Part shown: in pieces, positions 1-47,966 of the stretch
How the letters are laid out: every line of letters begins with the position of its first letter
Numbering within the stretch: the stretch's first letter is position 1
From: a virus
IMG/VR virus record: IMGVR_UViG_3300042991_000223
Location: 1-47,966 of that record
Strand: one strand, 5' to 3'
Length of the DNA: 47,966 nucleotides
Notes under the pieces: model-generated
The model's input: only the letters and a program-made list of their open reading frames with translations
What the model was told of the DNA's origin: nothing
The model's database searches: none
Made by a program: the position numbers and the translations under genes

Positions 1-280
1 CAGCACTCATTTCCGTACCAGTTGGCAAGGTTGCCGTACCAGCACCGGTTACTGACGTATGGATAACGATACCGCCTAAGATTTGGGCAATCGTTGGGGT
101 AGCATTTTGAGCGTCAATATTGGTAATGGTTTGGTTTAACACGGGGTTAGGCATCACTGGTATACCTGTCTGAGTGACAGCACCAGTAACCGTTAATGTT
201 CCACCAATAGTTACGTTCTTGTCGGTGTTTAAGCCGTCAATTTTAACTACTGGTACATAGTTTTCAATCTTTAATGACAT
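1..280 (-). CDS. Small virion-associated protein, copy 1 (C-terminus cut by window edge)
   Basis: The start codon is at 280-278 and the reading frame runs off the left edge after 93 codons. The visible protein begins MSLKIENYVP and is nearly identical to the N-terminal part of the complete 159-aa protein at 41640-42119. It lies just downstream of the decoration-like gene, separated by a G6/C6 hairpin. The sequence is Thr/Ala/Val/Gly-rich and beta-prone, typical of small capsid- or tail-surface proteins. The exact role is unknown. Confidence 0.7.
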   Translation of the reverse strand, partial: MSLKIENYVPVVKIDGLNTDKNVTIGGTLTVTGAVTQTGIPVMPNPVLNQTITNIDAQNATPTIAQILGGIVIHTSVTGAGTATLPTGTEMSA

Positions 281-303
281 AAATTATTCCTTAATGGGTT
301 TTT

Positions 304-319
304 GGGGGGCGTACCCCCC
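304..319 (-). other. G6/C6 hairpin between two virion genes
   Basis: Six G and six C flank a 4-base loop (cgta), giving a perfect GC stem in the 64-base gap between 345 and 280. On the minus strand it is followed by AAAAACCC, so it could act as a weak terminator or as a stabilising hairpin that sets the ratio of the two flanking proteins. The other haplotype keeps the stem near 42142-42157. Confidence 0.5.
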
Positions 320-344
320 ACCCTGTTTGTAAAGTTACTATATT

Positions 345-1070
345 TTATTGGTCAATTGTTAAGTAAGCACTTCGGTATTCAGTGTCTACTAAGGCTTCTG
401 AAGCAACACCAATTTGGTGTTCGCCAGCAGCGTCTAATGCTTCAACAGCTCCGACTGTACTTGAGCCGATTGTAAGAGCCAAGCCCTTGGCAACCGCTTC
501 ATCAGCTAATACTGCACACTCGCCACCAGTTTGTAACCAACCATAGTAAGCATTTGTAATGCTCACATTTGGTACACCAACTGCTTGGTCAGCTTGGTCA
601 GCAATGGAGATTAATACTCCACTCCAAGGGTTAGCCTTTAAAGTGATTTCAGAAGTTGAAGCTACCAAAGCTACTTCTATTGGGTCTACTAATCTGACCT
701 CTAGAGGTAAGCTACCAGCATTGGCAGAGTGACCATCAATTAAGTAGTTGATACCTTCGCCTGTTGCGTCATTTACAACAAGATAACCATCTTTATACTG
801 GTCGGCTGTAACTGCCGTAGCACCTATAGTCGCAGTCACTTTTGTTACACCAGCTGCAACATTAGCGTCTACTGCTATATTGGTGTGATGAGCAACTAAG
901 TCTCCATCAATACAAAGTTTGCCGGGGGCAAGCGTTACACCGCCAGCTAGAGCGTATCGGTAGATACGTCCGTCACGTGTGAATCCTTTAGTACCTAGAG
1001 GAAGCTCTTTTGTTGAACTAATGTCTCTAAAGTCTTGTGCGTACACTACACTATTGGCTGTTAGACCCAT
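345..1070 (-). CDS. Capsid decoration/stabilising-type protein, copy 1
   Basis: A 241-aa protein immediately downstream of the major capsid gene, with a good ribosome site (AGGAGAAAAT before ATG). It is rich in Ala, Val, Thr and Gly, with no membrane segment and a well-conserved C-terminal half (ending LTIDQ). Position after the coat gene and composition suggest a head decoration or cement protein of the DUF2190-like kind; I cannot confirm the family by eye. The homologue at 42183-42905 is 240 aa and differs mainly in the middle. It presumably binds the outer capsid surface. Confidence 0.6.
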   Translation of the reverse strand: MGLTANSVVYAQDFRDISSTKELPLGTKGFTRDGRIYRYALAGGVTLAPGKLCIDGDLVAHHTNIAVDANVAAGVTKVTATIGATAVTADQYKDGYLVVNDATGEGINYLIDGHSANAGSLPLEVRLVDPIEVALVASTSEITLKANPWSGVLISIADQADQAVGVPNVSITNAYYGWLQTGGECAVLADEAVAKGLALTIGSSTVGAVEALDAAGEHQIGVASEALVDTEYRSAYLTIDQ

Positions 1071-1088
1071 AATATTTTCTCCTTATCG

Positions 1089-2159
1089 TTAAACTGTTGA
1101 TATTCCAGTCAGCTTGCCATGTCTGCGAGTTGAACCAGAGATTAAGTTGCCGAGCATAATGAACTGGCCGATTTGTGCATACTGGTTGTATGGTTTGTCG
1201 AAGCCACTCCATTGGATTGGATAACTCTTTTGATATTCGCTGTAAACTGAATCTACCCCAGCGTTGTTGACTTTGTAAGAAGTCAGACCAACACCTTGCA
1301 GGCTGTACCAGTTGATGTACTCTTCGTTTAAGAAGAACATAGCACCGCTATCGCACTTTTCGTCAGCTACGATTGGTATGCCTCTCCAACATAGAGCTTC
1401 AAATCCGTAGTTGCCTTTTAGAGATTCTTGGTCTTTAAAGGTTACACCGGGTTTGCTATAGGTCGTGATATTAACACGGCTTAGAGCGTCATAGTTGGCT
1501 GTTATTGTTGGCTGGAATAGACTTTCCATCAAGTCAAAGACTGTCTCAGTCGTGACTATAATTGATGGTCGTTGGCGTTTGCTGGAAGCTGCCGAAGCAC
1601 CTCTCATGATTGTAGCTATGTTAGCAAAACTTACTGCACCACCGCCAGCTGCTGCGACTGTTGAGTTAAGCATTGGGTAAGTAGTACGAGAAAGACCTGC
1701 GTAGGTACTAGTGTTGCCACCAGCGTCCACAATTCCACCAAGTCCTAAGAAATCATCTCCAACACCAATTCCGTAAAGCTGGTCTCCCATACTGTCAAGC
1801 ATGGCGTTCTGGCTCTCTTCTAAGGTAATTTTGATAAGGTCTAGAACTTCACCATCAGTCTTATTAAGACTTGCTTCACCGCCAGCTACCGATACGTTTT
1901 GGTAGAACTGAGCATGTGAAAAGGTTTGGCGAACCCTTGTATCTTGCAGTGCTGTGTCAAAGTTGCCGACACCGCTAAATGTGCCACCTGTGGTTGGTTT
2001 GGCAAACTGCAATGGAATAAGTATTTGTCTACCACTCCATTTTTTAGTCTCACGCATGAACAAGCGAGACATGAAGACGTTGCTATTTAATACTCCGTCA
2101 ATAGACGCAGGTACATAGCTCTCTTCTGTGATTGATATTACTCTGTTTGATAGAGCCAT
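1089..2159 (-). CDS. Major capsid protein, copy 1
   Basis: A 356-aa protein placed between scaffold and decoration genes, the standard site of the coat gene. It begins MALSNRVISITEE and lacks membrane segments or low complexity. By hand alignment it differs from copy 2 (42924-43994) at about 27 of 356 residues, without gaps; changes cluster near residues 165-190, which may be a surface-exposed loop. An HK97-type fold is assumed from context (scaffold, portal and GpA-type terminase), not proven by motif. Ribosome site AAAGGAG is 7 bases from ATG. It has its own promoter at 2226-2254. Confidence 0.85.
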   Translation of the reverse strand: MALSNRVISITEESYVPASIDGVLNSNVFMSRLFMRETKKWSGRQILIPLQFAKPTTGGTFSGVGNFDTALQDTRVRQTFSHAQFYQNVSVAGGEASLNKTDGEVLDLIKITLEESQNAMLDSMGDQLYGIGVGDDFLGLGGIVDAGGNTSTYAGLSRTTYPMLNSTVAAAGGGAVSFANIATIMRGASAASSKRQRPSIIVTTETVFDLMESLFQPTITANYDALSRVNITTYSKPGVTFKDQESLKGNYGFEALCWRGIPIVADEKCDSGAMFFLNEEYINWYSLQGVGLTSYKVNNAGVDSVYSEYQKSYPIQWSGFDKPYNQYAQIGQFIMLGNLISGSTRRHGKLTGISTV

Positions 2160-2191
2160 CTTTCATCTCCTTTTACTTATTAAATTAAAAA

Positions 2192-2213
2192 CCCCTCGTC
2201 CAATGCCGAAGGG
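2192..2213 (-). other. 5' leader hairpin of capsid gene, copy 1
   Basis: On the minus strand CCCTTCG pairs with CGAGGG around a short loop, followed by GTTTTT. It resembles a terminator, yet it starts only a few bases after the predicted start site of the promoter at 2226-2254. It therefore lies at the very 5' end of the capsid transcript, where it could stop read-through from the scaffold gene and also protect the capsid mRNA. The counterpart at 44023-44043 keeps the pairing with different bases. Confidence 0.6.
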
Positions 2214-2225
2214 CTAATTGTTAGT

Positions 2226-2254
2226 AACATAGCACAAATTGTCTGTTTTTTCAA
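2226..2254 (-). promoter_or_regulatory. Capsid-gene promoter, copy 1
   Basis: On the minus strand TTGAAA and TATGTT are separated by 17 bases, with TGC before the -10 (extended -10). It lies just after the scaffold stop codon. The other haplotype keeps the layout (TTGCAA, 17 bases, TGC-TATGTT at 44056-44084) while the spacer has diverged, which supports function. It would give the coat protein its own high-level transcript. Confidence 0.65.
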
Positions 2255-2260
2255 GGGGTA

Positions 2261-3082
2261 CTAGAGAGAGCCAAGCACTTTAGCATGCACATCATCTAGG
2301 CTAACACCTCTTGGTGGAGCTTCAATAGTTCTACCCTGAGTTTTGGGGTCGGTGGCTACACCAGAACCGCTACCCATAACTTTAGAACCAGCTTTTTTCT
2401 TGGCCACTACCTCTTCTTGTTTCTTCTTTTCTACTTCGTCTTCTCTATGTCGGTACTCATAAATCTCATAAGCATGGGTAAAGCTATCAATTCTGCGTCC
2501 AGCTTCTAGTTCTTCTCCCATCAGTGCAAAAACCTTGTCGGCCTTGTCTTTTTCAATCTTAAGCTCAGCAATTTCCTTGTCCCAGCCATCTTGCATGGCC
2601 TTGATACTAGCTTCACGTTCAGTCTTGGCATTTAGTTCTTCAACAGATTTTAAATCATCTTGGCGATTCTTCTCTAAGACTGCCATATCAGCAACAAAAA
2701 TCCCCCATGATTTATAGGTCTCTGGTTCAAAGTCATCTGGTACTTCGTCTAGGCTCGCGAACTCATGGGTTTTGCCATCTGAGTCTTTAACGCTTATTTT
2801 CTGGGGAGCTGGGGGTGTATCATCTGCCTTAATATCTTCTTTGGGTTTAACCTCTTCCTCATCATCTGAATCTTGTTCTTCTTCGTCCTCGTCATTTGCT
2901 TTCAATTCCTCATCATCTGAATCTTGTTCTTCTTCGTCCTCGTCATTTGCTTTCAATTCCTCTTCTTCAAGCAAGCGTTGGGCTTTGGCGTGTTCAGCTT
3001 CTAAATCAGTAGGTGTTGCCACCACCTCTTCTTTTTTATCGTCCTCTTTTTTTATTTCGTCTTGGTTAGGTGTGTCCGTCAT
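2261..3082 (-). CDS. Scaffolding protein, copy 1
   Basis: A 273-aa, highly charged protein between portal and coat genes. The N-terminal third is a run of Asp/Glu with Lys; the middle (about residues 130-235) is Lys/Glu-rich and probably helical or coiled coil; the C-terminus (GVSLDDVHAKVLGSL) is the part best kept in copy 2 and may bind the coat. This is the usual build of a podovirus scaffold that guides procapsid assembly and is then lost. It contains an exact 17-residue tandem duplication absent from copy 2. Ribosome site AGGAG is about 10 bases upstream. Confidence 0.75.
   Translation of the reverse strand: MTDTPNQDEIKKEDDKKEEVVATPTDLEAEHAKAQRLLEEEELKANDEDEEEQDSDDEELKANDEDEEEQDSDDEEEVKPKEDIKADDTPPAPQKISVKDSDGKTHEFASLDEVPDDFEPETYKSWGIFVADMAVLEKNRQDDLKSVEELNAKTEREASIKAMQDGWDKEIAELKIEKDKADKVFALMGEELEAGRRIDSFTHAYEIYEYRHREDEVEKKKQEEVVAKKKAGSKVMGSGSGVATDPKTQGRTIEAPPRGVSLDDVHAKVLGSL
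2855..2962. repeat. 51-bp tandem duplication inside scaffold gene
   Basis: Two adjacent perfect 51-bp units (starting 2855 and 2906, with a few further matching bases) encode a repeated 17-residue acidic block, ELKANDEDEEEQDSDDE. The reading frame is kept. Copy 2 has no such repeat and a different acidic stretch, so this looks like a recent slippage duplication in a length-tolerant region. Confidence 0.9.
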
Positions 3083-3120
3083 TGGGCTTATTCTCCTAAT
3101 TACTTTATTACTTTAATAGT

Positions 3121-5202
3121 TTACATCATTTTAGGTTTTGGCTTGCCTGATTCTTTACTTGCTTGTGGTTTAGTTTGGTCGGCATTGTAGTTTACTTCGC
3201 CAGTCTTAGTAGGAGCTACTGGAGTGGCTTGGTTGTCTTGGGGTGGCATAGCCTGATTAGCTACCTGTTGCTGTTCAGCTTCTTTCTGAGCAACTGCGTC
3301 TAATTCTTCCTGAGTCGGCATTTGAGTCATCAGAGCTTCAAGTTGGACTTGAGCTTGCTGTTGAGCCATACGCAAGTACTCAATGTAGTACTGCTTAGAT
3401 TTCTCAGATTGTTTAGCAAAGTCTCCTGTGGCCATATAATTGTTCATGAACTTGAAGTACGTGCCATCATATTCGTCACGTGGTAGTGGGACTTCTTCGG
3501 CATTAAGTATCTGTATATCCTTAAAGGCCGCTCGGCTAAACTCTTCTTCTTTAACGTTCTGCATGAACTGGTCGGGACTGGCGGTATAAAGCATAAAGCG
3601 TTCTAACATCTTCTTAGGAGATGGCATATTACCACCATTAGCGACTTCATAAACGGTTAATGGGTCAATCATGTTCTTAGATACTAGGTCTGAGACCCAC
3701 TTTTGTTGTGAACCTTTGGAGATAGGTTGGGTTGAACCAGCTTGGACTGAGACATCAATACCATCTTCAATCAGGTCAGAGTTTAAGATTATAAAGTCAA
3801 ACTGGCCGTCTTCGCCAACCGCTTTAAAGTAGTGGTCTTCGGTGTAATAGACCTTAAACATCTGAAGTAAATAGCGGTAGAACTTGGTGGCCATCTTTTC
3901 AACAGCACGTCCAACCTCGTCCATGCGAGTGTAATCTTGCTGTTGCTGAAGCTTATCTTGGCCAAGAGTGACGTTTTTGGAAGATTCGCCCCTAGATATA
4001 TCATGTGTACCAAAGATGTTATCAATGGCATAACGTAGGTCGTTTTTATCCTCTATCACGTAATTGGGTAGTTGAGGTGGAGAGATTCGTGCCATTGCAC
4101 TTCTAACGTCCCCTTTAACTCCTACTTTTTCATCTGGCGAACCAATTAGTTTGGAGATGTCTTCTTTAGTAATCATTGTGGTATTAAATACCATGCCACT
4201 ACCTGATTGGTCAGCGTTCTCCATAATCTGAAAACCACGCTTGTCTAGAATATTTTGTAAGGGTGCGGCTTGTTCCATCATAGAGGTTTGGTCAATGTAT
4301 GAAGAGCCATCATTCAACCAGTTAATACCAATAAAAGGCGGTTCGGGGTTATCAAGTAGGTTAGCGGTTCTTCCCTTTTTAGCGTCATAATTCCAGTTAG
4401 GGTTCTTTTCTTTATGGATAATGTTCGCAAAGTGTTCGTCTGCTACACATAGACCTGACATCAACTTAGAGCCTTCAAAGTACTTAAACCAAACTTCCCA
4501 TACAGTAATTTTTCTAGATAGCTGGGTCTTATAAGCTACTAGATTACCTTTAGAGTCTCTGCGATTAACGCCTAAGATTTCATAAATAACCTGTTGGGAC
4601 TCAGGGAACATAGCTAAAAGCTCTTCGCCAGTCTTGTTTTTAATCCTTTGAGCTATAAATCGGGGGATTTCGTTCATCTTAGCGTCTTTATCTACAATAA
4701 TATCGGCTGGATCTATGGATTCTGAGACTACATCTCCGAACTCGCCAATACTGGGGTCAAAGCGAAGTTTAATAAACCCAGCTCTTTTTAGAAGCAGGTT
4801 TCTAACTTGGAGTCTAAATAAGTCAGATATTTGGTACTTCTCAGCGTAGGCTTCAACAGATTTAGTAACATCTTTAGCAATCTGCATTGAGACCATCGTG
4901 TCTTGGGCTGGCATAATCTCAGGCTGGGCTATTCGTGAGTTACAAACAGAGACAATCGTTTCAACCGAGACAAAGGCTCGGTTTTCTTGATACATGTTAC
5001 CCTCTTGGTAATCATAAATATCTTTATCTGCCCAGTGATTAGGTAGCCACATATTCATATTGGAGCGTCTAATAGATTTTAGTTTTTGGGTATCTTCCCA
5101 ATAGACGGTAGATTCTTCTATTGGTTTTTTGAGTAAAGTTAAAATGTCGCTATCTGAGAGTTCTAGTGCGAAGGCTGCTCCTGATTCGTCTTCTAAATCC
5201 AT
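3121..5202 (-). CDS. Portal protein, copy 1
   Basis: A 693-aa protein between terminase and scaffold genes. Length, position and content match the long P22-like podovirus portals: an N-terminal domain with many Trp/Asn residues, a central conserved block around GTHDISRG and QQDYTRMDE, and a Gln-rich, proline-ending C-terminal tail (about residues 610-693) like the barrel or crown end. It forms the dodecameric ring through which DNA is packaged and ejected. Copy 2 (44917-46980, 687 aa) is collinear with scattered changes and a shorter tail. The start has a strong site (AAGGGGATAAC before ATG). Confidence 0.8.
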   Translation of the reverse strand: MDLEDESGAAFALELSDSDILTLLKKPIEESTVYWEDTQKLKSIRRSNMNMWLPNHWADKDIYDYQEGNMYQENRAFVSVETIVSVCNSRIAQPEIMPAQDTMVSMQIAKDVTKSVEAYAEKYQISDLFRLQVRNLLLKRAGFIKLRFDPSIGEFGDVVSESIDPADIIVDKDAKMNEIPRFIAQRIKNKTGEELLAMFPESQQVIYEILGVNRRDSKGNLVAYKTQLSRKITVWEVWFKYFEGSKLMSGLCVADEHFANIIHKEKNPNWNYDAKKGRTANLLDNPEPPFIGINWLNDGSSYIDQTSMMEQAAPLQNILDKRGFQIMENADQSGSGMVFNTTMITKEDISKLIGSPDEKVGVKGDVRSAMARISPPQLPNYVIEDKNDLRYAIDNIFGTHDISRGESSKNVTLGQDKLQQQQDYTRMDEVGRAVEKMATKFYRYLLQMFKVYYTEDHYFKAVGEDGQFDFIILNSDLIEDGIDVSVQAGSTQPISKGSQQKWVSDLVSKNMIDPLTVYEVANGGNMPSPKKMLERFMLYTASPDQFMQNVKEEEFSRAAFKDIQILNAEEVPLPRDEYDGTYFKFMNNYMATGDFAKQSEKSKQYYIEYLRMAQQQAQVQLEALMTQMPTQEELDAVAQKEAEQQQVANQAMPPQDNQATPVAPTKTGEVNYNADQTKPQASKESGKPKPKMM

Positions 5203-5251
5203 ATTGGTTATCCCCTTAAAAAGTTACGTCCGACTGGGGCTACTTAAAGTC

Positions 5252-5260
5252 ATTATACCA
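5252..5260 (-). promoter_or_regulatory. Extended -10 promoter before portal gene, copy 1
   Basis: TGG-TATAAT on the minus strand, about 50 bases before the portal start. The same TGGTATAAT is kept in copy 2 (47029-47037) although flanking bases differ. No good -35 is visible. The leader that follows can fold (GACT...AGTC here; GGGG...CCCC in copy 2), matching the promoter-plus-hairpin layout seen elsewhere in the late region. Confidence 0.55.
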
Positions 5261-5298
5261 CGCCCGAACTATATCTGTACCCCAAGAAAAGTTTGCGA

Positions 5299-5574
5299 TT
5301 AGATTACTACGTTTACAACAGTAGCATTAACTACCATACGATAATTGGCCTTGCATAGTTTACAACGTATATTGATAGCTATGCCAAAATCTTCTACATC
5401 TAGCGGTATATCAATAATTTTATCTATTCTACCTTTGAAATCGCATATAGTCCGCTTGCAAAACATACAACTAAGCTTATCTACCTGACCTTTATGGTTA
5501 TTTACTAAATAGACTGTGATGGGTGGGTCTTCGCTTCTATCACGCTTTTGGGTTATTGGGTAATCGCCGTACAT
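5299..5574 (-). CDS. Small zinc-ribbon protein, copy 1
   Basis: A 91-aa protein with two CxxC pairs (CMFC near residue 36, CKLC near residue 72), the mark of a four-Cys zinc ribbon. It sits between the terminase and portal genes in both copies, so it is part of the head module; a role in packaging or in late regulation is possible. The protein is almost unchanged between copies except for its last ten residues, where copy 2 switches to another sequence next to an AP2-domain remnant. Confidence 0.7.
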   Translation of the reverse strand: MYGDYPITQKRDRSEDPPITVYLVNNHKGQVDKLSCMFCKRTICDFKGRIDKIIDIPLDVEDFGIAINIRCKLCKANYRMVVNATVVNVVI

Positions 5575-5705
5575 TATTTAGCCCCCCTTGACAGGTTTTT
5601 ATGTTCTAATATATGAAAAGCCGCTATTTTCGGCACTTGTTTAAGCCCTCTACCCCTGTATTTGACAAGAAAACTTATTATACCATATCCACCTCTGTTA
5701 CTCAT
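5574..5705 (-). CDS. 43-aa basic peptide after terminase, copy 1
   Basis: A short frame begins at ATG 5705-5703 behind a consensus ribosome site (AGGAGG, 7 bases) and ends with TAATG overlapping the start of the zinc-ribbon gene. It encodes a basic peptide (MSNRGGYGIISF...). Copy 2 has a 47-aa counterpart at 47458-47601 that stays open despite compensating one-base shifts. This and the tight coupling argue for real translation. Function unknown. Confidence 0.6.
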   Translation of the reverse strand: MSNRGGYGIISFLVKYRGRGLKQVPKIAAFHILEHKNLSRGAK

Positions 5706-5706
5706 T

Positions 5707-7371
5707 TTATAACCTCCTTTTTCTAGTTGCCCTTATACTTTTTTCTATCAACTGTTCCATGTTGCCAAGTACCGCTCTTACTGACACCTTATCATTATGC
5801 ACCCCATAAGACCGCCTACCCCTGAAATTAGACACGGGTTTTGACGCCACCACACTCCCCCCCTCACCGCTCTTAATTTGGAACGACAAACCAACAGTGT
5901 AATAAGCCAAAGCATGCAACCAGTGGTCAGGACGGTTCGTCTTAGTCTGCCACTTCGCTTTCAATATCCCTCTCGTATCAGGCTCTACTATCCTATAAGC
6001 CTGTTCACAGTGGTAAATCAACTCCTCTAAATCCCTGGGTGTCTGAAAAAACTTAATTTTTTTGGTAGAAATATTAGACGCAACCAAATCCAAAAGTTTA
6101 GTCCTATCAGATTGAAGTACCCCGAACTGCTGGCCCTCCTTCCGCTTTGACACTTCCATAGAAGCCGAATTATCCGCCGAATAATAATGCACAAAAACCC
6201 TCCCCAGATACTTCCTCGCCAACTGCTCTGGCACAGTAAAATCCGGCAAAGCGTCTATCACACAAGTAGCATCGTACAGCTTAATCAGCGTCTCTATATC
6301 CGACCACTCCGAAGACGCCCCATAGGCAAAAATCCCTTGAGGCGTTCCCATAACCCAATGCTTTATCTTACCGCTGTCACAGCCTATCACAACGTCTCTC
6401 TTCTCAACAGACTGCGGTATATTAGCTTCTAATATAGAAGTTCTATTTATCATAAACTCAGAAGCTTGATAGGGAAGTCCTAGAACGAAGTTATGGAAGA
6501 CATCGGTGGACATAGTTTTTTCTTGCTCTATTATTTTTTTTGCTGTAACCCAGGGAATCATCATCTGTGATAACCAGTACCCTCTGCGTGTTCTTCCTTT
6601 ATATTTGGCCACCCACTCCCCCCCCTGCCTGTCTTCATCTGTTAATACCCCACCACAAGAACCACATCTATATACTTGCTTATCCTTATCTACATAGTGT
6701 GCCTTTGTGTGCCTATCCTGCTCATACATCATATACATGTTGTGCTTACACCTGTGACATCTTATGAACCAGTGCTGTTGGTCACTGTCTTGGTATAGCT
6801 CATCTACTCCGAAGCCTGGCAAGCTTGGGTTGCTGAATCGCCAGAACCAGCCCCAGTCTGACGCTTGTAGACGGCTCTGGTACACTGTTAGCACTTGTTG
6901 GTCACTCCTATCGTACTCATCGGCTACAACGAGGTCTGCGGTGGTTGATATGGCCTCTCCTTCATGAAATGAACCTCTAAAGTATATGAATCTATCGCCT
7001 ACCTGTTTTAAGCTGGTGCTGTTGGTATTCTGTACCATTGCTTTAATAACAGGGTTACGCTCTATCATAGGGTTTACCTTAGGTGTTACGAACTCATGGA
7101 CAACGTTTCGGGTAGGTAAGACGTATATAACATTAAGTTTGAGGTAGTTAGCAGCGTGTATACTCTTTAAAATGGCTGCAACGCTCCAGCCAACTTGTGC
7201 TGACTTCATGATTACTTGGTCAGGTGAACAGTCAGAGTACGGTTTAAGCATGAATCTGTGCTTATCAAATTCAAACGGCTTCTGATTCTCATTAATAAAC
7301 TTATTATCTAGTACCCATAAAGCAGGATTGAGTATATGTAACTTAGCTCTTAATTCTTCTCTATCGTTCAC
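5707..7371 (-). CDS. terL: Terminase large subunit (GpA-like)
   Basis: A 554-aa DNA-packaging motor. The ATPase part shows a deviant Walker A (KSAQVGWS, residues 56-63) and Walker B (VVADEYD, acidic pair D151-E152). A Cys4 zinc site follows (CHRC and CGSC), as in GpA-family terminases. The nuclease part has GCDSG, an acidic VIDALPD and DHWLHALAYY near the C-terminus. It cuts concatemers and drives DNA into the procapsid at the portal. The start is GTG at 7371 with no clear ribosome site, right after a terminator. The C-terminal 122 residues of a second copy lie at 47598-47966. Confidence 0.9.
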   Translation of the reverse strand: MNDREELRAKLHILNPALWVLDNKFINENQKPFEFDKHRFMLKPYSDCSPDQVIMKSAQVGWSVAAILKSIHAANYLKLNVIYVLPTRNVVHEFVTPKVNPMIERNPVIKAMVQNTNSTSLKQVGDRFIYFRGSFHEGEAISTTADLVVADEYDRSDQQVLTVYQSRLQASDWGWFWRFSNPSLPGFGVDELYQDSDQQHWFIRCHRCKHNMYMMYEQDRHTKAHYVDKDKQVYRCGSCGGVLTDEDRQGGEWVAKYKGRTRRGYWLSQMMIPWVTAKKIIEQEKTMSTDVFHNFVLGLPYQASEFMINRTSILEANIPQSVEKRDVVIGCDSGKIKHWVMGTPQGIFAYGASSEWSDIETLIKLYDATCVIDALPDFTVPEQLARKYLGRVFVHYYSADNSASMEVSKRKEGQQFGVLQSDRTKLLDLVASNISTKKIKFFQTPRDLEELIYHCEQAYRIVEPDTRGILKAKWQTKTNRPDHWLHALAYYTVGLSFQIKSGEGGSVVASKPVSNFRGRRSYGVHNDKVSVRAVLGNMEQLIEKSIRATRKRRL

Positions 7372-7384
7372 TGTTTTAGTGTAA

Positions 7385-7414
7385 CAAAAAAGAGAGTTAT
7401 ATTGTAATAACTCC
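7385..7414 (-). terminator. Intrinsic terminator before terL
   Basis: On the minus strand GAGTTAT...ATAACTC forms a 7-bp stem around a 6-base loop, followed by TCTTTTTT. It ends transcripts from the small-gene group at 7454-8169 before they reach the large terminase gene, so terL is probably expressed at a low, read-through level or at another time. Confidence 0.75.
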
Positions 7415-7453
7415 CTTTGTTCGCTTTTTGTTCGTAGCCCTAAACTATCCTAC

Positions 7454-7771
7454 TTAAGTGTTCTGTACCATTGTTATCTCTTCTCCCATGTAGTTAATAC
7501 AATCTTTTACTGGGCATAAGCCTTTATAGCAATAGTGTTTGCAAAGGTGTTCTGTCTTATCTTCTTCTGTTCGCATTTCGTTCGCTTTTAATAGATTAGG
7601 GTGCTTTGGTCTTCTAACTCTATCAATCTCTGTTGTTTGTTTCTTCTTGGCGTTTCTTTTCATGCTTCGTTTGTGCCTGTTTAAGTTTGTAGTTAGCCAT
7701 AGGGGTTTATCTTCTATGCCTTGCCATATATTGAAGTCTTTGGCTCTAACATGTATTTGTACCCTGGGCAT
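7454..7771 (-). CDS. Hypothetical basic protein with C-terminal Cys cluster
   Basis: A 105-aa basic protein (many Lys/Arg in residues 30-65) with four Cys in a short span near the C-terminus (C-x3-C-x4-C-x4-C within CKHYCYKGLCPVKDC), which may bind zinc or iron. The start overlaps the stop of the upstream 35-aa membrane peptide (TAATG). It is the last gene before the terminator at 7385-7414. I do not recognise a family. A nucleic-acid-binding role is possible from charge alone. Confidence 0.6.
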   Translation of the reverse strand: MPRVQIHVRAKDFNIWQGIEDKPLWLTTNLNRHKRSMKRNAKKKQTTEIDRVRRPKHPNLLKANEMRTEEDKTEHLCKHYCYKGLCPVKDCINYMGEEITMVQNT

Positions 7772-7878
7772 TATTCGTTATCCTGTATCTGTCCTCTTCT
7801 TGGTATGCCAGTTATCATACAATAACCGGCTGCAATAAAGATTAAAGCTATGCATATATATATCTGTGTATCACTCAT
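7771..7878 (-). CDS. 35-aa single-span membrane peptide
   Basis: MSDTQIYICI starts a short frame with one hydrophobic stretch (about residues 6-24) and a charged tail. The stop overlaps the next start as TAATG, a coupling pattern used across this genome. The ribosome site is weak (GGAATAA). Unknown function. Confidence 0.5.
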   Translation of the reverse strand: MSDTQIYICIALIFIAAGYCMITGIPRRGQIQDNE

Positions 7879-7879
7879 G

Positions 7880-8095
7880 TTATTTATTCCTTTCTATCCT
7901 TTGTTGCCGTTGTAATTCATTTACCCACCTTATCGCAACACCCTTATAATGAGTATATGCACTTTGCCCATGTCTTGCTCCCCATGTTTTGTGTGGTGGT
8001 AACACTTGTGTATAGTGTGTGCCTGTATAATCAGTGATTAGTTTTTCCACCCCATACATTGCACAATCAGGGTTATAAAATACTCTTAAATGCAT
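7880..8095 (-). CDS. Hypothetical 71-aa protein
   Basis: A 71-aa soluble protein rich in His, Tyr and Arg, starting MHLRVFYNPD and ending in a basic helix (ELQRQQRIERNK). Its start overlaps the end of the 27-aa leader peptide at 8086-8169, so it is probably translated by coupling. It belongs to the short transcription unit started at the 8209-8237 promoter and ended at 7385. No family recognised. Confidence 0.55.
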   Translation of the reverse strand: MHLRVFYNPDCAMYGVEKLITDYTGTHYTQVLPPHKTWGARHGQSAYTHYKGVAIRWVNELQRQQRIERNK

Positions 8096-8169
8096 AGTAC
8101 GCCTTCGTAGAAAAAGCCTTTATATTCTTGGCTTATATCTATTACTTTGATATTTTGTGATTTGTACAT
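8086..8169 (-). CDS. 27-aa first peptide of the 8.2-kb operon
   Basis: ATG at 8169-8167 lies behind AGAAGGGGTCAC, the leader/ribosome-site motif used by several first genes here. The frame encodes MYKSQNIKVIDIS... and overlaps the next gene by 10 bases. It is the first frame after a near-consensus promoter, so translation is likely. It may simply couple translation to the next gene. Confidence 0.5.
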   Translation of the reverse strand: MYKSQNIKVIDISQEYKGFFYEGVLCI

Positions 8170-8208
8170 GTGTGACCCCTTCTATTAAATTACGTTTGTA
8201 CACCTCTT

Positions 8209-8237
8209 AATATACACACACTGAACAGATGTGTCAA
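8209..8237 (-). promoter_or_regulatory. Strong sigma70-type promoter
   Basis: TTGACA and TATATT on the minus strand with a 17-base spacer, close to consensus. It points at the small genes 8169-7454. It lies between the small terminase gene, whose stop is at 8263, and the first start at 8169. A house-keeping sigma promoter of this quality suggests early or constitutive expression. Confidence 0.8.
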
Positions 8238-8262
8238 TAGTAATTTTGTTGTAATATTGTGC

Positions 8263-8769
8263 TTATTCTTTAGCTGGTCTTTTTGTTTGTGCCATTAGCA
8301 TATCTAAGGTGTTATCTACTAACTGCCTAGATTCTGGCGTGTTTGGATCTAAGTTGTTTTGTTGGATAAATGTATTATAAGTATTCCCGGCATTTGCTTT
8401 GTCGGTTTCGGCTTCTGTATAGCCTTTTAGTTTTAAGGCGGTATCTAAGTACTTATGTCTTACAGCATAGTCTGGGTGTTCAACATCAGAGTCCTTGCCA
8501 TATATTTTAGTAGCGTCTAGCCCTTCCATTAAAACCTTGGTCAGTTTCTTGTCAGTACCGCCAGCTTTTTCTATTGCTTTTATAAAGCCCTGGCTTTTAG
8601 TCACGTTAGAAGGTGCTTTTTTGGCTACTTGTTCAGTGTAACCAGCTTCTATAAGAATAGCCCCGATCGTTTTAGGCTTCTTGGCTTTTAAATTGCCTAT
8701 GACTAAAGTAGCAGCCCGAATCTGTCGGGGCGTTGGTGGTGGTGTTCGCTTCTTCCTTGGCTTAGGCAT
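8263..8769 (-). CDS. terS: Terminase small subunit-like protein
   Basis: A 168-aa protein starting MPKPRKKRTPPPTPRQ. Residues about 14-60 fit the helix-turn-helix of small terminases (ATLVIGN...IGAILIEAGY...), with a basic N-terminus and a variable C-terminal end. It recognises phage DNA and loads the large subunit. I chose ATG 8769 rather than the upstream 8796 because AAGGAG sits 7 bases before it and the frame then overlaps the HNH stop only slightly. It is separated from terL by five small genes or signals, as in some podoviruses. Confidence 0.7.
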   Translation of the reverse strand: MPKPRKKRTPPPTPRQIRAATLVIGNLKAKKPKTIGAILIEAGYTEQVAKKAPSNVTKSQGFIKAIEKAGGTDKKLTKVLMEGLDATKIYGKDSDVEHPDYAVRHKYLDTALKLKGYTEAETDKANAGNTYNTFIQQNNLDPNTPESRQLVDNTLDMLMAQTKRPAKE

Positions 8770-9130
8770 TGTGCAACTCCTTATGGTGTAGCTCACATAA
8801 CCATATTACATCTAAAGGCTTCGTATAGTCTTTGTGGTGTGCAATTACTTTTATGGCATCACATACTTGACAAGGCTGTTTTGTAAGTTCGCCTTTCAGT
8901 ATTGCATATCTCACTTTTCTATTAGCTTTTACACGTTCTGGGTACTTTTCTATATATCTTTGTCTTCGTGCATATTCTCGTTCTGGGTGTAGTTTATACA
9001 TTTTGCTGTCATAGTCTCGGTGGTATGCTCGGCTTTGTTCAGCGTGTGCCTTACGCCACAATCTATAATATTCAGCCGACCCATATTCTACATCTGTCCA
9101 ATCGAATGTTCGTTGTCTTGCCATAGCCAT
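8762..9130 (-). CDS. HNH endonuclease next to terS
   Basis: A 122-aa protein with an HNH core near the C-terminus: CQVC, then AHHKDY, then WLCELHHKELH, which provides the metal-binding and catalytic His residues plus a structural zinc pair. The N-terminal 80 residues are basic and helical. HNH proteins beside terminase genes often nick DNA during packaging; a free-standing homing role is the alternative. An extended -10 (TGG-TATAAA, 9133-9141) lies so close to the ATG that the mRNA may be leaderless. Confidence 0.8.
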   Translation of the reverse strand: MAMARQRTFDWTDVEYGSAEYYRLWRKAHAEQSRAYHRDYDSKMYKLHPEREYARRQRYIEKYPERVKANRKVRYAILKGELTKQPCQVCDAIKVIAHHKDYTKPLDVIWLCELHHKELHNA

Positions 9131-9183
9131 AGTTTATACCATTATTGTGCGTAAATCAAATGTCGCAAAACGCTGCATACACA

Positions 9184-9432
9184 CTATTTTGCAGCTTTTA
9201 CCACTGTTTCTTCTTCTGCTGTTTGTTCTGGCTTCTCACTAATAGTTATCTTTTTAAAGTCGCTTGATAGTTCAAATTGTGTGTGGTCTGTAACCTTCAC
9301 AGCTAAACGATCCATAGCAATGGTTGATAATAAGCCGCTAAAAATAGCTTGCTGGTGATTCTGCACAAAACTAAGTAGGTTTGTTTCGTGTTCGCTTAAT
9401 GAAAATGTTTTGGCTTCGTTATCGTTTGACAT
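9184..9432 (-). CDS. Hypothetical 82-aa protein
   Basis: An 82-aa acidic protein, MSNDNEAKTF..., with a helical N-terminal half and a Glu/Lys tail. Its start overlaps the stop of the upstream zinc-ribbon gene (TAATG), placing it at the end of the groES-groEL operon. No family recognised. Confidence 0.55.
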   Translation of the reverse strand: MSNDNEAKTFSLSEHETNLLSFVQNHQQAIFSGLLSTIAMDRLAVKVTDHTQFELSSDFKKITISEKPEQTAEEETVVKAAK

Positions 9433-9710
9433 TATGAGTACTCCTTTAATTCTTCCTTAGTATACATGTCTTTTGCTTTGTCTGGGTATGCTCTGATAAA
9501 CTCGGTGCTTGGCTTACCATCTACCCAAGGTTGTAACATATCTTTGGCGTGGTCTTCTCGGTCTCGCTCTCTATAATACTCTGCACTTTGGCCGGTTGCA
9601 TATCTATTTTCTTTATCTCGGCAAGGTCGGCAAGCTTGGCCGTATTTTCCACCAAGTATGACCCCTGTTGTATCGGTGGTTCGTTTGCACCAGTCACAAA
9701 CTTGTTTCAT
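9432..9710 (-). CDS. Small zinc-ribbon protein
   Basis: A 92-aa protein starting MKQVCDWCKRTT, with CDWC (residues 5-8) and CRPC (about residues 27-30) forming a four-Cys zinc site. The remainder is charged and helical. It overlaps both neighbours by 1-4 bases, in the operon downstream of groEL. Possible DNA- or RNA-binding accessory; the function is unknown. Confidence 0.6.
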   Translation of the reverse strand: MKQVCDWCKRTTDTTGVILGGKYGQACRPCRDKENRYATGQSAEYYRERDREDHAKDMLQPWVDGKPSTEFIRAYPDKAKDMYTKEELKEYS

Positions 9711-9988
9711 ATCGCCTTCAACCTCTCGTCTCGCTCTTCCATTGCCTTTAGTTTAGCTTGTTCGGGTGTTGGTCTTCTAACTCCGCCAGTGCTTGAGCCG
9801 TTAAACTTGCTTAAATCTATAGGCCTGTTGATTGTGTAGCTTTGTGGTCTTACTACTCCAGCTTCGCTAAACGCTTTGGCTTCGCTGTGCTGGTCTTTAA
9901 TTGCATGGATAGTAATATATATATCTTTTGCCCAAAAGCCAGCCAGAAGCCCCAAAACAAGGCAAAAAAGCCCTATTAAAACTATCAT
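9707..9988 (-). CDS. Small membrane-anchored protein
   Basis: A 93-aa protein with one N-terminal hydrophobic segment (about residues 2-24) followed by a charged, probably cytoplasmic tail that ends in a helical KLKAMEERDERL stretch. ATGA overlap with groEL upstream. No family recognised; it could help anchor or modulate a host envelope process. Confidence 0.55.
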   Translation of the reverse strand: MIVLIGLFCLVLGLLAGFWAKDIYITIHAIKDQHSEAKAFSEAGVVRPQSYTINRPIDLSKFNGSSTGGVRRPTPEQAKLKAMEERDERLKAI

Positions 9989-11607
9989 TGCATACCTGCC
10001 TTGGTTAGCTGTACTTGTTCTAACTGATAATCTCTGTCTATGATTACGCTACCTTGTAACGTGATAGCTATTCCAGCTACTGAACAGGCATTTTCTACAA
10101 TAGACTTCAATACCTTAACTGGGTCTGTTATGCCTATCTTCATTAAATCAATAGGTTCTTTTGTCATGTTCTTAGCGTCAAAGCCAAACCCTACTGGAGC
10201 GTCTACCAGCTGATTGTATCTGTAGCCCCCATCTTCGCCAGCGTTGGCCATTAACTGTTTAAATGGTTCTCTTAATGCTTTATACACTACGCTATATCCT
10301 TGTGCTTCTGAATCGTTGTCGGCTTCTACAGTTACTTCTGGCAAGGTGGCAAGTGTGACAGCTCCACCAGCTACAATCCCTTCTTCTTTGGCGGCTCTGG
10401 TGGCATGTAATGCGTCCTCTACTCTAAACTTCATCTCTTTTACTTCGGCTTCGGTAGCTCCACCCACTCGGATAATGCCTATCTTACCTTGTAGTTTAGA
10501 TAGTCGCTTCTCCATGCGTTCTTTTTGGAAAGCTGAATATTTATCAGTTAATAGCTGTTTCTTAATAGTATCTATACGAAGATTGATGTCTTCTTGGATT
10601 CCGCCACCTTCTAATATTGTGGTTTCGTTCTTGGCTACAATTATTTTTCTAGCTGTCCCGGCATAATCTACAGTCACTTTGTCGGCTGGCATACTTGATG
10701 GTATTACTTTTCCACCTGTTATGGCTGCAACATCTTCCAAAAATGGCAACATCTGGTCTCCATAGACAGGCGGTGCGACTACACAAACTTTTATTTTACC
10801 TTGAGGGTGTACTTGGGTTAATGCACATGTTTCCAGTGCTTGACCGCTGATATTACCTACAAATAAGACTGTATGATGGTCGGTGTCTTTATATATCATC
10901 TCTAGTAAGGGTATGATGTCCTTATTGCTGGAGATTCGTTTTTCTAAGGCTAAGATTGATACGTTTTCTTGTATGGCTTCTTGGCTAACAACATCTGTTA
11001 CAAAATGCTCCAAGCTCCAGCCCTTTTCAAAATACAAACCCTCTACAACATCTTGGATAACTCCAAGTCCTTCGTATTCTTCTATAGTTATTCCCACTCC
11101 ACCTACTTTTAAGATAGTGTCGGCTACTAGTTTTCCAATTTCGGGGTCGCTGGCTGATATACTGGCAACGTTTACCAGCTCTTCATCTTTAACAGGTATG
11201 GCAATATTATCTAACTGACTTTTAATCTCTAATGAAGCTTTTTCTATTCCCCTTCTTATACTCATAGGATCAAACCCAGCAGCGATTAACTGATGAGCCT
11301 TCTCCATGATTCTATAACCAAGTAAAACTGAACAAGTAGTACCATCTCCAGCTATGTCGTTTGTCTTCTTACTAGCTTGGATAAGTAAATCTGCTCCGAT
11401 GTCTTCTTCTTTATCTTCTAAGATAATGTCTCTGGCGATTGATACGCCATCATGTGAGATAATATAACTACCGTAACTCTTTTCTAGTGCTACGTTACCA
11501 GATGTCGCTCCATAAGCCACTTTTACAGCGTCATGTACAACTTTAGCCCCTTTGAGTACCTTCTCCCTGACAGATTCGGTATTTACTATTCTAACGTCAC
11601 CCCTCAA
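9985..11607 (-). CDS. groEL: Phage-encoded chaperonin GroEL
   Basis: A full-length (540-aa) group I chaperonin that folds proteins in an ATP-driven double ring. The catalytic GDGTT is present (D88), as are KTNDIAGDG and RVEDALHAT of the equatorial domain and GIVAGG near the end. The usual GPKGRNV nucleotide loop is altered to GATSGNV, losing the Lys, and the Gly-Met tail is absent. The start is TTG at 11607 (GAGGG seven bases upstream), overlapping the HNH stop. With groES it forms a complete phage chaperonin, probably for folding capsid or the very large virion proteins. Confidence 0.95.
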   Translation of the reverse strand: MRGDVRIVNTESVREKVLKGAKVVHDAVKVAYGATSGNVALEKSYGSYIISHDGVSIARDIILEDKEEDIGADLLIQASKKTNDIAGDGTTCSVLLGYRIMEKAHQLIAAGFDPMSIRRGIEKASLEIKSQLDNIAIPVKDEELVNVASISASDPEIGKLVADTILKVGGVGITIEEYEGLGVIQDVVEGLYFEKGWSLEHFVTDVVSQEAIQENVSILALEKRISSNKDIIPLLEMIYKDTDHHTVLFVGNISGQALETCALTQVHPQGKIKVCVVAPPVYGDQMLPFLEDVAAITGGKVIPSSMPADKVTVDYAGTARKIIVAKNETTILEGGGIQEDINLRIDTIKKQLLTDKYSAFQKERMEKRLSKLQGKIGIIRVGGATEAEVKEMKFRVEDALHATRAAKEEGIVAGGAVTLATLPEVTVEADNDSEAQGYSVVYKALREPFKQLMANAGEDGGYRYNQLVDAPVGFGFDAKNMTKEPIDLMKIGITDPVKVLKSIVENACSVAGIAITLQGSVIIDRDYQLEQVQLTKAGMQ

Positions 11608-12089
11608 ATTGCTACCCTCACTTTCTTCTTAAACCTTGTTTTATAACCATTATCTATATGATATGTCTTGACGTGACTTGAGTGGTCTTTAAATAACTCT
11701 AAATTATCAATCCGATTATCATTTTTTATGTAGTTGATATGGTGTATCTCTTCTTTTTTGTTAAGGCTTCTTCCAAGTTTTTGCTCCATTATGAGCCTGT
11801 GTTCAGCAATATAGTTATGTCCTACCCATATATAAACATATCCCCTAGATGTTTTTTTACCACCTTTCCATTTGGGGTTAGAAGACTTAAACCATGCTGG
11901 GTTTGGTACGCCTTTGTTATATGGTACTTTTCCCACCATGCTTTTATGGTGGTGTTCTTTGCAACAATATTTTCCAGCACCTATTGATATTCTGTATGGT
12001 GTTGAATATATATCAGCCCCACAGTATAAACAACTAGTATGTACTCTAGCTACTGCCTGTTCTCCCTTGGTGCGTTTACCGCCTTTCAT
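11604..12089 (-). CDS. HNH homing-type endonuclease between groES and groEL
   Basis: A 161-aa protein: an N-terminal zinc ribbon (CLYC near residues 20-23, then CCKEHHH), a linker with repeated Asn/Lys/Gly, and an HNH_3-type core (EHRLIMEQ, IHHINYIKNDNRIDNLEL). Such free-standing nucleases cut intron- or insertion-less alleles and spread by repair. It sits exactly between groES and groEL with 1-base and 4-base overlaps and no spacer, so it was absorbed into the operon without breaking coupling. Its own ribosome site (GGGAG) lies inside the end of groES. Confidence 0.85.
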   Translation of the reverse strand: MKGGKRTKGEQAVARVHTSCLYCGADIYSTPYRISIGAGKYCCKEHHHKSMVGKVPYNKGVPNPAWFKSSNPKWKGGKKTSRGYVYIWVGHNYIAEHRLIMEQKLGRSLNKKEEIHHINYIKNDNRIDNLELFKDHSSHVKTYHIDNGYKTRFKKKVRVAI

Positions 12090-12370
12090 TATTCCAAACT
12101 CCCTACAGCCATCACTCTACTTGCCATTATCAAAGCCAAGCCGTTATTCGCTAGTTCTGGCATAGTATCTGCTTCGCTATGTTTTTGCACCCATATCTCT
12201 TCTCCAACTTGTATATTTGGCTGTACAAATACACCATGTTCATATCTACCTTCTCCGACGGCTAAAACTTTATAGTGTTGCCAGTGGTCGGTGATGTCTG
12301 AGTTAGTAACCACCCCTGAATCTGGTTTTATTTCCTCACATAATAAATAGTCATACTTTGGTTTTATCAT
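12089..12370 (-). CDS. groES: Phage co-chaperonin GroES
   Basis: A 93-aa protein of GroES length. Recognisable parts: MIKPKYDYLL at the start, an SGVVT mobile-loop segment (GGIVL in E. coli), YKVLAVGEG, and VGEEIWVQKHSEA. It would cap the phage GroEL. Ribosome site GGAAGGGGTTAT before ATG. It is the first gene after the attenuator-like leader at 12390-12495. Confidence 0.85.
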   Translation of the reverse strand: MIKPKYDYLLCEEIKPDSGVVTNSDITDHWQHYKVLAVGEGRYEHGVFVQPNIQVGEEIWVQKHSEADTMPELANNGLALIMASRVMAVGSLE

Positions 12371-12389
12371 ATAACCCCTTCCATAATAA

Positions 12390-12453
12390 TAAAAGACGGC
12401 TCAATCGCTAGATTAAAGCCGTCTATTGTTATCATTGAACTTCTAGCGATTGA
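12390..12453 (-). promoter_or_regulatory. Attenuator-like leader of groES operon
   Basis: Hairpin: AGACGGCT (12424-12417) pairs perfectly with AGCCGTCT (12401-12394), followed by TTTT on the minus strand. Eleven of the 15 loop bases plus one stem base match, as a perfect 12-base complement, an upstream leader segment (12453-12442, TCAATCGCTAGA). The leader can thus form either a terminator hairpin or an upstream helix (or a pseudoknot). This is the build of a transcription attenuator controlling groES-HNH-groEL. What signal would switch it is unknown. Confidence 0.65.
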
Positions 12454-12466
12454 TTCCATAACCACT

Positions 12467-12495
12467 AGTGTAACACCACTCTAACTACATCTCAA
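12467..12495 (-). promoter_or_regulatory. Promoter of groES operon
   Basis: TTGAGA and TACACT on the minus strand, spacer 17 bases. The predicted start (about 12460) falls just before the 12-base segment that can pair with the downstream hairpin loop, so the leader is complete in the transcript. Starts just inside the gap after the lysozyme-like gene stop at 12499. Confidence 0.6.
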
Positions 12496-12498
12496 CCC

Positions 12499-13062
12499 TC
12501 ACCACCATCTGTTCGCTAACCAAAAAGCCTTAGCATTTTCCCAAGTTTTATATCTGTTAAGCATATAGTTGGTAAAAAATGCGTCCTGACAAGCATAGTC
12601 AGTCTCCCAGTTCGGGCAAGCATTGACTAATTTGCTTCCGGGGCAAGCCTGACCAAGCCCTAGACAACCACCACTATTTCTGGCCGTTAGTCGGCCACCT
12701 GATTCGTGACTATAAATAAATGCTTTAGCGTCTCCACCTTCGGCATACGCTGTTGCGTTTATCGGTATAGTGTATTTACTTTTCTGCTGTTGTTTGGCCA
12801 GCAGTTGCGACTGCAAACTCTTCTTTTCTTCTTCTAGTACCTTTAACTGTTCTTCTAGTTTGGCTTTATCTGCCCCGGTCTTATCTAATTGACTGTTTAA
12901 CTCCTTGTACTTAGTATCTAAAATCTTTAACTTCGCTGAATTGTCCTGAATCTCTATCTTCTTGAATTGTATTGAATCGTTTAGCTTATCTATATGCCTT
13001 ACGACCACCATGCCAGACCCTAATATAAGAGCTATTATGGCTACTGTTATAATACGTTTCAT
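12499..13062 (-). CDS. Secreted lysozyme/transglycosylase-like protein (Apf-type C-terminus)
   Basis: A 187-aa protein: N-terminal signal anchor (about residues 4-22), a coiled coil (about 30-92), then a compact C-terminal domain with HESGG (E120), CLGLGQAC and a terminal YMLNRYKTW...FWLANRWW. This domain is familiar from Apf/transglycosylase-like cell-wall proteins, frequent in Saccharibacteria. It could cleave or bind host peptidoglycan at entry or lysis. A ribosome site (GGAG) is 24 bases from ATG with a small palindrome (13068-13080) between. It is distant from the amidase cassette, so it may serve infection or host modification. Confidence 0.7.
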   Translation of the reverse strand: MKRIITVAIIALILGSGMVVVRHIDKLNDSIQFKKIEIQDNSAKLKILDTKYKELNSQLDKTGADKAKLEEQLKVLEEEKKSLQSQLLAKQQQKSKYTIPINATAYAEGGDAKAFIYSHESGGRLTARNSGGCLGLGQACPGSKLVNACPNWETDYACQDAFFTNYMLNRYKTWENAKAFWLANRWW

Positions 13063-13104
13063 GTTTACAGCTTAAAGCTGATAGGTCTCCTTTTAACGCT
13101 TATA

Positions 13105-13320
13105 TTATACCTTAGTTCTAAATATAAAAGCTCTAGCAAATAGAATTGCAGCGTGGATTCCCAAGACTGTACCTACTCCCCAGAGTACTTTGTTATCCTG
13201 TGTAGCGAATACATAAGTAGCGACTACTTCTGCAAATGCTAATACTAAAGTTAATATTCCCACTAGCCAAGACCAGTCTAATGGTTGTTTAGGTTGTTTT
13301 ACTTTGACTTGTTTTTTCAT
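13105..13320 (-). CDS. Two-span small membrane protein
   Basis: A 71-aa protein with a Lys-rich N-terminus (MKKQVKVKQPK) and two hydrophobic segments (about residues 17-41 and 48-66). It is the first gene after a consensus promoter at 13349-13377 and uses the AGAAGGGGTCAC leader. Next in line is the lysozyme-like gene, so a holin-like or envelope-associated role is possible. No family recognised. Confidence 0.6.
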   Translation of the reverse strand: MKKQVKVKQPKQPLDWSWLVGILTLVLAFAEVVATYVFATQDNKVLWGVGTVLGIHAAILFARAFIFRTKV

Positions 13321-13348
13321 GTGACCCCTTCTATTAGATTACTGACAC

Positions 13349-13377
13349 ATTATAACAAATAGCTTATGCTTTGTCAA
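13349..13377 (-). promoter_or_regulatory. Consensus sigma70-type promoter
   Basis: TTGACA and TATAAT on the minus strand with 17 bases between: a perfect match to consensus. Its -35 overlaps the 3' end of the 33-aa gene at 13364-13465. It drives 13105-13320 and probably the lysozyme-like gene. Confidence 0.85.
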
Positions 13378-13465
13378 TGGCTATGTGGCAAACAACGCAA
13401 TAGCCTTTTATCCAACAGTGCTTACCATGATTAACTATTGCAAAACCACAGGGTATATCGTTCAT
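13364..13465 (-). CDS. 33-aa Cys/His peptide, probable zinc finger
   Basis: A frame that starts by ATGA overlap with the upstream gene and encodes MNDIPCGFAI... with HC (16-17) and CVVCH (23-27), enough ligands for one zinc. It ends the 13.4-19.5 kb operon. Function unknown; small size makes the call moderate. Confidence 0.5.
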   Translation of the reverse strand: MNDIPCGFAIVNHGKHCWIKGYCVVCHIAIDKA

Positions 13466-13848
13466 TTATCTTGCTCCTTAAAAATGGCTAAAATCTGTCC
13501 TAAGGTAATGTGTTTCATTTCTATATCGCCAGCTACTATATGGTTGGCTAATACTATTATCAGTTTGTCTATCACTCTTTGTCGTTCTTGGGCTAGTAGA
13601 GAATGGATAGCTTGTCTGGCTGTGCCTTTAGCTTTTGCAAAGCGTGGATATCTAATGTTTTTTATCCAAGTGGGGCTATCGGCTCTGCTACTGCTATCTC
13701 GGTCTGTACACCAACAAAAGGTTTCGGTATCATCATCAGTTTGAGCACTACATCTTGCACAGCAAAATGGTTGCTGTTTCTGTCCAAAAACTATATATTG
13801 ATTTAATATCTCATCTATCTGCTCATCTATCTGGCTATTGTCTTTCAT
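13462..13848 (-). CDS. Hypothetical protein with Cys-rich segment
   Basis: A 128-aa protein beginning MKDNSQIDEQ, the same first seven residues and DNA as the methyltransferase that follows upstream (22-base identity, 13828-13849 and 14553-14574). It has CCARC and CWC (about residues 29-47) that may bind zinc, and a helical C-terminal half. ATGA overlap with its neighbours. No family recognised. Confidence 0.55.
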   Translation of the reverse strand: MKDNSQIDEQIDEILNQYIVFGQKQQPFCCARCSAQTDDDTETFCWCTDRDSSSRADSPTWIKNIRYPRFAKAKGTARQAIHSLLAQERQRVIDKLIIVLANHIVAGDIEMKHITLGQILAIFKEQDK

Positions 13849-14573
13849 AAAAGTACCCTCTCTTTAATAATTTGACGATATTTCTCTAACTTTTCCGCCC
13901 CAAGATATTGTCTATCAAGATTTTTGGCGGCTAACAAGGTTGTACCAGAACCAGCAAAGGGGTCTACTACTAAATCACCCTCGTCTGAATAGGTTTTAAC
14001 AAGCCACTCAAACATTATTAGTGGTTTTTGGGTCGGGTGTAATCCCCTATCTCTAGTCCATTTATTAACTGTTGTGGGGTGTCTATCTCCGTTATTATCA
14101 GTGATTATATTCCTCAAACCACCTTTCCAGTTTTCGCTGACCTTGCCAGACATTTGCCGATATGCCTTGCCATCTGTTTTTTGGGGGTTATATTTCATCG
14201 GCTGGCGTGTACCGTTGGTCACCCTACCCTTACCAAATACTAAAACTAATTCATGCACCCTAAACGGCTGTAGGTTTACATTTGGTGCGTTTGTGCCATT
14301 ATCCTTAACCCATACTAAATCATACTTATAGAGGTGTTCTGCCATAGGTATTAGTTTGCTCGCTAGTCTTGTTGTGGCGGTCATGACTAGTGACCCCTCT
14401 GGTTTCAAGACTCGCTCACACTCCCAAAAGAAAGTTTGAAAGTCTACATTTTTATCCCATTTATTGCCAGTTTCAGCGTAAGGTGGGTCGGTAAGTATAA
14501 GTTGGACTGAACCGTCATCTAAACCTCGCAAAAGCTCAAAACAATCATCCCTTATCTGGCTATTGTCTTTCAT
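13845..14573 (-). CDS. DNA methyltransferase (N4/N6, beta-class order)
   Basis: A 242-aa site-specific methylase. Catalytic DPPY is at residues 29-32 and the S-adenosylmethionine motif DPFAGSGT follows at about 204-211, the order of beta-class enzymes. The HPTQKP segment just before it is also typical. No partner restriction enzyme is nearby, so it most likely protects phage DNA from host restriction or changes phage gene expression. ATGA overlaps on both sides. Confidence 0.9.
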   Translation of the reverse strand: MKDNSQIRDDCFELLRGLDDGSVQLILTDPPYAETGNKWDKNVDFQTFFWECERVLKPEGSLVMTATTRLASKLIPMAEHLYKYDLVWVKDNGTNAPNVNLQPFRVHELVLVFGKGRVTNGTRQPMKYNPQKTDGKAYRQMSGKVSENWKGGLRNIITDNNGDRHPTTVNKWTRDRGLHPTQKPLIMFEWLVKTYSDEGDLVVDPFAGSGTTLLAAKNLDRQYLGAEKLEKYRQIIKERVLL

Positions 14574-14866
14574 AGTTGTTTCCTGTCTAAAACCATACTC
14601 ACAAATATTCTATGGCCGACTTGTCTTTCTTTTTCTACAAAACCCAGTTCTTTTAGTAGGTCGTGTCCTGTCGCCCAGCCGTCATACCCACCAGCGTGTT
14701 CACTCCCACAGCACCAACACGCTTCTATATACTTTTCCAAGTCTGCTTTAGATAGTTCGCTCAATATTTTATCTGGCAACGTGTATTTCATAGTATCAAC
14801 TCTATTGCGACGATACTGGGGTACTTCTATGCCCATTTTCTCTGCTATTTCATAAATTCGTTTCAT
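14570..14866 (-). CDS. Hypothetical 98-aa protein
   Basis: A 98-aa protein (MKRIYEIAEKMG...) with a CWCCG segment in the middle and conserved-looking GYDGWATGHDLL. It lies between two methyltransferase genes and overlaps the next by ATGA. Just before its start a truncated start module (ATGAAAGACAAT, then nine codons and a stop) remains, see findings. No family recognised. Confidence 0.55.
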   Translation of the reverse strand: MKRIYEIAEKMGIEVPQYRRNRVDTMKYTLPDKILSELSKADLEKYIEACWCCGSEHAGGYDGWATGHDLLKELGFVEKERQVGHRIFVSMVLDRKQL

Positions 14867-14888
14867 ATCTTTACTCCCCTATTGTCTT

Positions 14889-15308
14889 TCATAATGACTC
14901 CTTTAATGTTGGAATTGCCTTAAATATTACTATTGCACTTGGGAATGGTGCATTATTCTCTTGGTCGTCAAACTTTAATCTGCCCTTAATAAATCTTATA
15001 TCGGTAGCTTTCATAATGTAGTTGTGCCACCACCTAGTATCAGTTCGGCTAGGTATTAACATCACAACAGTTTTGCCCTCTTGCCACTCGTTGTACGCCT
15101 TAGCAACCCATTTGGGTATCTCGTTGCCGTAAGGTGGATTAACAAAGTTGCACCTCCCCCAAGAGGTTTCTAGGCCGTTAAAAGTAGGGTTGGGTGGGCA
15201 AGGATCAAAGTCAAACCCAAACTCTGCATCTAAAACCTGATAAACGGCTTTGGGGGTTTTCCAGTCTAATCGTTGTGAGCTAAAATGTACCACCCCAGTG
15301 TCTTTCAT
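14889..15308 (-). CDS. Phage Dam-type N6-adenine methyltransferase
   Basis: A 139-aa compact methylase of the phage DNA N-6-adenine-methyltransferase type. Seen: W-x-TPK near residue 16, DFDPCP (33-38) and NPPYG (57-61), then a conserved LIPSRTDTRWWH block and a KGRLKF segment. It methylates adenine in duplex DNA, probably to evade restriction. The gene start shares 22 bases with another junction at 14883-14904. Confidence 0.85.
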   Translation of the reverse strand: MKDTGVVHFSSQRLDWKTPKAVYQVLDAEFGFDFDPCPPNPTFNGLETSWGRCNFVNPPYGNEIPKWVAKAYNEWQEGKTVVMLIPSRTDTRWWHNYIMKATDIRFIKGRLKFDDQENNAPFPSAIVIFKAIPTLKESL

Positions 15309-15508
15309 AATGACTCCTTTGGCACATATACAACCACATAATACTTAGTCGCTGTGCTATACGATACGTCAGTCTGTATTTTTACCCTGTAACCAGCGTT
15401 GGCAAAAGCTATAACCATATGCTCTCGGTCTTGCTCATCATTTATCAGATACTTATGTATATTATCTTTAGGCTCCATAGGTTTAGTGTCTTTAGTTGGG
15501 TTGGTCAT
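15305..15508 (-). CDS. Hypothetical 67-aa protein
   Basis: A small soluble protein with a likely beta-alpha-beta core (MVIAFANAGYRVKIQTD...YYVVVYV). It ends KESL with the stop overlapping the next ATG, exactly like the Dam-type gene downstream. No family recognised. Confidence 0.5.
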   Translation of the reverse strand: MTNPTKDTKPMEPKDNIHKYLINDEQDREHMVIAFANAGYRVKIQTDVSYSTATKYYVVVYVPKESL

Positions 15509-15723
15509 AATTGTCTCATAATTGGTTTGGAATTTGAATTAGCTAAATCATAGGCAGTTGGTGTTTGAGTTTCTCTAAATTCTGGTTCTCGGTTTTCTAT
15601 AATAGCCAAAGCCAGCTCAAGACCATTAAATAACCCAACCATATAATTATCATAATTCCAGTTACCCTCATCGCCCTGAATAGCGTGGACTTCCCTTAGT
15701 CGCTGTATTTTACTTTTACTCAT
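15505..15723 (-). CDS. Hypothetical 72-aa protein
   Basis: A 72-aa helical protein. The central segment (DNYMVGLFNGLELALAIIE) resembles small phage proteins of unknown function that carry a YMxGLxNGLEL-like helix. Overlaps its neighbour by 4 bases. Ribosome site AAGGAG lies in the preceding 17-aa frame. Confidence 0.5.
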   Translation of the reverse strand: MSKSKIQRLREVHAIQGDEGNWNYDNYMVGLFNGLELALAIIENREPEFRETQTPTAYDLANSNSKPIMRQL

Positions 15724-15725
15724 AA

Positions 15726-15779
15726 CTAAAGCTCCTTAATCTTTTCTCTTGGTTCTTTTATTTCGTCTAGCTTAGTCAT
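15726..15779 (-). CDS. 17-aa coupling peptide (tentative)
   Basis: A minute frame (MTKLDEIKEPREKIKEL) starts inside the last codons of the 15772-15966 gene and carries the next gene's ribosome site. It fits the tight coupling of this operon but is too short to be sure. Confidence 0.3.
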   Translation of the reverse strand: MTKLDEIKEPREKIKEL

Positions 15780-15966
15780 CTTCTACCTCCACCACCTCTT
15801 TAGTTGCTTGTTGTCCGCACTTGTGCCACCACCAGCCAAAGCCTTTGTCTTCGGTTTCTGGTTCAATAACTAGGTTGTCTTTAACCTCTGGTTCATTTTG
15901 GTAAGCACAGGTCTTAGAACCTATCGGGCAACCACACGCCCAGTGTCGTTCTATAAACTCAGTCAT
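15772..15966 (-). CDS. Hypothetical 64-aa Cys/Trp-rich protein
   Basis: A 64-aa acidic protein with CGC, C and a later WWWHKCG motif: four Cys and two His in total, so zinc binding is possible. It lies in the early operon with small overlaps. Unknown function. Confidence 0.5.
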   Translation of the reverse strand: MTEFIERHWACGCPIGSKTCAYQNEPEVKDNLVIEPETEDKGFGWWWHKCGQQATKEVVEVEDD

Positions 15967-16024
15967 TTTCTCTACTCCTTATATTAAAATCTTCTTGCTC
16001 TTCTAGGTGGTCGATGGTGTCCAT
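15959..16024 (-). CDS. 21-aa acidic peptide (tentative)
   Basis: ATG at 16024 follows GGAGTAAGG and the frame (MDTIDHLEEQ...) ends overlapping the next start by 8 bases. Short, but it fills a gap in the operon in the manner of its neighbours. Confidence 0.35.
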   Translation of the reverse strand: MDTIDHLEEQEDFNIRSREND

Positions 16025-16028
16025 ATCC

Positions 16029-16352
16029 TTACTCCATATTCCTTTTTAGCTCACTAACATTATACGATTTACCACGAATAGGTACTGTATGCAACTCTAC
16101 TAGACCTTTAGATTTTAAGTTTTGTAATATTCGCCTGTGCCTATGGCTGTCCCCTTTTGTCATTTTGGGGATAGCTTTTATACTTGCTAAATGGTTAGTT
16201 ATCGGCTTGTTAAGTTTTAAATATTCTTTATACGGTCTGTGGTCTATCTCACATTGTTTACGCGTTCGCTTTTGTCTTATGTCATCGTTAGCTACTCTTG
16301 AAGCTCCGTATGGTTTATCTTTAAAGTAGGTTTGGTGTTTAGCCACTGACAT
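16029..16352 (-). CDS. Small basic protein, possible winged-helix DNA binder
   Basis: A 107-aa basic protein. The C-terminal half (HRRILQNLKSKGLVELHTVPIRGKSYNVSEL) looks like the recognition helix and wing of a winged-helix domain. This would fit an early regulator or a replication accessory, but the family is not clear. It overlaps the end of the membrane protein gene upstream by 14 bases. Confidence 0.5.
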   Translation of the reverse strand: MSVAKHQTYFKDKPYGASRVANDDIRQKRTRKQCEIDHRPYKEYLKLNKPITNHLASIKAIPKMTKGDSHRHRRILQNLKSKGLVELHTVPIRGKSYNVSELKRNME

Positions 16353-16515
16353 CTTTATCCTTTGTGATTAAGTCTTTAATAGAATCTACTATAAAACTTA
16401 CAGCTGATACTATCAATGTACAGACAAATATTATGGCCATCAGTATGATGTTTAAGAATAGACCACCTATGGCCAGCATTAGTGCCAGCCCTATACATAT
16501 AAGTATGAAGTTCAT
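16339..16515 (-). CDS. Small two-span membrane protein
   Basis: Starting at ATG 16515 (ATGA overlap with the upstream stop) it encodes 58 aa: MNFILICIGL..., almost all hydrophobic up to residue about 45, then a Lys/Asp tail. Probably an inner-membrane protein. No family recognised; superinfection exclusion is one option. Confidence 0.55.
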   Translation of the reverse strand: MNFILICIGLALMLAIGGLFLNIILMAIIFVCTLIVSAVSFIVDSIKDLITKDKDVSG

Positions 16516-16874
16516 AGTACTTCGCTCATACACTCATTTATTATGGTGTTTGCTTCTGCGGTAAAGGTATTATTGTTCTCTACCATATCCATTAGCTCTG
16601 AAGTCCACTTCTCTGCTCCATACATGGTTACACCCTTATCATAAGTACACCCACAGTATGCATCTATCTGAGCTGTTGTATAGCTTGTGGACTCAGCTTC
16701 TGCTCCGATTCTACACTCTTTAACATAATTTGATTTAGATAGCACAAGACCCTTTACCCCACCACTAGTCTCACTATTGTTTCTATTAGCGATAAAATTA
16801 GTTGTTACGTTCCAAGCAACCAAACCTACTACGATTATTATTATTACTGACCCTATCCCTTTTAATGCGTTCAT
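16512..16874 (-). CDS. Membrane-anchored or secreted Cys-containing protein
   Basis: A 120-aa protein with an N-terminal hydrophobic segment (about residues 8-24) and a polar outside domain with four Cys (including CGC), which suggests disulfides or a metal site outside the cytoplasm. It uses the AGAAGGGGTCAC leader with an 8-base spacing. Together with the next small membrane gene it may alter the host surface. Unknown family. Confidence 0.55.
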   Translation of the reverse strand: MNALKGIGSVIIIIVVGLVAWNVTTNFIANRNNSETSGGVKGLVLSKSNYVKECRIGAEAESTSYTTAQIDAYCGCTYDKGVTMYGAEKWTSELMDMVENNNTFTAEANTIINECMSEVL

Positions 16875-16898
16875 ATAAGTGACCCCTTCTATAAATTA

Positions 16899-17171
16899 TT
16901 ATTCTCTTTCTAAAATCTCTAGAGTGTCTATTGGCACAAGATATAGCACCACTCCACTGGGGAGCGTTTGCTTTTCATTTTTAACAATATCTTCTCTAGT
17001 TGCGTAAAAGGTATTTGGATAATACCTTGCTCCATCTTTAGGACTTGTGGCCACTATGTCTATTGAGTTTTGTTCTTTGACTCTATAAGTGGCTATGCCT
17101 ACTACACGTTCTTTCCAGCGTGGTCTTTTAATCTCTATATGATTAAGTGGCTGAGTTCTACTTATCTTCAT
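16899..17171 (-). CDS. Hypothetical 90-aa protein
   Basis: A 90-aa soluble protein with mixed beta-strand character (KISRTQPLNH...GVVLYLVPIDTLEILERE). Overlaps the upstream gene by 14 bases. In the early operon near the recombination genes. No family recognised. Confidence 0.5.
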   Translation of the reverse strand: MKISRTQPLNHIEIKRPRWKERVVGIATYRVKEQNSIDIVATSPKDGARYYPNTFYATREDIVKNEKQTLPSGVVLYLVPIDTLEILERE

Positions 17172-17418
17172 TATAGATACCGTTTCCTTCCAATACGTCT
17201 AACAGACGATACAGATTTTCTTTTACAGATGATTCTATCTGGTCTTCTTTCAGCTTGTGGCCATTTTCGTCTTCTAGTATCAACCTTGTGTTAGCTTCTA
17301 CCCATGTTTTTTTATCAATAATTGGTTCATGTTCCCCGAACAGACTCTCATGTAAGTTAATACAATAAAATGGGTTCGTAAACATTTTTCTCATGTCTTC
17401 TGTACTAAACTCTTTCAT
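17158..17418 (-). CDS. Hypothetical 86-aa acidic protein
   Basis: An 86-aa acidic, mostly helical protein (MKEFSTEDMRKMF...). ATGA overlap with the upstream gene. Acidic early proteins of this size are often inhibitors of host functions, but nothing specific is visible. Confidence 0.5.
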   Translation of the reverse strand: MKEFSTEDMRKMFTNPFYCINLHESLFGEHEPIIDKKTWVEANTRLILEDENGHKLKEDQIESSVKENLYRLLDVLEGNGIYNEDK

Positions 17419-17891
17419 TTGGCACGTCTCCCTTCATCAACGTACTTATTGTACTGCTTAGTGGCACGTTCTTGTTCCACTAGGTAATCCATTATCTTTT
17501 TACCTGCATTATACAAATCGTCTAAACACTCATAAGCAAGTTTCGCAGCCAGTAGTTCAGCTTCAGCGTCAATGGCCAGTAATTCGGCATTGAATACGCT
17601 CTCTTGCTTGTCTACCCATGCTTGCCTATCAGCAGCGTTACTGAGACCCATCTTGTCTGGGCTATTACTAATCATCAGTAACTTAGTTGCTCTCTCTGTC
17701 TTTACAGTTCTATCAGCGTCCTTCTTGGTTAATGTAGCATTTACAATAGCTTGTGCTGCACTCCATTTACGCTCTGGTAGAGCTGTAATCATTGTGGCGA
17801 TTCGGTTTGCCTCAAACTGTTGAGGTTTAATATTGATTATCTCTTTGAGGTTCTTGGAGTATTCGGCTAGTGTATCTTTAATCTCGGCCAT
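17415..17891 (-). CDS. Helical protein of the recombination operon
   Basis: A 158-aa, Ala/Glu/Lys-rich helical protein with no Cys cluster until ECLDD. It overlaps the exonuclease gene by 14 bases and follows the annealing protein-exonuclease pair, so it probably works with them, for example as a nuclease modulator. I do not recognise the family. Confidence 0.55.
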   Translation of the reverse strand: MAEIKDTLAEYSKNLKEIINIKPQQFEANRIATMITALPERKWSAAQAIVNATLTKKDADRTVKTERATKLLMISNSPDKMGLSNAADRQAWVDKQESVFNAELLAIDAEAELLAAKLAYECLDDLYNAGKKIMDYLVEQERATKQYNKYVDEGRRAK

Positions 17892-18489
17892 AGTTCCTCA
17901 CAAACTTTTCTTCAGCGTCCACTTCTACCAAAAACTTAGTGACAGCTTCCATCATTGCTATTAGCTCTGGGTCAGCTCTCAAGTATCTTTTAATGAATAG
18001 CTGAGCGTTCTCTGGCATACGTGGGTCATAACTAATAAAGTCTACCCACTTCCTATCTTCTATCCACATCTGACCTATTATCTGTGGTACATATTTAGAT
18101 GGTATCTTCTGAGTCTTCAAAGTCTCTATATGAGTAGCAGTCTCTGGGCATTTAATCTCTGCCAGGCCATCATTGCCTATATAGCCATCAGTACTAGCTC
18201 CAGCCATTAGTTTAGGGTGTGGAGTGAAGAAGGCCGGTTCTATGCTTCTACCAGTTCTTAATTCGTAAGCTAATCTGGCTAGAGGTTCTGTATCTATACC
18301 CCATTGCATTGCTGTGTTGGTGAAGCTAGAAGATGGTTGGCCAGTTAGTCGCTCGGCTACTAGTTCAGCTCGGTAGTTTCTCCGAGCTGCTGCTTCCCCA
18401 CTCTTAATAGTAGCCATAACATCAGCGAATCTGCTGGCTGTTGCTCGGCCAAGTCTTGCTTGATACCACTCTGGGCTACGCTGTTCCAT
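17878..18489 (-). CDS. YqaJ/lambda-Exo-type recombination exonuclease
   Basis: A 203-aa phage exonuclease that would resect double-stranded DNA ends and feed the annealing protein. The family signature is clear: RSPEWYQARLGRATAS at the start, D101 in ASTDG, and E111-I-K113 in LAEIKCPE, the metal-binding D-ExK core, followed by a Gln-rich helix (PQIIGQMWI). It overlaps the annealing gene by 14 bases. Likely part of recombination-dependent replication or concatemer formation. Confidence 0.9.
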   Translation of the reverse strand: MEQRSPEWYQARLGRATASRFADVMATIKSGEAAARRNYRAELVAERLTGQPSSSFTNTAMQWGIDTEPLARLAYELRTGRSIEPAFFTPHPKLMAGASTDGYIGNDGLAEIKCPETATHIETLKTQKIPSKYVPQIIGQMWIEDRKWVDFISYDPRMPENAQLFIKRYLRADPELIAMMEAVTKFLVEVDAEEKFVRNYGRD

Positions 18490-18976
18490 CTTCGTATCCC
18501 TTCAGCTCTTTGATTCGTGCTTGGATAATAGGAGTTGCTTCTAGTTTCTGGGCTGGTGTTAGTCCGGCCAGAATCTTCTCAAACTCTTCTCTCTTCTTGG
18601 CCTTCTTAATCTCAGCTAACACTTTACCTAGTTGATACTCTTCAAACTCTGCCATCTCTTCGGTAGTAGCTATCTGACCATTGTTCAAGTAACCAAGTAT
18701 TGCTAAAGCTCTACCAACTGCTACAGTCTCCAGCTTCTCAAAAGCTTTGGTTTGCTGACCAATTTTGCCATAAGAGTGGCCGGTAGCTGTTGCAGAGTTA
18801 GGGTCTGCTTTGTCTCTGACTATCTTAGCTTCAAACATAATCATGTCTTCTGTAATGGTCGGGTGTGTCTCAATAGAAGCTCTAGGGTTCTGATTCCTGA
18901 ACTCTTTGAGTCGGTCTGGTACTGTGGCGTACTCAGCTCCACCCTGTATCTTAGTTGTTGCTACTTTATTTACCAT
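18476..18976 (-). CDS. ERF-like single-strand annealing protein
   Basis: A 166-aa protein with the pattern of ERF-like annealing proteins: an early YATVPDRLKEFR, then KAFEKLETVAVGRALAILGY, a segment shared by many phage annealing proteins, and a charged helical C-terminus. It is directly upstream of the YqaJ exonuclease, the normal partner. It would pair resected strands. The exact superfamily (ERF or another) is uncertain. Confidence 0.65.
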   Translation of the reverse strand: MVNKVATTKIQGGAEYATVPDRLKEFRNQNPRASIETHPTITEDMIMFEAKIVRDKADPNSATATGHSYGKIGQQTKAFEKLETVAVGRALAILGYLNNGQIATTEEMAEFEEYQLGKVLAEIKKAKKREEFEKILAGLTPAQKLEATPIIQARIKELKGYEDGTA

Positions 18977-19136
18977 GTACTCCTACCAATCTTTCTATAA
19001 TTAAGGCATACTTCTTAGCTATCTTCTGTGGAGTATTGTCTGGGACTTTTACTTCTTCTTTTTGCCATGCCATTATCTCTAATGCAAATTGTAATAGGTA
19101 ACTCTGTATCTCTATATCTAGTAAGTCTTTGTTCAT
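18966..19136 (-). CDS. Hypothetical 56-aa protein
   Basis: Start taken at ATG 19136 (TAATG with the upstream frame). It encodes MNKDLLDIEIQSYLLQ..., a small helical protein ending VGVHGK, overlapping the annealing gene by 11 bases. Unknown. Confidence 0.45.
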   Translation of the reverse strand: MNKDLLDIEIQSYLLQFALEIMAWQKEEVKVPDNTPQKIAKKYALIIERLVGVHGK

Positions 19137-19243
19137 TATTTTACCCAAACATTAGTAGTGGATATAAGTTCTATTGTGAAGTAGACCACGAATCCTACTG
19201 CTATTGCTCCAGCTATAATAAGAACTGATATTATTTTATTCAT
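19136..19243 (-). CDS. 35-aa single-span membrane peptide
   Basis: MNKIISVLII... with one hydrophobic helix of about 24 residues. It starts 4 bases after the 19248 gene and stops as TAATG, linking two neighbours. Second peptide of the early operon. Confidence 0.5.
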   Translation of the reverse strand: MNKIISVLIIAGAIAVGFVVYFTIELISTTNVWVK

Positions 19244-19247
19244 ATAC

Positions 19248-19451
19248 TTAATCCTCTTCTACCACTAAACTACAGTTAATACACTCGCCACCTATTACTA
19301 CATGATGGCAATACTTACTAAAAGTTGGAAACCAAATAGAACCCTTATCATAAGAGTTGGTCTCCACTATCCAGAGACGTTTAGAGCCGTCTCCTTGGTC
19401 TTCCCAGCGACACTCGTACTCGGAAGATTTGTCTATTACATTTATTTTCAT
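19248..19451 (-). CDS. First gene of early operon, small zinc-ribbon-like protein
   Basis: A 67-aa protein with C14 and, near the end, CHH and CINC (about residues 48-60), which could hold a zinc ion. It starts behind AGAAGGGGTTACA and the promoter at 19482-19510, so it is the first protein made from the leftward early operon. Unknown function; host-takeover or regulatory roles are typical for this slot. Confidence 0.55.
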   Translation of the reverse strand: MKINVIDKSSEYECRWEDQGDGSKRLWIVETNSYDKGSIWFPTFSKYCHHVVIGGECINCSLVVEED

Positions 19452-19481
19452 TGTAACCCCTTCTAATTAGTTAGTCCCTTT

Positions 19482-19510
19482 ATTATACACCATTTACCTC
19501 TAATAATCAA
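19482..19510 (-). promoter_or_regulatory. Early operon promoter
   Basis: TTGATT and TATAAT on the minus strand with a 17-base spacer. No terminator is visible between here and 13.4 kb, so it could drive about 6 kb including the recombination and methylation genes. Confidence 0.7.
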
Positions 19511-19562
19511 TAGCATTAACCAGCCCTACCTTTAACCCTAAATAGTTAATGGCTTATTATCT

Positions 19563-19717
19563 GACTACTCTACCTGCTGTTCAATAGTCGGGCTAGGATT
19601 TACCTGATTACCTTCTTTAGCCGTAGCTCTCTAGCTTCTCCCTATCTCTTTACTTAGCAATATTTGTATCGCTACAAAGGGTTTGGCCTAGTTATCAGCT
19701 GGTAGGAATCACTAGGC
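19563..19717. ncRNA. Candidate structured RNA or control region
   Basis: Four hairpins lie in a row with no long open frame: GACTA/TAGTC (19563-19589), GGCTA/TAGCC (19591-19622), a perfect TTTGTA-tcgc-TACAAA (19663-19678) and GCCTAGT/ACTAGGC (19686-19717). Stops occur often in all frames. Two weaker hairpins follow (ATACAA/TTGTAT, AAGTG/CACTT). It may be a non-coding RNA ending at the plus-strand terminator at 19836, or an origin-like region. No known RNA family recognised. Confidence 0.35.
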
Positions 19718-19788
19718 ACTTCTTTCTGTAGCCATACAATGTACATTTTGTTGTATAAGTGCTTGTAGAACACTTTTTAGTAAAGTAT

Positions 19789-19817
19789 TTGTAAATTACT
19801 GACTACAGTTGTATAAT
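19789..19817 (+). promoter_or_regulatory. Plus-strand promoter candidate
   Basis: TTGTAA and TATAAT with a 17-base spacer, followed about 20 bases later by an intrinsic terminator. If both work, the product is a tiny RNA of about 40 bases; if not, this is part of the AT-rich control region. Confidence 0.4.
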
Positions 19818-19835
19818 GTTGATGTAAATTGAAGA

Positions 19836-19864
19836 AGACCCCTTAATCAGGGGTCTCTTTTTTT
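19836..19864 (+). terminator. Intrinsic terminator, plus strand
   Basis: AGACCCC and GGGGTCT form a perfect 7-bp stem with a 7-base loop, followed by CTTTTTTT. The U-tract is on the plus strand only. There is no plus-strand protein gene upstream that it could serve, so it points to a non-coding transcript. Confidence 0.8.
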
Positions 19865-20047
19865 ATATATCAATTATTATTTGGCTATAAGTCATGGTTC
19901 TAATCTTACGCTTCATATATAAAAGTATGCAAGCAAATATTGTTGTAATTTGTATGTGCTTATGGTATTACTGAGATGATGTTTATTCCAAAATAAATAA
20001 ACATAGTACATTGTGGTCATCAACCCTCAAACCACCCTTAGTAGTTA
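19865..20047. other. AT-rich gap without genes
   Basis: No supported coding frame. It holds a 9-bp inverted repeat (ATGTTTATT...AATAAACAT, about 19978-20003) and many short AT runs. This could be part of an origin or simply spacer. Confidence 0.4.
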
Positions 20048-20077
20048 TACCCCACAACCTCTGTTGTGGGGTATTTT
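20048..20077 (+). terminator. Strong intrinsic terminator, plus strand
   Basis: TACCCCACAAC and GTTGTGGGGTA form a perfect 11-bp stem around CTCT, followed by TTTT. It is the second plus-strand terminator in 250 bases with no plus-strand gene before it. Confidence 0.8.
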
Positions 20078-20091
20078 GTTCAGAGACTAAA

Positions 20092-20147
20092 AGCCCCGGC
20101 TTAGAAGGGGTCACTCATAAAAGAGGAACGCCACCGGGACTACTTTT
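20092..20147. terminator. Long-loop inverted repeat, possible bidirectional terminator
   Basis: AGCCCCGG and CCGGGACT pair (one G-U) across about 34 bases, with T-runs on both sides (TTTTA either way). It closes the zinc-ribbon island on the minus strand. The loop holds AGAAGGGGTCAC on the plus strand, the motif used as a gene leader elsewhere, here without a start codon. Confidence 0.45.
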
Positions 20148-20228
20148 ATTATACATTATTATCTTGGTTTTAGGCAGTTTTTCGACATGCCAAGGTCGTT
20201 CTCAACCACTCCCGATGTTAGCGGGGGG

Positions 20229-20466
20229 TCAAGAAAGGTCGGCGTAGCAACAGAACTTGATGTACTGGCACTGATCGCACTGACGGCTGAGTCTCGACAG
20301 ACACTCATGCAGAAAGTGGTAGTGAAAACGCTGATGACACTGGATGTGAACGGGGATGGTTATCCGTCCCCTGCGTGTTCCCTTGTACTTATTACGAGGG
20401 AAGTAGAAGATGGTGGTTATTGAAAGTCCCCGCCTTCATGTATCGATGACAAACGGGACAATTCAT
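20229..20466 (-). pseudogene. Frameshifted zinc-ribbon gene
   Basis: A strong ribosome site (AAAGGGGGG, 7 bases) precedes ATG 20466 and MNCPVCHRYMKAG..., but this frame stops at 20392 after 24 residues. A second frame, open from 20435 to a stop at 20229, continues with many Cys and His (QCHQRFHYHFLHEC, CDQCQYIKFCC). Joined, they would form a zinc ribbon of about 75 residues like its neighbours. So there is either a real frameshift mutation, a sequencing error or programmed frameshifting. GC content is higher than in the rest of the genome. Confidence 0.45.
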
Positions 20467-20487
20467 GAACCAACCCCCCTTTCAGCC

Positions 20488-20742
20488 TTAGCAACTGTGC
20501 AGATGTCCGAAGACATCAAACACAGGTATCTTGATGAAGATATCCATTGTGCTGGTGGTGCTGGTGTAGCCAAAGGCGATTGCTTCGCTGTAAAAGCCAG
20601 CGTTGCGTATGGCTACAATGATACTTCTTGCCAGTTGGTCAAGTTCTGCGACTGTCAGCTGGTCGTGCAATACGACCATGATGAGCTTGTCTTTGGTTGA
20701 TGTCATTGGCAGAAAGCAGTCATCTATGCCATATTCGCCCAC
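20488..20742 (-). CDS. Hypothetical 84-aa protein of zinc-ribbon island
   Basis: The start is read as GTG 20742, 6 bases after AAGGGGG and directly behind the upstream stop; the longer frame from 20844 would overlap the neighbour by 90 bases. The protein (GEYGIDDCFL...) has a regular alpha-beta pattern (KLIMVVLHDQLTVAELDQLARSIIVAIRNAGF) and a Cys/His end (FGHLHSC). The opposite strand also carries open frames, but these lack ribosome sites. No family recognised. Confidence 0.5.
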   Translation of the reverse strand: MGEYGIDDCFLPMTSTKDKLIMVVLHDQLTVAELDQLARSIIVAIRNAGFYSEAIAFGYTSTTSTMDIFIKIPVFDVFGHLHSC

Positions 20743-20753
20743 AATACACCCCC

Positions 20754-20966
20754 TTAATCGGGGTAGCCGATACCCCAAGTTTCGGTATTGAGTTTTCCGA
20801 GATAGGGCTGGTAGGTGTAGCACCAGTTCTTGCAGAACACACACCAGTAGAACAGAACCCCCTGCTTGTTACAAATGATGTTCCATTTGTGGCAGTGGTA
20901 GCATACAAACGCTACACAGAGGTTGTCTTGGGTTCTGATAAGTGTGGTGTGGTACAAAGGTATCAC
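20754..20966 (-). CDS. Zinc-ribbon protein
   Basis: A protein of up to 70 aa with CYHCHKWN and CVFCKNW, two CxxC pairs about 20 residues apart and Trp after each, the classic zinc ribbon. The first possible start is GTG 20966, but AGGGGG is 7 bases before TTG 20957, which is the likelier start (67 aa). It is the first gene of a small GC-rich operon between two terminators. Probably nucleic-acid binding. Confidence 0.6.
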   Translation of the reverse strand: MIPLYHTTLIRTQDNLCVAFVCYHCHKWNIICNKQGVLFYWCVFCKNWCYTYQPYLGKLNTETWGIGYPD

Positions 20967-21025
20967 CCCCTAACTTTCTACAAAGGTATCGAGTTTTTAA
21001 GGTACGGACTAAACCTGTTTGTATT

Positions 21026-21065
21026 AAAAATGCCCACCGCTTAGAGCAGGGGCATTTTTGTTTTT
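21026..21065. terminator. Bidirectional intrinsic terminator
   Basis: AAAAATGCCC (21026-21035) and GGGCATTTTT (21050-21059) form a 10-bp stem; T-runs follow on both strands. It separates the DUF1064 gene from the zinc-ribbon island. Confidence 0.8.
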
Positions 21066-21139
21066 ACATTTGGGTTTATGTCCATGTTTTAATTTAATGT
21101 TTAATGGTAAGGTTTGTCAATTATTATCGCCAGCCTAGC

Positions 21140-21505
21140 TTATCTTTGTCTGACTTCCTCAAACTCATAATCCAAGTGGTCGGGCAACCATACAAGGTCT
21201 AATAGTTTACGCTTCGTTTTATAAACGCTTGTGACCATACCCTTTGCCTCACAAAGTAAAAATGTTCCGTCAGGTCTTTCGCATCTAAAGTCGCAAATAT
21301 AATTGAATAGATGAGCTTTGCTGCCGTCGGGTAGGTAACAATAAAGTGGTATTTTAAACTGGGGTATTATCTCAACAAACTCGCCAGCCCGTTTTCTAAG
21401 GTCTAACTCTTGGGCAGTTTTTGCCTCGAACTTTGACATATAGCGGTAGCCGTTGTAAGTAGTTTTTTTAGCACCGTATTTATTGCCGTATCTTTGTGTA
21501 TACAT
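21140..21505 (-). CDS. DUF1064-family nuclease-like protein
   Basis: A 121-aa protein with the typical opening NKYGAKKTTYNGYRYMSKFEAKTAQEL, then IIPQFKIPL, YICDFRCERPDG and LLCEAKGMVT, the D-ExK-like core of this small phage family related to restriction-type nucleases. It may cut branched DNA or host DNA; the function is not firmly known. It starts behind GGTGGGGATAA. Confidence 0.75.
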   Translation of the reverse strand: MYTQRYGNKYGAKKTTYNGYRYMSKFEAKTAQELDLRKRAGEFVEIIPQFKIPLYCYLPDGSKAHLFNYICDFRCERPDGTFLLCEAKGMVTSVYKTKRKLLDLVWLPDHLDYEFEEVRQR

Positions 21506-21589
21506 TTATCCCCACCTGTTTATAACTTTAGAGTTTTAATTATCATAGTTTTATATTACTATGTTATTAGCTTTTAGTTTCACCAATAA

Positions 21590-21721
21590 ATTAAAAGTTA
21601 CGCTTTTGGCTTAAGACGAAAGCAAACCAGCAACAGGGTAATAAGAAATTACCCCCAACTTCTTTTACAAAGTCAGGGGCTTAGTTTCACCTACCCTTAA
21701 TTATAACAAGTGAGGGCAAAA
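21590..21721 (+). other. Folded leader before plus-strand genes (tentative)
   Basis: The 200-base gap between divergent genes holds several inverted repeats: GCTTTTG/CGAAAGC near 21604-21625, and GGGTAAT/ATTACCC near 21637-21655, then CCCC/GGGG. A weak TATAAC lies near 21702. It could be the leader of the plus-strand pair or an operator region. No riboswitch class recognised. Confidence 0.3.
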
Positions 21722-22015
21722 ATGCAAGTACAAGGTACAACTATCAACGGTACATATATTAAAAATTACAGTACAGTAAATAAAACTAATACAGATTACA
21801 GTACAGTAATTAGTAATAACGAAGTAGTAAGTATTTTTAATAATAGTTTTGGCGATATTACCGAGCCACAATACTATCCTTTCTATTCTAGTCGGCTAAA
21901 AGAGCTGGGGCTTAAAAGGTTCACCGAATTAGCTAATCTAGCACGGCTATCAAGCGATACACCAATAAGATTGTTCAATTATTTTCTTAAAAATCCTGAG
22001 TTAGTGAGGTTTTAA
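21722..22015 (+). CDS. Plus-strand hypothetical protein (97 aa)
   Basis: One of only two supported plus-strand genes. ATG 21722 follows GAGGG; the GTG at 21710 is less likely. The N-terminal half is Asn/Thr-rich with repeated YSTV, the C-terminal part helical (LGLKRFTELANLARL...). Divergent transcription from the early region suggests a regulator or an accessory gene. It runs into 22016-22192 with no gap. No family recognised. Confidence 0.6.
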   Translation: MQVQGTTINGTYIKNYSTVNKTNTDYSTVISNNEVVSIFNNSFGDITEPQYYPFYSSRLKELGLKRFTELANLARLSSDTPIRLFNYFLKNPELVRF

Positions 22016-22192
22016 ATGCACGATAAGGTAAAAATCACTAGAAGTTATAATAACAAAGATAGTTTTGGCTCTAATAAAAATGGGGCAGTGTTTATTATCA
22101 AACCCAAAAGATATAAACCCAAAATCACCAAAGCTTATGCGGTCAAATATTGGGATAATAAAGCCATTGTTGAATTAAGAAAGTTTTGTTAA
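22016..22192 (+). CDS. Small basic plus-strand protein (58 aa)
   Basis: A 58-aa Lys-rich protein (MHDKVKITRS...) that starts directly after the upstream stop (TAAATG). Predicted strongly basic, possibly nucleic-acid binding. Its end converges with the lysis cassette after 36 bases. Confidence 0.5.
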   Translation: MHDKVKITRSYNNKDSFGSNKNGAVFIIKPKRYKPKITKAYAVKYWDNKAIVELRKFC

Positions 22193-22228
22193 ATGTTACA
22201 ATATAGATTGTTAAACTAGCCAACAAAC

Positions 22229-22396
22229 TTATTTCTGGGCTAATCTCAGCGATACGCCCGTCCAAGCAACAATGATTCCCCAAACTACTTCTTCACTTGG
22301 CACACCAGCGAACTGGATAAGCCCAGCATAGATTACGACAGCCATGAAACCTAAAATAGTTTTCTTGCCGTCTAAAAAGTTTAATATTCTTTGCAT
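22229..22396 (-). CDS. Small holin-like membrane protein (55 aa)
   Basis: A frame starting at ATG 22396 behind AAAGGAGAT encodes MQRILNFLDGKKTILGF..., with one or two short hydrophobic segments and a WGIIVAWTGV end. The DGKKT-IxG start and WxG-V end resemble small phage membrane proteins often listed as holins. It follows the amidase, fitting a lysis cassette. Confidence 0.6.
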   Translation of the reverse strand: MQRILNFLDGKKTILGFMAVVIYAGLIQFAGVPSEEVVWGIIVAWTGVSLRLAQK

Positions 22397-22445
22397 TCTA
22401 TCTCCTTTAATTTATATTCGTAACCATACTCACCCCAGTAAATCT

Positions 22446-23327
22446 TTACTTCCATGGAGTAAGACCCTTAAAGAAATTGATTATTGCGTTAAGGGTCGTG
22501 ATTATCCAGTTGAGCTTTTGCTCATTTAACTTACCAGCGTCAGGGTCTACTTCGGCTGGTGGGGTTATTGGTGGTTCAGTGGGTTTGGGTGGTTCTACAT
22601 AGGGTTGCATAAGTATGTCTGAGCCAAAATAGCCAGCACCCGTGTTATGGTCGGTAGACCATTTAGTAATGTAATATGTCTTACCTGCTACTTGCGTTAC
22701 TGAGCCTATATCTATTCGTTGGTTCTGTGCAAACACTCTAGCGTCAGCAGGTTTAAGTGTAACTAAATCAAGTAGCTGTACGCCATTTCTAGCTATATAC
22801 ACGGTCTTTACTAATGGTTGGCGGTTCTTTAACCACTCGGGTCTATTGTCGGCTGGCGGGGCATAGTATGTGGCTCTGAGAGCTTTTGCCTTGTTCCATA
22901 CTTCCTCAACTGGAAAGTCACCAGGGCAACTTGTGCTAGCCACATCACGGTGTCTATTTGGTGTGGCGTTTGGGTACAAATCTATAAGCCAAGCATTTAA
23001 TATGACTGACTGGTTTATAACACCCTCATTTCGATAACCATTTCGCCAGTCACCCTCATGTTCGATAGTTACTGAGACTAAGTTAGAGTTCCAGTTGCCG
23101 TTCGTCCAAGCCGTATCGTCTGTATCTACCATGCAGTAAATCTTGTCTGAAGCCACTATAAAGTGGGCTGAGGTTTGACTTGAAGCCGAGCGGAACTTAT
23201 TAACCGCACTCAGAGCCGAGCCGACTACATGATGAAAAGTTATATTCCTTACTGGGTTGCCTTGCCGTCCAGCACTATAATTTGGTGACGGAATCCATGT
23301 TAGGTTTGGTTGTGGTACTTTGCTCAT
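22446..23327 (-). CDS. Endolysin, N-acetylmuramoyl-L-alanine amidase
   Basis: A 293-aa cell-wall hydrolase that cuts between muramic acid and the peptide. The Amidase_2 zinc site is visible: H32 in ITFHHVVG, H126 in NRHRDV and C134 in SCPGDFP. Residues about 165-245 form a second, probably wall-binding part, followed by a Pro-rich linker and a C-terminal amphipathic or membrane-active helix (LNWIITTLNAIINFFKGL). Surrounded by small membrane proteins that could let it out. Confidence 0.9.
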   Translation of the reverse strand: MSKVPQPNLTWIPSPNYSAGRQGNPVRNITFHHVVGSALSAVNKFRSASSQTSAHFIVASDKIYCMVDTDDTAWTNGNWNSNLVSVTIEHEGDWRNGYRNEGVINQSVILNAWLIDLYPNATPNRHRDVASTSCPGDFPVEEVWNKAKALRATYYAPPADNRPEWLKNRQPLVKTVYIARNGVQLLDLVTLKPADARVFAQNQRIDIGSVTQVAGKTYYITKWSTDHNTGAGYFGSDILMQPYVEPPKPTEPPITPPAEVDPDAGKLNEQKLNWIITTLNAIINFFKGLTPWK

Positions 23328-23329
23328 AG

Positions 23330-23632
23330 CTATTTATCCTTATCGTTAAATTTATAATATAATTCTATCAACAATGTAAAAGCCAAAGGTATTAAGAGTA
23401 GTGAGCCAGCTACAACTGTTATCTCACTAGCTTGTTTAGCGTCTATGCAATCAGTGTATTTTAATAATCTGTTTATAAATCTAATCAAAAAGTAGATTAA
23501 GAAGTTAGCTGTATAAACTAAGAATATTATCCGTGCTATGCCGTCAGTTCTAAGCCAGTGGCTTATAAATAAGTAGCCCGATATTGCCATACCGATTGTT
23601 GAGGTTAGTAATACTATCTGTCCCGTTGTCAT
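23330..23632 (-). CDS. Three-span membrane protein, holin candidate
   Basis: A 100-aa protein with three hydrophobic segments (about residues 5-25, 34-55 and 70-92) and a charged end (YYKFNDKDK). It lies directly upstream of the amidase and overlaps the previous frame by ATGA. Size and layout fit a class I holin, but no family motif is seen. Confidence 0.6.
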   Translation of the reverse strand: MTTGQIVLLTSTIGMAISGYLFISHWLRTDGIARIIFLVYTANFLIYFLIRFINRLLKYTDCIDAKQASEITVVAGSLLLIPLAFTLLIELYYKFNDKDK

Positions 23633-23784
23633 TTTTTGCCTTTCAAATAATTATTTACCGATTTTTGCAAGTGTATCACAGTATCACTGCCGTTATTGTG
23701 GTGGTGTTTAGCTTGCTGTCGCATTTTCAAAGAGCCAACTATTAATGCAATAAGCATAATAAGGATTAAGATATTCATAATCAT
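23629..23784 (-). CDS. 51-aa membrane peptide of lysis cassette
   Basis: Start at ATG 23784, behind GAGAGG 8 bases away, giving MIMNILILIMLIALIVG... then a basic, His-rich tail. ATGA overlaps on both sides couple it to neighbours. Possible spanin- or antiholin-like role. Confidence 0.55.
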   Translation of the reverse strand: MIMNILILIMLIALIVGSLKMRQQAKHHHNNGSDTVIHLQKSVNNYLKGKK

Positions 23785-23951
23785 TTATCTTGCCTCTCAA
23801 CTATTTTAATCAGAGCGTCAGCAATGGCTTTTTGGTTCTGCTCAATTTTATCAAGTCTAGTGGTAACAGTTTTAGTAATATACCAAACAAAGTAAATAGA
23901 TAGTATTACCCCTAAGCCTTGTGTTGCAGTTGAGTTTAGTAGTGCTTCCAT
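23781..23951 (-). CDS. 56-aa holin-like protein
   Basis: A frame that starts by TAATG overlap with the giant gene's stop and encodes MEALLNSTATQGLGVILSIYFVWYI..., one membrane helix and a coiled, charged tail (RLDKIEQNQKAI). This build matches BhlA/YvrJ-type small phage holins. It opens the lysis cassette. Confidence 0.65.
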   Translation of the reverse strand: MEALLNSTATQGLGVILSIYFVWYITKTVTTRLDKIEQNQKAIADALIKIVERQDK

Positions 23952-26900
23952 TACTTATTGGCCTTCCTCTGCTCACTCCTATAGTATCTATATGTACCTT
24001 TGCTAATCCATATATCATATTTATTAGCTAACTCTTTAGCGTCCGAATATTTATACTGGTCTAACAATGCTCTAATCTCTTTTTCTTGTTTTTTACGTTC
24101 TTCATATTGTTGTGCTAGTTTAGCGTCTTCAGGATTTACCCTAGTTGTATAAATACCTGTAGTAGCAGATAGAGCTGTACCACCTCGGTACATTGTCTTA
24201 TCCTGTTTAGCCATAGTCATGTTTTTACCAAGCTGTCTGGTGCTTAGGGTGGTGTCAGGCACGTCTGACTGCTTAATCTCTCCACGCCATTTATTCATGA
24301 AGTCTTCACTACCCCAAAGTGGCAATAAAGAACCTATAGCTTGTTGGAAGTTCTCTGGCTTCCTTGGCTTATTGTCTATCAGATTGCCAATATCTGACAA
24401 CAGCCTAAACCCCGGTATAAATGAACTGACGTATTGACCTCTAAGCACCCCGATATTCTTATAAGTATCATATTGGTTTCTATAGTTTAGCTCAGTTGCG
24501 ATTATATTAGAGAGTGGGCCGATAGAGCCGACAGACTCCTGCATTATGTTAAATGCTTCTTTGCCCTGACCATTAACTAATGCTCTGCCAGCTGCTGAAA
24601 TATTAACAAATGGGTATTTTGATACTCTCACGAATAATTCATTTACTCCTAGTTTACCCAAGAATACTCTACCCTTAGTAGCAGTGCTATCAGGAGTCTC
24701 CTTCTCTCGGTCTCTCCACTCTAATAACCCATAGAATAAAGCCACCATAAACGTCAGCGTCATAATACTAGCAGTACGTTCTTGCCAAGGTAGGTTCTTG
24801 TCTACGGCTCTGGCAGCGTGTCCAGTGACAAACTTAGCGTACTTAAATGGCCATTTAATAAATGGTTTGACCAGAGTACCGCCAGCATTATTCCAGTTGG
24901 TTATCCACATAGCTACGTTGTTATAGTCAAAGCCATACCTGTCAGCCATCTCGTTCATCATAAACAACATCTCTTCTTCTGCTTTTTTGAAACTAGCCAT
25001 CTCTGTTTCTGAGAAGTCTGGCTTAAAGTCTTTAGCACCTTCCGAAGTTATTATTACTTTCTTCCAATAAGATTCTACACCACTAAAGGGCATTAAAAGC
25101 CAGTCGGCATATTTATTGACAGCTCTTTGTCCGGGGGTATTCCTACCATACATAAATTGTCCAGTTAGGTTAGACTTATAGCCACCATATACGTAGTCGG
25201 GTGCGTCAGTCCAACCACGTGGCATAAGAGTCTGTACTATAGCTGCGATATCTTTTCTAGTCCTACTCATGGCTGGGTCAGCATGTAGAACATCTAAGAG
25301 GGTATCATTTATAACTTTAGCACCATATTGTAATCCACCAGATATAGCGTTTGTTCCGACTGTACCGCCCTGTACTAGAACATTTACTGCCCAGTATTGA
25401 GCTATTGTTTGGAGTGCTTGCGTAGATTTTGTCTTATCAACATATACTTCACGTACACTCTTATAATATTTAGCTAGTCTAGTCGGGACTTGGTAGTGCT
25501 GTTGAGGCTTCAAGAAACTTACTGTACTCTCTGTCTCCATTAGCTTGTCTATCTTCTGTATGGTCATCTTGTCTCTGCCACCTTCTCCCGGTAATAAGAT
25601 ACCCTGCATTTCACTATAAGTGACTTCAGTCCACCCTTCGTCCGCTGGCATACCTGTAGCTATTGGTTTAGAGATAGTGGCAAACTGTTTGATTATAAAA
25701 TTGTTGTGTGTATCAGAATAGTTGCCCTCTAGTAGAGCTTTGGTCATTTGTTTTTGAAAATCCTCTAAGAAGTCTTCATTACCAGAACGTTTGCGTTTCA
25801 TACCAGCAATTTTCCTTTTTAGTCCACGCTTGCCCATTGCCCTGTTACTAGCTTTAACTTTAGCTGGGTCTCTCAGTCCTCGGTGTACCCAACCTTCTAG
25901 GTTGGCGTCTATCTTAAATAGCTCTTTCATTAGTTTTCTATTGAATAGGTCTTTAGCTTCTTGTCTTGTCTCAGTGAAATCTTTAATAAGTTGTTGGCCT
26001 TCAGGAGATAGTGACTCAAATATAGCTTTGGCCTGTTCGGGTGTGTATCTGGCTTTAGCAAATACAGCTACTTCTTTACCATTTTCAATATCCATTTTCA
26101 CGAACTCATAACCTTGCAGTTGTAATTTTTTGCCTTCTTTCATATCGGTAACAGATATAAAATCCCTAGTGCCATAGACTACCTCGCCATCAATAGTCTC
26201 TTTAACAGATTCGGCAGCTCTAAATAAGGTTTTCTGGTCATCTTTAACGTTCTTGAACTTATCCTTTAGTAGTTTGGTTATTTGCATTTCTCCAACTTGG
26301 GCTTTAGCTCTAGCGACCACAAGGTTCTTATATGCTTGTCTGCCAGCTCTATCCCCCAATTCGGCTTCATGGGCTTGTCTCAAGTCTTGATACCAGCGTG
26401 GTATTTTAATCGGTAAACCATTGGTAATCTTGCCGTTTATAGCGTCCATAAGCCCACCAAGTTCATCTGGGTATCTAACTATAGCTCCTTTATACTTATC
26501 AAATGTAGTCGGGGCTAGTTCTTGGGCTACTTCTATATCTACCACCATCTGCTCTACGAATCTAGCTAGTAACTCTGTGCGTTTGTTAAAGTATTCGGGC
26601 ATTTTGTCTATAGCTTCTTGGCCTTCAATATTCAATGTAACTGCTTTTAGCTCTTCAATTATCGTTTGCTTTTCTTCTTTAGTAAGCTCTCCAAATATGT
26701 CTAAGGTATGACCAGTATCTCCGTTGATTCTATACTCAGTACCATGCGACAACTCATGTGCTAATACTCTTACCTGTATTCTGGGGTCTTTCATGGCAGC
26801 GTCAGTCAGCTTGATATGCTCCATCTTGCCGGTCTTCTTATTAAAGTGGTAAAAAGCACCTGCAAACTTCTTACTCTTGGAGCGTCCTTGTCTAAGCATA

Positions 26901-29900
26901 GATATGGACTGTGCAGCTTGATTAAGCTGACTAGTCATCTCGTCTAGCTGGTCATCTGTCTTATACTCAAACTTCTCATCTCCAATAGGATTCTCTTCTT
27001 TAAGCATAGAGTAATTAACACCATCTTTGCGTAGTGCTGGTAGTTTACCTTTGCTTGTAAATACACCACCAAAATCTACTGTGTCTCCATCTTTAATGCC
27101 AGAAGCTTCTAATCTATCTTCTGTTATGCCTAGTTGTTGAGCTTTGAGTCTACCCTTGCTTGATGTTCCACCCTTGGTAATATCATATTCAAAGTAACCA
27201 TTGCCCCAGTTATCGTTTCTATCTTTATTGTCTATTACCCTATAAGTAAGCACTGGGTTTTCTTTTAGGCCGGGGACTAATTTAAGTAGTTCTTCTACTC
27301 TAGTTCTTGTCCAGTAGCCACCACTAAGTAACGCTCTTTCTACGTCTTTAGGTGCTAATTCTTCACTCTTAGTTAGCACGTCTCTCCATGCTGGTTGGTC
27401 AAACTCTTCTACTCCAAAGACATACTTGATTAACTCTTTGCCCTTCTCTTTATCCATTGTCCTGACTTGTAGTCTTCTGTACTCGGCTAGTTTGTTTAGG
27501 TCTTTTCTATCTTTAGCTTCTTGTATAGCTTCTTTTTTCAGTAGACTGTTTAGGCCATTGCCATTGGCGGTATCTCTACTAATAACGACAGTTCTACCAT
27601 TAACAGTTTTAAAATCTGCGACTTCATTTTTGGGTATACGTTCTCTGACCCCTTCTGGCGTGTCTTCTGATCTAGGATAAACCAGTTGTATATCAGCTTC
27701 GCCCTTCTTGGGTGTCTTACTTACTTGTGGGATAGACTGCTTTTTGCTTTTTATAGGTTTAACAGTCCCCTTCTTTTTGGGTGGAGCAACAACTTCTTTG
27801 ACCTTTTCTTTCTGGGTCTTCGGTTTTTCAGGCTCTTCTTCAATATTGTCTGGTCGTTTGTAGTCTTTCGCCTTGGCTATTTCTTCCTTAGTAGCTAGTC
27901 TAATATGGTTAGCATAAGTCATAGAATCATCTTTATTGCCAATATATTTAGCACGTAAATAACCCCTATTCCAGTCGTCCATAACACTACCACCAAACCA
28001 TTGTTCGTTACCAGAAGTTATCTGTCTTATTCTGCCATCTGTATCTATTACGTAATCGTCAGTGTTAAATCTACCGGGTGCGTCTTCGCTAAACTCAGCT
28101 GGCTCAAAAGTAGGATAATTTCTATCAGTTGGTTTAGCATTGTCATAAGTAGTCGGCATTTTTGTTTTCTTACCCTTTAATGGTTTCATGCTACCTTTTT
28201 TCTTGGTGGGTGTCTTAGTCTTTGGTGGGGTTGTAGATTCGGCTGCCAAGTTGGGATTGATTTTAGTAGTGTACCCAAGAGCGTCCAGTTTATCGGCAAG
28301 TTCTTGGTTGGGGACTTCTATCATAAAGACGTTCTCAGGAGTAGGTAGAATATTCTCCTGTACAGATATTTCTTCTCCTTGGTCTATGGCGTTTGGTAAA
28401 TTACCTTGTTCCATAATAATTTTAATGTTGTCTTCTCCGGGGTATTTATAACTGTCTTTATTCCCCTTCTCAAAATAGATACCAGTCTCCCCTTCGTATT
28501 CCGGCATTGGTTGGTCAGTCGGGTTGCCTTGGTCATCTAACTGCATTGGAGTCCTAGGTTGTAACCCACTAGCTAGGATAGAATCTAAGTTTGAAGCCCT
28601 AGTAATATGTGATACAACTTGTGGTTGTTGCCCACTTGGTGTCTCTGTTATAGGAGCAGTTGGTTGCTCAACTGGTATATCTACGACTGGTGGTTGGTCT
28701 TCTTGCATACCCTGTTCGGCTCGTTTAATAAAGTTATTCTTTATATCATCTTCTAGCCTCATGCCAGTAGCGTCTGCTACATCTTGAGGTACACCTTTTT
28801 CTTGTAAGTTATTGGATAAACCTACTCCGATACCAGCACCACCACCGATAATTGCTCCGATACCACCAGACTGTAATGCCTGAACTATTGCGTCTCCCCA
28901 GTCCACGTCTTTATATGTAGCCATTACTCCGCTGGTTGTAATGTCTTGTAAGAACTCCTGTGAGCCTTCTGTCAGTGCCTGACTAAATAACTCCTTGGTT
29001 ACTCCACCAGTAGCACCAAACAATTTGCTAAGTCCCCAATTTTCTAATACAGCTTCAAAACCACCACTGACTGTACCTGCTGCCAATGCTTTTAAATCAC
29101 TAGCACCAGACTCTTTAGCTTCTCTAGTTATTTCTCCAGCTTCATTTATACCGAACATAGAACCAACTACACCCGGTTTCAGATAATGTTTTAATTTTCC
29201 CATGATAGATAGGGCTTTTGGAGCTTTAGCACCAACCCCGACTACGCTAGTTGCACCTGCCGACAAAGCAAGAGACCCAACTCCTTCACTGATAGCACCG
29301 AACAATGGGTTGTCAGTATCTTCAGCACTAAATCCTGCCAGCTCCATATCTTTTTTAACTTTAGCGTTTGACTCAGCAGCTTTTTTAAATTGTGATTCAG
29401 CAAACTTGTCTACTCTAGAACCTTCAGGAGAAACTACATCTAATAGATTAGAAGCAAAAGACCGAGTGTTGCTGGGTAGTTCAGCCGGCAATGTGGCGGC
29501 ACCTCTTATAAAACGTCTAGCTTGTTGTTCTACAAAACCCTGTTGGCCAGTTTTAAGTCGCTGGTAGTTCTGATAACTCTTCTCAGTGTCTTGCATACGT
29601 TTATTGGCTGTTTCATCTGTAGAAGTTTTTAATTTCTTATAAAAATCATTGTTAGTATTTATGCCACTAGCTTTGGCTTTATCTTCTACCTTTCGGCTAC
29701 CACTATCTACAGGTTTACCAGCAGAATCTATAAGTCTTTTCTGTAAAGCAGATTTTTCAATGTCTATACCATACTGAGCAAAGTATTCCTTGCGTTTTTT
29801 AATCTCATCTCCAGCATAATCAAAGTTCTTAGCTCTGTCTGAAACCTGTTTCTCTTCGTTCTTCTGGTCTAAATATTTCTCTGGCAAACCTTTACTTTTT

Positions 29901-30169
29901 CTAAACGCTATATCTTGGGGAGAGTTAGCTTCAAATATATCTCCGACACGTTCAAAAAGATTGCGATATTTTAACTTACCATCAGCCTTACGCTTTACTT
30001 CTTCTTGTTTCTTCTTTTTATTAGCTTCAGAAGAGTAATCAAACTGGTCTGTAGTTAACCTGTCTTCTTCTTCTTTTAAAGCTCTAGCTTCGGGGGTCTC
30101 AAAATCTTTAACTGGATTCCACGAACTCCGTTTTTTGTAACGTGTGTAGGGGTCTACTGATACTCCCAT
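23951..30169 (-). CDS. Giant polyvalent virion protein with metallopeptidase motif
   Basis: A 2072-aa protein, the largest here. A charged N-terminus precedes a Gly/Ala-rich part (about residues 270-460) suited to membrane contact. Near residue 517 a segment (SHITRASNLDSILASGL...GIYF) recalls ADP-ribosyltransferase folds. HELSH at 1138-1142 is a zinc-peptidase signature with an E-rich helix after it. The C-terminal third has hydrophobic stretches (about 1795-1815). This fits large polyvalent proteins carried in the capsid and ejected with DNA, which may cut the wall or modify host proteins. Domain calls beyond HELSH are inference. Confidence 0.75.
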   Translation of the reverse strand: MGVSVDPYTRYKKRSSWNPVKDFETPEARALKEEEDRLTTDQFDYSSEANKKKKQEEVKRKADGKLKYRNLFERVGDIFEANSPQDIAFRKSKGLPEKYLDQKNEEKQVSDRAKNFDYAGDEIKKRKEYFAQYGIDIEKSALQKRLIDSAGKPVDSGSRKVEDKAKASGINTNNDFYKKLKTSTDETANKRMQDTEKSYQNYQRLKTGQQGFVEQQARRFIRGAATLPAELPSNTRSFASNLLDVVSPEGSRVDKFAESQFKKAAESNAKVKKDMELAGFSAEDTDNPLFGAISEGVGSLALSAGATSVVGVGAKAPKALSIMGKLKHYLKPGVVGSMFGINEAGEITREAKESGASDLKALAAGTVSGGFEAVLENWGLSKLFGATGGVTKELFSQALTEGSQEFLQDITTSGVMATYKDVDWGDAIVQALQSGGIGAIIGGGAGIGVGLSNNLQEKGVPQDVADATGMRLEDDIKNNFIKRAEQGMQEDQPPVVDIPVEQPTAPITETPSGQQPQVVSHITRASNLDSILASGLQPRTPMQLDDQGNPTDQPMPEYEGETGIYFEKGNKDSYKYPGEDNIKIIMEQGNLPNAIDQGEEISVQENILPTPENVFMIEVPNQELADKLDALGYTTKINPNLAAESTTPPKTKTPTKKKGSMKPLKGKKTKMPTTYDNAKPTDRNYPTFEPAEFSEDAPGRFNTDDYVIDTDGRIRQITSGNEQWFGGSVMDDWNRGYLRAKYIGNKDDSMTYANHIRLATKEEIAKAKDYKRPDNIEEEPEKPKTQKEKVKEVVAPPKKKGTVKPIKSKKQSIPQVSKTPKKGEADIQLVYPRSEDTPEGVRERIPKNEVADFKTVNGRTVVISRDTANGNGLNSLLKKEAIQEAKDRKDLNKLAEYRRLQVRTMDKEKGKELIKYVFGVEEFDQPAWRDVLTKSEELAPKDVERALLSGGYWTRTRVEELLKLVPGLKENPVLTYRVIDNKDRNDNWGNGYFEYDITKGGTSSKGRLKAQQLGITEDRLEASGIKDGDTVDFGGVFTSKGKLPALRKDGVNYSMLKEENPIGDEKFEYKTDDQLDEMTSQLNQAAQSISMLRQGRSKSKKFAGAFYHFNKKTGKMEHIKLTDAAMKDPRIQVRVLAHELSHGTEYRINGDTGHTLDIFGELTKEEKQTIIEELKAVTLNIEGQEAIDKMPEYFNKRTELLARFVEQMVVDIEVAQELAPTTFDKYKGAIVRYPDELGGLMDAINGKITNGLPIKIPRWYQDLRQAHEAELGDRAGRQAYKNLVVARAKAQVGEMQITKLLKDKFKNVKDDQKTLFRAAESVKETIDGEVVYGTRDFISVTDMKEGKKLQLQGYEFVKMDIENGKEVAVFAKARYTPEQAKAIFESLSPEGQQLIKDFTETRQEAKDLFNRKLMKELFKIDANLEGWVHRGLRDPAKVKASNRAMGKRGLKRKIAGMKRKRSGNEDFLEDFQKQMTKALLEGNYSDTHNNFIIKQFATISKPIATGMPADEGWTEVTYSEMQGILLPGEGGRDKMTIQKIDKLMETESTVSFLKPQQHYQVPTRLAKYYKSVREVYVDKTKSTQALQTIAQYWAVNVLVQGGTVGTNAISGGLQYGAKVINDTLLDVLHADPAMSRTRKDIAAIVQTLMPRGWTDAPDYVYGGYKSNLTGQFMYGRNTPGQRAVNKYADWLLMPFSGVESYWKKVIITSEGAKDFKPDFSETEMASFKKAEEEMLFMMNEMADRYGFDYNNVAMWITNWNNAGGTLVKPFIKWPFKYAKFVTGHAARAVDKNLPWQERTASIMTLTFMVALFYGLLEWRDREKETPDSTATKGRVFLGKLGVNELFVRVSKYPFVNISAAGRALVNGQGKEAFNIMQESVGSIGPLSNIIATELNYRNQYDTYKNIGVLRGQYVSSFIPGFRLLSDIGNLIDNKPRKPENFQQAIGSLLPLWGSEDFMNKWRGEIKQSDVPDTTLSTRQLGKNMTMAKQDKTMYRGGTALSATTGIYTTRVNPEDAKLAQQYEERKKQEKEIRALLDQYKYSDAKELANKYDIWISKGTYRYYRSEQRKANK

Positions 30170-30178
30170 TATTAACTC

Positions 30179-30964
30179 CTAGTTGTTGTAATATGCTTTC
30201 CATCTATTTGGCTGTTTTTTACCAAGTTGATTAACTCCAGTAAACTTCCAAAACAAATCATGAAAAGACTTATAAGTACCATAACCAGAAGATACCCACT
30301 GTTTTTTCAGTGCATTATAAGTGCCGGGAGATACAAAGCCATCTCCACCAGTACTATCAGCTAATGACTTGGCAAATAATTCTTTATTAGATGGTTGCCC
30401 ACCGCCACCATAAGACGAAGCACCTCTAGTTGTAGCTTGCTCTACATTAAACCGTCTAGTGTTTTCAGCCTGTTCAGCTTGCCACCGTCTAGTGCTTTCA
30501 GCTTGTTGTGCTTCCCATTGTCTCTTCTCTTCAGCGTCTTTTTCGGACTTACTGACCATTGAATAACGTTCTGCTAGTCCAGCTCTTTTGTCTTGTTGTC
30601 CTTTGTACAACAGGTCGGCTTGGGTAGTACCCTGTCGCTCTATATCTGATAAGTTTTGACTAGCTACATTTAAGCTATTGTTCTGAGTCCTCATCATTTC
30701 GCCTATAGGGGCTTGTTCGCCAGTTACTAATTTCTGACGTTGTGCTTCGGTCATGATAGCGTTAGAAGTTCTTTGACTGACGTTGCCTTCTACTGCTCTC
30801 AGCATGTTCTCTGAGTTTATTAAATCTCCTCTGAGTCCTGTAACTCTGGTTCTAGCGTCAGCTACACCAAGGGTATTTAAGGCATTGTTGTATATATCTA
30901 TCGGATTCTGGGCTGTCTTGTCAAAGTTTACCAGCTGTCCGTAAATGCTTGCACTACTTTCCAT
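30179..30964 (-). CDS. Internal virion protein, coiled coil
   Basis: A 261-aa protein, mostly helical. The middle (about residues 145-180) contains repeated WEAQQAES/WQAEQAEN units, and a Gly-rich linker leads to a C-terminal globular part (KKQWVSSGYGTYKSFHDLFWKF). It is directly upstream of the giant protein gene, with which it may form the ejection apparatus. Preceded by a promoter and hairpin module. No named family. Confidence 0.6.
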   Translation of the reverse strand: MESSASIYGQLVNFDKTAQNPIDIYNNALNTLGVADARTRVTGLRGDLINSENMLRAVEGNVSQRTSNAIMTEAQRQKLVTGEQAPIGEMMRTQNNSLNVASQNLSDIERQGTTQADLLYKGQQDKRAGLAERYSMVSKSEKDAEEKRQWEAQQAESTRRWQAEQAENTRRFNVEQATTRGASSYGGGGQPSNKELFAKSLADSTGGDGFVSPGTYNALKKQWVSSGYGTYKSFHDLFWKFTGVNQLGKKQPNRWKAYYNN

Positions 30965-30982
30965 GTTTTGTTCTCCTTAATA

Positions 30983-31013
30983 TAAAAACGCTCAAACGCA
31001 GAGCCGTTTGAGC
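30983..31013 (-). terminator. Terminator-like hairpin, late module A
   Basis: GCTCAAACG and CGTTTGAGC form a perfect 9-bp stem with a 6-base loop, followed by GTTTTT. It follows an extended -10 (31025-31033) so closely that it would be the 5' end of the mRNA for 30964-23951. Its start (AATAAGCTCAAACGGCTC) recurs in modules B and C. Confidence 0.75.
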
Positions 31014-31024
31014 TTATTAGTTGA

Positions 31025-31033
31025 ATTATACCA
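31025..31033 (-). promoter_or_regulatory. Extended -10 promoter, late module A
   Basis: TGG-TATAAT on the minus strand, near the end of the 31038 gene. No clear -35. The same layout appears at 36420 and 40031. Confidence 0.5.
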
Positions 31034-31037
31034 CATT

Positions 31038-31478
31038 TTAACTCTGTGCCGTTGTGTAGTCTATGAAGGAGAAGGGTACATTTCTAGCATATAATGTGAC
31101 TCCTGCTGCATAGGGTTGGAGTATTTCGGCTTTGACCTGTACAACCGCCCCAGTTATTGTAACGTATACTCCGTATTGGATATACTGGTCTCCGTAGGGA
31201 GTAGAGCATAAAGTAGCAGTTTGAAAAGAGTTAGGTATATTAGGAGATAACCATCTCTGTACTGGAGACCCACTGATAGCTTCCCCAAACTCATAAGCAT
31301 AGACAAACAGCTTAGAGTACGTTGGTGGTCTGCTTAGTGTAAAAACTGAACTACCTATTGTCTGTTGGCCAGAGCCTACAAAACCACTAAAGTTAAAACT
31401 ACCACTGTATTTACTCACGTTCTTGTATGAATCGTAAGCGGTGTGTAATATTACTTTGCTTAAATCTACTGTACTCAT
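31038..31478 (-). CDS. Small virion/tail protein
   Basis: A 146-aa beta-rich protein (MSTVDLSKVILHTAYDSYKN...), Gly/Ser/Tyr-rich, with a C-terminal VTLYARNVPFSF. It is similar in plan to the next gene (31475-31876), so the two may be diverged paralogues, perhaps fibre-associated. Overlap of 4 bases. Unknown family. Confidence 0.55.
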   Translation of the reverse strand: MSTVDLSKVILHTAYDSYKNVSKYSGSFNFSGFVGSGQQTIGSSVFTLSRPPTYSKLFVYAYEFGEAISGSPVQRWLSPNIPNSFQTATLCSTPYGDQYIQYGVYVTITGAVVQVKAEILQPYAAGVTLYARNVPFSFIDYTTAQS

Positions 31479-31876
31479 GCTACCCCATAGTCTTTATAGA
31501 TTATCCAATAGACAGGGATTGGACTGGGTAAGGTATTAACATCTGAACCTATCTCTATACTTAGCTGAGTAGTTGTAGCTGAAGCTACAAGGTATGCACC
31601 ATAAGCCGCTAAGTTTCTAGGGTTGTAATATTTATAGTTTTGTCTAGCACCTCTAGCCACGTAAATTACTCCATCTGCAAAAGGTTCATAATAAACTGCA
31701 AAAAATGGCACAATGCCTAGGTTGTGAGTCACTGTATAGGTTGTCGTATAAAGATACAGTGGTGGTGGCCCGACTACGCTAGGTGCTGCCAAATTAGCAC
31801 TACCAGTAGAAACATCTCTCTTCATGTAGTTGAAACGGCTGTCAAAGAATAGTTTTGTTGTATCTAGTATGCTCAT
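31475..31876 (-). CDS. Small virion/tail protein, related plan
   Basis: A 133-aa beta-rich protein (MSILDTTKLFFDSRFNYMKR...) with TVTHNLGIVPFFAVYYEPF, a pattern often found in phage tail and fibre-associated proteins. ATGA overlaps on both sides. Probably surface exposed. Confidence 0.55.
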   Translation of the reverse strand: MSILDTTKLFFDSRFNYMKRDVSTGSANLAAPSVVGPPPLYLYTTTYTVTHNLGIVPFFAVYYEPFADGVIYVARGARQNYKYYNPRNLAAYGAYLVASATTTQLSIEIGSDVNTLPSPIPVYWIIYKDYGVA

Positions 31877-32289
31877 GTGATTGTGAATAAGGTGTATTTA
31901 ATAATGAAGGTTAGAGCAAGTCCGTTGCCAGCGTTATCATGATAACCATTTCTGATTAACGCATAGATGTTGGTGTTGCTACAACCAATCTCTACACTGG
32001 CTTTCAACATAATACCTGCCCTATAAACGCTGTTAAAGTTAATATTAGTTTCTACATCATAGTAATTTACACCGCCATCAATACTAAAAGCAGCGTTTAT
32101 AAAACACTTCTGACCATAGGGGTTAGCCAAAGTAACTAATGAAGTGGTCGGAGATAACGCTCCAGTACCAGCCACTGTCTGAGTGGTGCTACCAGCGTGA
32201 GCTATTTTGTCTATAGGTAAACCACTGAAGAACTGCATTAGATTAGTTACAGCGGTTTTCATCTTAGATAAAAACTTCCGTAACATCAT
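31873..32289 (-). CDS. Small virion/tail protein
   Basis: A 138-aa protein, beta-rich in its C-terminal two thirds (SIDGGVNYYDVETNINF). Start uncertain: ATG 32289 overlaps the upstream gene by 26 bases without a ribosome site, whereas ATG 32262 (MKTAVTNLMQFF) just after the upstream TAA is an alternative. No family recognised. Confidence 0.5.
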   Translation of the reverse strand: MMLRKFLSKMKTAVTNLMQFFSGLPIDKIAHAGSTTQTVAGTGALSPTTSLVTLANPYGQKCFINAAFSIDGGVNYYDVETNINFNSVYRAGIMLKASVEIGCSNTNIYALIRNGYHDNAGNGLALTFIIKYTLFTIT

Positions 32290-32506
32290 ATCCAGGCTTG
32301 GTTATCACAATGCCATAAGTTTCATCTGGTAGCTTGCCCATCATTATACGAGCGTTTTCGCTGTCTCTTACTACTAAGTTGCCAGAACGCATATCAATAC
32401 CCTTCTGTGTTATGTTGCTAGAAGCTACTCTTGTCTCGTCAGCTGGTGGTAGGAGTGCCTTATCTAGCTCCATATCTGGTATGGTGTTAAAGTCTTTGTC
32501 GGCCAT
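32264..32506 (-). CDS. Small virion/tail protein
   Basis: An 80-aa protein (MADKDFNTIPDMELDKALLPP...) with a segment, SGNLVVRDSENARIMMGKLPD, like those seen in short tail- or fibre-associated proteins. Shares one base with the upstream gene. Role inferred from place only. Confidence 0.5.
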   Translation of the reverse strand: MADKDFNTIPDMELDKALLPPADETRVASSNITQKGIDMRSGNLVVRDSENARIMMGKLPDETYGIVITKPGYDVTEVFI

Positions 32507-34380
32507 TAGTCTTTTTCTCCTACTAGGTCATCATATACAAAGACGATACCAGTTATCTCTGGGGTAATCGTAGTGGCTACTAAGCCTAATCCTAGTTGGA
32601 GTTCGTAGTATCTCTTATTTATAGGTAGTTTAATTGAGGTAGCACCAGCAATAGCTGTGTCCCCATTGACCCAAGAACCTCTGTCAATCTTGTATTTTGG
32701 TGTGACTGTAGCTCCAACTGGTAGAGCTTTAAAAGTGACGTTTACATGAGTGGCTTGTTTGGCTTTATCTGGTCGGCCATTATCTATAATCAGTGATTCC
32801 CATGTAGCTGTTGGGAAGGGGTCGCTACTTGGATTGACTATATCTACTCCGTAAGAAGCTCCGTCTCTCCAAGCAATAAACATTTTATCGCCAAAAGATT
32901 TTACACAACCCAGTCTAAGAGTCCCATTTAGAACATTACCGGTGGAGATTGTATAAGACAGGCCAGAAGATTTAGGATAGTTCTTGTTTCTAGAGCCATA
33001 AGAGTAAATGCCATGTTCTATATTGGCCGAGTTGGTCTCAGATGGGAAGGCACTCATTAAGATACCATTTCTAATGGTCTGGGTATTGGGGTAATTAACA
33101 GTGTAGGTTGAGGTGTCGGTGTATTCGTAGTCAGTGCCAGCTATCTGGTCTACCTTCACAGGGTTGCCACCAGCGTATGCCCATCTAGCACCATTACAGA
33201 AGTAATAGAGAATATTACCACTGGAGTAGAGTCCGTAAGGCGAACCTTCAGGAGTAGGTATCACATAATTATAGGTAGTAGATAAGCCGTCCCAGAAGAA
33301 TATCTTGCCGTCTTGTATTTCGTCTGTGGCTGAAGTAGAACGCTTCTCAGCTCCTATGGCTACGTATTCATTGTATAGACCAAAAGAGGTTGCTTCGTAG
33401 CCAGATGGGAAGACTAGGCGGTGTCTGTAGTACTCTGTATTCTCCACTGGAGTAGTTTGGTTTAAGACTTCCCAAGTAGAAACATATCTGCCGTTGCCGA
33501 TTAGGTGGTATTGCATGAAGTCTATACAGGGGTGGAATTGATTAGTCGGAGTTACGAATCTATTGGCATAAGTAGCATATCTAGCAGTTGAAAAATCACT
33601 AGCTGTAGCACAACCTATTGTAGAAGCTGTGCCAGATGGGTGCGTGATATGGAAGTGATAAGTAGCACCATTGGGTTTTGTAGTAGTTCTAACAGGGGTA
33701 GCAAATACAAAGGCGTTTAATGCACCATTGGTTAAAGTAGCATTAGCCACAGTGACTGTACCGAGTACATTGTTGGCAGGATCATGCATAGTCACTACTA
33801 GGTCTCCTGAACCCTTAGTAGTAACCCATATATGTATAGAGTACATAGGTTCTATGGTCGGTGTAACTAGCAACATGTGGGTAGCTGTCTCTGTAATGTT
33901 ATTAGTGGTGGTATAAGTATTAGCTGAAGAGGTCGCTGATTTATCTAATGTCGTGGATATAGAGTTGGCAACTGGCGTTAGCGAACCACCAAACCTACCA
34001 TCTGCATTATTTATAATTCCTAGAGTAGTCAGCGAAGGCACATAGATTGTATCTGTAGGTAGGTCATAGAACATACCGGAAGTAGCACTTGTCAGCGAAG
34101 TAGCGTGTTTAGACCAAGCACCAGCGGTTGTTCTTACGTAAACTCCACCAGCCGTATCAACGGCCACTATCTTGCCAGATGGTAGTTGCAACATCTCAGT
34201 GATTAAACCAGTGACTGTAGTACCAGTTTCTTTAACAGTCCTTGGTAGAATCGTCATAGAGGTTGGACTCTTGCGGAAATCTATATGTTTAGAATAAGCA
34301 AAAGAGTGTGGTGTACCCTGTTTAATATCTGAAGATAATCCACCATAGTGCGAGATAATGGCTATTGATTTTTTACTCAT
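32506..34380 (-). CDS. Tail nozzle/hub-like beta protein
   Basis: A 624-aa protein, almost all beta-strand by appearance, with repeated short Gly/Thr/Tyr blocks like the blades of a beta-propeller. Size and position after the adaptor-like gene are those of the podovirus nozzle (tubular protein B, gp12-like, or P22 gp10). It would form the end of the short tail. No signature motif is visible, so the call rests on order and composition. Confidence 0.55.
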   Translation of the reverse strand: MSKKSIAIISHYGGLSSDIKQGTPHSFAYSKHIDFRKSPTSMTILPRTVKETGTTVTGLITEMLQLPSGKIVAVDTAGGVYVRTTAGAWSKHATSLTSATSGMFYDLPTDTIYVPSLTTLGIINNADGRFGGSLTPVANSISTTLDKSATSSANTYTTTNNITETATHMLLVTPTIEPMYSIHIWVTTKGSGDLVVTMHDPANNVLGTVTVANATLTNGALNAFVFATPVRTTTKPNGATYHFHITHPSGTASTIGCATASDFSTARYATYANRFVTPTNQFHPCIDFMQYHLIGNGRYVSTWEVLNQTTPVENTEYYRHRLVFPSGYEATSFGLYNEYVAIGAEKRSTSATDEIQDGKIFFWDGLSTTYNYVIPTPEGSPYGLYSSGNILYYFCNGARWAYAGGNPVKVDQIAGTDYEYTDTSTYTVNYPNTQTIRNGILMSAFPSETNSANIEHGIYSYGSRNKNYPKSSGLSYTISTGNVLNGTLRLGCVKSFGDKMFIAWRDGASYGVDIVNPSSDPFPTATWESLIIDNGRPDKAKQATHVNVTFKALPVGATVTPKYKIDRGSWVNGDTAIAGATSIKLPINKRYYELQLGLGLVATTITPEITGIVFVYDDLVGEKD

Positions 34381-35273
34381 ACTATCTTGTAGTTCCTATT
34401 CTGATAAGTATAGCCAGCACCACTCATCTTAACTGGTCTAATATATTGAGAAGTTGTTTTGGAAGAGTACTGAGCCTTACACTCATCTAGTGCTTCATCA
34501 TAAGCGGCTTTCATTTCCCTAGCCGCTTGCCAGTCTTTACGTCTTCGGTAGTATCTCCAGCATGCGTAATCAATCAGTGATTCGTGGAACTCCTCTGGTA
34601 TATCTGGTAGCTCTCCTATTGTATAAGCCTGACCACCAGCTGTAATTCCAGCGTAAGTATTCTCTAGAGTTATCTCTGTACCACTGGTATAGGATTCTAT
34701 CTTATACCACATACCATCACCATCAGGGTCAGTAATCTTCAAAGACCTGCCCACCATTGCTGCTGTAAATACTGTTGCAAGTCCTACAACATCTGCTGAA
34801 CCATTAGTGACTGTGATTGTACCGGTGGTGTAATCAGCTGCACTCATGTCACGCATGCGTCTCTCATAGTTCAATCGTCCACCACTAGTTATAGAACTTG
34901 ATGGAGTGGGATAGATACCGAACTCATCACTGCCTCTAATGTAAAAGAACTCTGGTATATCTGATTCATCATCGGTTGATTCGTTAATTGCGTTCCAAGT
35001 GATCTCATCTGGTATTTCCACTAGGTCATATCTAGTGTCTCCAACTGTTACGACAACCGATTTAACCCTAATGCAATCTTCTGGGGTCTGGTAGTACTGT
35101 TGGCTGGCTACAATATTAAATGTCTTCTGGGTATTACGCCACTCTCTGTTTAATATTGCACCAAACTTTTTAGCTCCTTGGTTTATAGCCCTCTTTAATA
35201 CAGTTAAAGTACTGGTAGAGGTGTCTTCTGTCTGCTCTTGGGATTCGCTGTATATATTATTAAAAGTTAGCAT
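34377..35273 (-). CDS. Tail adaptor (tubular protein A-like)
   Basis: A 298-aa protein with an N-terminal helix-rich part (LKRAINQGAKKFGAILNREW), a beta middle (YQTPEDCIRVKSVVVTVGD) and a C-terminal helix pair (YACWRYYRRRKDWQAAREMKAAYDEAL). This layout is common to podovirus adaptor proteins that bind under the portal. ATGA overlap with the nozzle-like gene. Confidence 0.6.
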   Translation of the reverse strand: MLTFNNIYSESQEQTEDTSTSTLTVLKRAINQGAKKFGAILNREWRNTQKTFNIVASQQYYQTPEDCIRVKSVVVTVGDTRYDLVEIPDEITWNAINESTDDESDIPEFFYIRGSDEFGIYPTPSSSITSGGRLNYERRMRDMSAADYTTGTITVTNGSADVVGLATVFTAAMVGRSLKITDPDGDGMWYKIESYTSGTEITLENTYAGITAGGQAYTIGELPDIPEEFHESLIDYACWRYYRRRKDWQAAREMKAAYDEALDECKAQYSSKTTSQYIRPVKMSGAGYTYQNRNYKIV

Positions 35274-35302
35274 GATTCTCCGCTTTCTTTATTATAATTC
35301 AT

Positions 35303-36058
35303 TTATGCTGTTCTCTTCCACATGTAGGCTACGATATAGGGTTGTAAGTTACTATGTGCTGCTGAAGCATTGACAGCAGTATTTGCATTAGTAGTATAGA
35401 TATCAACGGCAGAAGCATTGCCAACGGCAATCTTACCAGCAGTTTGAGTAGGTGGAACATTATTAGTAGAACCAGTATGAGTATGTGCTGGTAAACCAGA
35501 CTGTTGATGGGTAAGGGTTATTTCTTTATATCCACCTACTTCTTCAACAGTATCAAAATCGGTATCAGCAGAGTTCAAACTTACTAAAGTCTTACCAGCC
35601 CCAAATACTGCCCATGTGCCAAAGCCAAACAGGGTTGCTGGACTGGTTGATACTACAGCAATATATATAGCTCCAACTGGGTAGACTTTTTTCAACACTT
35701 CTGTAACTGTTACGTTTGTATCAATAACACTACCAGTGGATATGGTTTTATTGGTTAATGTGACACTGGCACTGTTCTTTGTAGCGTCAGAGGTATTATC
35801 TACATTACCTAGCCCGATTGATGTTTTGGCTGTTGAAGCAGATTCCCAAGATGTAGTACCAACTCCATTACCTACCATGAAAGCATTGTCTACTGATGTA
35901 GAAGCACCAGAACCGATTTTAGTAGCGACTTGAATTAGGTCTAAGCCATAATCATCAAGTATCTGAGACAGACCCTTGCCAGCTCCTGCGTTATGCAAGG
36001 TCTCTCCACCTTGAGTATCTGGGTAATTTGGGATATTTGCTGGGAAAGTTTGCCCCAT
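35303..36058 (-). CDS. Tail fibre with collar-type receptor domain
   Basis: A 251-aa fibre. N-terminal part has fibre repeats (IGLGNVDNTSDATKN). The C-terminal 125 residues match the short-fibre/collar-like head domain: YPVGAIYIAV, FGFGTWAVFGAGKTLVSL, LPAHTHTGS with two His, and NLQPYIVAYMWKRTA at the end. This end binds the host surface, and the HTH motif probably holds metal as in T4 gp12-type tips. Confidence 0.8.
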   Translation of the reverse strand: MGQTFPANIPNYPDTQGGETLHNAGAGKGLSQILDDYGLDLIQVATKIGSGASTSVDNAFMVGNGVGTTSWESASTAKTSIGLGNVDNTSDATKNSASVTLTNKTISTGSVIDTNVTVTEVLKKVYPVGAIYIAVVSTSPATLFGFGTWAVFGAGKTLVSLNSADTDFDTVEEVGGYKEITLTHQQSGLPAHTHTGSTNNVPPTQTAGKIAVGNASAVDIYTTNANTAVNASAAHSNLQPYIVAYMWKRTA

Positions 36059-36095
36059 TATATTGCTCCTTTATTAAATTGTTTTAACCTAAACA

Positions 36096-36380
36096 TCAAA
36101 CACCCCCCGGAGTTTCTTGATAAGCTGTTTTGTTTTTACTACCAATACTGCTGGGGGGTGTACTAGTCGTAAACCCATGCAAACGCATGGTCAAATCATC
36201 TAGAGTATATATCGTATCATCAAGAAATATACCGTTTAGATTATATATGTAGCTAGTATGTTCTTTATTGGACTGGTTATAACTAGTAAGTTCTTTGCTG
36301 TAGAATCCATAATCTGTAACATTAACACCGCCTATTGTATAGGTTGTCTTTTCTTTAGTAACTTGTGTATAAGATGGCAT
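36096..36380 (-). CDS. Hypothetical 94-aa virion-module protein
   Basis: A 94-aa Thr/Tyr-rich protein with repeats of the form KEKTTYTIGG and KEHTSYIYNLNG. Its start codon lies in the stem of a hairpin (36378-36406) with the ribosome site in the loop, so translation may be controlled. Between fibre and spike genes; unknown role. Confidence 0.5.
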   Translation of the reverse strand: MPSYTQVTKEKTTYTIGGVNVTDYGFYSKELTSYNQSNKEHTSYIYNLNGIFLDDTIYTLDDLTMRLHGFTTSTPPSSIGSKNKTAYQETPGGV

Positions 36381-36406
36381 AGACGCTCTCCATTAAGCCG
36401 TCTATG
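36378..36406 (-). promoter_or_regulatory. Start-codon hairpin, late module B
   Basis: CATAGACG and CGTCTATG form a perfect 8-bp stem that includes the ATG of the 36380 gene, with GGAG exposed in the 13-base loop. Upstream bases TAATAGCTCATAGACGGCT match modules A and C. Confidence 0.65.
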
Positions 36407-36419
36407 AGCTATTAAGCAT

Positions 36420-36428
36420 ATTATATCA
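36420..36428 (-). promoter_or_regulatory. Extended -10 promoter, late module B
   Basis: TGA-TATAAT on the minus strand, 14 bases before the hairpin at 36406. Weak or no -35. Confidence 0.5.
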
Positions 36429-36472
36429 CCATTTGAGTCTCACAAAGTTGTTTTATCCTGTCTAAAGATTAT

Positions 36473-39400
36473 TTAATCGCTCAGTCCCACAAACCCGCCA
36501 GTTGTCAATGGGTCGTAATCGGTTAGAGCATCGTCTACTTCGCTTCGTATCTCTGCTACTGTTGGTGGTTCGTACCACACGTTAGTCGTTCCACCTGTTG
36601 AAACAGTAATCGCCTGTACTGGCTGTTGGTAGTTGATTCTAACAGTATAAGCTCCCGCAGTATCAACGAATGGGTCGCCACCACCGCTGACAAGCACAAC
36701 CCCTCCTGTTACCGATAGAGTATGGTCGGCTTCGTCAGGCGATATTTTCCAAGAATTCGTTAAAAAACCATAAACAGGGACAGAAGTTCCCGCCACCGCA
36801 TCAATCGTGTTTCCACCCAACTCTGAAAAAGCGGCATTATATCTTAAGTTATTAGATATCAAAGCCCAATCTACCCACATACTATAAACCCCAACCACAT
36901 CTATTGAGGTTGTAGCGGCATCGCAAATTATTCTTTTTGTCGTTCCGTTAAAGGTAACTGTTTCAGACGATGAAGCCACATAACCGTAATCCACATTTTG
37001 AACAATAGGAATTGAGGCATCGGCAGAGGTTAGGACGTAATTGGTTATTTTCTGATACAAGTATTCTGGGGCAAGTATCGCAAGGTCAACGCCATCTCCA
37101 ACATCAGCATCGGGATAAGTATAAGATACCTGCCCCCCGCTTACTGTCAATAATTTCAATAAAGTTTCCGTACCTGTTTCTAATACGGCTACTTTAGTGC
37201 CTGTCTGCAAGCCCGTTAATGTAAGCGTATAAGTATCTAATGGGTAATTCGTGTATTGAGCAACGGCGGTAGTTGTCATTGAAAAATAAAGCGAGTTTAG
37301 ATAATTAGTTCCTGCGGTTGTACAAGTGATTTGGATTTTTAGTTTAAATCCGTCTGTTTCGTTGATTGTCTCACCTGACAAATTAGCACTGGTAGCGTCT
37401 TTCCAAGTCCCGCCATATCCGTTACCGTCATTAATATCTATCTTGTATTTAACGGCTAAATTAGCAGTGCCTGAACCACCTTTAACCACATTAGAAGCGG
37501 CAAAAGCCGTGTAGCCTAAAACATAATAAGGGAACTCATATTCAATTACATCGTTTAAGTTGTAGAGATATAAAAGTCCAGTTGAAGAAAATCCCGAAGC
37601 TCCTGTTAAGCCTGTTTTAGTTACATAGGAAGCATAAGTTGCAGTATCCTCATTAAAGGTTAGCCCTACTCTGCCTGTCGTAGCGGCGGTAAAGATGTTA
37701 TAAAAAATAGTTCCATAAACCGAGGTAAATCCAGTATCGGCTGCCGCACAATTTAATCCTTTTTGCAAGCCGTCAAGACAATCAAAGACTAAATCAGTAT
37801 CGGCATAAGCACTGGCACAATTCTCAATAACAACACCCTTAGATGAGTTTAATGATGTGTAGAAAGTAGTGCCTACATCATCAAAATAGACCCTTTTAAT
37901 CTCTACTCCGATATTGTTACCAGCATCGTTTACAGCATATAGTATTCTGTTTGTTGTTCCACCGACAATAGGCACAGCAGAAGTCCCACAGGTATGCCAG
38001 CGAGTATTAGTTGCTCCCACAATATAAAGAAAAGCGGTATCTATGTTCATATTAGTTATGCCACTCCACCAATCACCGCCTTTCACTTCAGCGTCAACAC
38101 AGCCTCCGCCAATAGTAACCACACCCAAAGGAGGAGTAGTTGCACTTGAGGTTGTGTGATAACTATCAGCATATATCGGGTCTTCTACATAAGCGTTGGT
38201 AACCACTGCGTAAGATAACGCTCCACCAACCATAATCGGGCGAATAAATTTTATGTTATCAGAGTAAGCAGTATAGACTGCATAAGCCGCCGCATTAGTT
38301 CTAAAAATCCTATTTTGAAAATGACAATCCGTAAAAGTGAGGTCTTTACAATATGAGATATAAGTCCCAATGTCGCTTGAAGCCATTGTCCCCGTTCTAC
38401 CCCACTTGCATTTAGTAGCTGTTCCACCAGCAAGGTTAGAGGTAATCGTAACATTATTTATATCAGTATTAAGATAGTTGGCAGTATGGAACTCCTCTAG
38501 CGTGAAAGAGGTGGCACACTCGGTTAAGTTGATATTATCAACAACTGCGGTGTTTTTGATAATGACAGAATACGGCTGATTGATATTAAAATACCAAGTT
38601 GATAGACAACCTTGAATATCTATATTACCAGCACTTGTTACTGTAAATTCTGGTCTTGTAGTAATTGTTGCGTTGGGCAGTGAATTTGCCGCCCTTGAGC
38701 CAGTTGCACAGCTCATCATTAAAACATTAGGAATACGAACCTTGCAACCGCTTGCAGGTATGTATCCATAAGCACCCGAAGAATTAGCTCCTATTCTTAT
38801 CGCTCCACCGTCTTGCATCTCTACAAATTTGCTTCTTGCGTCAGTCCCCTTAGCAGTTGAGTACCAGCCAGAAGCTAAAGATGCACTATATCTTTGGGCA
38901 GGATAAAACTCATACACGCCAGTCCCTACACCAGTTTCAATCCAAACACCTGGATACATTGTATTAGCTCCACCGCCACAAGTAGGCAGTTGAATAACTT
39001 GAGAAGCCCCAGTTGTGTTATCCAAATAAAACCACTCACTCCTAACAGTCCATTTTTCAGCTCTGGCTATTGTGATATTAGCGGCATCATCTAAAATAAC
39101 CTCGATCCAACCAGTTACATCTACGCCATTGGTGGTGGCAGTAGCCACCCCAATAGTCAAGCTTTCCGAAGCATTATAGGCAGTTGAGGCACTTTTTAAC
39201 TTAATAAAGCCAGAGGCGGGCATAGCCCCACCTACCGCAGTTGGAGCAACGTTTAAAGCAGTATAAACACCTAGAAGTTTGCCAGTAGCTCCGCTTGTAA
39301 AACCGACAACATTCGTATCATACGCAGGAACAAGCCCCACCCCAGAAGTAAACGGAAGCCAACGAACATTTCTACCATCAACCAAACATTCCCCGCCTGT

Positions 39401-39571
39401 TGTATCAGTCATTGTAAAAGAGCTCAGCGACCCAGTGCCAGAAGCTGGGGCATTTTTATGGTAACGAGTATCGGTATTGATAGTTAGCACAGCCCCCGAA
39501 TTGATGGTCATCGCCTCACCAGCTGTTCTTGCTGCATTGTCTAAGTCTTGCGATACGGATATTGTTGCCAT
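36473..39571 (-). CDS. Large tail spike / adhesin
   Basis: A 1032-aa protein starting MATISVSQDLDNAARTAG and INSGAVLTINTDTRYHKNAP. The middle shows repeated short strands with Asn, Cys and aromatic residues (PEFTVTSAGNIDIQGC..., DLTFTDCHFQNR...), as in right-handed beta-helix spikes; the C-terminal 300 residues are more globular. This would be the main host-binding or polysaccharide-degrading spike. No catalytic motif seen. Codon choice is richer in C and G than in neighbours, suggesting transfer. Confidence 0.7.
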   Translation of the reverse strand: MATISVSQDLDNAARTAGEAMTINSGAVLTINTDTRYHKNAPASGTGSLSSFTMTDTTGGECLVDGRNVRWLPFTSGVGLVPAYDTNVVGFTSGATGKLLGVYTALNVAPTAVGGAMPASGFIKLKSASTAYNASESLTIGVATATTNGVDVTGWIEVILDDAANITIARAEKWTVRSEWFYLDNTTGASQVIQLPTCGGGANTMYPGVWIETGVGTGVYEFYPAQRYSASLASGWYSTAKGTDARSKFVEMQDGGAIRIGANSSGAYGYIPASGCKVRIPNVLMMSCATGSRAANSLPNATITTRPEFTVTSAGNIDIQGCLSTWYFNINQPYSVIIKNTAVVDNINLTECATSFTLEEFHTANYLNTDINNVTITSNLAGGTATKCKWGRTGTMASSDIGTYISYCKDLTFTDCHFQNRIFRTNAAAYAVYTAYSDNIKFIRPIMVGGALSYAVVTNAYVEDPIYADSYHTTSSATTPPLGVVTIGGGCVDAEVKGGDWWSGITNMNIDTAFLYIVGATNTRWHTCGTSAVPIVGGTTNRILYAVNDAGNNIGVEIKRVYFDDVGTTFYTSLNSSKGVVIENCASAYADTDLVFDCLDGLQKGLNCAAADTGFTSVYGTIFYNIFTAATTGRVGLTFNEDTATYASYVTKTGLTGASGFSSTGLLYLYNLNDVIEYEFPYYVLGYTAFAASNVVKGGSGTANLAVKYKIDINDGNGYGGTWKDATSANLSGETINETDGFKLKIQITCTTAGTNYLNSLYFSMTTTAVAQYTNYPLDTYTLTLTGLQTGTKVAVLETGTETLLKLLTVSGGQVSYTYPDADVGDGVDLAILAPEYLYQKITNYVLTSADASIPIVQNVDYGYVASSSETVTFNGTTKRIICDAATTSIDVVGVYSMWVDWALISNNLRYNAAFSELGGNTIDAVAGTSVPVYGFLTNSWKISPDEADHTLSVTGGVVLVSGGGDPFVDTAGAYTVRINYQQPVQAITVSTGGTTNVWYEPPTVAEIRSEVDDALTDYDPLTTGGFVGLSD

Positions 39572-39635
39572 TAAAAAACCTCATATCTTTGATAAGTTAA
39601 AGATGTTTCAAAAGATGTTTCAATAATAATCGACA

Positions 39636-39989
39636 TTAGACTAAGCTCCAAGTTTTAGTAATTGTATTAGCACCGTTGTCTATAATAATTGTTTGGGTGT
39701 TAAATGAAACGTTATTAGTAGTGCCTGATTTTACAAAAGTAGTTACATCACCTAGAACAGTTTTAGCGATTGATACATCGTCTGTGAATTGAACTTTGAC
39801 TAATTTGAGCATGGTGGCTTCGGTGGCTACTCCTGTGACAACTACATCTGGCATTGAAGTAATAACAGCACTTACCAACAATCTATGAGTTGTCTCATCA
39901 ACGTAAACTTTAGTAGGCAACAAACCTGTTGTCATATCTACACCAAGTAGTGTAGTTATATAATTTTCATCTCTCTTAGAATTTTCCAT
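39636..39989 (-). CDS. Small virion-module protein
   Basis: A 117-aa beta-rich protein with the segment LLPTKVYVDETTHRLLVSAV, a pattern I associate with tail-module proteins of unknown role in many phages. Preceded by module C, whose hairpin covers its ribosome site. Upstream of the spike gene. Confidence 0.55.
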   Translation of the reverse strand: MENSKRDENYITTLLGVDMTTGLLPTKVYVDETTHRLLVSAVITSMPDVVVTGVATEATMLKLVKVQFTDDVSIAKTVLGDVTTFVKSGTTNNVSFNTQTIIIDNGANTITKTWSLV

Positions 39990-39990
39990 A

Positions 39991-40021
39991 AAGCTCCTTA
40001 TGCAAAGAGCCGTATGAGCTT
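39991..40021 (-). promoter_or_regulatory. Ribosome-site hairpin, late module C
   Basis: AAGCTC and GAGCTT pair; the ribosome site GGAGC is inside the right arm and the ATG follows 3 bases later. Begins AATAAGCTCATACGGCTC like modules A and B. Confidence 0.5.
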
Positions 40022-40030
40022 ATTGGCTTA

Positions 40031-40039
40031 ATTATATCA
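40031..40039 (-). promoter_or_regulatory. Extended -10 promoter, late module C
   Basis: TGA-TATAAT on the minus strand right before module C hairpin, just after the stop of the coiled-coil gene at 40040. Confidence 0.5.
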
Positions 40040-40816
40040 CTATCTGAGGTGGGATTCATATACAGCCATCTTATCTTTAAGAGCTGATTCTTCTTTAGAG
40101 ATTCTGGCTTCTCTACCCTTCAATAAGGCTTCTCTGCGTTCTATTTCGTCTTCTTTAAGAGACAAAAGGTTCTGGCGTTCTTTAGCGTTTGTCATGGCTG
40201 TATTAGCCTTCTTTTGGGTAGCTTGGGCTTCTTGTAACATGTTTTCAGCAGATGTTTCAATTGTAACCACTTCTGTCTCACGTTCATCTAACTTATCTTG
40301 TCTAGCGTCCATTGCCGACATCTGGTTTTTCATCTGTTGGCGTTCGCTATCTAGTTGTTTTTCAGTCTTAGCTAGAGCTTCTTGGTGCATATCTAACATC
40401 TGTTCTTTTTCGTCTTGGTCTTTTCTTCTCTGTTCTAGCTCTCTAGCAAACTCCTGACTTGTCTTAAAGTCAGCTTTGTATCGAGCTACGGCTGAGTTGA
40501 GTTCTAGGGTACGTGCGTCTAGGGTAGTATTGGATATATCAGTGGCAGTTTTTAGGTCAGTCTCTCTAATCTTTAGTTTGGTATCGGTATCTAAAACGTA
40601 GTGTTCATAGTTAGACATCTTTTTCTTGGTTTCTTCTTCACAAAAATCTAACTGTTCCTCGGCTTTAACAACCTTCTTCTGTAGCTCTTTTACTTCTTCT
40701 AGGAGGGTGTCTTTTTCAACAGCCAGTTTAGGTACATCAATTTTGAGTTGTTCAAACTCAGCCTTGTAATCTTCTATCTGAGTTACAAGTTTATCTAATT
40801 CCTTAGATATAGACAT
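40040..40816 (-). CDS. Long coiled-coil protein
   Basis: A 258-aa protein that is one long alpha-helical coiled coil (heptads of Leu/Val/Ile with Lys/Glu/Gln from about residue 5 to 250). No Cys-based site except one CEEE. It follows the 164-aa gene without a gap and precedes the tail genes. Could be a tail-fibre core, a chaperone for fibres or an internal scaffold; undecided. Confidence 0.55.
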   Translation of the reverse strand: MSISKELDKLVTQIEDYKAEFEQLKIDVPKLAVEKDTLLEEVKELQKKVVKAEEQLDFCEEETKKKMSNYEHYVLDTDTKLKIRETDLKTATDISNTTLDARTLELNSAVARYKADFKTSQEFARELEQRRKDQDEKEQMLDMHQEALAKTEKQLDSERQQMKNQMSAMDARQDKLDERETEVVTIETSAENMLQEAQATQKKANTAMTNAKERQNLLSLKEDEIERREALLKGREARISKEESALKDKMAVYESHLR

Positions 40817-41311
40817 TTAATCAACCTCTACTAATTGGTCTTCTGCTTCGTTGATTATTGGTTCAACATTTGGTTTAGCGTCTACAAATACTTCTTCTTT
40901 TTTAGTCTCTTTAACAGTCTCTTTTTTCTCTTCGGCCATAGATTTGACACCTAAATCAATCTCTCCACCTTCGCTAGTTGATTCGTGGATAGGAGCTTCT
41001 TTGATTCTCATTATAATTTTAGCTTCATGTTTGGCACGTACATCTGCGTCCCATATTCTTAATACATCTTCTTTAGTACCAGAAATCATCTGGTCTACTA
41101 GTTCTTTCACACCTAGGGTAGCGATAAGGCCACCGGGAAGTTCAGAGATTTTATTAGCTGGTAATTTGTATAAGTATTGTACGTTTCTCTCATCTGCTGC
41201 TTTAAACTCTACGTCATGGTCAAAAGGGTTTTGTACCCAGACCGTACTTTGTGGGTGAAAGTGTCGCCATCTGGCACTAAAGCCGTCATTTTTTCTTGAG
41301 CTATTGTCCAT
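40817..41311 (-). CDS. Hypothetical head-module protein
   Basis: A 164-aa protein. The N-terminal 110 residues are compact (HPQSTVWVQNPFDHDVEFK..., LPGGLIATLGVKELVDQ), followed by a charged Glu/Lys-rich tail (about 115-164). Similar compact domains occur beside capsid genes in other phages, with no known function. Adjacent to the coiled-coil gene. Confidence 0.5.
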   Translation of the reverse strand: MDNSSRKNDGFSARWRHFHPQSTVWVQNPFDHDVEFKAADERNVQYLYKLPANKISELPGGLIATLGVKELVDQMISGTKEDVLRIWDADVRAKHEAKIIMRIKEAPIHESTSEGGEIDLGVKSMAEEKKETVKETKKEEVFVDAKPNVEPIINEAEDQLVEVD

Positions 41312-41369
41312 TTATCTTTACTCCTATTTACTTATAGAAGCTATTGTATCATAACCACAAGGGTCTACA

Positions 41370-41630
41370 TTATCTTGACTGGTCGGTTGTATTGACTGTT
41401 ATATCGCATGCACCAGCGGCCACGATACGAACACCAACTGTAAAGTCCCAGTATTCATACCTACTGCCAACAGTTGCACCTGTGATGGTGGCAACATTTG
41501 CTGTGCTACCAGAAGTAGCGTCACAAACTTTTATTGCACCAGCATAAGCTGCATTAACAGTTATCAAACATTTTTTACAAGGGCCAGATACCTGTGTCTC
41601 GGTATTGTCTACGATATACTTTTTAGCCAT
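41370..41630 (-). CDS. Small virion-associated protein
   Basis: An 86-aa beta-rich protein with CKKC and two further Cys; Ala/Thr/Val/Gly-rich as in the decoration-like proteins beside it. Nine bases from the next gene. Likely on the virion surface. Confidence 0.5.
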   Translation of the reverse strand: MAKKYIVDNTETQVSGPCKKCLITVNAAYAGAIKVCDATSGSTANVATITGATVGSRYEYWDFTVGVRIVAAGACDITVNTTDQSR

Positions 41631-41639
41631 ATATCACTC

Positions 41640-42119
41640 CTACATTAAGGTCGTCAAGTAAGTTACCCATGTGTTAGCAGCCGAACAAGTGCTGATAATT
41701 TCCATGTGCTTGCCGGTTGTAACCGCAGCTGTACCACCAACCAAGGTGTGATTGGTGTTGGCTGTAATGGTTACGGTCTGGCCGCCATCATTGTAGTACA
41801 ACCATTTAACAGTTGAACCAACGGCTACGCCAGATACTCCAGCACTCATTTCCGTACCAGTTGGCAAGGTTGCCGTACCAGCACCGGTTACTGACGTATG
41901 GATAACGATACCGCCTAAGATTTGGGCAATCGTTGGGGTAGCATTTTGAGCGTCAATATTGGCAATGGTTTGGTTTAACACGGGGTTAGGCATTACTGGT
42001 ATACCTGTCTGGGTGACAGCTCCAGTAACCGCTAAAGTTCCACCAATAGCTACGTTTTTGTCGGTGTTTAAGCCGTCAATTTTGACTACTGGTACATAAT
42101 TTTCAATTTTTAATGACAT
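41640..42119 (-). CDS. Small virion-associated protein, copy 2 (complete)
   Basis: A 159-aa beta-rich protein, MSLKIENYVPVVKIDGL..., with short alternating strands (GGTLAVTGAVTQTG...) and an end (CSAANTWVTYLTTL) reminiscent of fibre-like or decoration proteins. The contig's left end (1-280) begins within its homologue, at the base matching 41840. Presumably a capsid surface protein. Confidence 0.65.
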   Translation of the reverse strand: MSLKIENYVPVVKIDGLNTDKNVAIGGTLAVTGAVTQTGIPVMPNPVLNQTIANIDAQNATPTIAQILGGIVIHTSVTGAGTATLPTGTEMSAGVSGVAVGSTVKWLYYNDGGQTVTITANTNHTLVGGTAAVTTGKHMEIISTCSAANTWVTYLTTLM

Positions 42120-42141
42120 AAAATTTCCTTAATGGGCTTTA

Positions 42142-42157
42142 GGGGGACGTACCCCCC
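42142..42157 (-). other. G5/C5 hairpin, copy 2
   Basis: GGGGG...CCCCC around acgta, the counterpart of the hairpin at 304-319; the stem survives although bases around it differ. Confidence 0.5.
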
Positions 42158-42182
42158 GCCCTGTTTGTAAAGTTAATATATT

Positions 42183-42905
42183 TTATTGATCTATTGTTAA
42201 GTAAGCACTGCGATATTCGGTGTCTACCAAAGCTTCGGAAGCGACACCAATTTGATATTCGCCAGCAGCGTCAAGAGCTTCAACAGCTCCAACTGTGCTA
42301 GAACCGATTGTCAGAGCTAAACCTTTGGCAACCGCTTCATCAGCTAAGACTGAACACTCACCACCGGTTTGTAACCAAGCATAGTAAGCTGCCGTAACAG
42401 CTACGTTTGGTACACCAACACATTGGTCAGCTTGGTCAGCGATTGATATTACAACGCCAGCCCAAGTATTAGCTTTTAAAGTATATTCGCTAGAAGTCGT
42501 TAAAGCTACTTCTATCGGATCAACCAAATTAACTACTAGAGTACCACTACCAGCGTGGGCAGCATGACCATTGATTAGGTAGTTAATACCTTCTCCATCA
42601 GCGTCATTTATTACTAGATAGCCGTCCTTATATTGATCAGCTGTTGCGGCTGTTGCACCCAAAGTAACACTTACTTCGGTTGCTCCAACTGTGGCTGCTG
42701 CCTGAACTGCTTGGTTAGTATGATTAGCCACTAAATCGGCATTGATACAAATCTTGCCGGGAGCTAAAGCGACTGCTCCAGCTAAACTGTATCTATAGAT
42801 ACGTCCGTCACGTGTTACGCCTTTAGTACCAAGAGACAGTTCCTTAGTAGAACTGATGTCTCTAAAGTCTTGTGCGTACACTACACTATTGGCTGTTAGA
42901 CCCAT
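42183..42905 (-). CDS. Capsid decoration/stabilising-type protein, copy 2
   Basis: A 240-aa protein collinear with 345-1070. The first 50 and last 80 residues are nearly the same; the middle carries most changes. Good ribosome site (AAGGAGAAT). Same inferred role as a decoration protein on the head. Confidence 0.6.
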   Translation of the reverse strand: MGLTANSVVYAQDFRDISSTKELSLGTKGVTRDGRIYRYSLAGAVALAPGKICINADLVANHTNQAVQAAATVGATEVSVTLGATAATADQYKDGYLVINDADGEGINYLINGHAAHAGSGTLVVNLVDPIEVALTTSSEYTLKANTWAGVVISIADQADQCVGVPNVAVTAAYYAWLQTGGECSVLADEAVAKGLALTIGSSTVGAVEALDAAGEYQIGVASEALVDTEYRSAYLTIDQ

Positions 42906-42923
42906 AATTTATTCTCCTTCTTA

Positions 42924-43994
42924 TTAAACAGTTGTTATTCCAGTAGCTTTACCATGTCGGCGGGTGCTACCAGAGATTAAGTTGCCGAGCATAATGAACT
43001 GACCGATTTGAGCATACTGATTGTATGGTTTGTCAAAGCCACTCCATTGGATTGGATAACTCTTTTGATATTCACTGTAGACTGAATCTACTCCAGCGTT
43101 GTTTACCTTGTAGGAAGTTAGCCCAACACCTTGCAGAGCATACCAGTTAATATATTCTTCGTTAAGGAAGAACATTACACCACTATCAGCTTTTTCGTCA
43201 GCTACGATGGGTATTCCTCTCCAACATAGAGCCTCAAAGCCATAATTACCTTTCAAAGAATCTTGGTCTTTGTAAGTAACGCCTGGTTTGCTGTAAGTAG
43301 TAATATTTACTCTGGATAGAGCATCGTAGTTAGCTGTAATAGTTGGTTGGAATAAACTCTCTAATAGATCCCAAACAGTTTCAGTTGTAACTACTATTGA
43401 AGGTCGTTGCCTTCTAGACGAAGCTGCACTTGCACCACGCATGACAGTTGCCATTAAGCTAAACGATAAAGCACCACTGTCAGCTGCTTGAACTGTTGAG
43501 TTCAACATCGTGTAAGTAGTACGGCTTAAACCAGCGTAGGTAGAGGTATTAGCACCTGCATCTACGATTCCACCTAAACCTAAGAAGTCGTCACCAGTAC
43601 CAATTCCGTAGAGTTGGTCGCCCATGCTATCAAGCATGGCGTTCTGAGATTCCTCTAAGGTTATTTTGATAAGGTCAAGAACTTCACCATCGGTCTTGTT
43701 AAGACTTGCTTCACCACCAGCTACCGATACGTTTTGGTAGAACTGAGCATGACTAAAGGTCTGCTTGACTCTTGTGTCTTGCAAAGCTGTGTCAAAGTTA
43801 CCGACTCCACTAAATGTTCCACCTGATGTGGGTTTAGCGAATTGAAGTGGGATTAAAATTTGTCTTCCACTCCATTTTTTAGTATCTCGCATGAATAAGC
43901 GAGATAAGAAGACATTGCTATTTAGAACACCATCAATAGATGCTGGTACATAGCTTTCTTCAGTGATTGTTATCACTCTGTTTGATAGAGCCAT
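42924..43994 (-). CDS. Major capsid protein, copy 2
   Basis: A 356-aa protein, same length as copy 1 and different at about 27 positions by hand count, mostly conservative (for example Ile/Val, Lys/Arg, Phe/Tyr). The cluster near residues 165-190 changes most. Ribosome site AAAGGAGAAAG. Promoter at 44056-44084. The strong protein conservation beside many synonymous changes shows both copies have been under selection. Confidence 0.85.
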   Translation of the reverse strand: MALSNRVITITEESYVPASIDGVLNSNVFLSRLFMRDTKKWSGRQILIPLQFAKPTSGGTFSGVGNFDTALQDTRVKQTFSHAQFYQNVSVAGGEASLNKTDGEVLDLIKITLEESQNAMLDSMGDQLYGIGTGDDFLGLGGIVDAGANTSTYAGLSRTTYTMLNSTVQAADSGALSFSLMATVMRGASAASSRRQRPSIVVTTETVWDLLESLFQPTITANYDALSRVNITTYSKPGVTYKDQDSLKGNYGFEALCWRGIPIVADEKADSGVMFFLNEEYINWYALQGVGLTSYKVNNAGVDSVYSEYQKSYPIQWSGFDKPYNQYAQIGQFIMLGNLISGSTRRHGKATGITTV

Positions 43995-44022
43995 AATCTT
44001 TCTCCTTTTTTAAATTAAAAAA

Positions 44023-44043
44023 CCCTTTGGCAATGCCGAAGGG
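44023..44043 (-). other. 5' leader hairpin of capsid gene, copy 2
   Basis: CCCTT...AAGGG with an inner GGC-att-GCC stem, followed by TTTTTT on the minus strand. It matches the hairpin at 2192-2213 in place, with compensating base changes. Confidence 0.65.
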
Positions 44044-44055
44044 CTAATTAAATAA

Positions 44056-44084
44056 AACATAGCACATTTTACTACATTTTGCAA
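44056..44084 (-). promoter_or_regulatory. Capsid-gene promoter, copy 2
   Basis: TTGCAA, 17 bases, TGC-TATGTT on the minus strand; counterpart of 2226-2254. Confidence 0.65.
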
Positions 44085-44090
44085 GGGGTA

Positions 44091-44885
44091 TTAAAGAGTA
44101 CCAAGTATCTTGGCGTGTACATCATCTAAACTTACACCTGATGGTGGAGCTTCTATAGTTCTACTAGCTGTGCTTGTATTATTTACAACACCAGAACCTG
44201 AACCCATAACTTTACCACCAGCTTTTTTCTTGGTTTCAGTTTCTTCTTTTTTCTTTTCTTCTTCTATTTTTTTGCTTAATCGGTATTCATAAATCTCAAA
44301 GGCATGAGTAAAGTTAGCAACTCTTCGTCCTTCTTGTAACTCAGTCGCTATAAATTCAAAGACAGCATCAGATTTTTCTTTATCAATTCCAAGAGTTTTA
44401 ATTTCTTCGTCCCATTCTTTTTGGATTTTTTCTATCGCTTCATCACGCTCAACTTTGGCGTTCAATTCCTCTAATTCCTTCTGGGTATCTTTTTGTTCCT
44501 TTTCAAGTAAAGCAAACTCTTTAACAGCTACTGCCCAAGATTTGTAGGTCTCAGGTTCAAAATCATCAGGCACTTCATCTAATGATGCAAACTCATGGCT
44601 TTCACCATCAGAGTCTTTAACAGTTATTTTTTTCTGGGGAACTTTGTCTGACTTATCCGATACAGTATCTGCTTTGGGCTGGGGTACTTCGGGAGCGGTG
44701 GGGACGGGAGTATCAGGTTCTTTAACGTCTTCAGGTTCAGGTTCTTCCACCTCTTCAGATTCATCTTCAGATTCATTTAACTCCTCTTCTTCAAGAAGTC
44801 GTTGGGCTTTAGCGTGTTCGGCTTCTAAATCAGTTGGTGTTATTTGTTCTTTTTCTTCTACTTTTTTAGGTTCTTCCGTAGGCAT
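44091..44885 (-). CDS. Scaffolding protein, copy 2
   Basis: A 264-aa acidic, helical protein collinear with 2261-3082. The N-terminal acidic region differs in sequence and has no 17-residue repeat; a Pro-rich stretch (PVPTAPEVPQ) replaces it. Conserved blocks are LEAEHAKAQRLLEEEEL, the SLDEVPDDFEPETYKSW segment and the C-terminal GVSLDDVHAKILGTL. Confidence 0.75.
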   Translation of the reverse strand: MPTEEPKKVEEKEQITPTDLEAEHAKAQRLLEEEELNESEDESEEVEEPEPEDVKEPDTPVPTAPEVPQPKADTVSDKSDKVPQKKITVKDSDGESHEFASLDEVPDDFEPETYKSWAVAVKEFALLEKEQKDTQKELEELNAKVERDEAIEKIQKEWDEEIKTLGIDKEKSDAVFEFIATELQEGRRVANFTHAFEIYEYRLSKKIEEEKKKEETETKKKAGGKVMGSGSGVVNNTSTASRTIEAPPSGVSLDDVHAKILGTL

Positions 44886-44916
44886 GGGCTTGCTCCTAAT
44901 TAATTACTATTCTATT

Positions 44917-46980
44917 CTACATCATTTTCGGTTGTTTTTCAGATTCTGGCGGTTTATTGGCTTCCTGGTTTACATTAACTGCTCCTGTTTTAGATGGGGC
45001 AGCAACTTGATTAGGAGCTGGAGGCATAGCCTGATTAGCTATTTGCTGTTGATCGGCTTCTTGCTGGGCAGCCACGTCAAGCTCTTCCTGAGTAGGCATT
45101 TGAGTCATTAAAGCTTCTAGTTGTCTCTGTGCTTGTTCTTGGGCTACTCGTAGGTATCCAATGTAATACATCTTAGTCTTTTCAGATTGCTTATCAAATT
45201 CTCCACTAGCCATATACTTATTCATAAACTTAAAGTAAATATCGTCATACTCATCTCTAGGTAGTGGGACTTCTTCGGCATTAAGAATCTGTATATCCTT
45301 GAAGGCAGCTCTACTAAAGTCTTCTTCTTTAGAAGCTTGCATAAAGGCGGCTGGGTCTGACTGGTAAAGCATAAATCTCTCTAACATCTTCTTTGGAGAT
45401 GGCATTGAACCACCACTGGCTACTTCGTAAATAGTCAAAGGGTCAATCAGACTCTGAGCTGCTAAATCAGCAACCCATTTTTGTTGGGTGCTTTTGCTTA
45501 TAGGTTGGGTAGACCCGGCTTCTACGCTAACATCAATTCCGTCTTCTATTAAATCAGAACTAACAATCACATAATCAAACTGTCCATCTTCACCAACTGC
45601 TTTGAAGTAATGGTCTTCGGTGTAGTAAACCTTCATCATCTGAAGTAAATAACGGTAATAAGTAGTAGCTTGTTTCTCTATAGCTCTACCTATCTCATCC
45701 ATTCGGGTATAGTCTTGTTGTTGCTGGAGTTTATCTTGTCCCAAAGTAATGTTCTTAGATTTCTCACCTCTAGATATATCGTGAGTACCAAAGATGTTAT
45801 CAATTGCATATCTTAGGTCGGTCTTATCTTCAATCACATAATTAGGTAGTTGAGGCGGATTGATTCGGGTCATTGCTGAACGAACATCACCCTTAACACC
45901 TATTTTCTCATCAGGAGAACCAATTAGTTTAGCGATGTCTTCTTTGGTAATCATGGTGGTATTAAAGACCATACCTGATCCCGACTGGTCGGCATTATCC
46001 ATAATCTGAAAGCCACGTTTATCCAAGATGTTTTGAAGTGGAGCGGCCTGTTCCATCATAGAGGTCTGGTCAATGTAGGAATTACCATCATTCAACCAGT
46101 TAATTGGAATAAAAGGTGGTTCGGGATTGTCTAGTAGATTACCACTTCTACCTTTTTTCATATCATAGTTCCAGTTAGGATTCTTGCCCTTGTAGATAAC
46201 GTGGGCAAAGTTCTCATCTACTACACAAACGCCTGATTGGAGCTTGTCGTCTTCAAAATACTTAAACCATATCTCATAAACTGTAACCTTATTAGCTACC
46301 TGAGATTTGTAAGCAACTAAATTGCCTTTTCTATCTCTACGATTGACTCCCAAAATCTCATAAATAGTTTGAGTAGCTTCAGGGAAGTCAGCTATTAATT
46401 CTTCACCAGTCTTATTCCTTATCTTCTGGGCTAGAAATCTTGGGATTTCATTCATCTTAGCGTCTTTATCTACAATAATGTCTTCTGGTTCTATGTTCTC
46501 AGTCACAATCTCACCAAACTCACCAACATTCGGGTCAAAGCGGAGTTTAATGAAGCCACCTCTTTTGATCATTAAGTTTCTAGTCTGCAATCTAAATATG
46601 TCAGATACTCGGTATCTCTCGGTATAAGCCTCTACTACCTTTGCTACGTCTTTAGCTAGTTGGATAGATACCATTGTATCTTGAGATGGCATAATCTCTG
46701 GTTGGGCAACTCTAGCATTACAAACCGCCACAATCGTTTCTACCGATACAAAAACTCGGTTCTCCATGTACATATTGCCTTCTTGGTAGTCATAAATATC
46801 TTTATCAGTCCAATGGTTAGGCAACCACATGTTCATATTCTGTTTTCTAACCAATTTTAGTTTTTGGACATCATTCCAATAAGTTTCAGACTCATGAAAT
46901 GGTTTTTTAAGTAACGTTAAGATATCGTTATCTTTGAGTTTTAAGGCAAAGGCTGCACCTGTTTCATCTTCTAAGTCCAT
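44917..46980 (-). CDS. Portal protein, copy 2
   Basis: A 687-aa protein collinear with 3121-5202. The GTHDISRGE and QQQQDYTRMDE blocks and most of the N-terminal domain are kept. The Gln-rich C-terminal tail is shorter and diverged. Same role as the packaging and ejection ring. Confidence 0.8.
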   Translation of the reverse strand: MDLEDETGAAFALKLKDNDILTLLKKPFHESETYWNDVQKLKLVRKQNMNMWLPNHWTDKDIYDYQEGNMYMENRVFVSVETIVAVCNARVAQPEIMPSQDTMVSIQLAKDVAKVVEAYTERYRVSDIFRLQTRNLMIKRGGFIKLRFDPNVGEFGEIVTENIEPEDIIVDKDAKMNEIPRFLAQKIRNKTGEELIADFPEATQTIYEILGVNRRDRKGNLVAYKSQVANKVTVYEIWFKYFEDDKLQSGVCVVDENFAHVIYKGKNPNWNYDMKKGRSGNLLDNPEPPFIPINWLNDGNSYIDQTSMMEQAAPLQNILDKRGFQIMDNADQSGSGMVFNTTMITKEDIAKLIGSPDEKIGVKGDVRSAMTRINPPQLPNYVIEDKTDLRYAIDNIFGTHDISRGEKSKNITLGQDKLQQQQDYTRMDEIGRAIEKQATTYYRYLLQMMKVYYTEDHYFKAVGEDGQFDYVIVSSDLIEDGIDVSVEAGSTQPISKSTQQKWVADLAAQSLIDPLTIYEVASGGSMPSPKKMLERFMLYQSDPAAFMQASKEEDFSRAAFKDIQILNAEEVPLPRDEYDDIYFKFMNKYMASGEFDKQSEKTKMYYIGYLRVAQEQAQRQLEALMTQMPTQEELDVAAQQEADQQQIANQAMPPAPNQVAAPSKTGAVNVNQEANKPPESEKQPKMM

Positions 46981-47028
46981 ATAGTCCCCTTATTTAAAAG
47001 TTACGTCCGCTGGGGCTTCTTAAACCCC

Positions 47029-47037
47029 ATTATACCA
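47029..47037 (-). promoter_or_regulatory. Extended -10 promoter before portal gene, copy 2
   Basis: TGG-TATAAT on the minus strand, then GGGG...CCCC hairpin in the leader. Conserved with 5252-5260. Confidence 0.55.
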
Positions 47038-47041
47038 CGAA

Positions 47042-47206
47042 CTATAATCGTACCTCTAGGAAACTTTGTAATTTTTTTATAGCTTCAGCTTTATCTTTAA
47101 ACAATCCAAGACTATATCTTTGGTTGTTACGCATTACTTGGACGCACCATTTATTAACATTTTTAGCCCAATGTATATTTCTGACACCAGATTTATTTGG
47201 TATGTA
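47042..47206 (-). pseudogene. AP2-domain remnant of a homing endonuclease
   Basis: A 54-codon open stretch, closed by TGA upstream (47207-47209) and ending in TAG, reads SGVRNIHWAKNVNKWCVQV... and YSLGLFKDKAEAIKKLQ. This is the AP2 DNA-binding domain often attached to phage HNH homing nucleases (SGVxGVxWxKxxxKWxAxI...LGxFxxxEEA). There is no start codon and no HNH part, so it is a decayed fragment. It overlaps the end of the zinc-ribbon gene. In copy 1 only the last few codons can be aligned (near 5277-5297). Confidence 0.65.
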
Positions 47207-47468
47207 TCACAATATCTGAATTAACTACCATACGATAATTGGCCTTGCATAGTTTGCAACGTATATTTATAGCAATTCCAAAATCCTCTACATCAAGTGG
47301 TATATCTATAATCTTATCTATCCGACCCTTAAAATCGCATATAGTACGCTTGCAGAACATACAACTAAGTTTATCAACATGACCCTTATGATTATTGATT
47401 AAATAAACTGTAATGGGTGGGTCTTCACTTCTATCTCGCTTCTGCTCATTGGGATAATCAGCGTACAT
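47193..47468 (-). CDS. Small zinc-ribbon protein, copy 2
   Basis: A 91-aa protein nearly the same as 5299-5574, with CMFC and CKLC. The last ten residues (NSDIVIHTK) differ from copy 1 (NATVVNVVI) exactly where the AP2 remnant begins, so the end of the gene was probably exchanged when that element came or went. Confidence 0.7.
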   Translation of the reverse strand: MYADYPNEQKRDRSEDPPITVYLINNHKGHVDKLSCMFCKRTICDFKGRIDKIIDIPLDVEDFGIAINIRCKLCKANYRMVVNSDIVIHTK

Positions 47469-47601
47469 TTTTAGCCCTTGACAAGTTTTCGCAAAAAATA
47501 TGTTCTAATATGTACCAGCCCGCTTTTTTGGACAACAAATTAGCCACTCTACCCCATATACTTGACAAAAAACCTATTATAACATGTCTACCCCTGTTCA
47601 T
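47458..47601 (-). CDS. 47-aa basic peptide after terminase, copy 2
   Basis: ATGA overlap with the terminase stop, and the end overlaps the zinc-ribbon start by 11 bases. Compared with the 43-aa copy at 5574-5705 the frame is kept although one-base indels shift a few codons in between. This supports translation. Unknown function. Confidence 0.5.
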   Translation of the reverse strand: MNRGRHVIIGFLSSIWGRVANLLSKKAGWYILEHIFCENLSRAKNVR

Positions 47602-47966
47602 GGTATTCTCCTTTTTCTAGTTGCCCTAATACTACGTTCTATCAACTGCTCCATATTACCTAGTACCGCTCTAACCGATACCTTATCATTATGCACCCCA
47701 TAAGACCTTCTGCCAAGATTACTGACAGGCTTCTTGGCTAGTACCCCACCACCCTCACCACTCTTTATCTGAAAGCCCAACCCCACCGTATAGTAAGCCA
47801 AAGCATGCAACCAGTGGTCAGGTCTATTAGTCTTAGTCTGCCACCTAGCTTTCAATATCCCCCTGGTATCAGGCTCTACCACCCTATAAGCTTGCTCACA
47901 ATGGTAAATCAACTCCTCTAAATCCTTGGGATTCTGAAAAAATTTAATTTTCTTTAGAGTAATGTT
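47598..47966 (-). CDS. terL: Terminase large subunit, copy 2 (N-terminus cut by window edge)
   Basis: The C-terminal 122 residues of a GpA-like terminase; the rest lies beyond the window. It is collinear with the end of 5707-7371, including LIYHCEQAYR, DTRGILKA and the nuclease-domain DHWLHALAYYTVG, and ends in TGA overlapping the next ATG. Confidence 0.85.
   Translation of the reverse strand, partial: NITLKKIKFFQNPKDLEELIYHCEQAYRVVEPDTRGILKARWQTKTNRPDHWLHALAYYTVGLGFQIKSGEGGGVLAKKPVSNLGRRSYGVHNDKVSVRAVLGNMEQLIERSIRATRKRRIP

Follow-up and report, generated by a model that had tools for sequence, protein, structure and literature searches.

The window, that is, the whole stretch of 47,966 nucleotides analysed here (IMG/VR record IMGVR_UViG_3300042991_000223), is very probably an assembly artefact, in which one turn of a circular phage genome of ~42 kb runs on into 6 kb of sequence from a second, related phage. 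That a 41.84-kb circle wraps around through two haplotypes had been put forward as probable in a preliminary description of this DNA, and this is now supported by a repeated block of the size of an assembly k-mer, a toy assembly graph, a gene restored at the point of closure and relatives that carry a single head module. The phage is in a little-described group of podovirus-like genomes, and a megablast search with positions 1-20000 of the window gave no match among annotated phages. The features discussed below are collected in Table 1.

Table 1. Positions in the window of the inferred circular unit, the two head modules and other genes (., no strand; MCP, major capsid protein)
Feature	Position	Strand	Remarks
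Inferred circular genome, one unit	1-41839	.	41,839 bp; most genes on the minus strand
Block X, copy 1	1-123	.	First bases of the contig; read as branch node of the assembly graph
Block X, copy 2	41840-41962	.	Inside the small virion gene
Small virion gene	41640-42119	-	159 aa; spans the junction
Head module A	345-7371	-	241 aa, MCP, probable scaffold, portal, 91 aa, complete terL
MCP (A)	1089-2159		356 aa
Probable scaffold (A)	2261-3082		273 aa
Portal (A)	3121-5202		693 aa
terL (A)	5707-7371		Complete
Head module B	42183-47966	-	Second haplotype; first product 240 aa; 3' part only of terL
MCP (B)	42924-43994		356 aa
Probable scaffold (B)	44091-44885		264 aa
Portal (B)	44917-46980		687 aa
91-aa gene (B)	47193-47468		91 aa
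GroEL	9985-11607	-	540 aa
HNH endonuclease	11604-12089		Between GroEL and GroES
GroES	12089-12370	-	93 aa; weak score
DNA methyltransferases	13845-14573; 14889-15308		N6_N4_Mtase and Dam families
YqaJ recombinase	17878-18489
Tail-region protein	23951-30169		2072 aa
Tail-region protein	36473-39571		1032 aa

Two collinear ends and a single shared block

The two copies of block X are identical over their 123 bases, as the preliminary description had it, with the first mismatch at base 124. This is the only 123-mer present twice in the 47,966 bases, one of its copies is the start of the contig, and the next-longest identical run between copies A and B measures 53 bp. The first and last ~6.1 kb of the window are collinear, with ~76% DNA identity overall (by BLASTN, 75.8% for 1-5295 against 41840-47068 and 80.7% for 5326-6063 against 47220-47954). 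The proposed repetition of the head genes in the same order, from the small virion gene to terL, was likewise confirmed, the right-hand terL being incomplete. The earlier picture of an identical block followed by divergence has to be amended in one respect: the block is exact, but there is no abrupt collapse of identity, which falls stepwise through 94, 93, 88, 86, 82 and 68% per 100 bp on moving away from it. Exact searches of the viral collection, either with 60 bases of the shared block or with the final 47 bases of copy B, returned no match; neighbouring contigs of the proposed graph thus did not come to light there, a point against the wrap-around.

Module A has PHROGs matches to a major head protein, a portal and a terminase, together with an NCBIfam match to capsid_maj_Podo; its 273-aa product, like the 264-aa counterpart in module B, is probably the scaffold, as judged from gene position. 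The terL of module B is interrupted by the contig end at 47966 and nothing lies upstream of position 1, so that a second complete terL is not visible in the window.

Divergence of the two head modules

The two MCPs differ at 27 of their 356 residues, exactly the number that had been estimated, and the nucleotide differences between their genes fall 42, 23 and 144 times on codon positions 1, 2 and 3, respectively. This excess at third positions, along with the low dN/dS, rules out sequencing error as the source of the differences between the copies and upholds the earlier statement that these are too many for it. Across the head genes dN/dS ranges from 0.07 to 0.23 where computable, which indicates that both modules have been kept functional by selection. 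Synonymous divergence is high along the modules, with dS values of 1.05 for the 240-aa gene, 1.16 for the MCP, 1.43 for the probable scaffold and 1.25 for the 91-aa gene, and saturation in the portal, but it is only 0.07 for the 159-aa junction gene, whose two versions differ by 3 residues. Judging from the sequences, this jump in dS from 0.07 to more than 1 appears to be a recombination border between two mosaic phages and not the trace of a single duplication; copy B would thus come from a co-occurring relative near-identical at the junction, an instance of ordinary mosaicism. Gene by gene, wherever full-length genes were compared, modules A and B are closer to one another than to any relative, the next closest complete relative being G001, and this sister relationship is neutral for the origin of the window from two phages.

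Closure of the inferred circle and single-headed relatives

Joining position 41839 to position 1 restores an intact ORF of 159 aa (480 nt). The resulting unit of 41,839 bp matches in size three closed relatives, G001 (IMGVR_UViG_3300048833_000041), G009 (3300006805_000013) and G017 (3300020219_000004), which measure 41,607, 39,811 and 42,276 bp with their end overlaps and 41,480, 39,688 and 42,167 bp after subtracting them. Each of the three has a single MCP, and G001 and G009 a single terL. Moreover, the order module A, terL, early genes and tail genes agrees with that of the circular G001 and G009. None of 44 records (43 virus records and one MAG) held two full MCPs; three of them gave two MCP matches, which in each case corresponded to the halves of a single gene.

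How the contig may have been assembled

The MEGAHIT recipe in use at JGI runs through k values of 23, 43, 63, 83, 103 and 123 (PMC6478937; PMC6243002), and the length of block X equals the largest of them. Work on COBRA established that contig ends produced by breaks of the de Bruijn graph overlap by exactly the maximal k, for both MEGAHIT and metaSPAdes (PMC10914622). In this line, the ends of the closed relatives overlap by exactly 123 bp in G009 and by 127 bp in G001, but overlaps of 109 and 114 bp are also found in the family, which makes the length of 123 suggestive of k and not diagnostic. In MEGAHIT, IDBA-UD and metaSPAdes, moreover, local coverage ratios are known to decide which branches are removed or cut off (PMC8021871). 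The assembler was presumably MEGAHIT at k=123, with coverage driving the choice of branch.

A toy graph at k=123, built from the circle 1-41839 and a second haplotype in which copy B follows the last part of the tail region, yielded two unitigs, 1-41962 with X at both ends and 41840-47966 with X at its start, and joining them at X gives back the window base for base. The origin in a branching assembly graph suggested by the preliminary description is supported by this result, since the graph reproduces the ends of the window. When a true tandem duplication was modelled instead, with 1.5 kb of random sequence in place of the unseen part, the graph broke on both sides of X.

The sequence of events may then have been as follows. 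A phage whose genome of ~41.84 kb assembles as a circle, running from X through head module A and terL to the early genes, then to the lysis and tail genes and again to X, would have been present together with a related phage of type B, which shared at least the word X in the small virion gene with it, was probably of high identity also in the adjoining gene, and had a head module diverged to ~76% DNA identity. The tail region would be common to both phages through recent homologous exchange. At X the graph would have one path in, from the tail, and two paths out, into A and into B; the assembler presumably detached the link from X to A and walked from the tail through X into B. The contig would therefore start at X and A, go once round the circle and continue into B until the path of B ended inside terL. 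The join of the tail to module A is our inference, as the contig itself reads from the tail into B.

Other readings of the duplicated head module

That the contig reads in this direction, and that local coverage rules usually retain the better covered branch, could mean that the real genome is the one joining the tail to B, with module A, the early genes and the tail coming from another phage, so that the 41.84-kb circle would be a hybrid and the chimaera would lie elsewhere. We regard this as improbable, because the path from module A to the tail holds no repeated 123-mer that could form a second junction, and because the order from A through terL and the early genes to the tail is the one seen in the circular relatives. 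A true tandem duplication, in which a single phage would carry two diverged coat proteins, portals and terminases and form mixed or alternative capsids, is very unlikely in our judgement. It would agree with two copies that are intact and under purifying selection and that, in all full-length genes compared, resemble each other more than any other known relative. It would, however, demand a genome of at least ~49 kb, which would strain a capsid suited to the 39.7-42.2 kb of the closed relatives; no relative with two MCPs was found in the 44 records, the graph would be interrupted on either side of X, and a uniform old event would not leave a dS of 0.07 beside values above 1.

Homologous ends around a full genome length could also be expected of a heterozygous, terminally redundant (headful) molecule or of two tandem prophages, to which we give hardly any credence. 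A single rare molecule would not emerge from a short-read assembler, and a broken graph accounts better for ends that are ~24% diverged and for a contig start placed 123 bases, to the base, ahead of the first mismatch. In addition, a scan of part of the ORFs showed no integrase.

Host hints and other genes

The closest annotated phage by MCP is the TM7 phage DolZOral124_53_65 (36.8% identity), and one match in the genome collection (38%) lies on a short contig from a Candidatus Berkelbacteria MAG. A more distant MCP relative (30%) in G035 (36226 bp; L083:10001-10972) contains seven in-frame TGA codons, four of them at glycine columns of which two are invariant, which resembles the UGA=Gly code of Gracilibacteria/Absconditabacteria. 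Altogether, the TM7 phage, the Berkelbacteria MAG and the UGA codons hint, at the level of sequence, at hosts in the Patescibacteria, which we offer as a lead.

Genes for GroEL and, with a weak score, GroES flank an HNH endonuclease gene, and GroEL was present in 12 of the 31 related records searched, the three closed relatives among them. Two DNA methyltransferase genes lie close together, and a YqaJ recombinase gene was also recognised. In the tail region, the 2072-aa protein has no PHROGs or Pfam match, and its C-terminal half finds 44-45% identity in G001 and G009. The 1032-aa protein has relatives of 54-81% identity in four contigs of up to 155 kb (L014, L015, L016 and L017) that carry no close relative of the window MCP, which suggests that this gene may be widely exchanged.

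Comparison with known systems and meaning for the record

If the window is an over-run circle, the record is ~6.1 kb too long, misclassed as linear and mixes the genes of two phages, with the consequence that its length, completeness and gene counts are wrong; its appropriate form would be trimmed to ~41.84 kb and circular. A screen for contigs whose first k bases recur internally and then diverge would reveal other hidden circular genomes. The underlying biology, co-occurring phages with a near-identical junction gene and diverged heads, is ordinary mosaicism.

The nearest known counterparts are the uncultivated podovirus-like relatives G001, G009 and G017, with MCPs 88, 79 and 75% identical to that of the window; the first two share its gene order including GroEL, and the third has GroEL too, but each has a single head module in a genome of ~40-42 kb. 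As regards the assembly, the window is like the 'self_circular' contigs of COBRA (PMC10914622), in which the first k bases return one genome length later (123 bp in G009, 127 bp in G001), and differs from them in running 6,004 bp past the overlap into a diverged haplotype, so that a test for end repeats misses the circle and IMG/VR classes the record as linear. With strain-chimaera contigs (PMC7299287, PMC8021871) it has in common two related genomes, one shared word and a mixed contig; unlike them, its chimaera looks like the duplication of a gene module, an appearance that arises because the genome is circular.

Follow-up and report, generated by a model that had tools for sequence, protein, structure and literature searches.

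In classical attenuators of the trp and his type and of Gram-positive leaders, mutually exclusive antiterminator and terminator helices lie between the promoter and the first gene. RNA thermometers occur in the leaders of groES and of heat-shock genes, and in metastable 5' hairpins, such as those of the hok mRNA and of the MS2 maturation gene leader, timing governs translation or antisense binding. In mycobacteria, leaderless polycysteine short ORFs reportedly act as attenuators (Canestrari et al. 2020, as cited in PMC9031893 and PMC13236596): a leaderless short ORF at the operon 5' end controls the downstream genes, and PMC9031893 describes this control as acting on the translation of those genes. 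In the immunity of satellite phage P4, as summarised in PMC4825925, a stable CI RNA is complementary to a leader segment just upstream and leads to premature termination. In the open-licence literature we found no description of leader-RNA control or attenuation of a phage-encoded chaperonin operon.

The leader analyzed here precedes such an operon in the window, by which we mean the whole stretch of DNA under analysis, 47,966 nucleotides long (IMG/VR record IMGVR_UViG_3300042991_000223, positions 1 to 47,966). On its minus strand, 12495-12370 contains a promoter, followed by a 12-nt segment termed a and by a hairpin, b:b', that resembles a terminator and has in its loop a stretch, a', able to pair with a; the element is compact (about 75 nt). 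The features are as follows.

12467-12495, minus strand: sigma-70-type promoter TTGAGA-17-TACACT with TG before the -10 (-35 TTGAGA at 12495-12490, -10 TACACT at 12472-12467, 17 bp spacer; 9/12 match)
12457-12459, minus strand: AUG at the predicted transcript 5' end, present in all five leaders compared below
12367-12459, minus strand: candidate leaderless ORF of 30 codons, MESIARSSMITIDGFNLAIEPSFIIMEGVI, whose stop overlaps the groES start as ATGA
12442-12453, minus strand: segment a, TCAATCGCTAGA, one strand of the alternative helix a:a'
12425-12435, minus strand: c, 5' arm of an A/U-rich lower stem, pairing with the tail
12417-12424, minus strand: b, AGACGGCT, 5' arm of the upper terminator-like stem
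12416-12402, minus strand: loop of hairpin b:b'
12401-12412, minus strand: a', TCTAGCGATTGA, hairpin loop segment, complement of a
12394-12401, minus strand: b', AGCCGTCT, 3' arm of the upper stem
12381-12393, minus strand: U-rich tail, TTTATTATTATGG, in which termination is predicted; also c', the 3' strand of the lower stem
12375-12382, minus strand: Shine-Dalgarno-like sequence of groES, GGAAGGGG, assigned by inspection
12089-12370, minus strand: groES (Cpn10), a weak match that is nevertheless above the Pfam cutoff
11604-12089, minus strand: inserted HNH endonuclease gene that separates groES from groEL
9985-11607, minus strand: groEL (Cpn60)

The initial annotation had placed a 17-bp-spaced promoter ahead of groES-groEL, followed by a 12-base segment complementary to a hairpin loop, and these parts are found where it put them on the minus strand. 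The a/a' inverted repeat is perfect over 12 nt; A12401, the 12th base of a', is also part of the b stem, so that 11 of the a:a' pairs lie purely in the loop. One small correction is that the loop is largely able to pair with itself (AAUC/GAUU) and that the stem extends downward through L1 and the tail; this lower stem and the AUG at +1 had both been overlooked. Taken by itself, the promoter match is ordinary (27 sites in 9000-16000, where shuffles give 17.7 +/- 4.4), and its weight comes from its being kept in relatives rather than from the score. None of 200 shuffles folds as well as the leader RNA (z -3.8), and a strict scan for the a-b-a'-b' order returned one match in the window and one in 20 Markov-simulated windows.

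Nearly all long ORFs of the window and all neighbour genes are on the minus strand. A co-directional transglycosylase-like gene (12499-13062) ends at 12499, upstream of the leader, while small genes and then terminase, portal and capsid genes lie downstream of groEL. A perfect consensus promoter (TTGACA-17-TATAAT, TG before the -10) is found at 13377-13349 of the minus strand, upstream of gene 13105-13320. Both contig ends (positions 1-6063 and 41840-47954) hold one head-gene region, which runs from the end of the terminase gene through portal, scaffold and capsid to the following gene; the two copies are 76-81% identical in nucleotides, with 92% identity for the capsid protein and 78% for the portal. 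Relatives of similar length have a single copy; a contig that walked past a full circular map into a second strain is more likely than a real duplication, and the window contig may be a composite.

Related phages were collected by alignment of the terminase, which gave eleven related viral contigs, and of GroEL, which gave more. L012 and L026 stop short of the leader region; the contigs that hold groES together with the sequence upstream of it were examined. The same promoter-AUG-a-b-a'-b' layout precedes the groES operon in four of them (L017, 5632-5700; L015, 4797-4860; L021, 481-545; L024, 3102-3165), with the -10 hexamer at the same distance from the AUG and from a in these four. GroEL of the carrier phages is 60-69% identical to that of the window. 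In the window groES starts 23 nt past b', which leaves no space for a further promoter, and in the window, L015, L021 and L024 the gap between element and groES is about 23-32 nt with no apparent promoter in it, so that groES transcripts from the leader promoter must pass the hairpin in these four phages; in L017 the element is separated from groES by an HNH gene. Chance-level matches aside, there is one element per genome, at groES only, and searches elsewhere in these genomes and in cellular groEL loci returned only scattered matches of that level.

Three related lineages are without the element: L016 has a short leader straight after a TATAAT, and L022/L027 have HNH genes upstream of groES. 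The third, L025, has a strong terminator (stem of 10 bp, T6) in its groES leader at 2530-2650, followed by a new TATAAT promoter directly before groES. It was not counted as a sixth case because a:a' would be limited to 6-7 pairs and both promoter and AUG are missing from their places, and it is possibly a lineage that bypassed the switch. The ten phage proteins group together as a single clade (100/100) in the GroEL tree, and carriers sit on several of its branches, which makes loss in the other lineages the simpler reading. This tree groups the phage GroEL only among themselves; the nearest cellular GroEL retrieved was from Saccharibacteria, an outcome biased by the search patterns, and in 392 Saccharibacteria-class genomes neither the terminase nor the capsid protein has a near relative. 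Single-protein scans with GroES and GroEL found no close relatives, and neither did the exact hairpin DNA; tblastn against a phage collection gave no match for GroES and matches only at 41% identity or less for GroEL, and a further search via GroES added no new contigs. HNH or HNH-like genes in and around groES-groEL (window 11604-12089 and 8762-9130, L017 5632-6021, L022 2841-3718) vary in position, being found at the groES/groEL junction, at the leader/groES junction, upstream of groES and near the small terminase gene; the two of L022 were called by eye and have no Pfam match.

The letters of a and of the loop fall into three unrelated families, AATCGCTAG in the window and L017, AACGGAAG in L015 and L021, and CACTGTGG in L024. 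Each a matches its own loop over 12, 9, 12, 10 and 8 nt in the five leaders, as against only 3-5 nt with loops of the other families in a swap matrix. The letters of b differ in all five, with no more than 4 nt of the b arms in common between any two phages, and each leader has a perfect b:b' stem of 7-11 bp. Covariation in related phages had been suggested in the initial annotation, and both pairings have indeed been kept through wholesale compensatory change; a search for relatives that lost one pairing without compensation found none among the five carriers, and three lineages without the whole element. Shuffled 5' segments reach the observed a:a' match in 0 to 84 of 200,000 trials. Furthermore, we scanned both strands of these phages, of Saccharibacteria loci and of other viral loci for hairpin loops that complement at least 8 nt of the 32 nt lying upstream. 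Among 602 comparable hairpins in 3.18 Mb, eight had such a loop and five of these eight were the groES leaders, that is, five of five leaders against 3 of 597 other hairpins. The five cases are related by descent and hence not independent, and at least three letter families have each kept the pairing. At the level of sequence, the complementarity between a and the loop is not due to chance. The scan also turned up, around 8960-9020 of a Saccharibacteria contig (L102), two adjacent terminator-like hairpins with mutually complementary loops, GTAAATCC and GGATTTAC.

The two pairings had been said either to compete or to form a pseudoknot, and competition is the better reading. In all five leaders L1 pairs with the tail, which lengthens b:b' by an A/U-rich lower stem to 17-22 bp, with full hairpin energies of -23 to -33 kcal/mol; the gain from the lower stem is clear against shuffles in L015 (0.002) and L021 (0.01) and not in the other three. 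Only 0-6 nt separate a from the start of the full hairpin, and L3 measures 0-2 nt for an a:a' helix of 8-12 bp. As judged from A-form geometry, the two structures are thus expected to compete, and a complete pseudoknot is sterically unlikely. A true H-type pseudoknot, in which a:a' and b:b' form together and are recognised by a ligand or protein, would agree with the a-b-a'-b' order and with an L1 of 13-18 nt when the lower stem is open. However, by this geometry none of the five leaders has loops that span both helices at once, the lower stem uses most of L1 in all of them and only a partial form, with the lower stem open, could possibly arise; we therefore consider this reading unlikely. As in an attenuator, the leader has two mutually exclusive folds that are kept by compensation, and a genuine role in on/off control is very probable.

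The sequence comparison provides the layout, its position, the compensatory change, the +1 AUG and the lower stem; a role of a:a' as antiterminator, termination by the hairpin, the direction of the effect and the ribosome as trigger are inferred. We judge the chances to be about even that the leader is a bistable, attenuator-like RNA switch, ordered co-transcriptionally, which controls the entry of transcripts from its own promoter into groES-groEL. As a, b and a' are synthesised before b', the a:a' helix would form first and delay the hairpin, and with a:a' in place the polymerase would clear the hairpin end and read through into groES-groEL. When a is occupied, the hairpin would form once made, and RNA synthesis would stop or stall in the U-rich tail. 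Folding of growing prefixes, which is a set of equilibrium calculations and not kinetics, showed a:a' holding 0.8-1.0 of a until b' was nearly complete. In the window a:a' still held 0.81 of a with 6 nt past b' exposed and yielded at about +8 to +10, and in the other four leaders the hairpin won at equilibrium as soon as b' was out, so that antitermination there needs kinetic trapping. With a blocked, b:b' appeared several nucleotides earlier in all five. A default pathway with a:a' first and the hairpin later is thus plausible everywhere in this model, and strongest in the window.

The main difficulty for the attenuator reading is the weakness of the U-tracts in L015 and L021. The nT values are good in the window (3.6) and L017 (4.6), medium in L024 (2.5) and weak in L015 (2.4) and L021 (1.4), so that some leaders may have an output other than termination; in L015 and L021 this could be pausing or an effect on stability.

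What occupies a would decide how such a switch is read. The AUG lies 6 nt past the -10 in the four relatives and 7 nt past it in the window, which makes its A the expected +1 (seventh base after the -10) or +2 (eighth base), respectively. Given an AUG at the predicted start of each of the five, a leaderless transcript is expected, with a lying under the initiating ribosome. Counted from the A of the AUG, a begins at +5 to +7 and ends at +14 to +18, within codons 2-6 in all five leaders, and an initiating ribosome covers about that stretch (+5 to +18). This makes a ribosome initiating on the leaderless AUG the most natural candidate occupant of a, other candidates being a protein of phage or host origin and an RNA that binds a. 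Frequent initiation on this AUG would then lower groES-groEL expression. We advance only tentatively, as a possibility, a kinetic attenuator that responds to whether a ribosome sits on the leaderless +1 AUG, in which the ribosome would hide a, the hairpin would form and chaperonin transcription would go down.

The leader frames have 30, 129, 25, 24 and 8 codons. In L017 the 129-codon HNH frame opens at the leader AUG (HNH domain match at residues 78-120), which is consistent with the AUG being a working start. A conserved leader peptide was rejected because MESIARSSM.., MEIASTLIS.., MKTEVIEYC.., MYNGRIVLN.. and MKSLWNLK are unrelated, and across the five peptides there are no conserved regulatory codons or arrest sequence. 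This absence of peptide conservation, from 8 codons to a 129-codon HNH fusion, the three lineages without the element and the possibly composite nature of the window contig count against a switch. These phages have no clear excess of +1 AUG after promoter-like sites that would indicate general leaderless usage. In L022, at about 2814-2851, TTGACA-17-TAGAAT is followed after 7 nt by the in-frame ATG of an HNH-like ORF, which is apparently leaderless.

A steric exclusion between a:a' and the hairpin in cis would leave a and a' of separate molecules free to pair. The leader could be under antisense-type autoregulation as in satellite phage P4, with freed hairpins pairing through a' in trans with a on new transcripts and favouring an early stop. 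The stable hairpin, which exposes a loop of 10-16 nt that can largely pair with the segment just upstream, resembles CI RNA with seqA as summarised in PMC4825925. P4 has two flanking targets, seqA and seqC, whereas the hairpin here has one close complementary partner, upstream of it, and no downstream seqC equivalent; there is no sign of processing, the +1 AUG is left unexplained, and the operon encodes a chaperonin rather than the replication genes of P4. Such autoregulation seems improbable to us. The weak U-tracts of two relatives would also suit an mRNA stabiliser or 5'-end folding element, either fold of which would guard the groES-groEL mRNA from decay with no switch involved, and a 17-22 bp hairpin near the 5' end, directly before the Shine-Dalgarno sequence, is in line with this. 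We give it little credence, because it does not need a loop complementary to a, yet this is the most constrained feature of the leader.

A DNA-level operator, with a/a' as an inverted-repeat repressor site beside the promoter, would account for the perfect 12-bp inverted repeat that closely follows the -10 and for the letters common to the window and L017, but is hard to credit in view of three unrelated letter families, an a-a' spacing of 23 to 32 nt, and b arms and a tail that also pair, which a DNA site has no need of. A plain terminator of the upstream gene with incidental loop complementarity, as its U-rich tail and its place about 75 nt past the stop of 12499-13062 might suggest, carries next to no weight and is already disfavoured by the sequence data, namely the scan result of five leaders against three other hairpins, the compensatory change, and the promoter and AUG conserved upstream of the hairpin.

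With the bistable, attenuator-like switch as the preferred reading, the leader shares with classical attenuators two exclusive helices, a U-rich tail and a 5'-proximal short ORF, which overlaps the first helix strand in all five leaders as in ribosome-mediated attenuation. It differs from them in that a overlaps the first codons with no run of regulatory codons, the AUG is predicted to be leaderless, the leader peptide is not conserved and the U-tract is not uniform. Like RNA thermometers, it is a structured RNA leader of a chaperonin operon; unlike those of the ROSE or FourU type, in which the Shine-Dalgarno is paired when closed, it has two competing helices and a Shine-Dalgarno sequence (12382-12375) beyond the stem that is not sequestered and is mostly unpaired in the fold. 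As in hok and MS2, a first-formed 5' helix would later be displaced by a more stable fold, with the difference that read-through is proposed here. The predicted leaderless small ORF at the operon 5' end has its counterpart in the mycobacterial system, where ribosome speed on cysteine codons is reportedly what matters, and such codons are lacking in the phage leaders. The leader does not demonstrably belong either to mycobacterial leaderless-ORF attenuation or to P4 CI RNA control. In Rfam 15 no family passed its gathering threshold in the window or in L015, the best sub-threshold match being Yfr10 (25.9 of 43 bits).

The groES leader is thus a compact element of uncultured phages, backed by compensatory change, that links a predicted 5'-terminal AUG to a bistable RNA. 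If ribosome occupancy is indeed what it reads, groES-groEL output would be tied to the state of the translation machinery without a ligand or a particular peptide sequence, and the leader would be a sequence-independent sensor of translation initiation and a new type of phage riboregulator.
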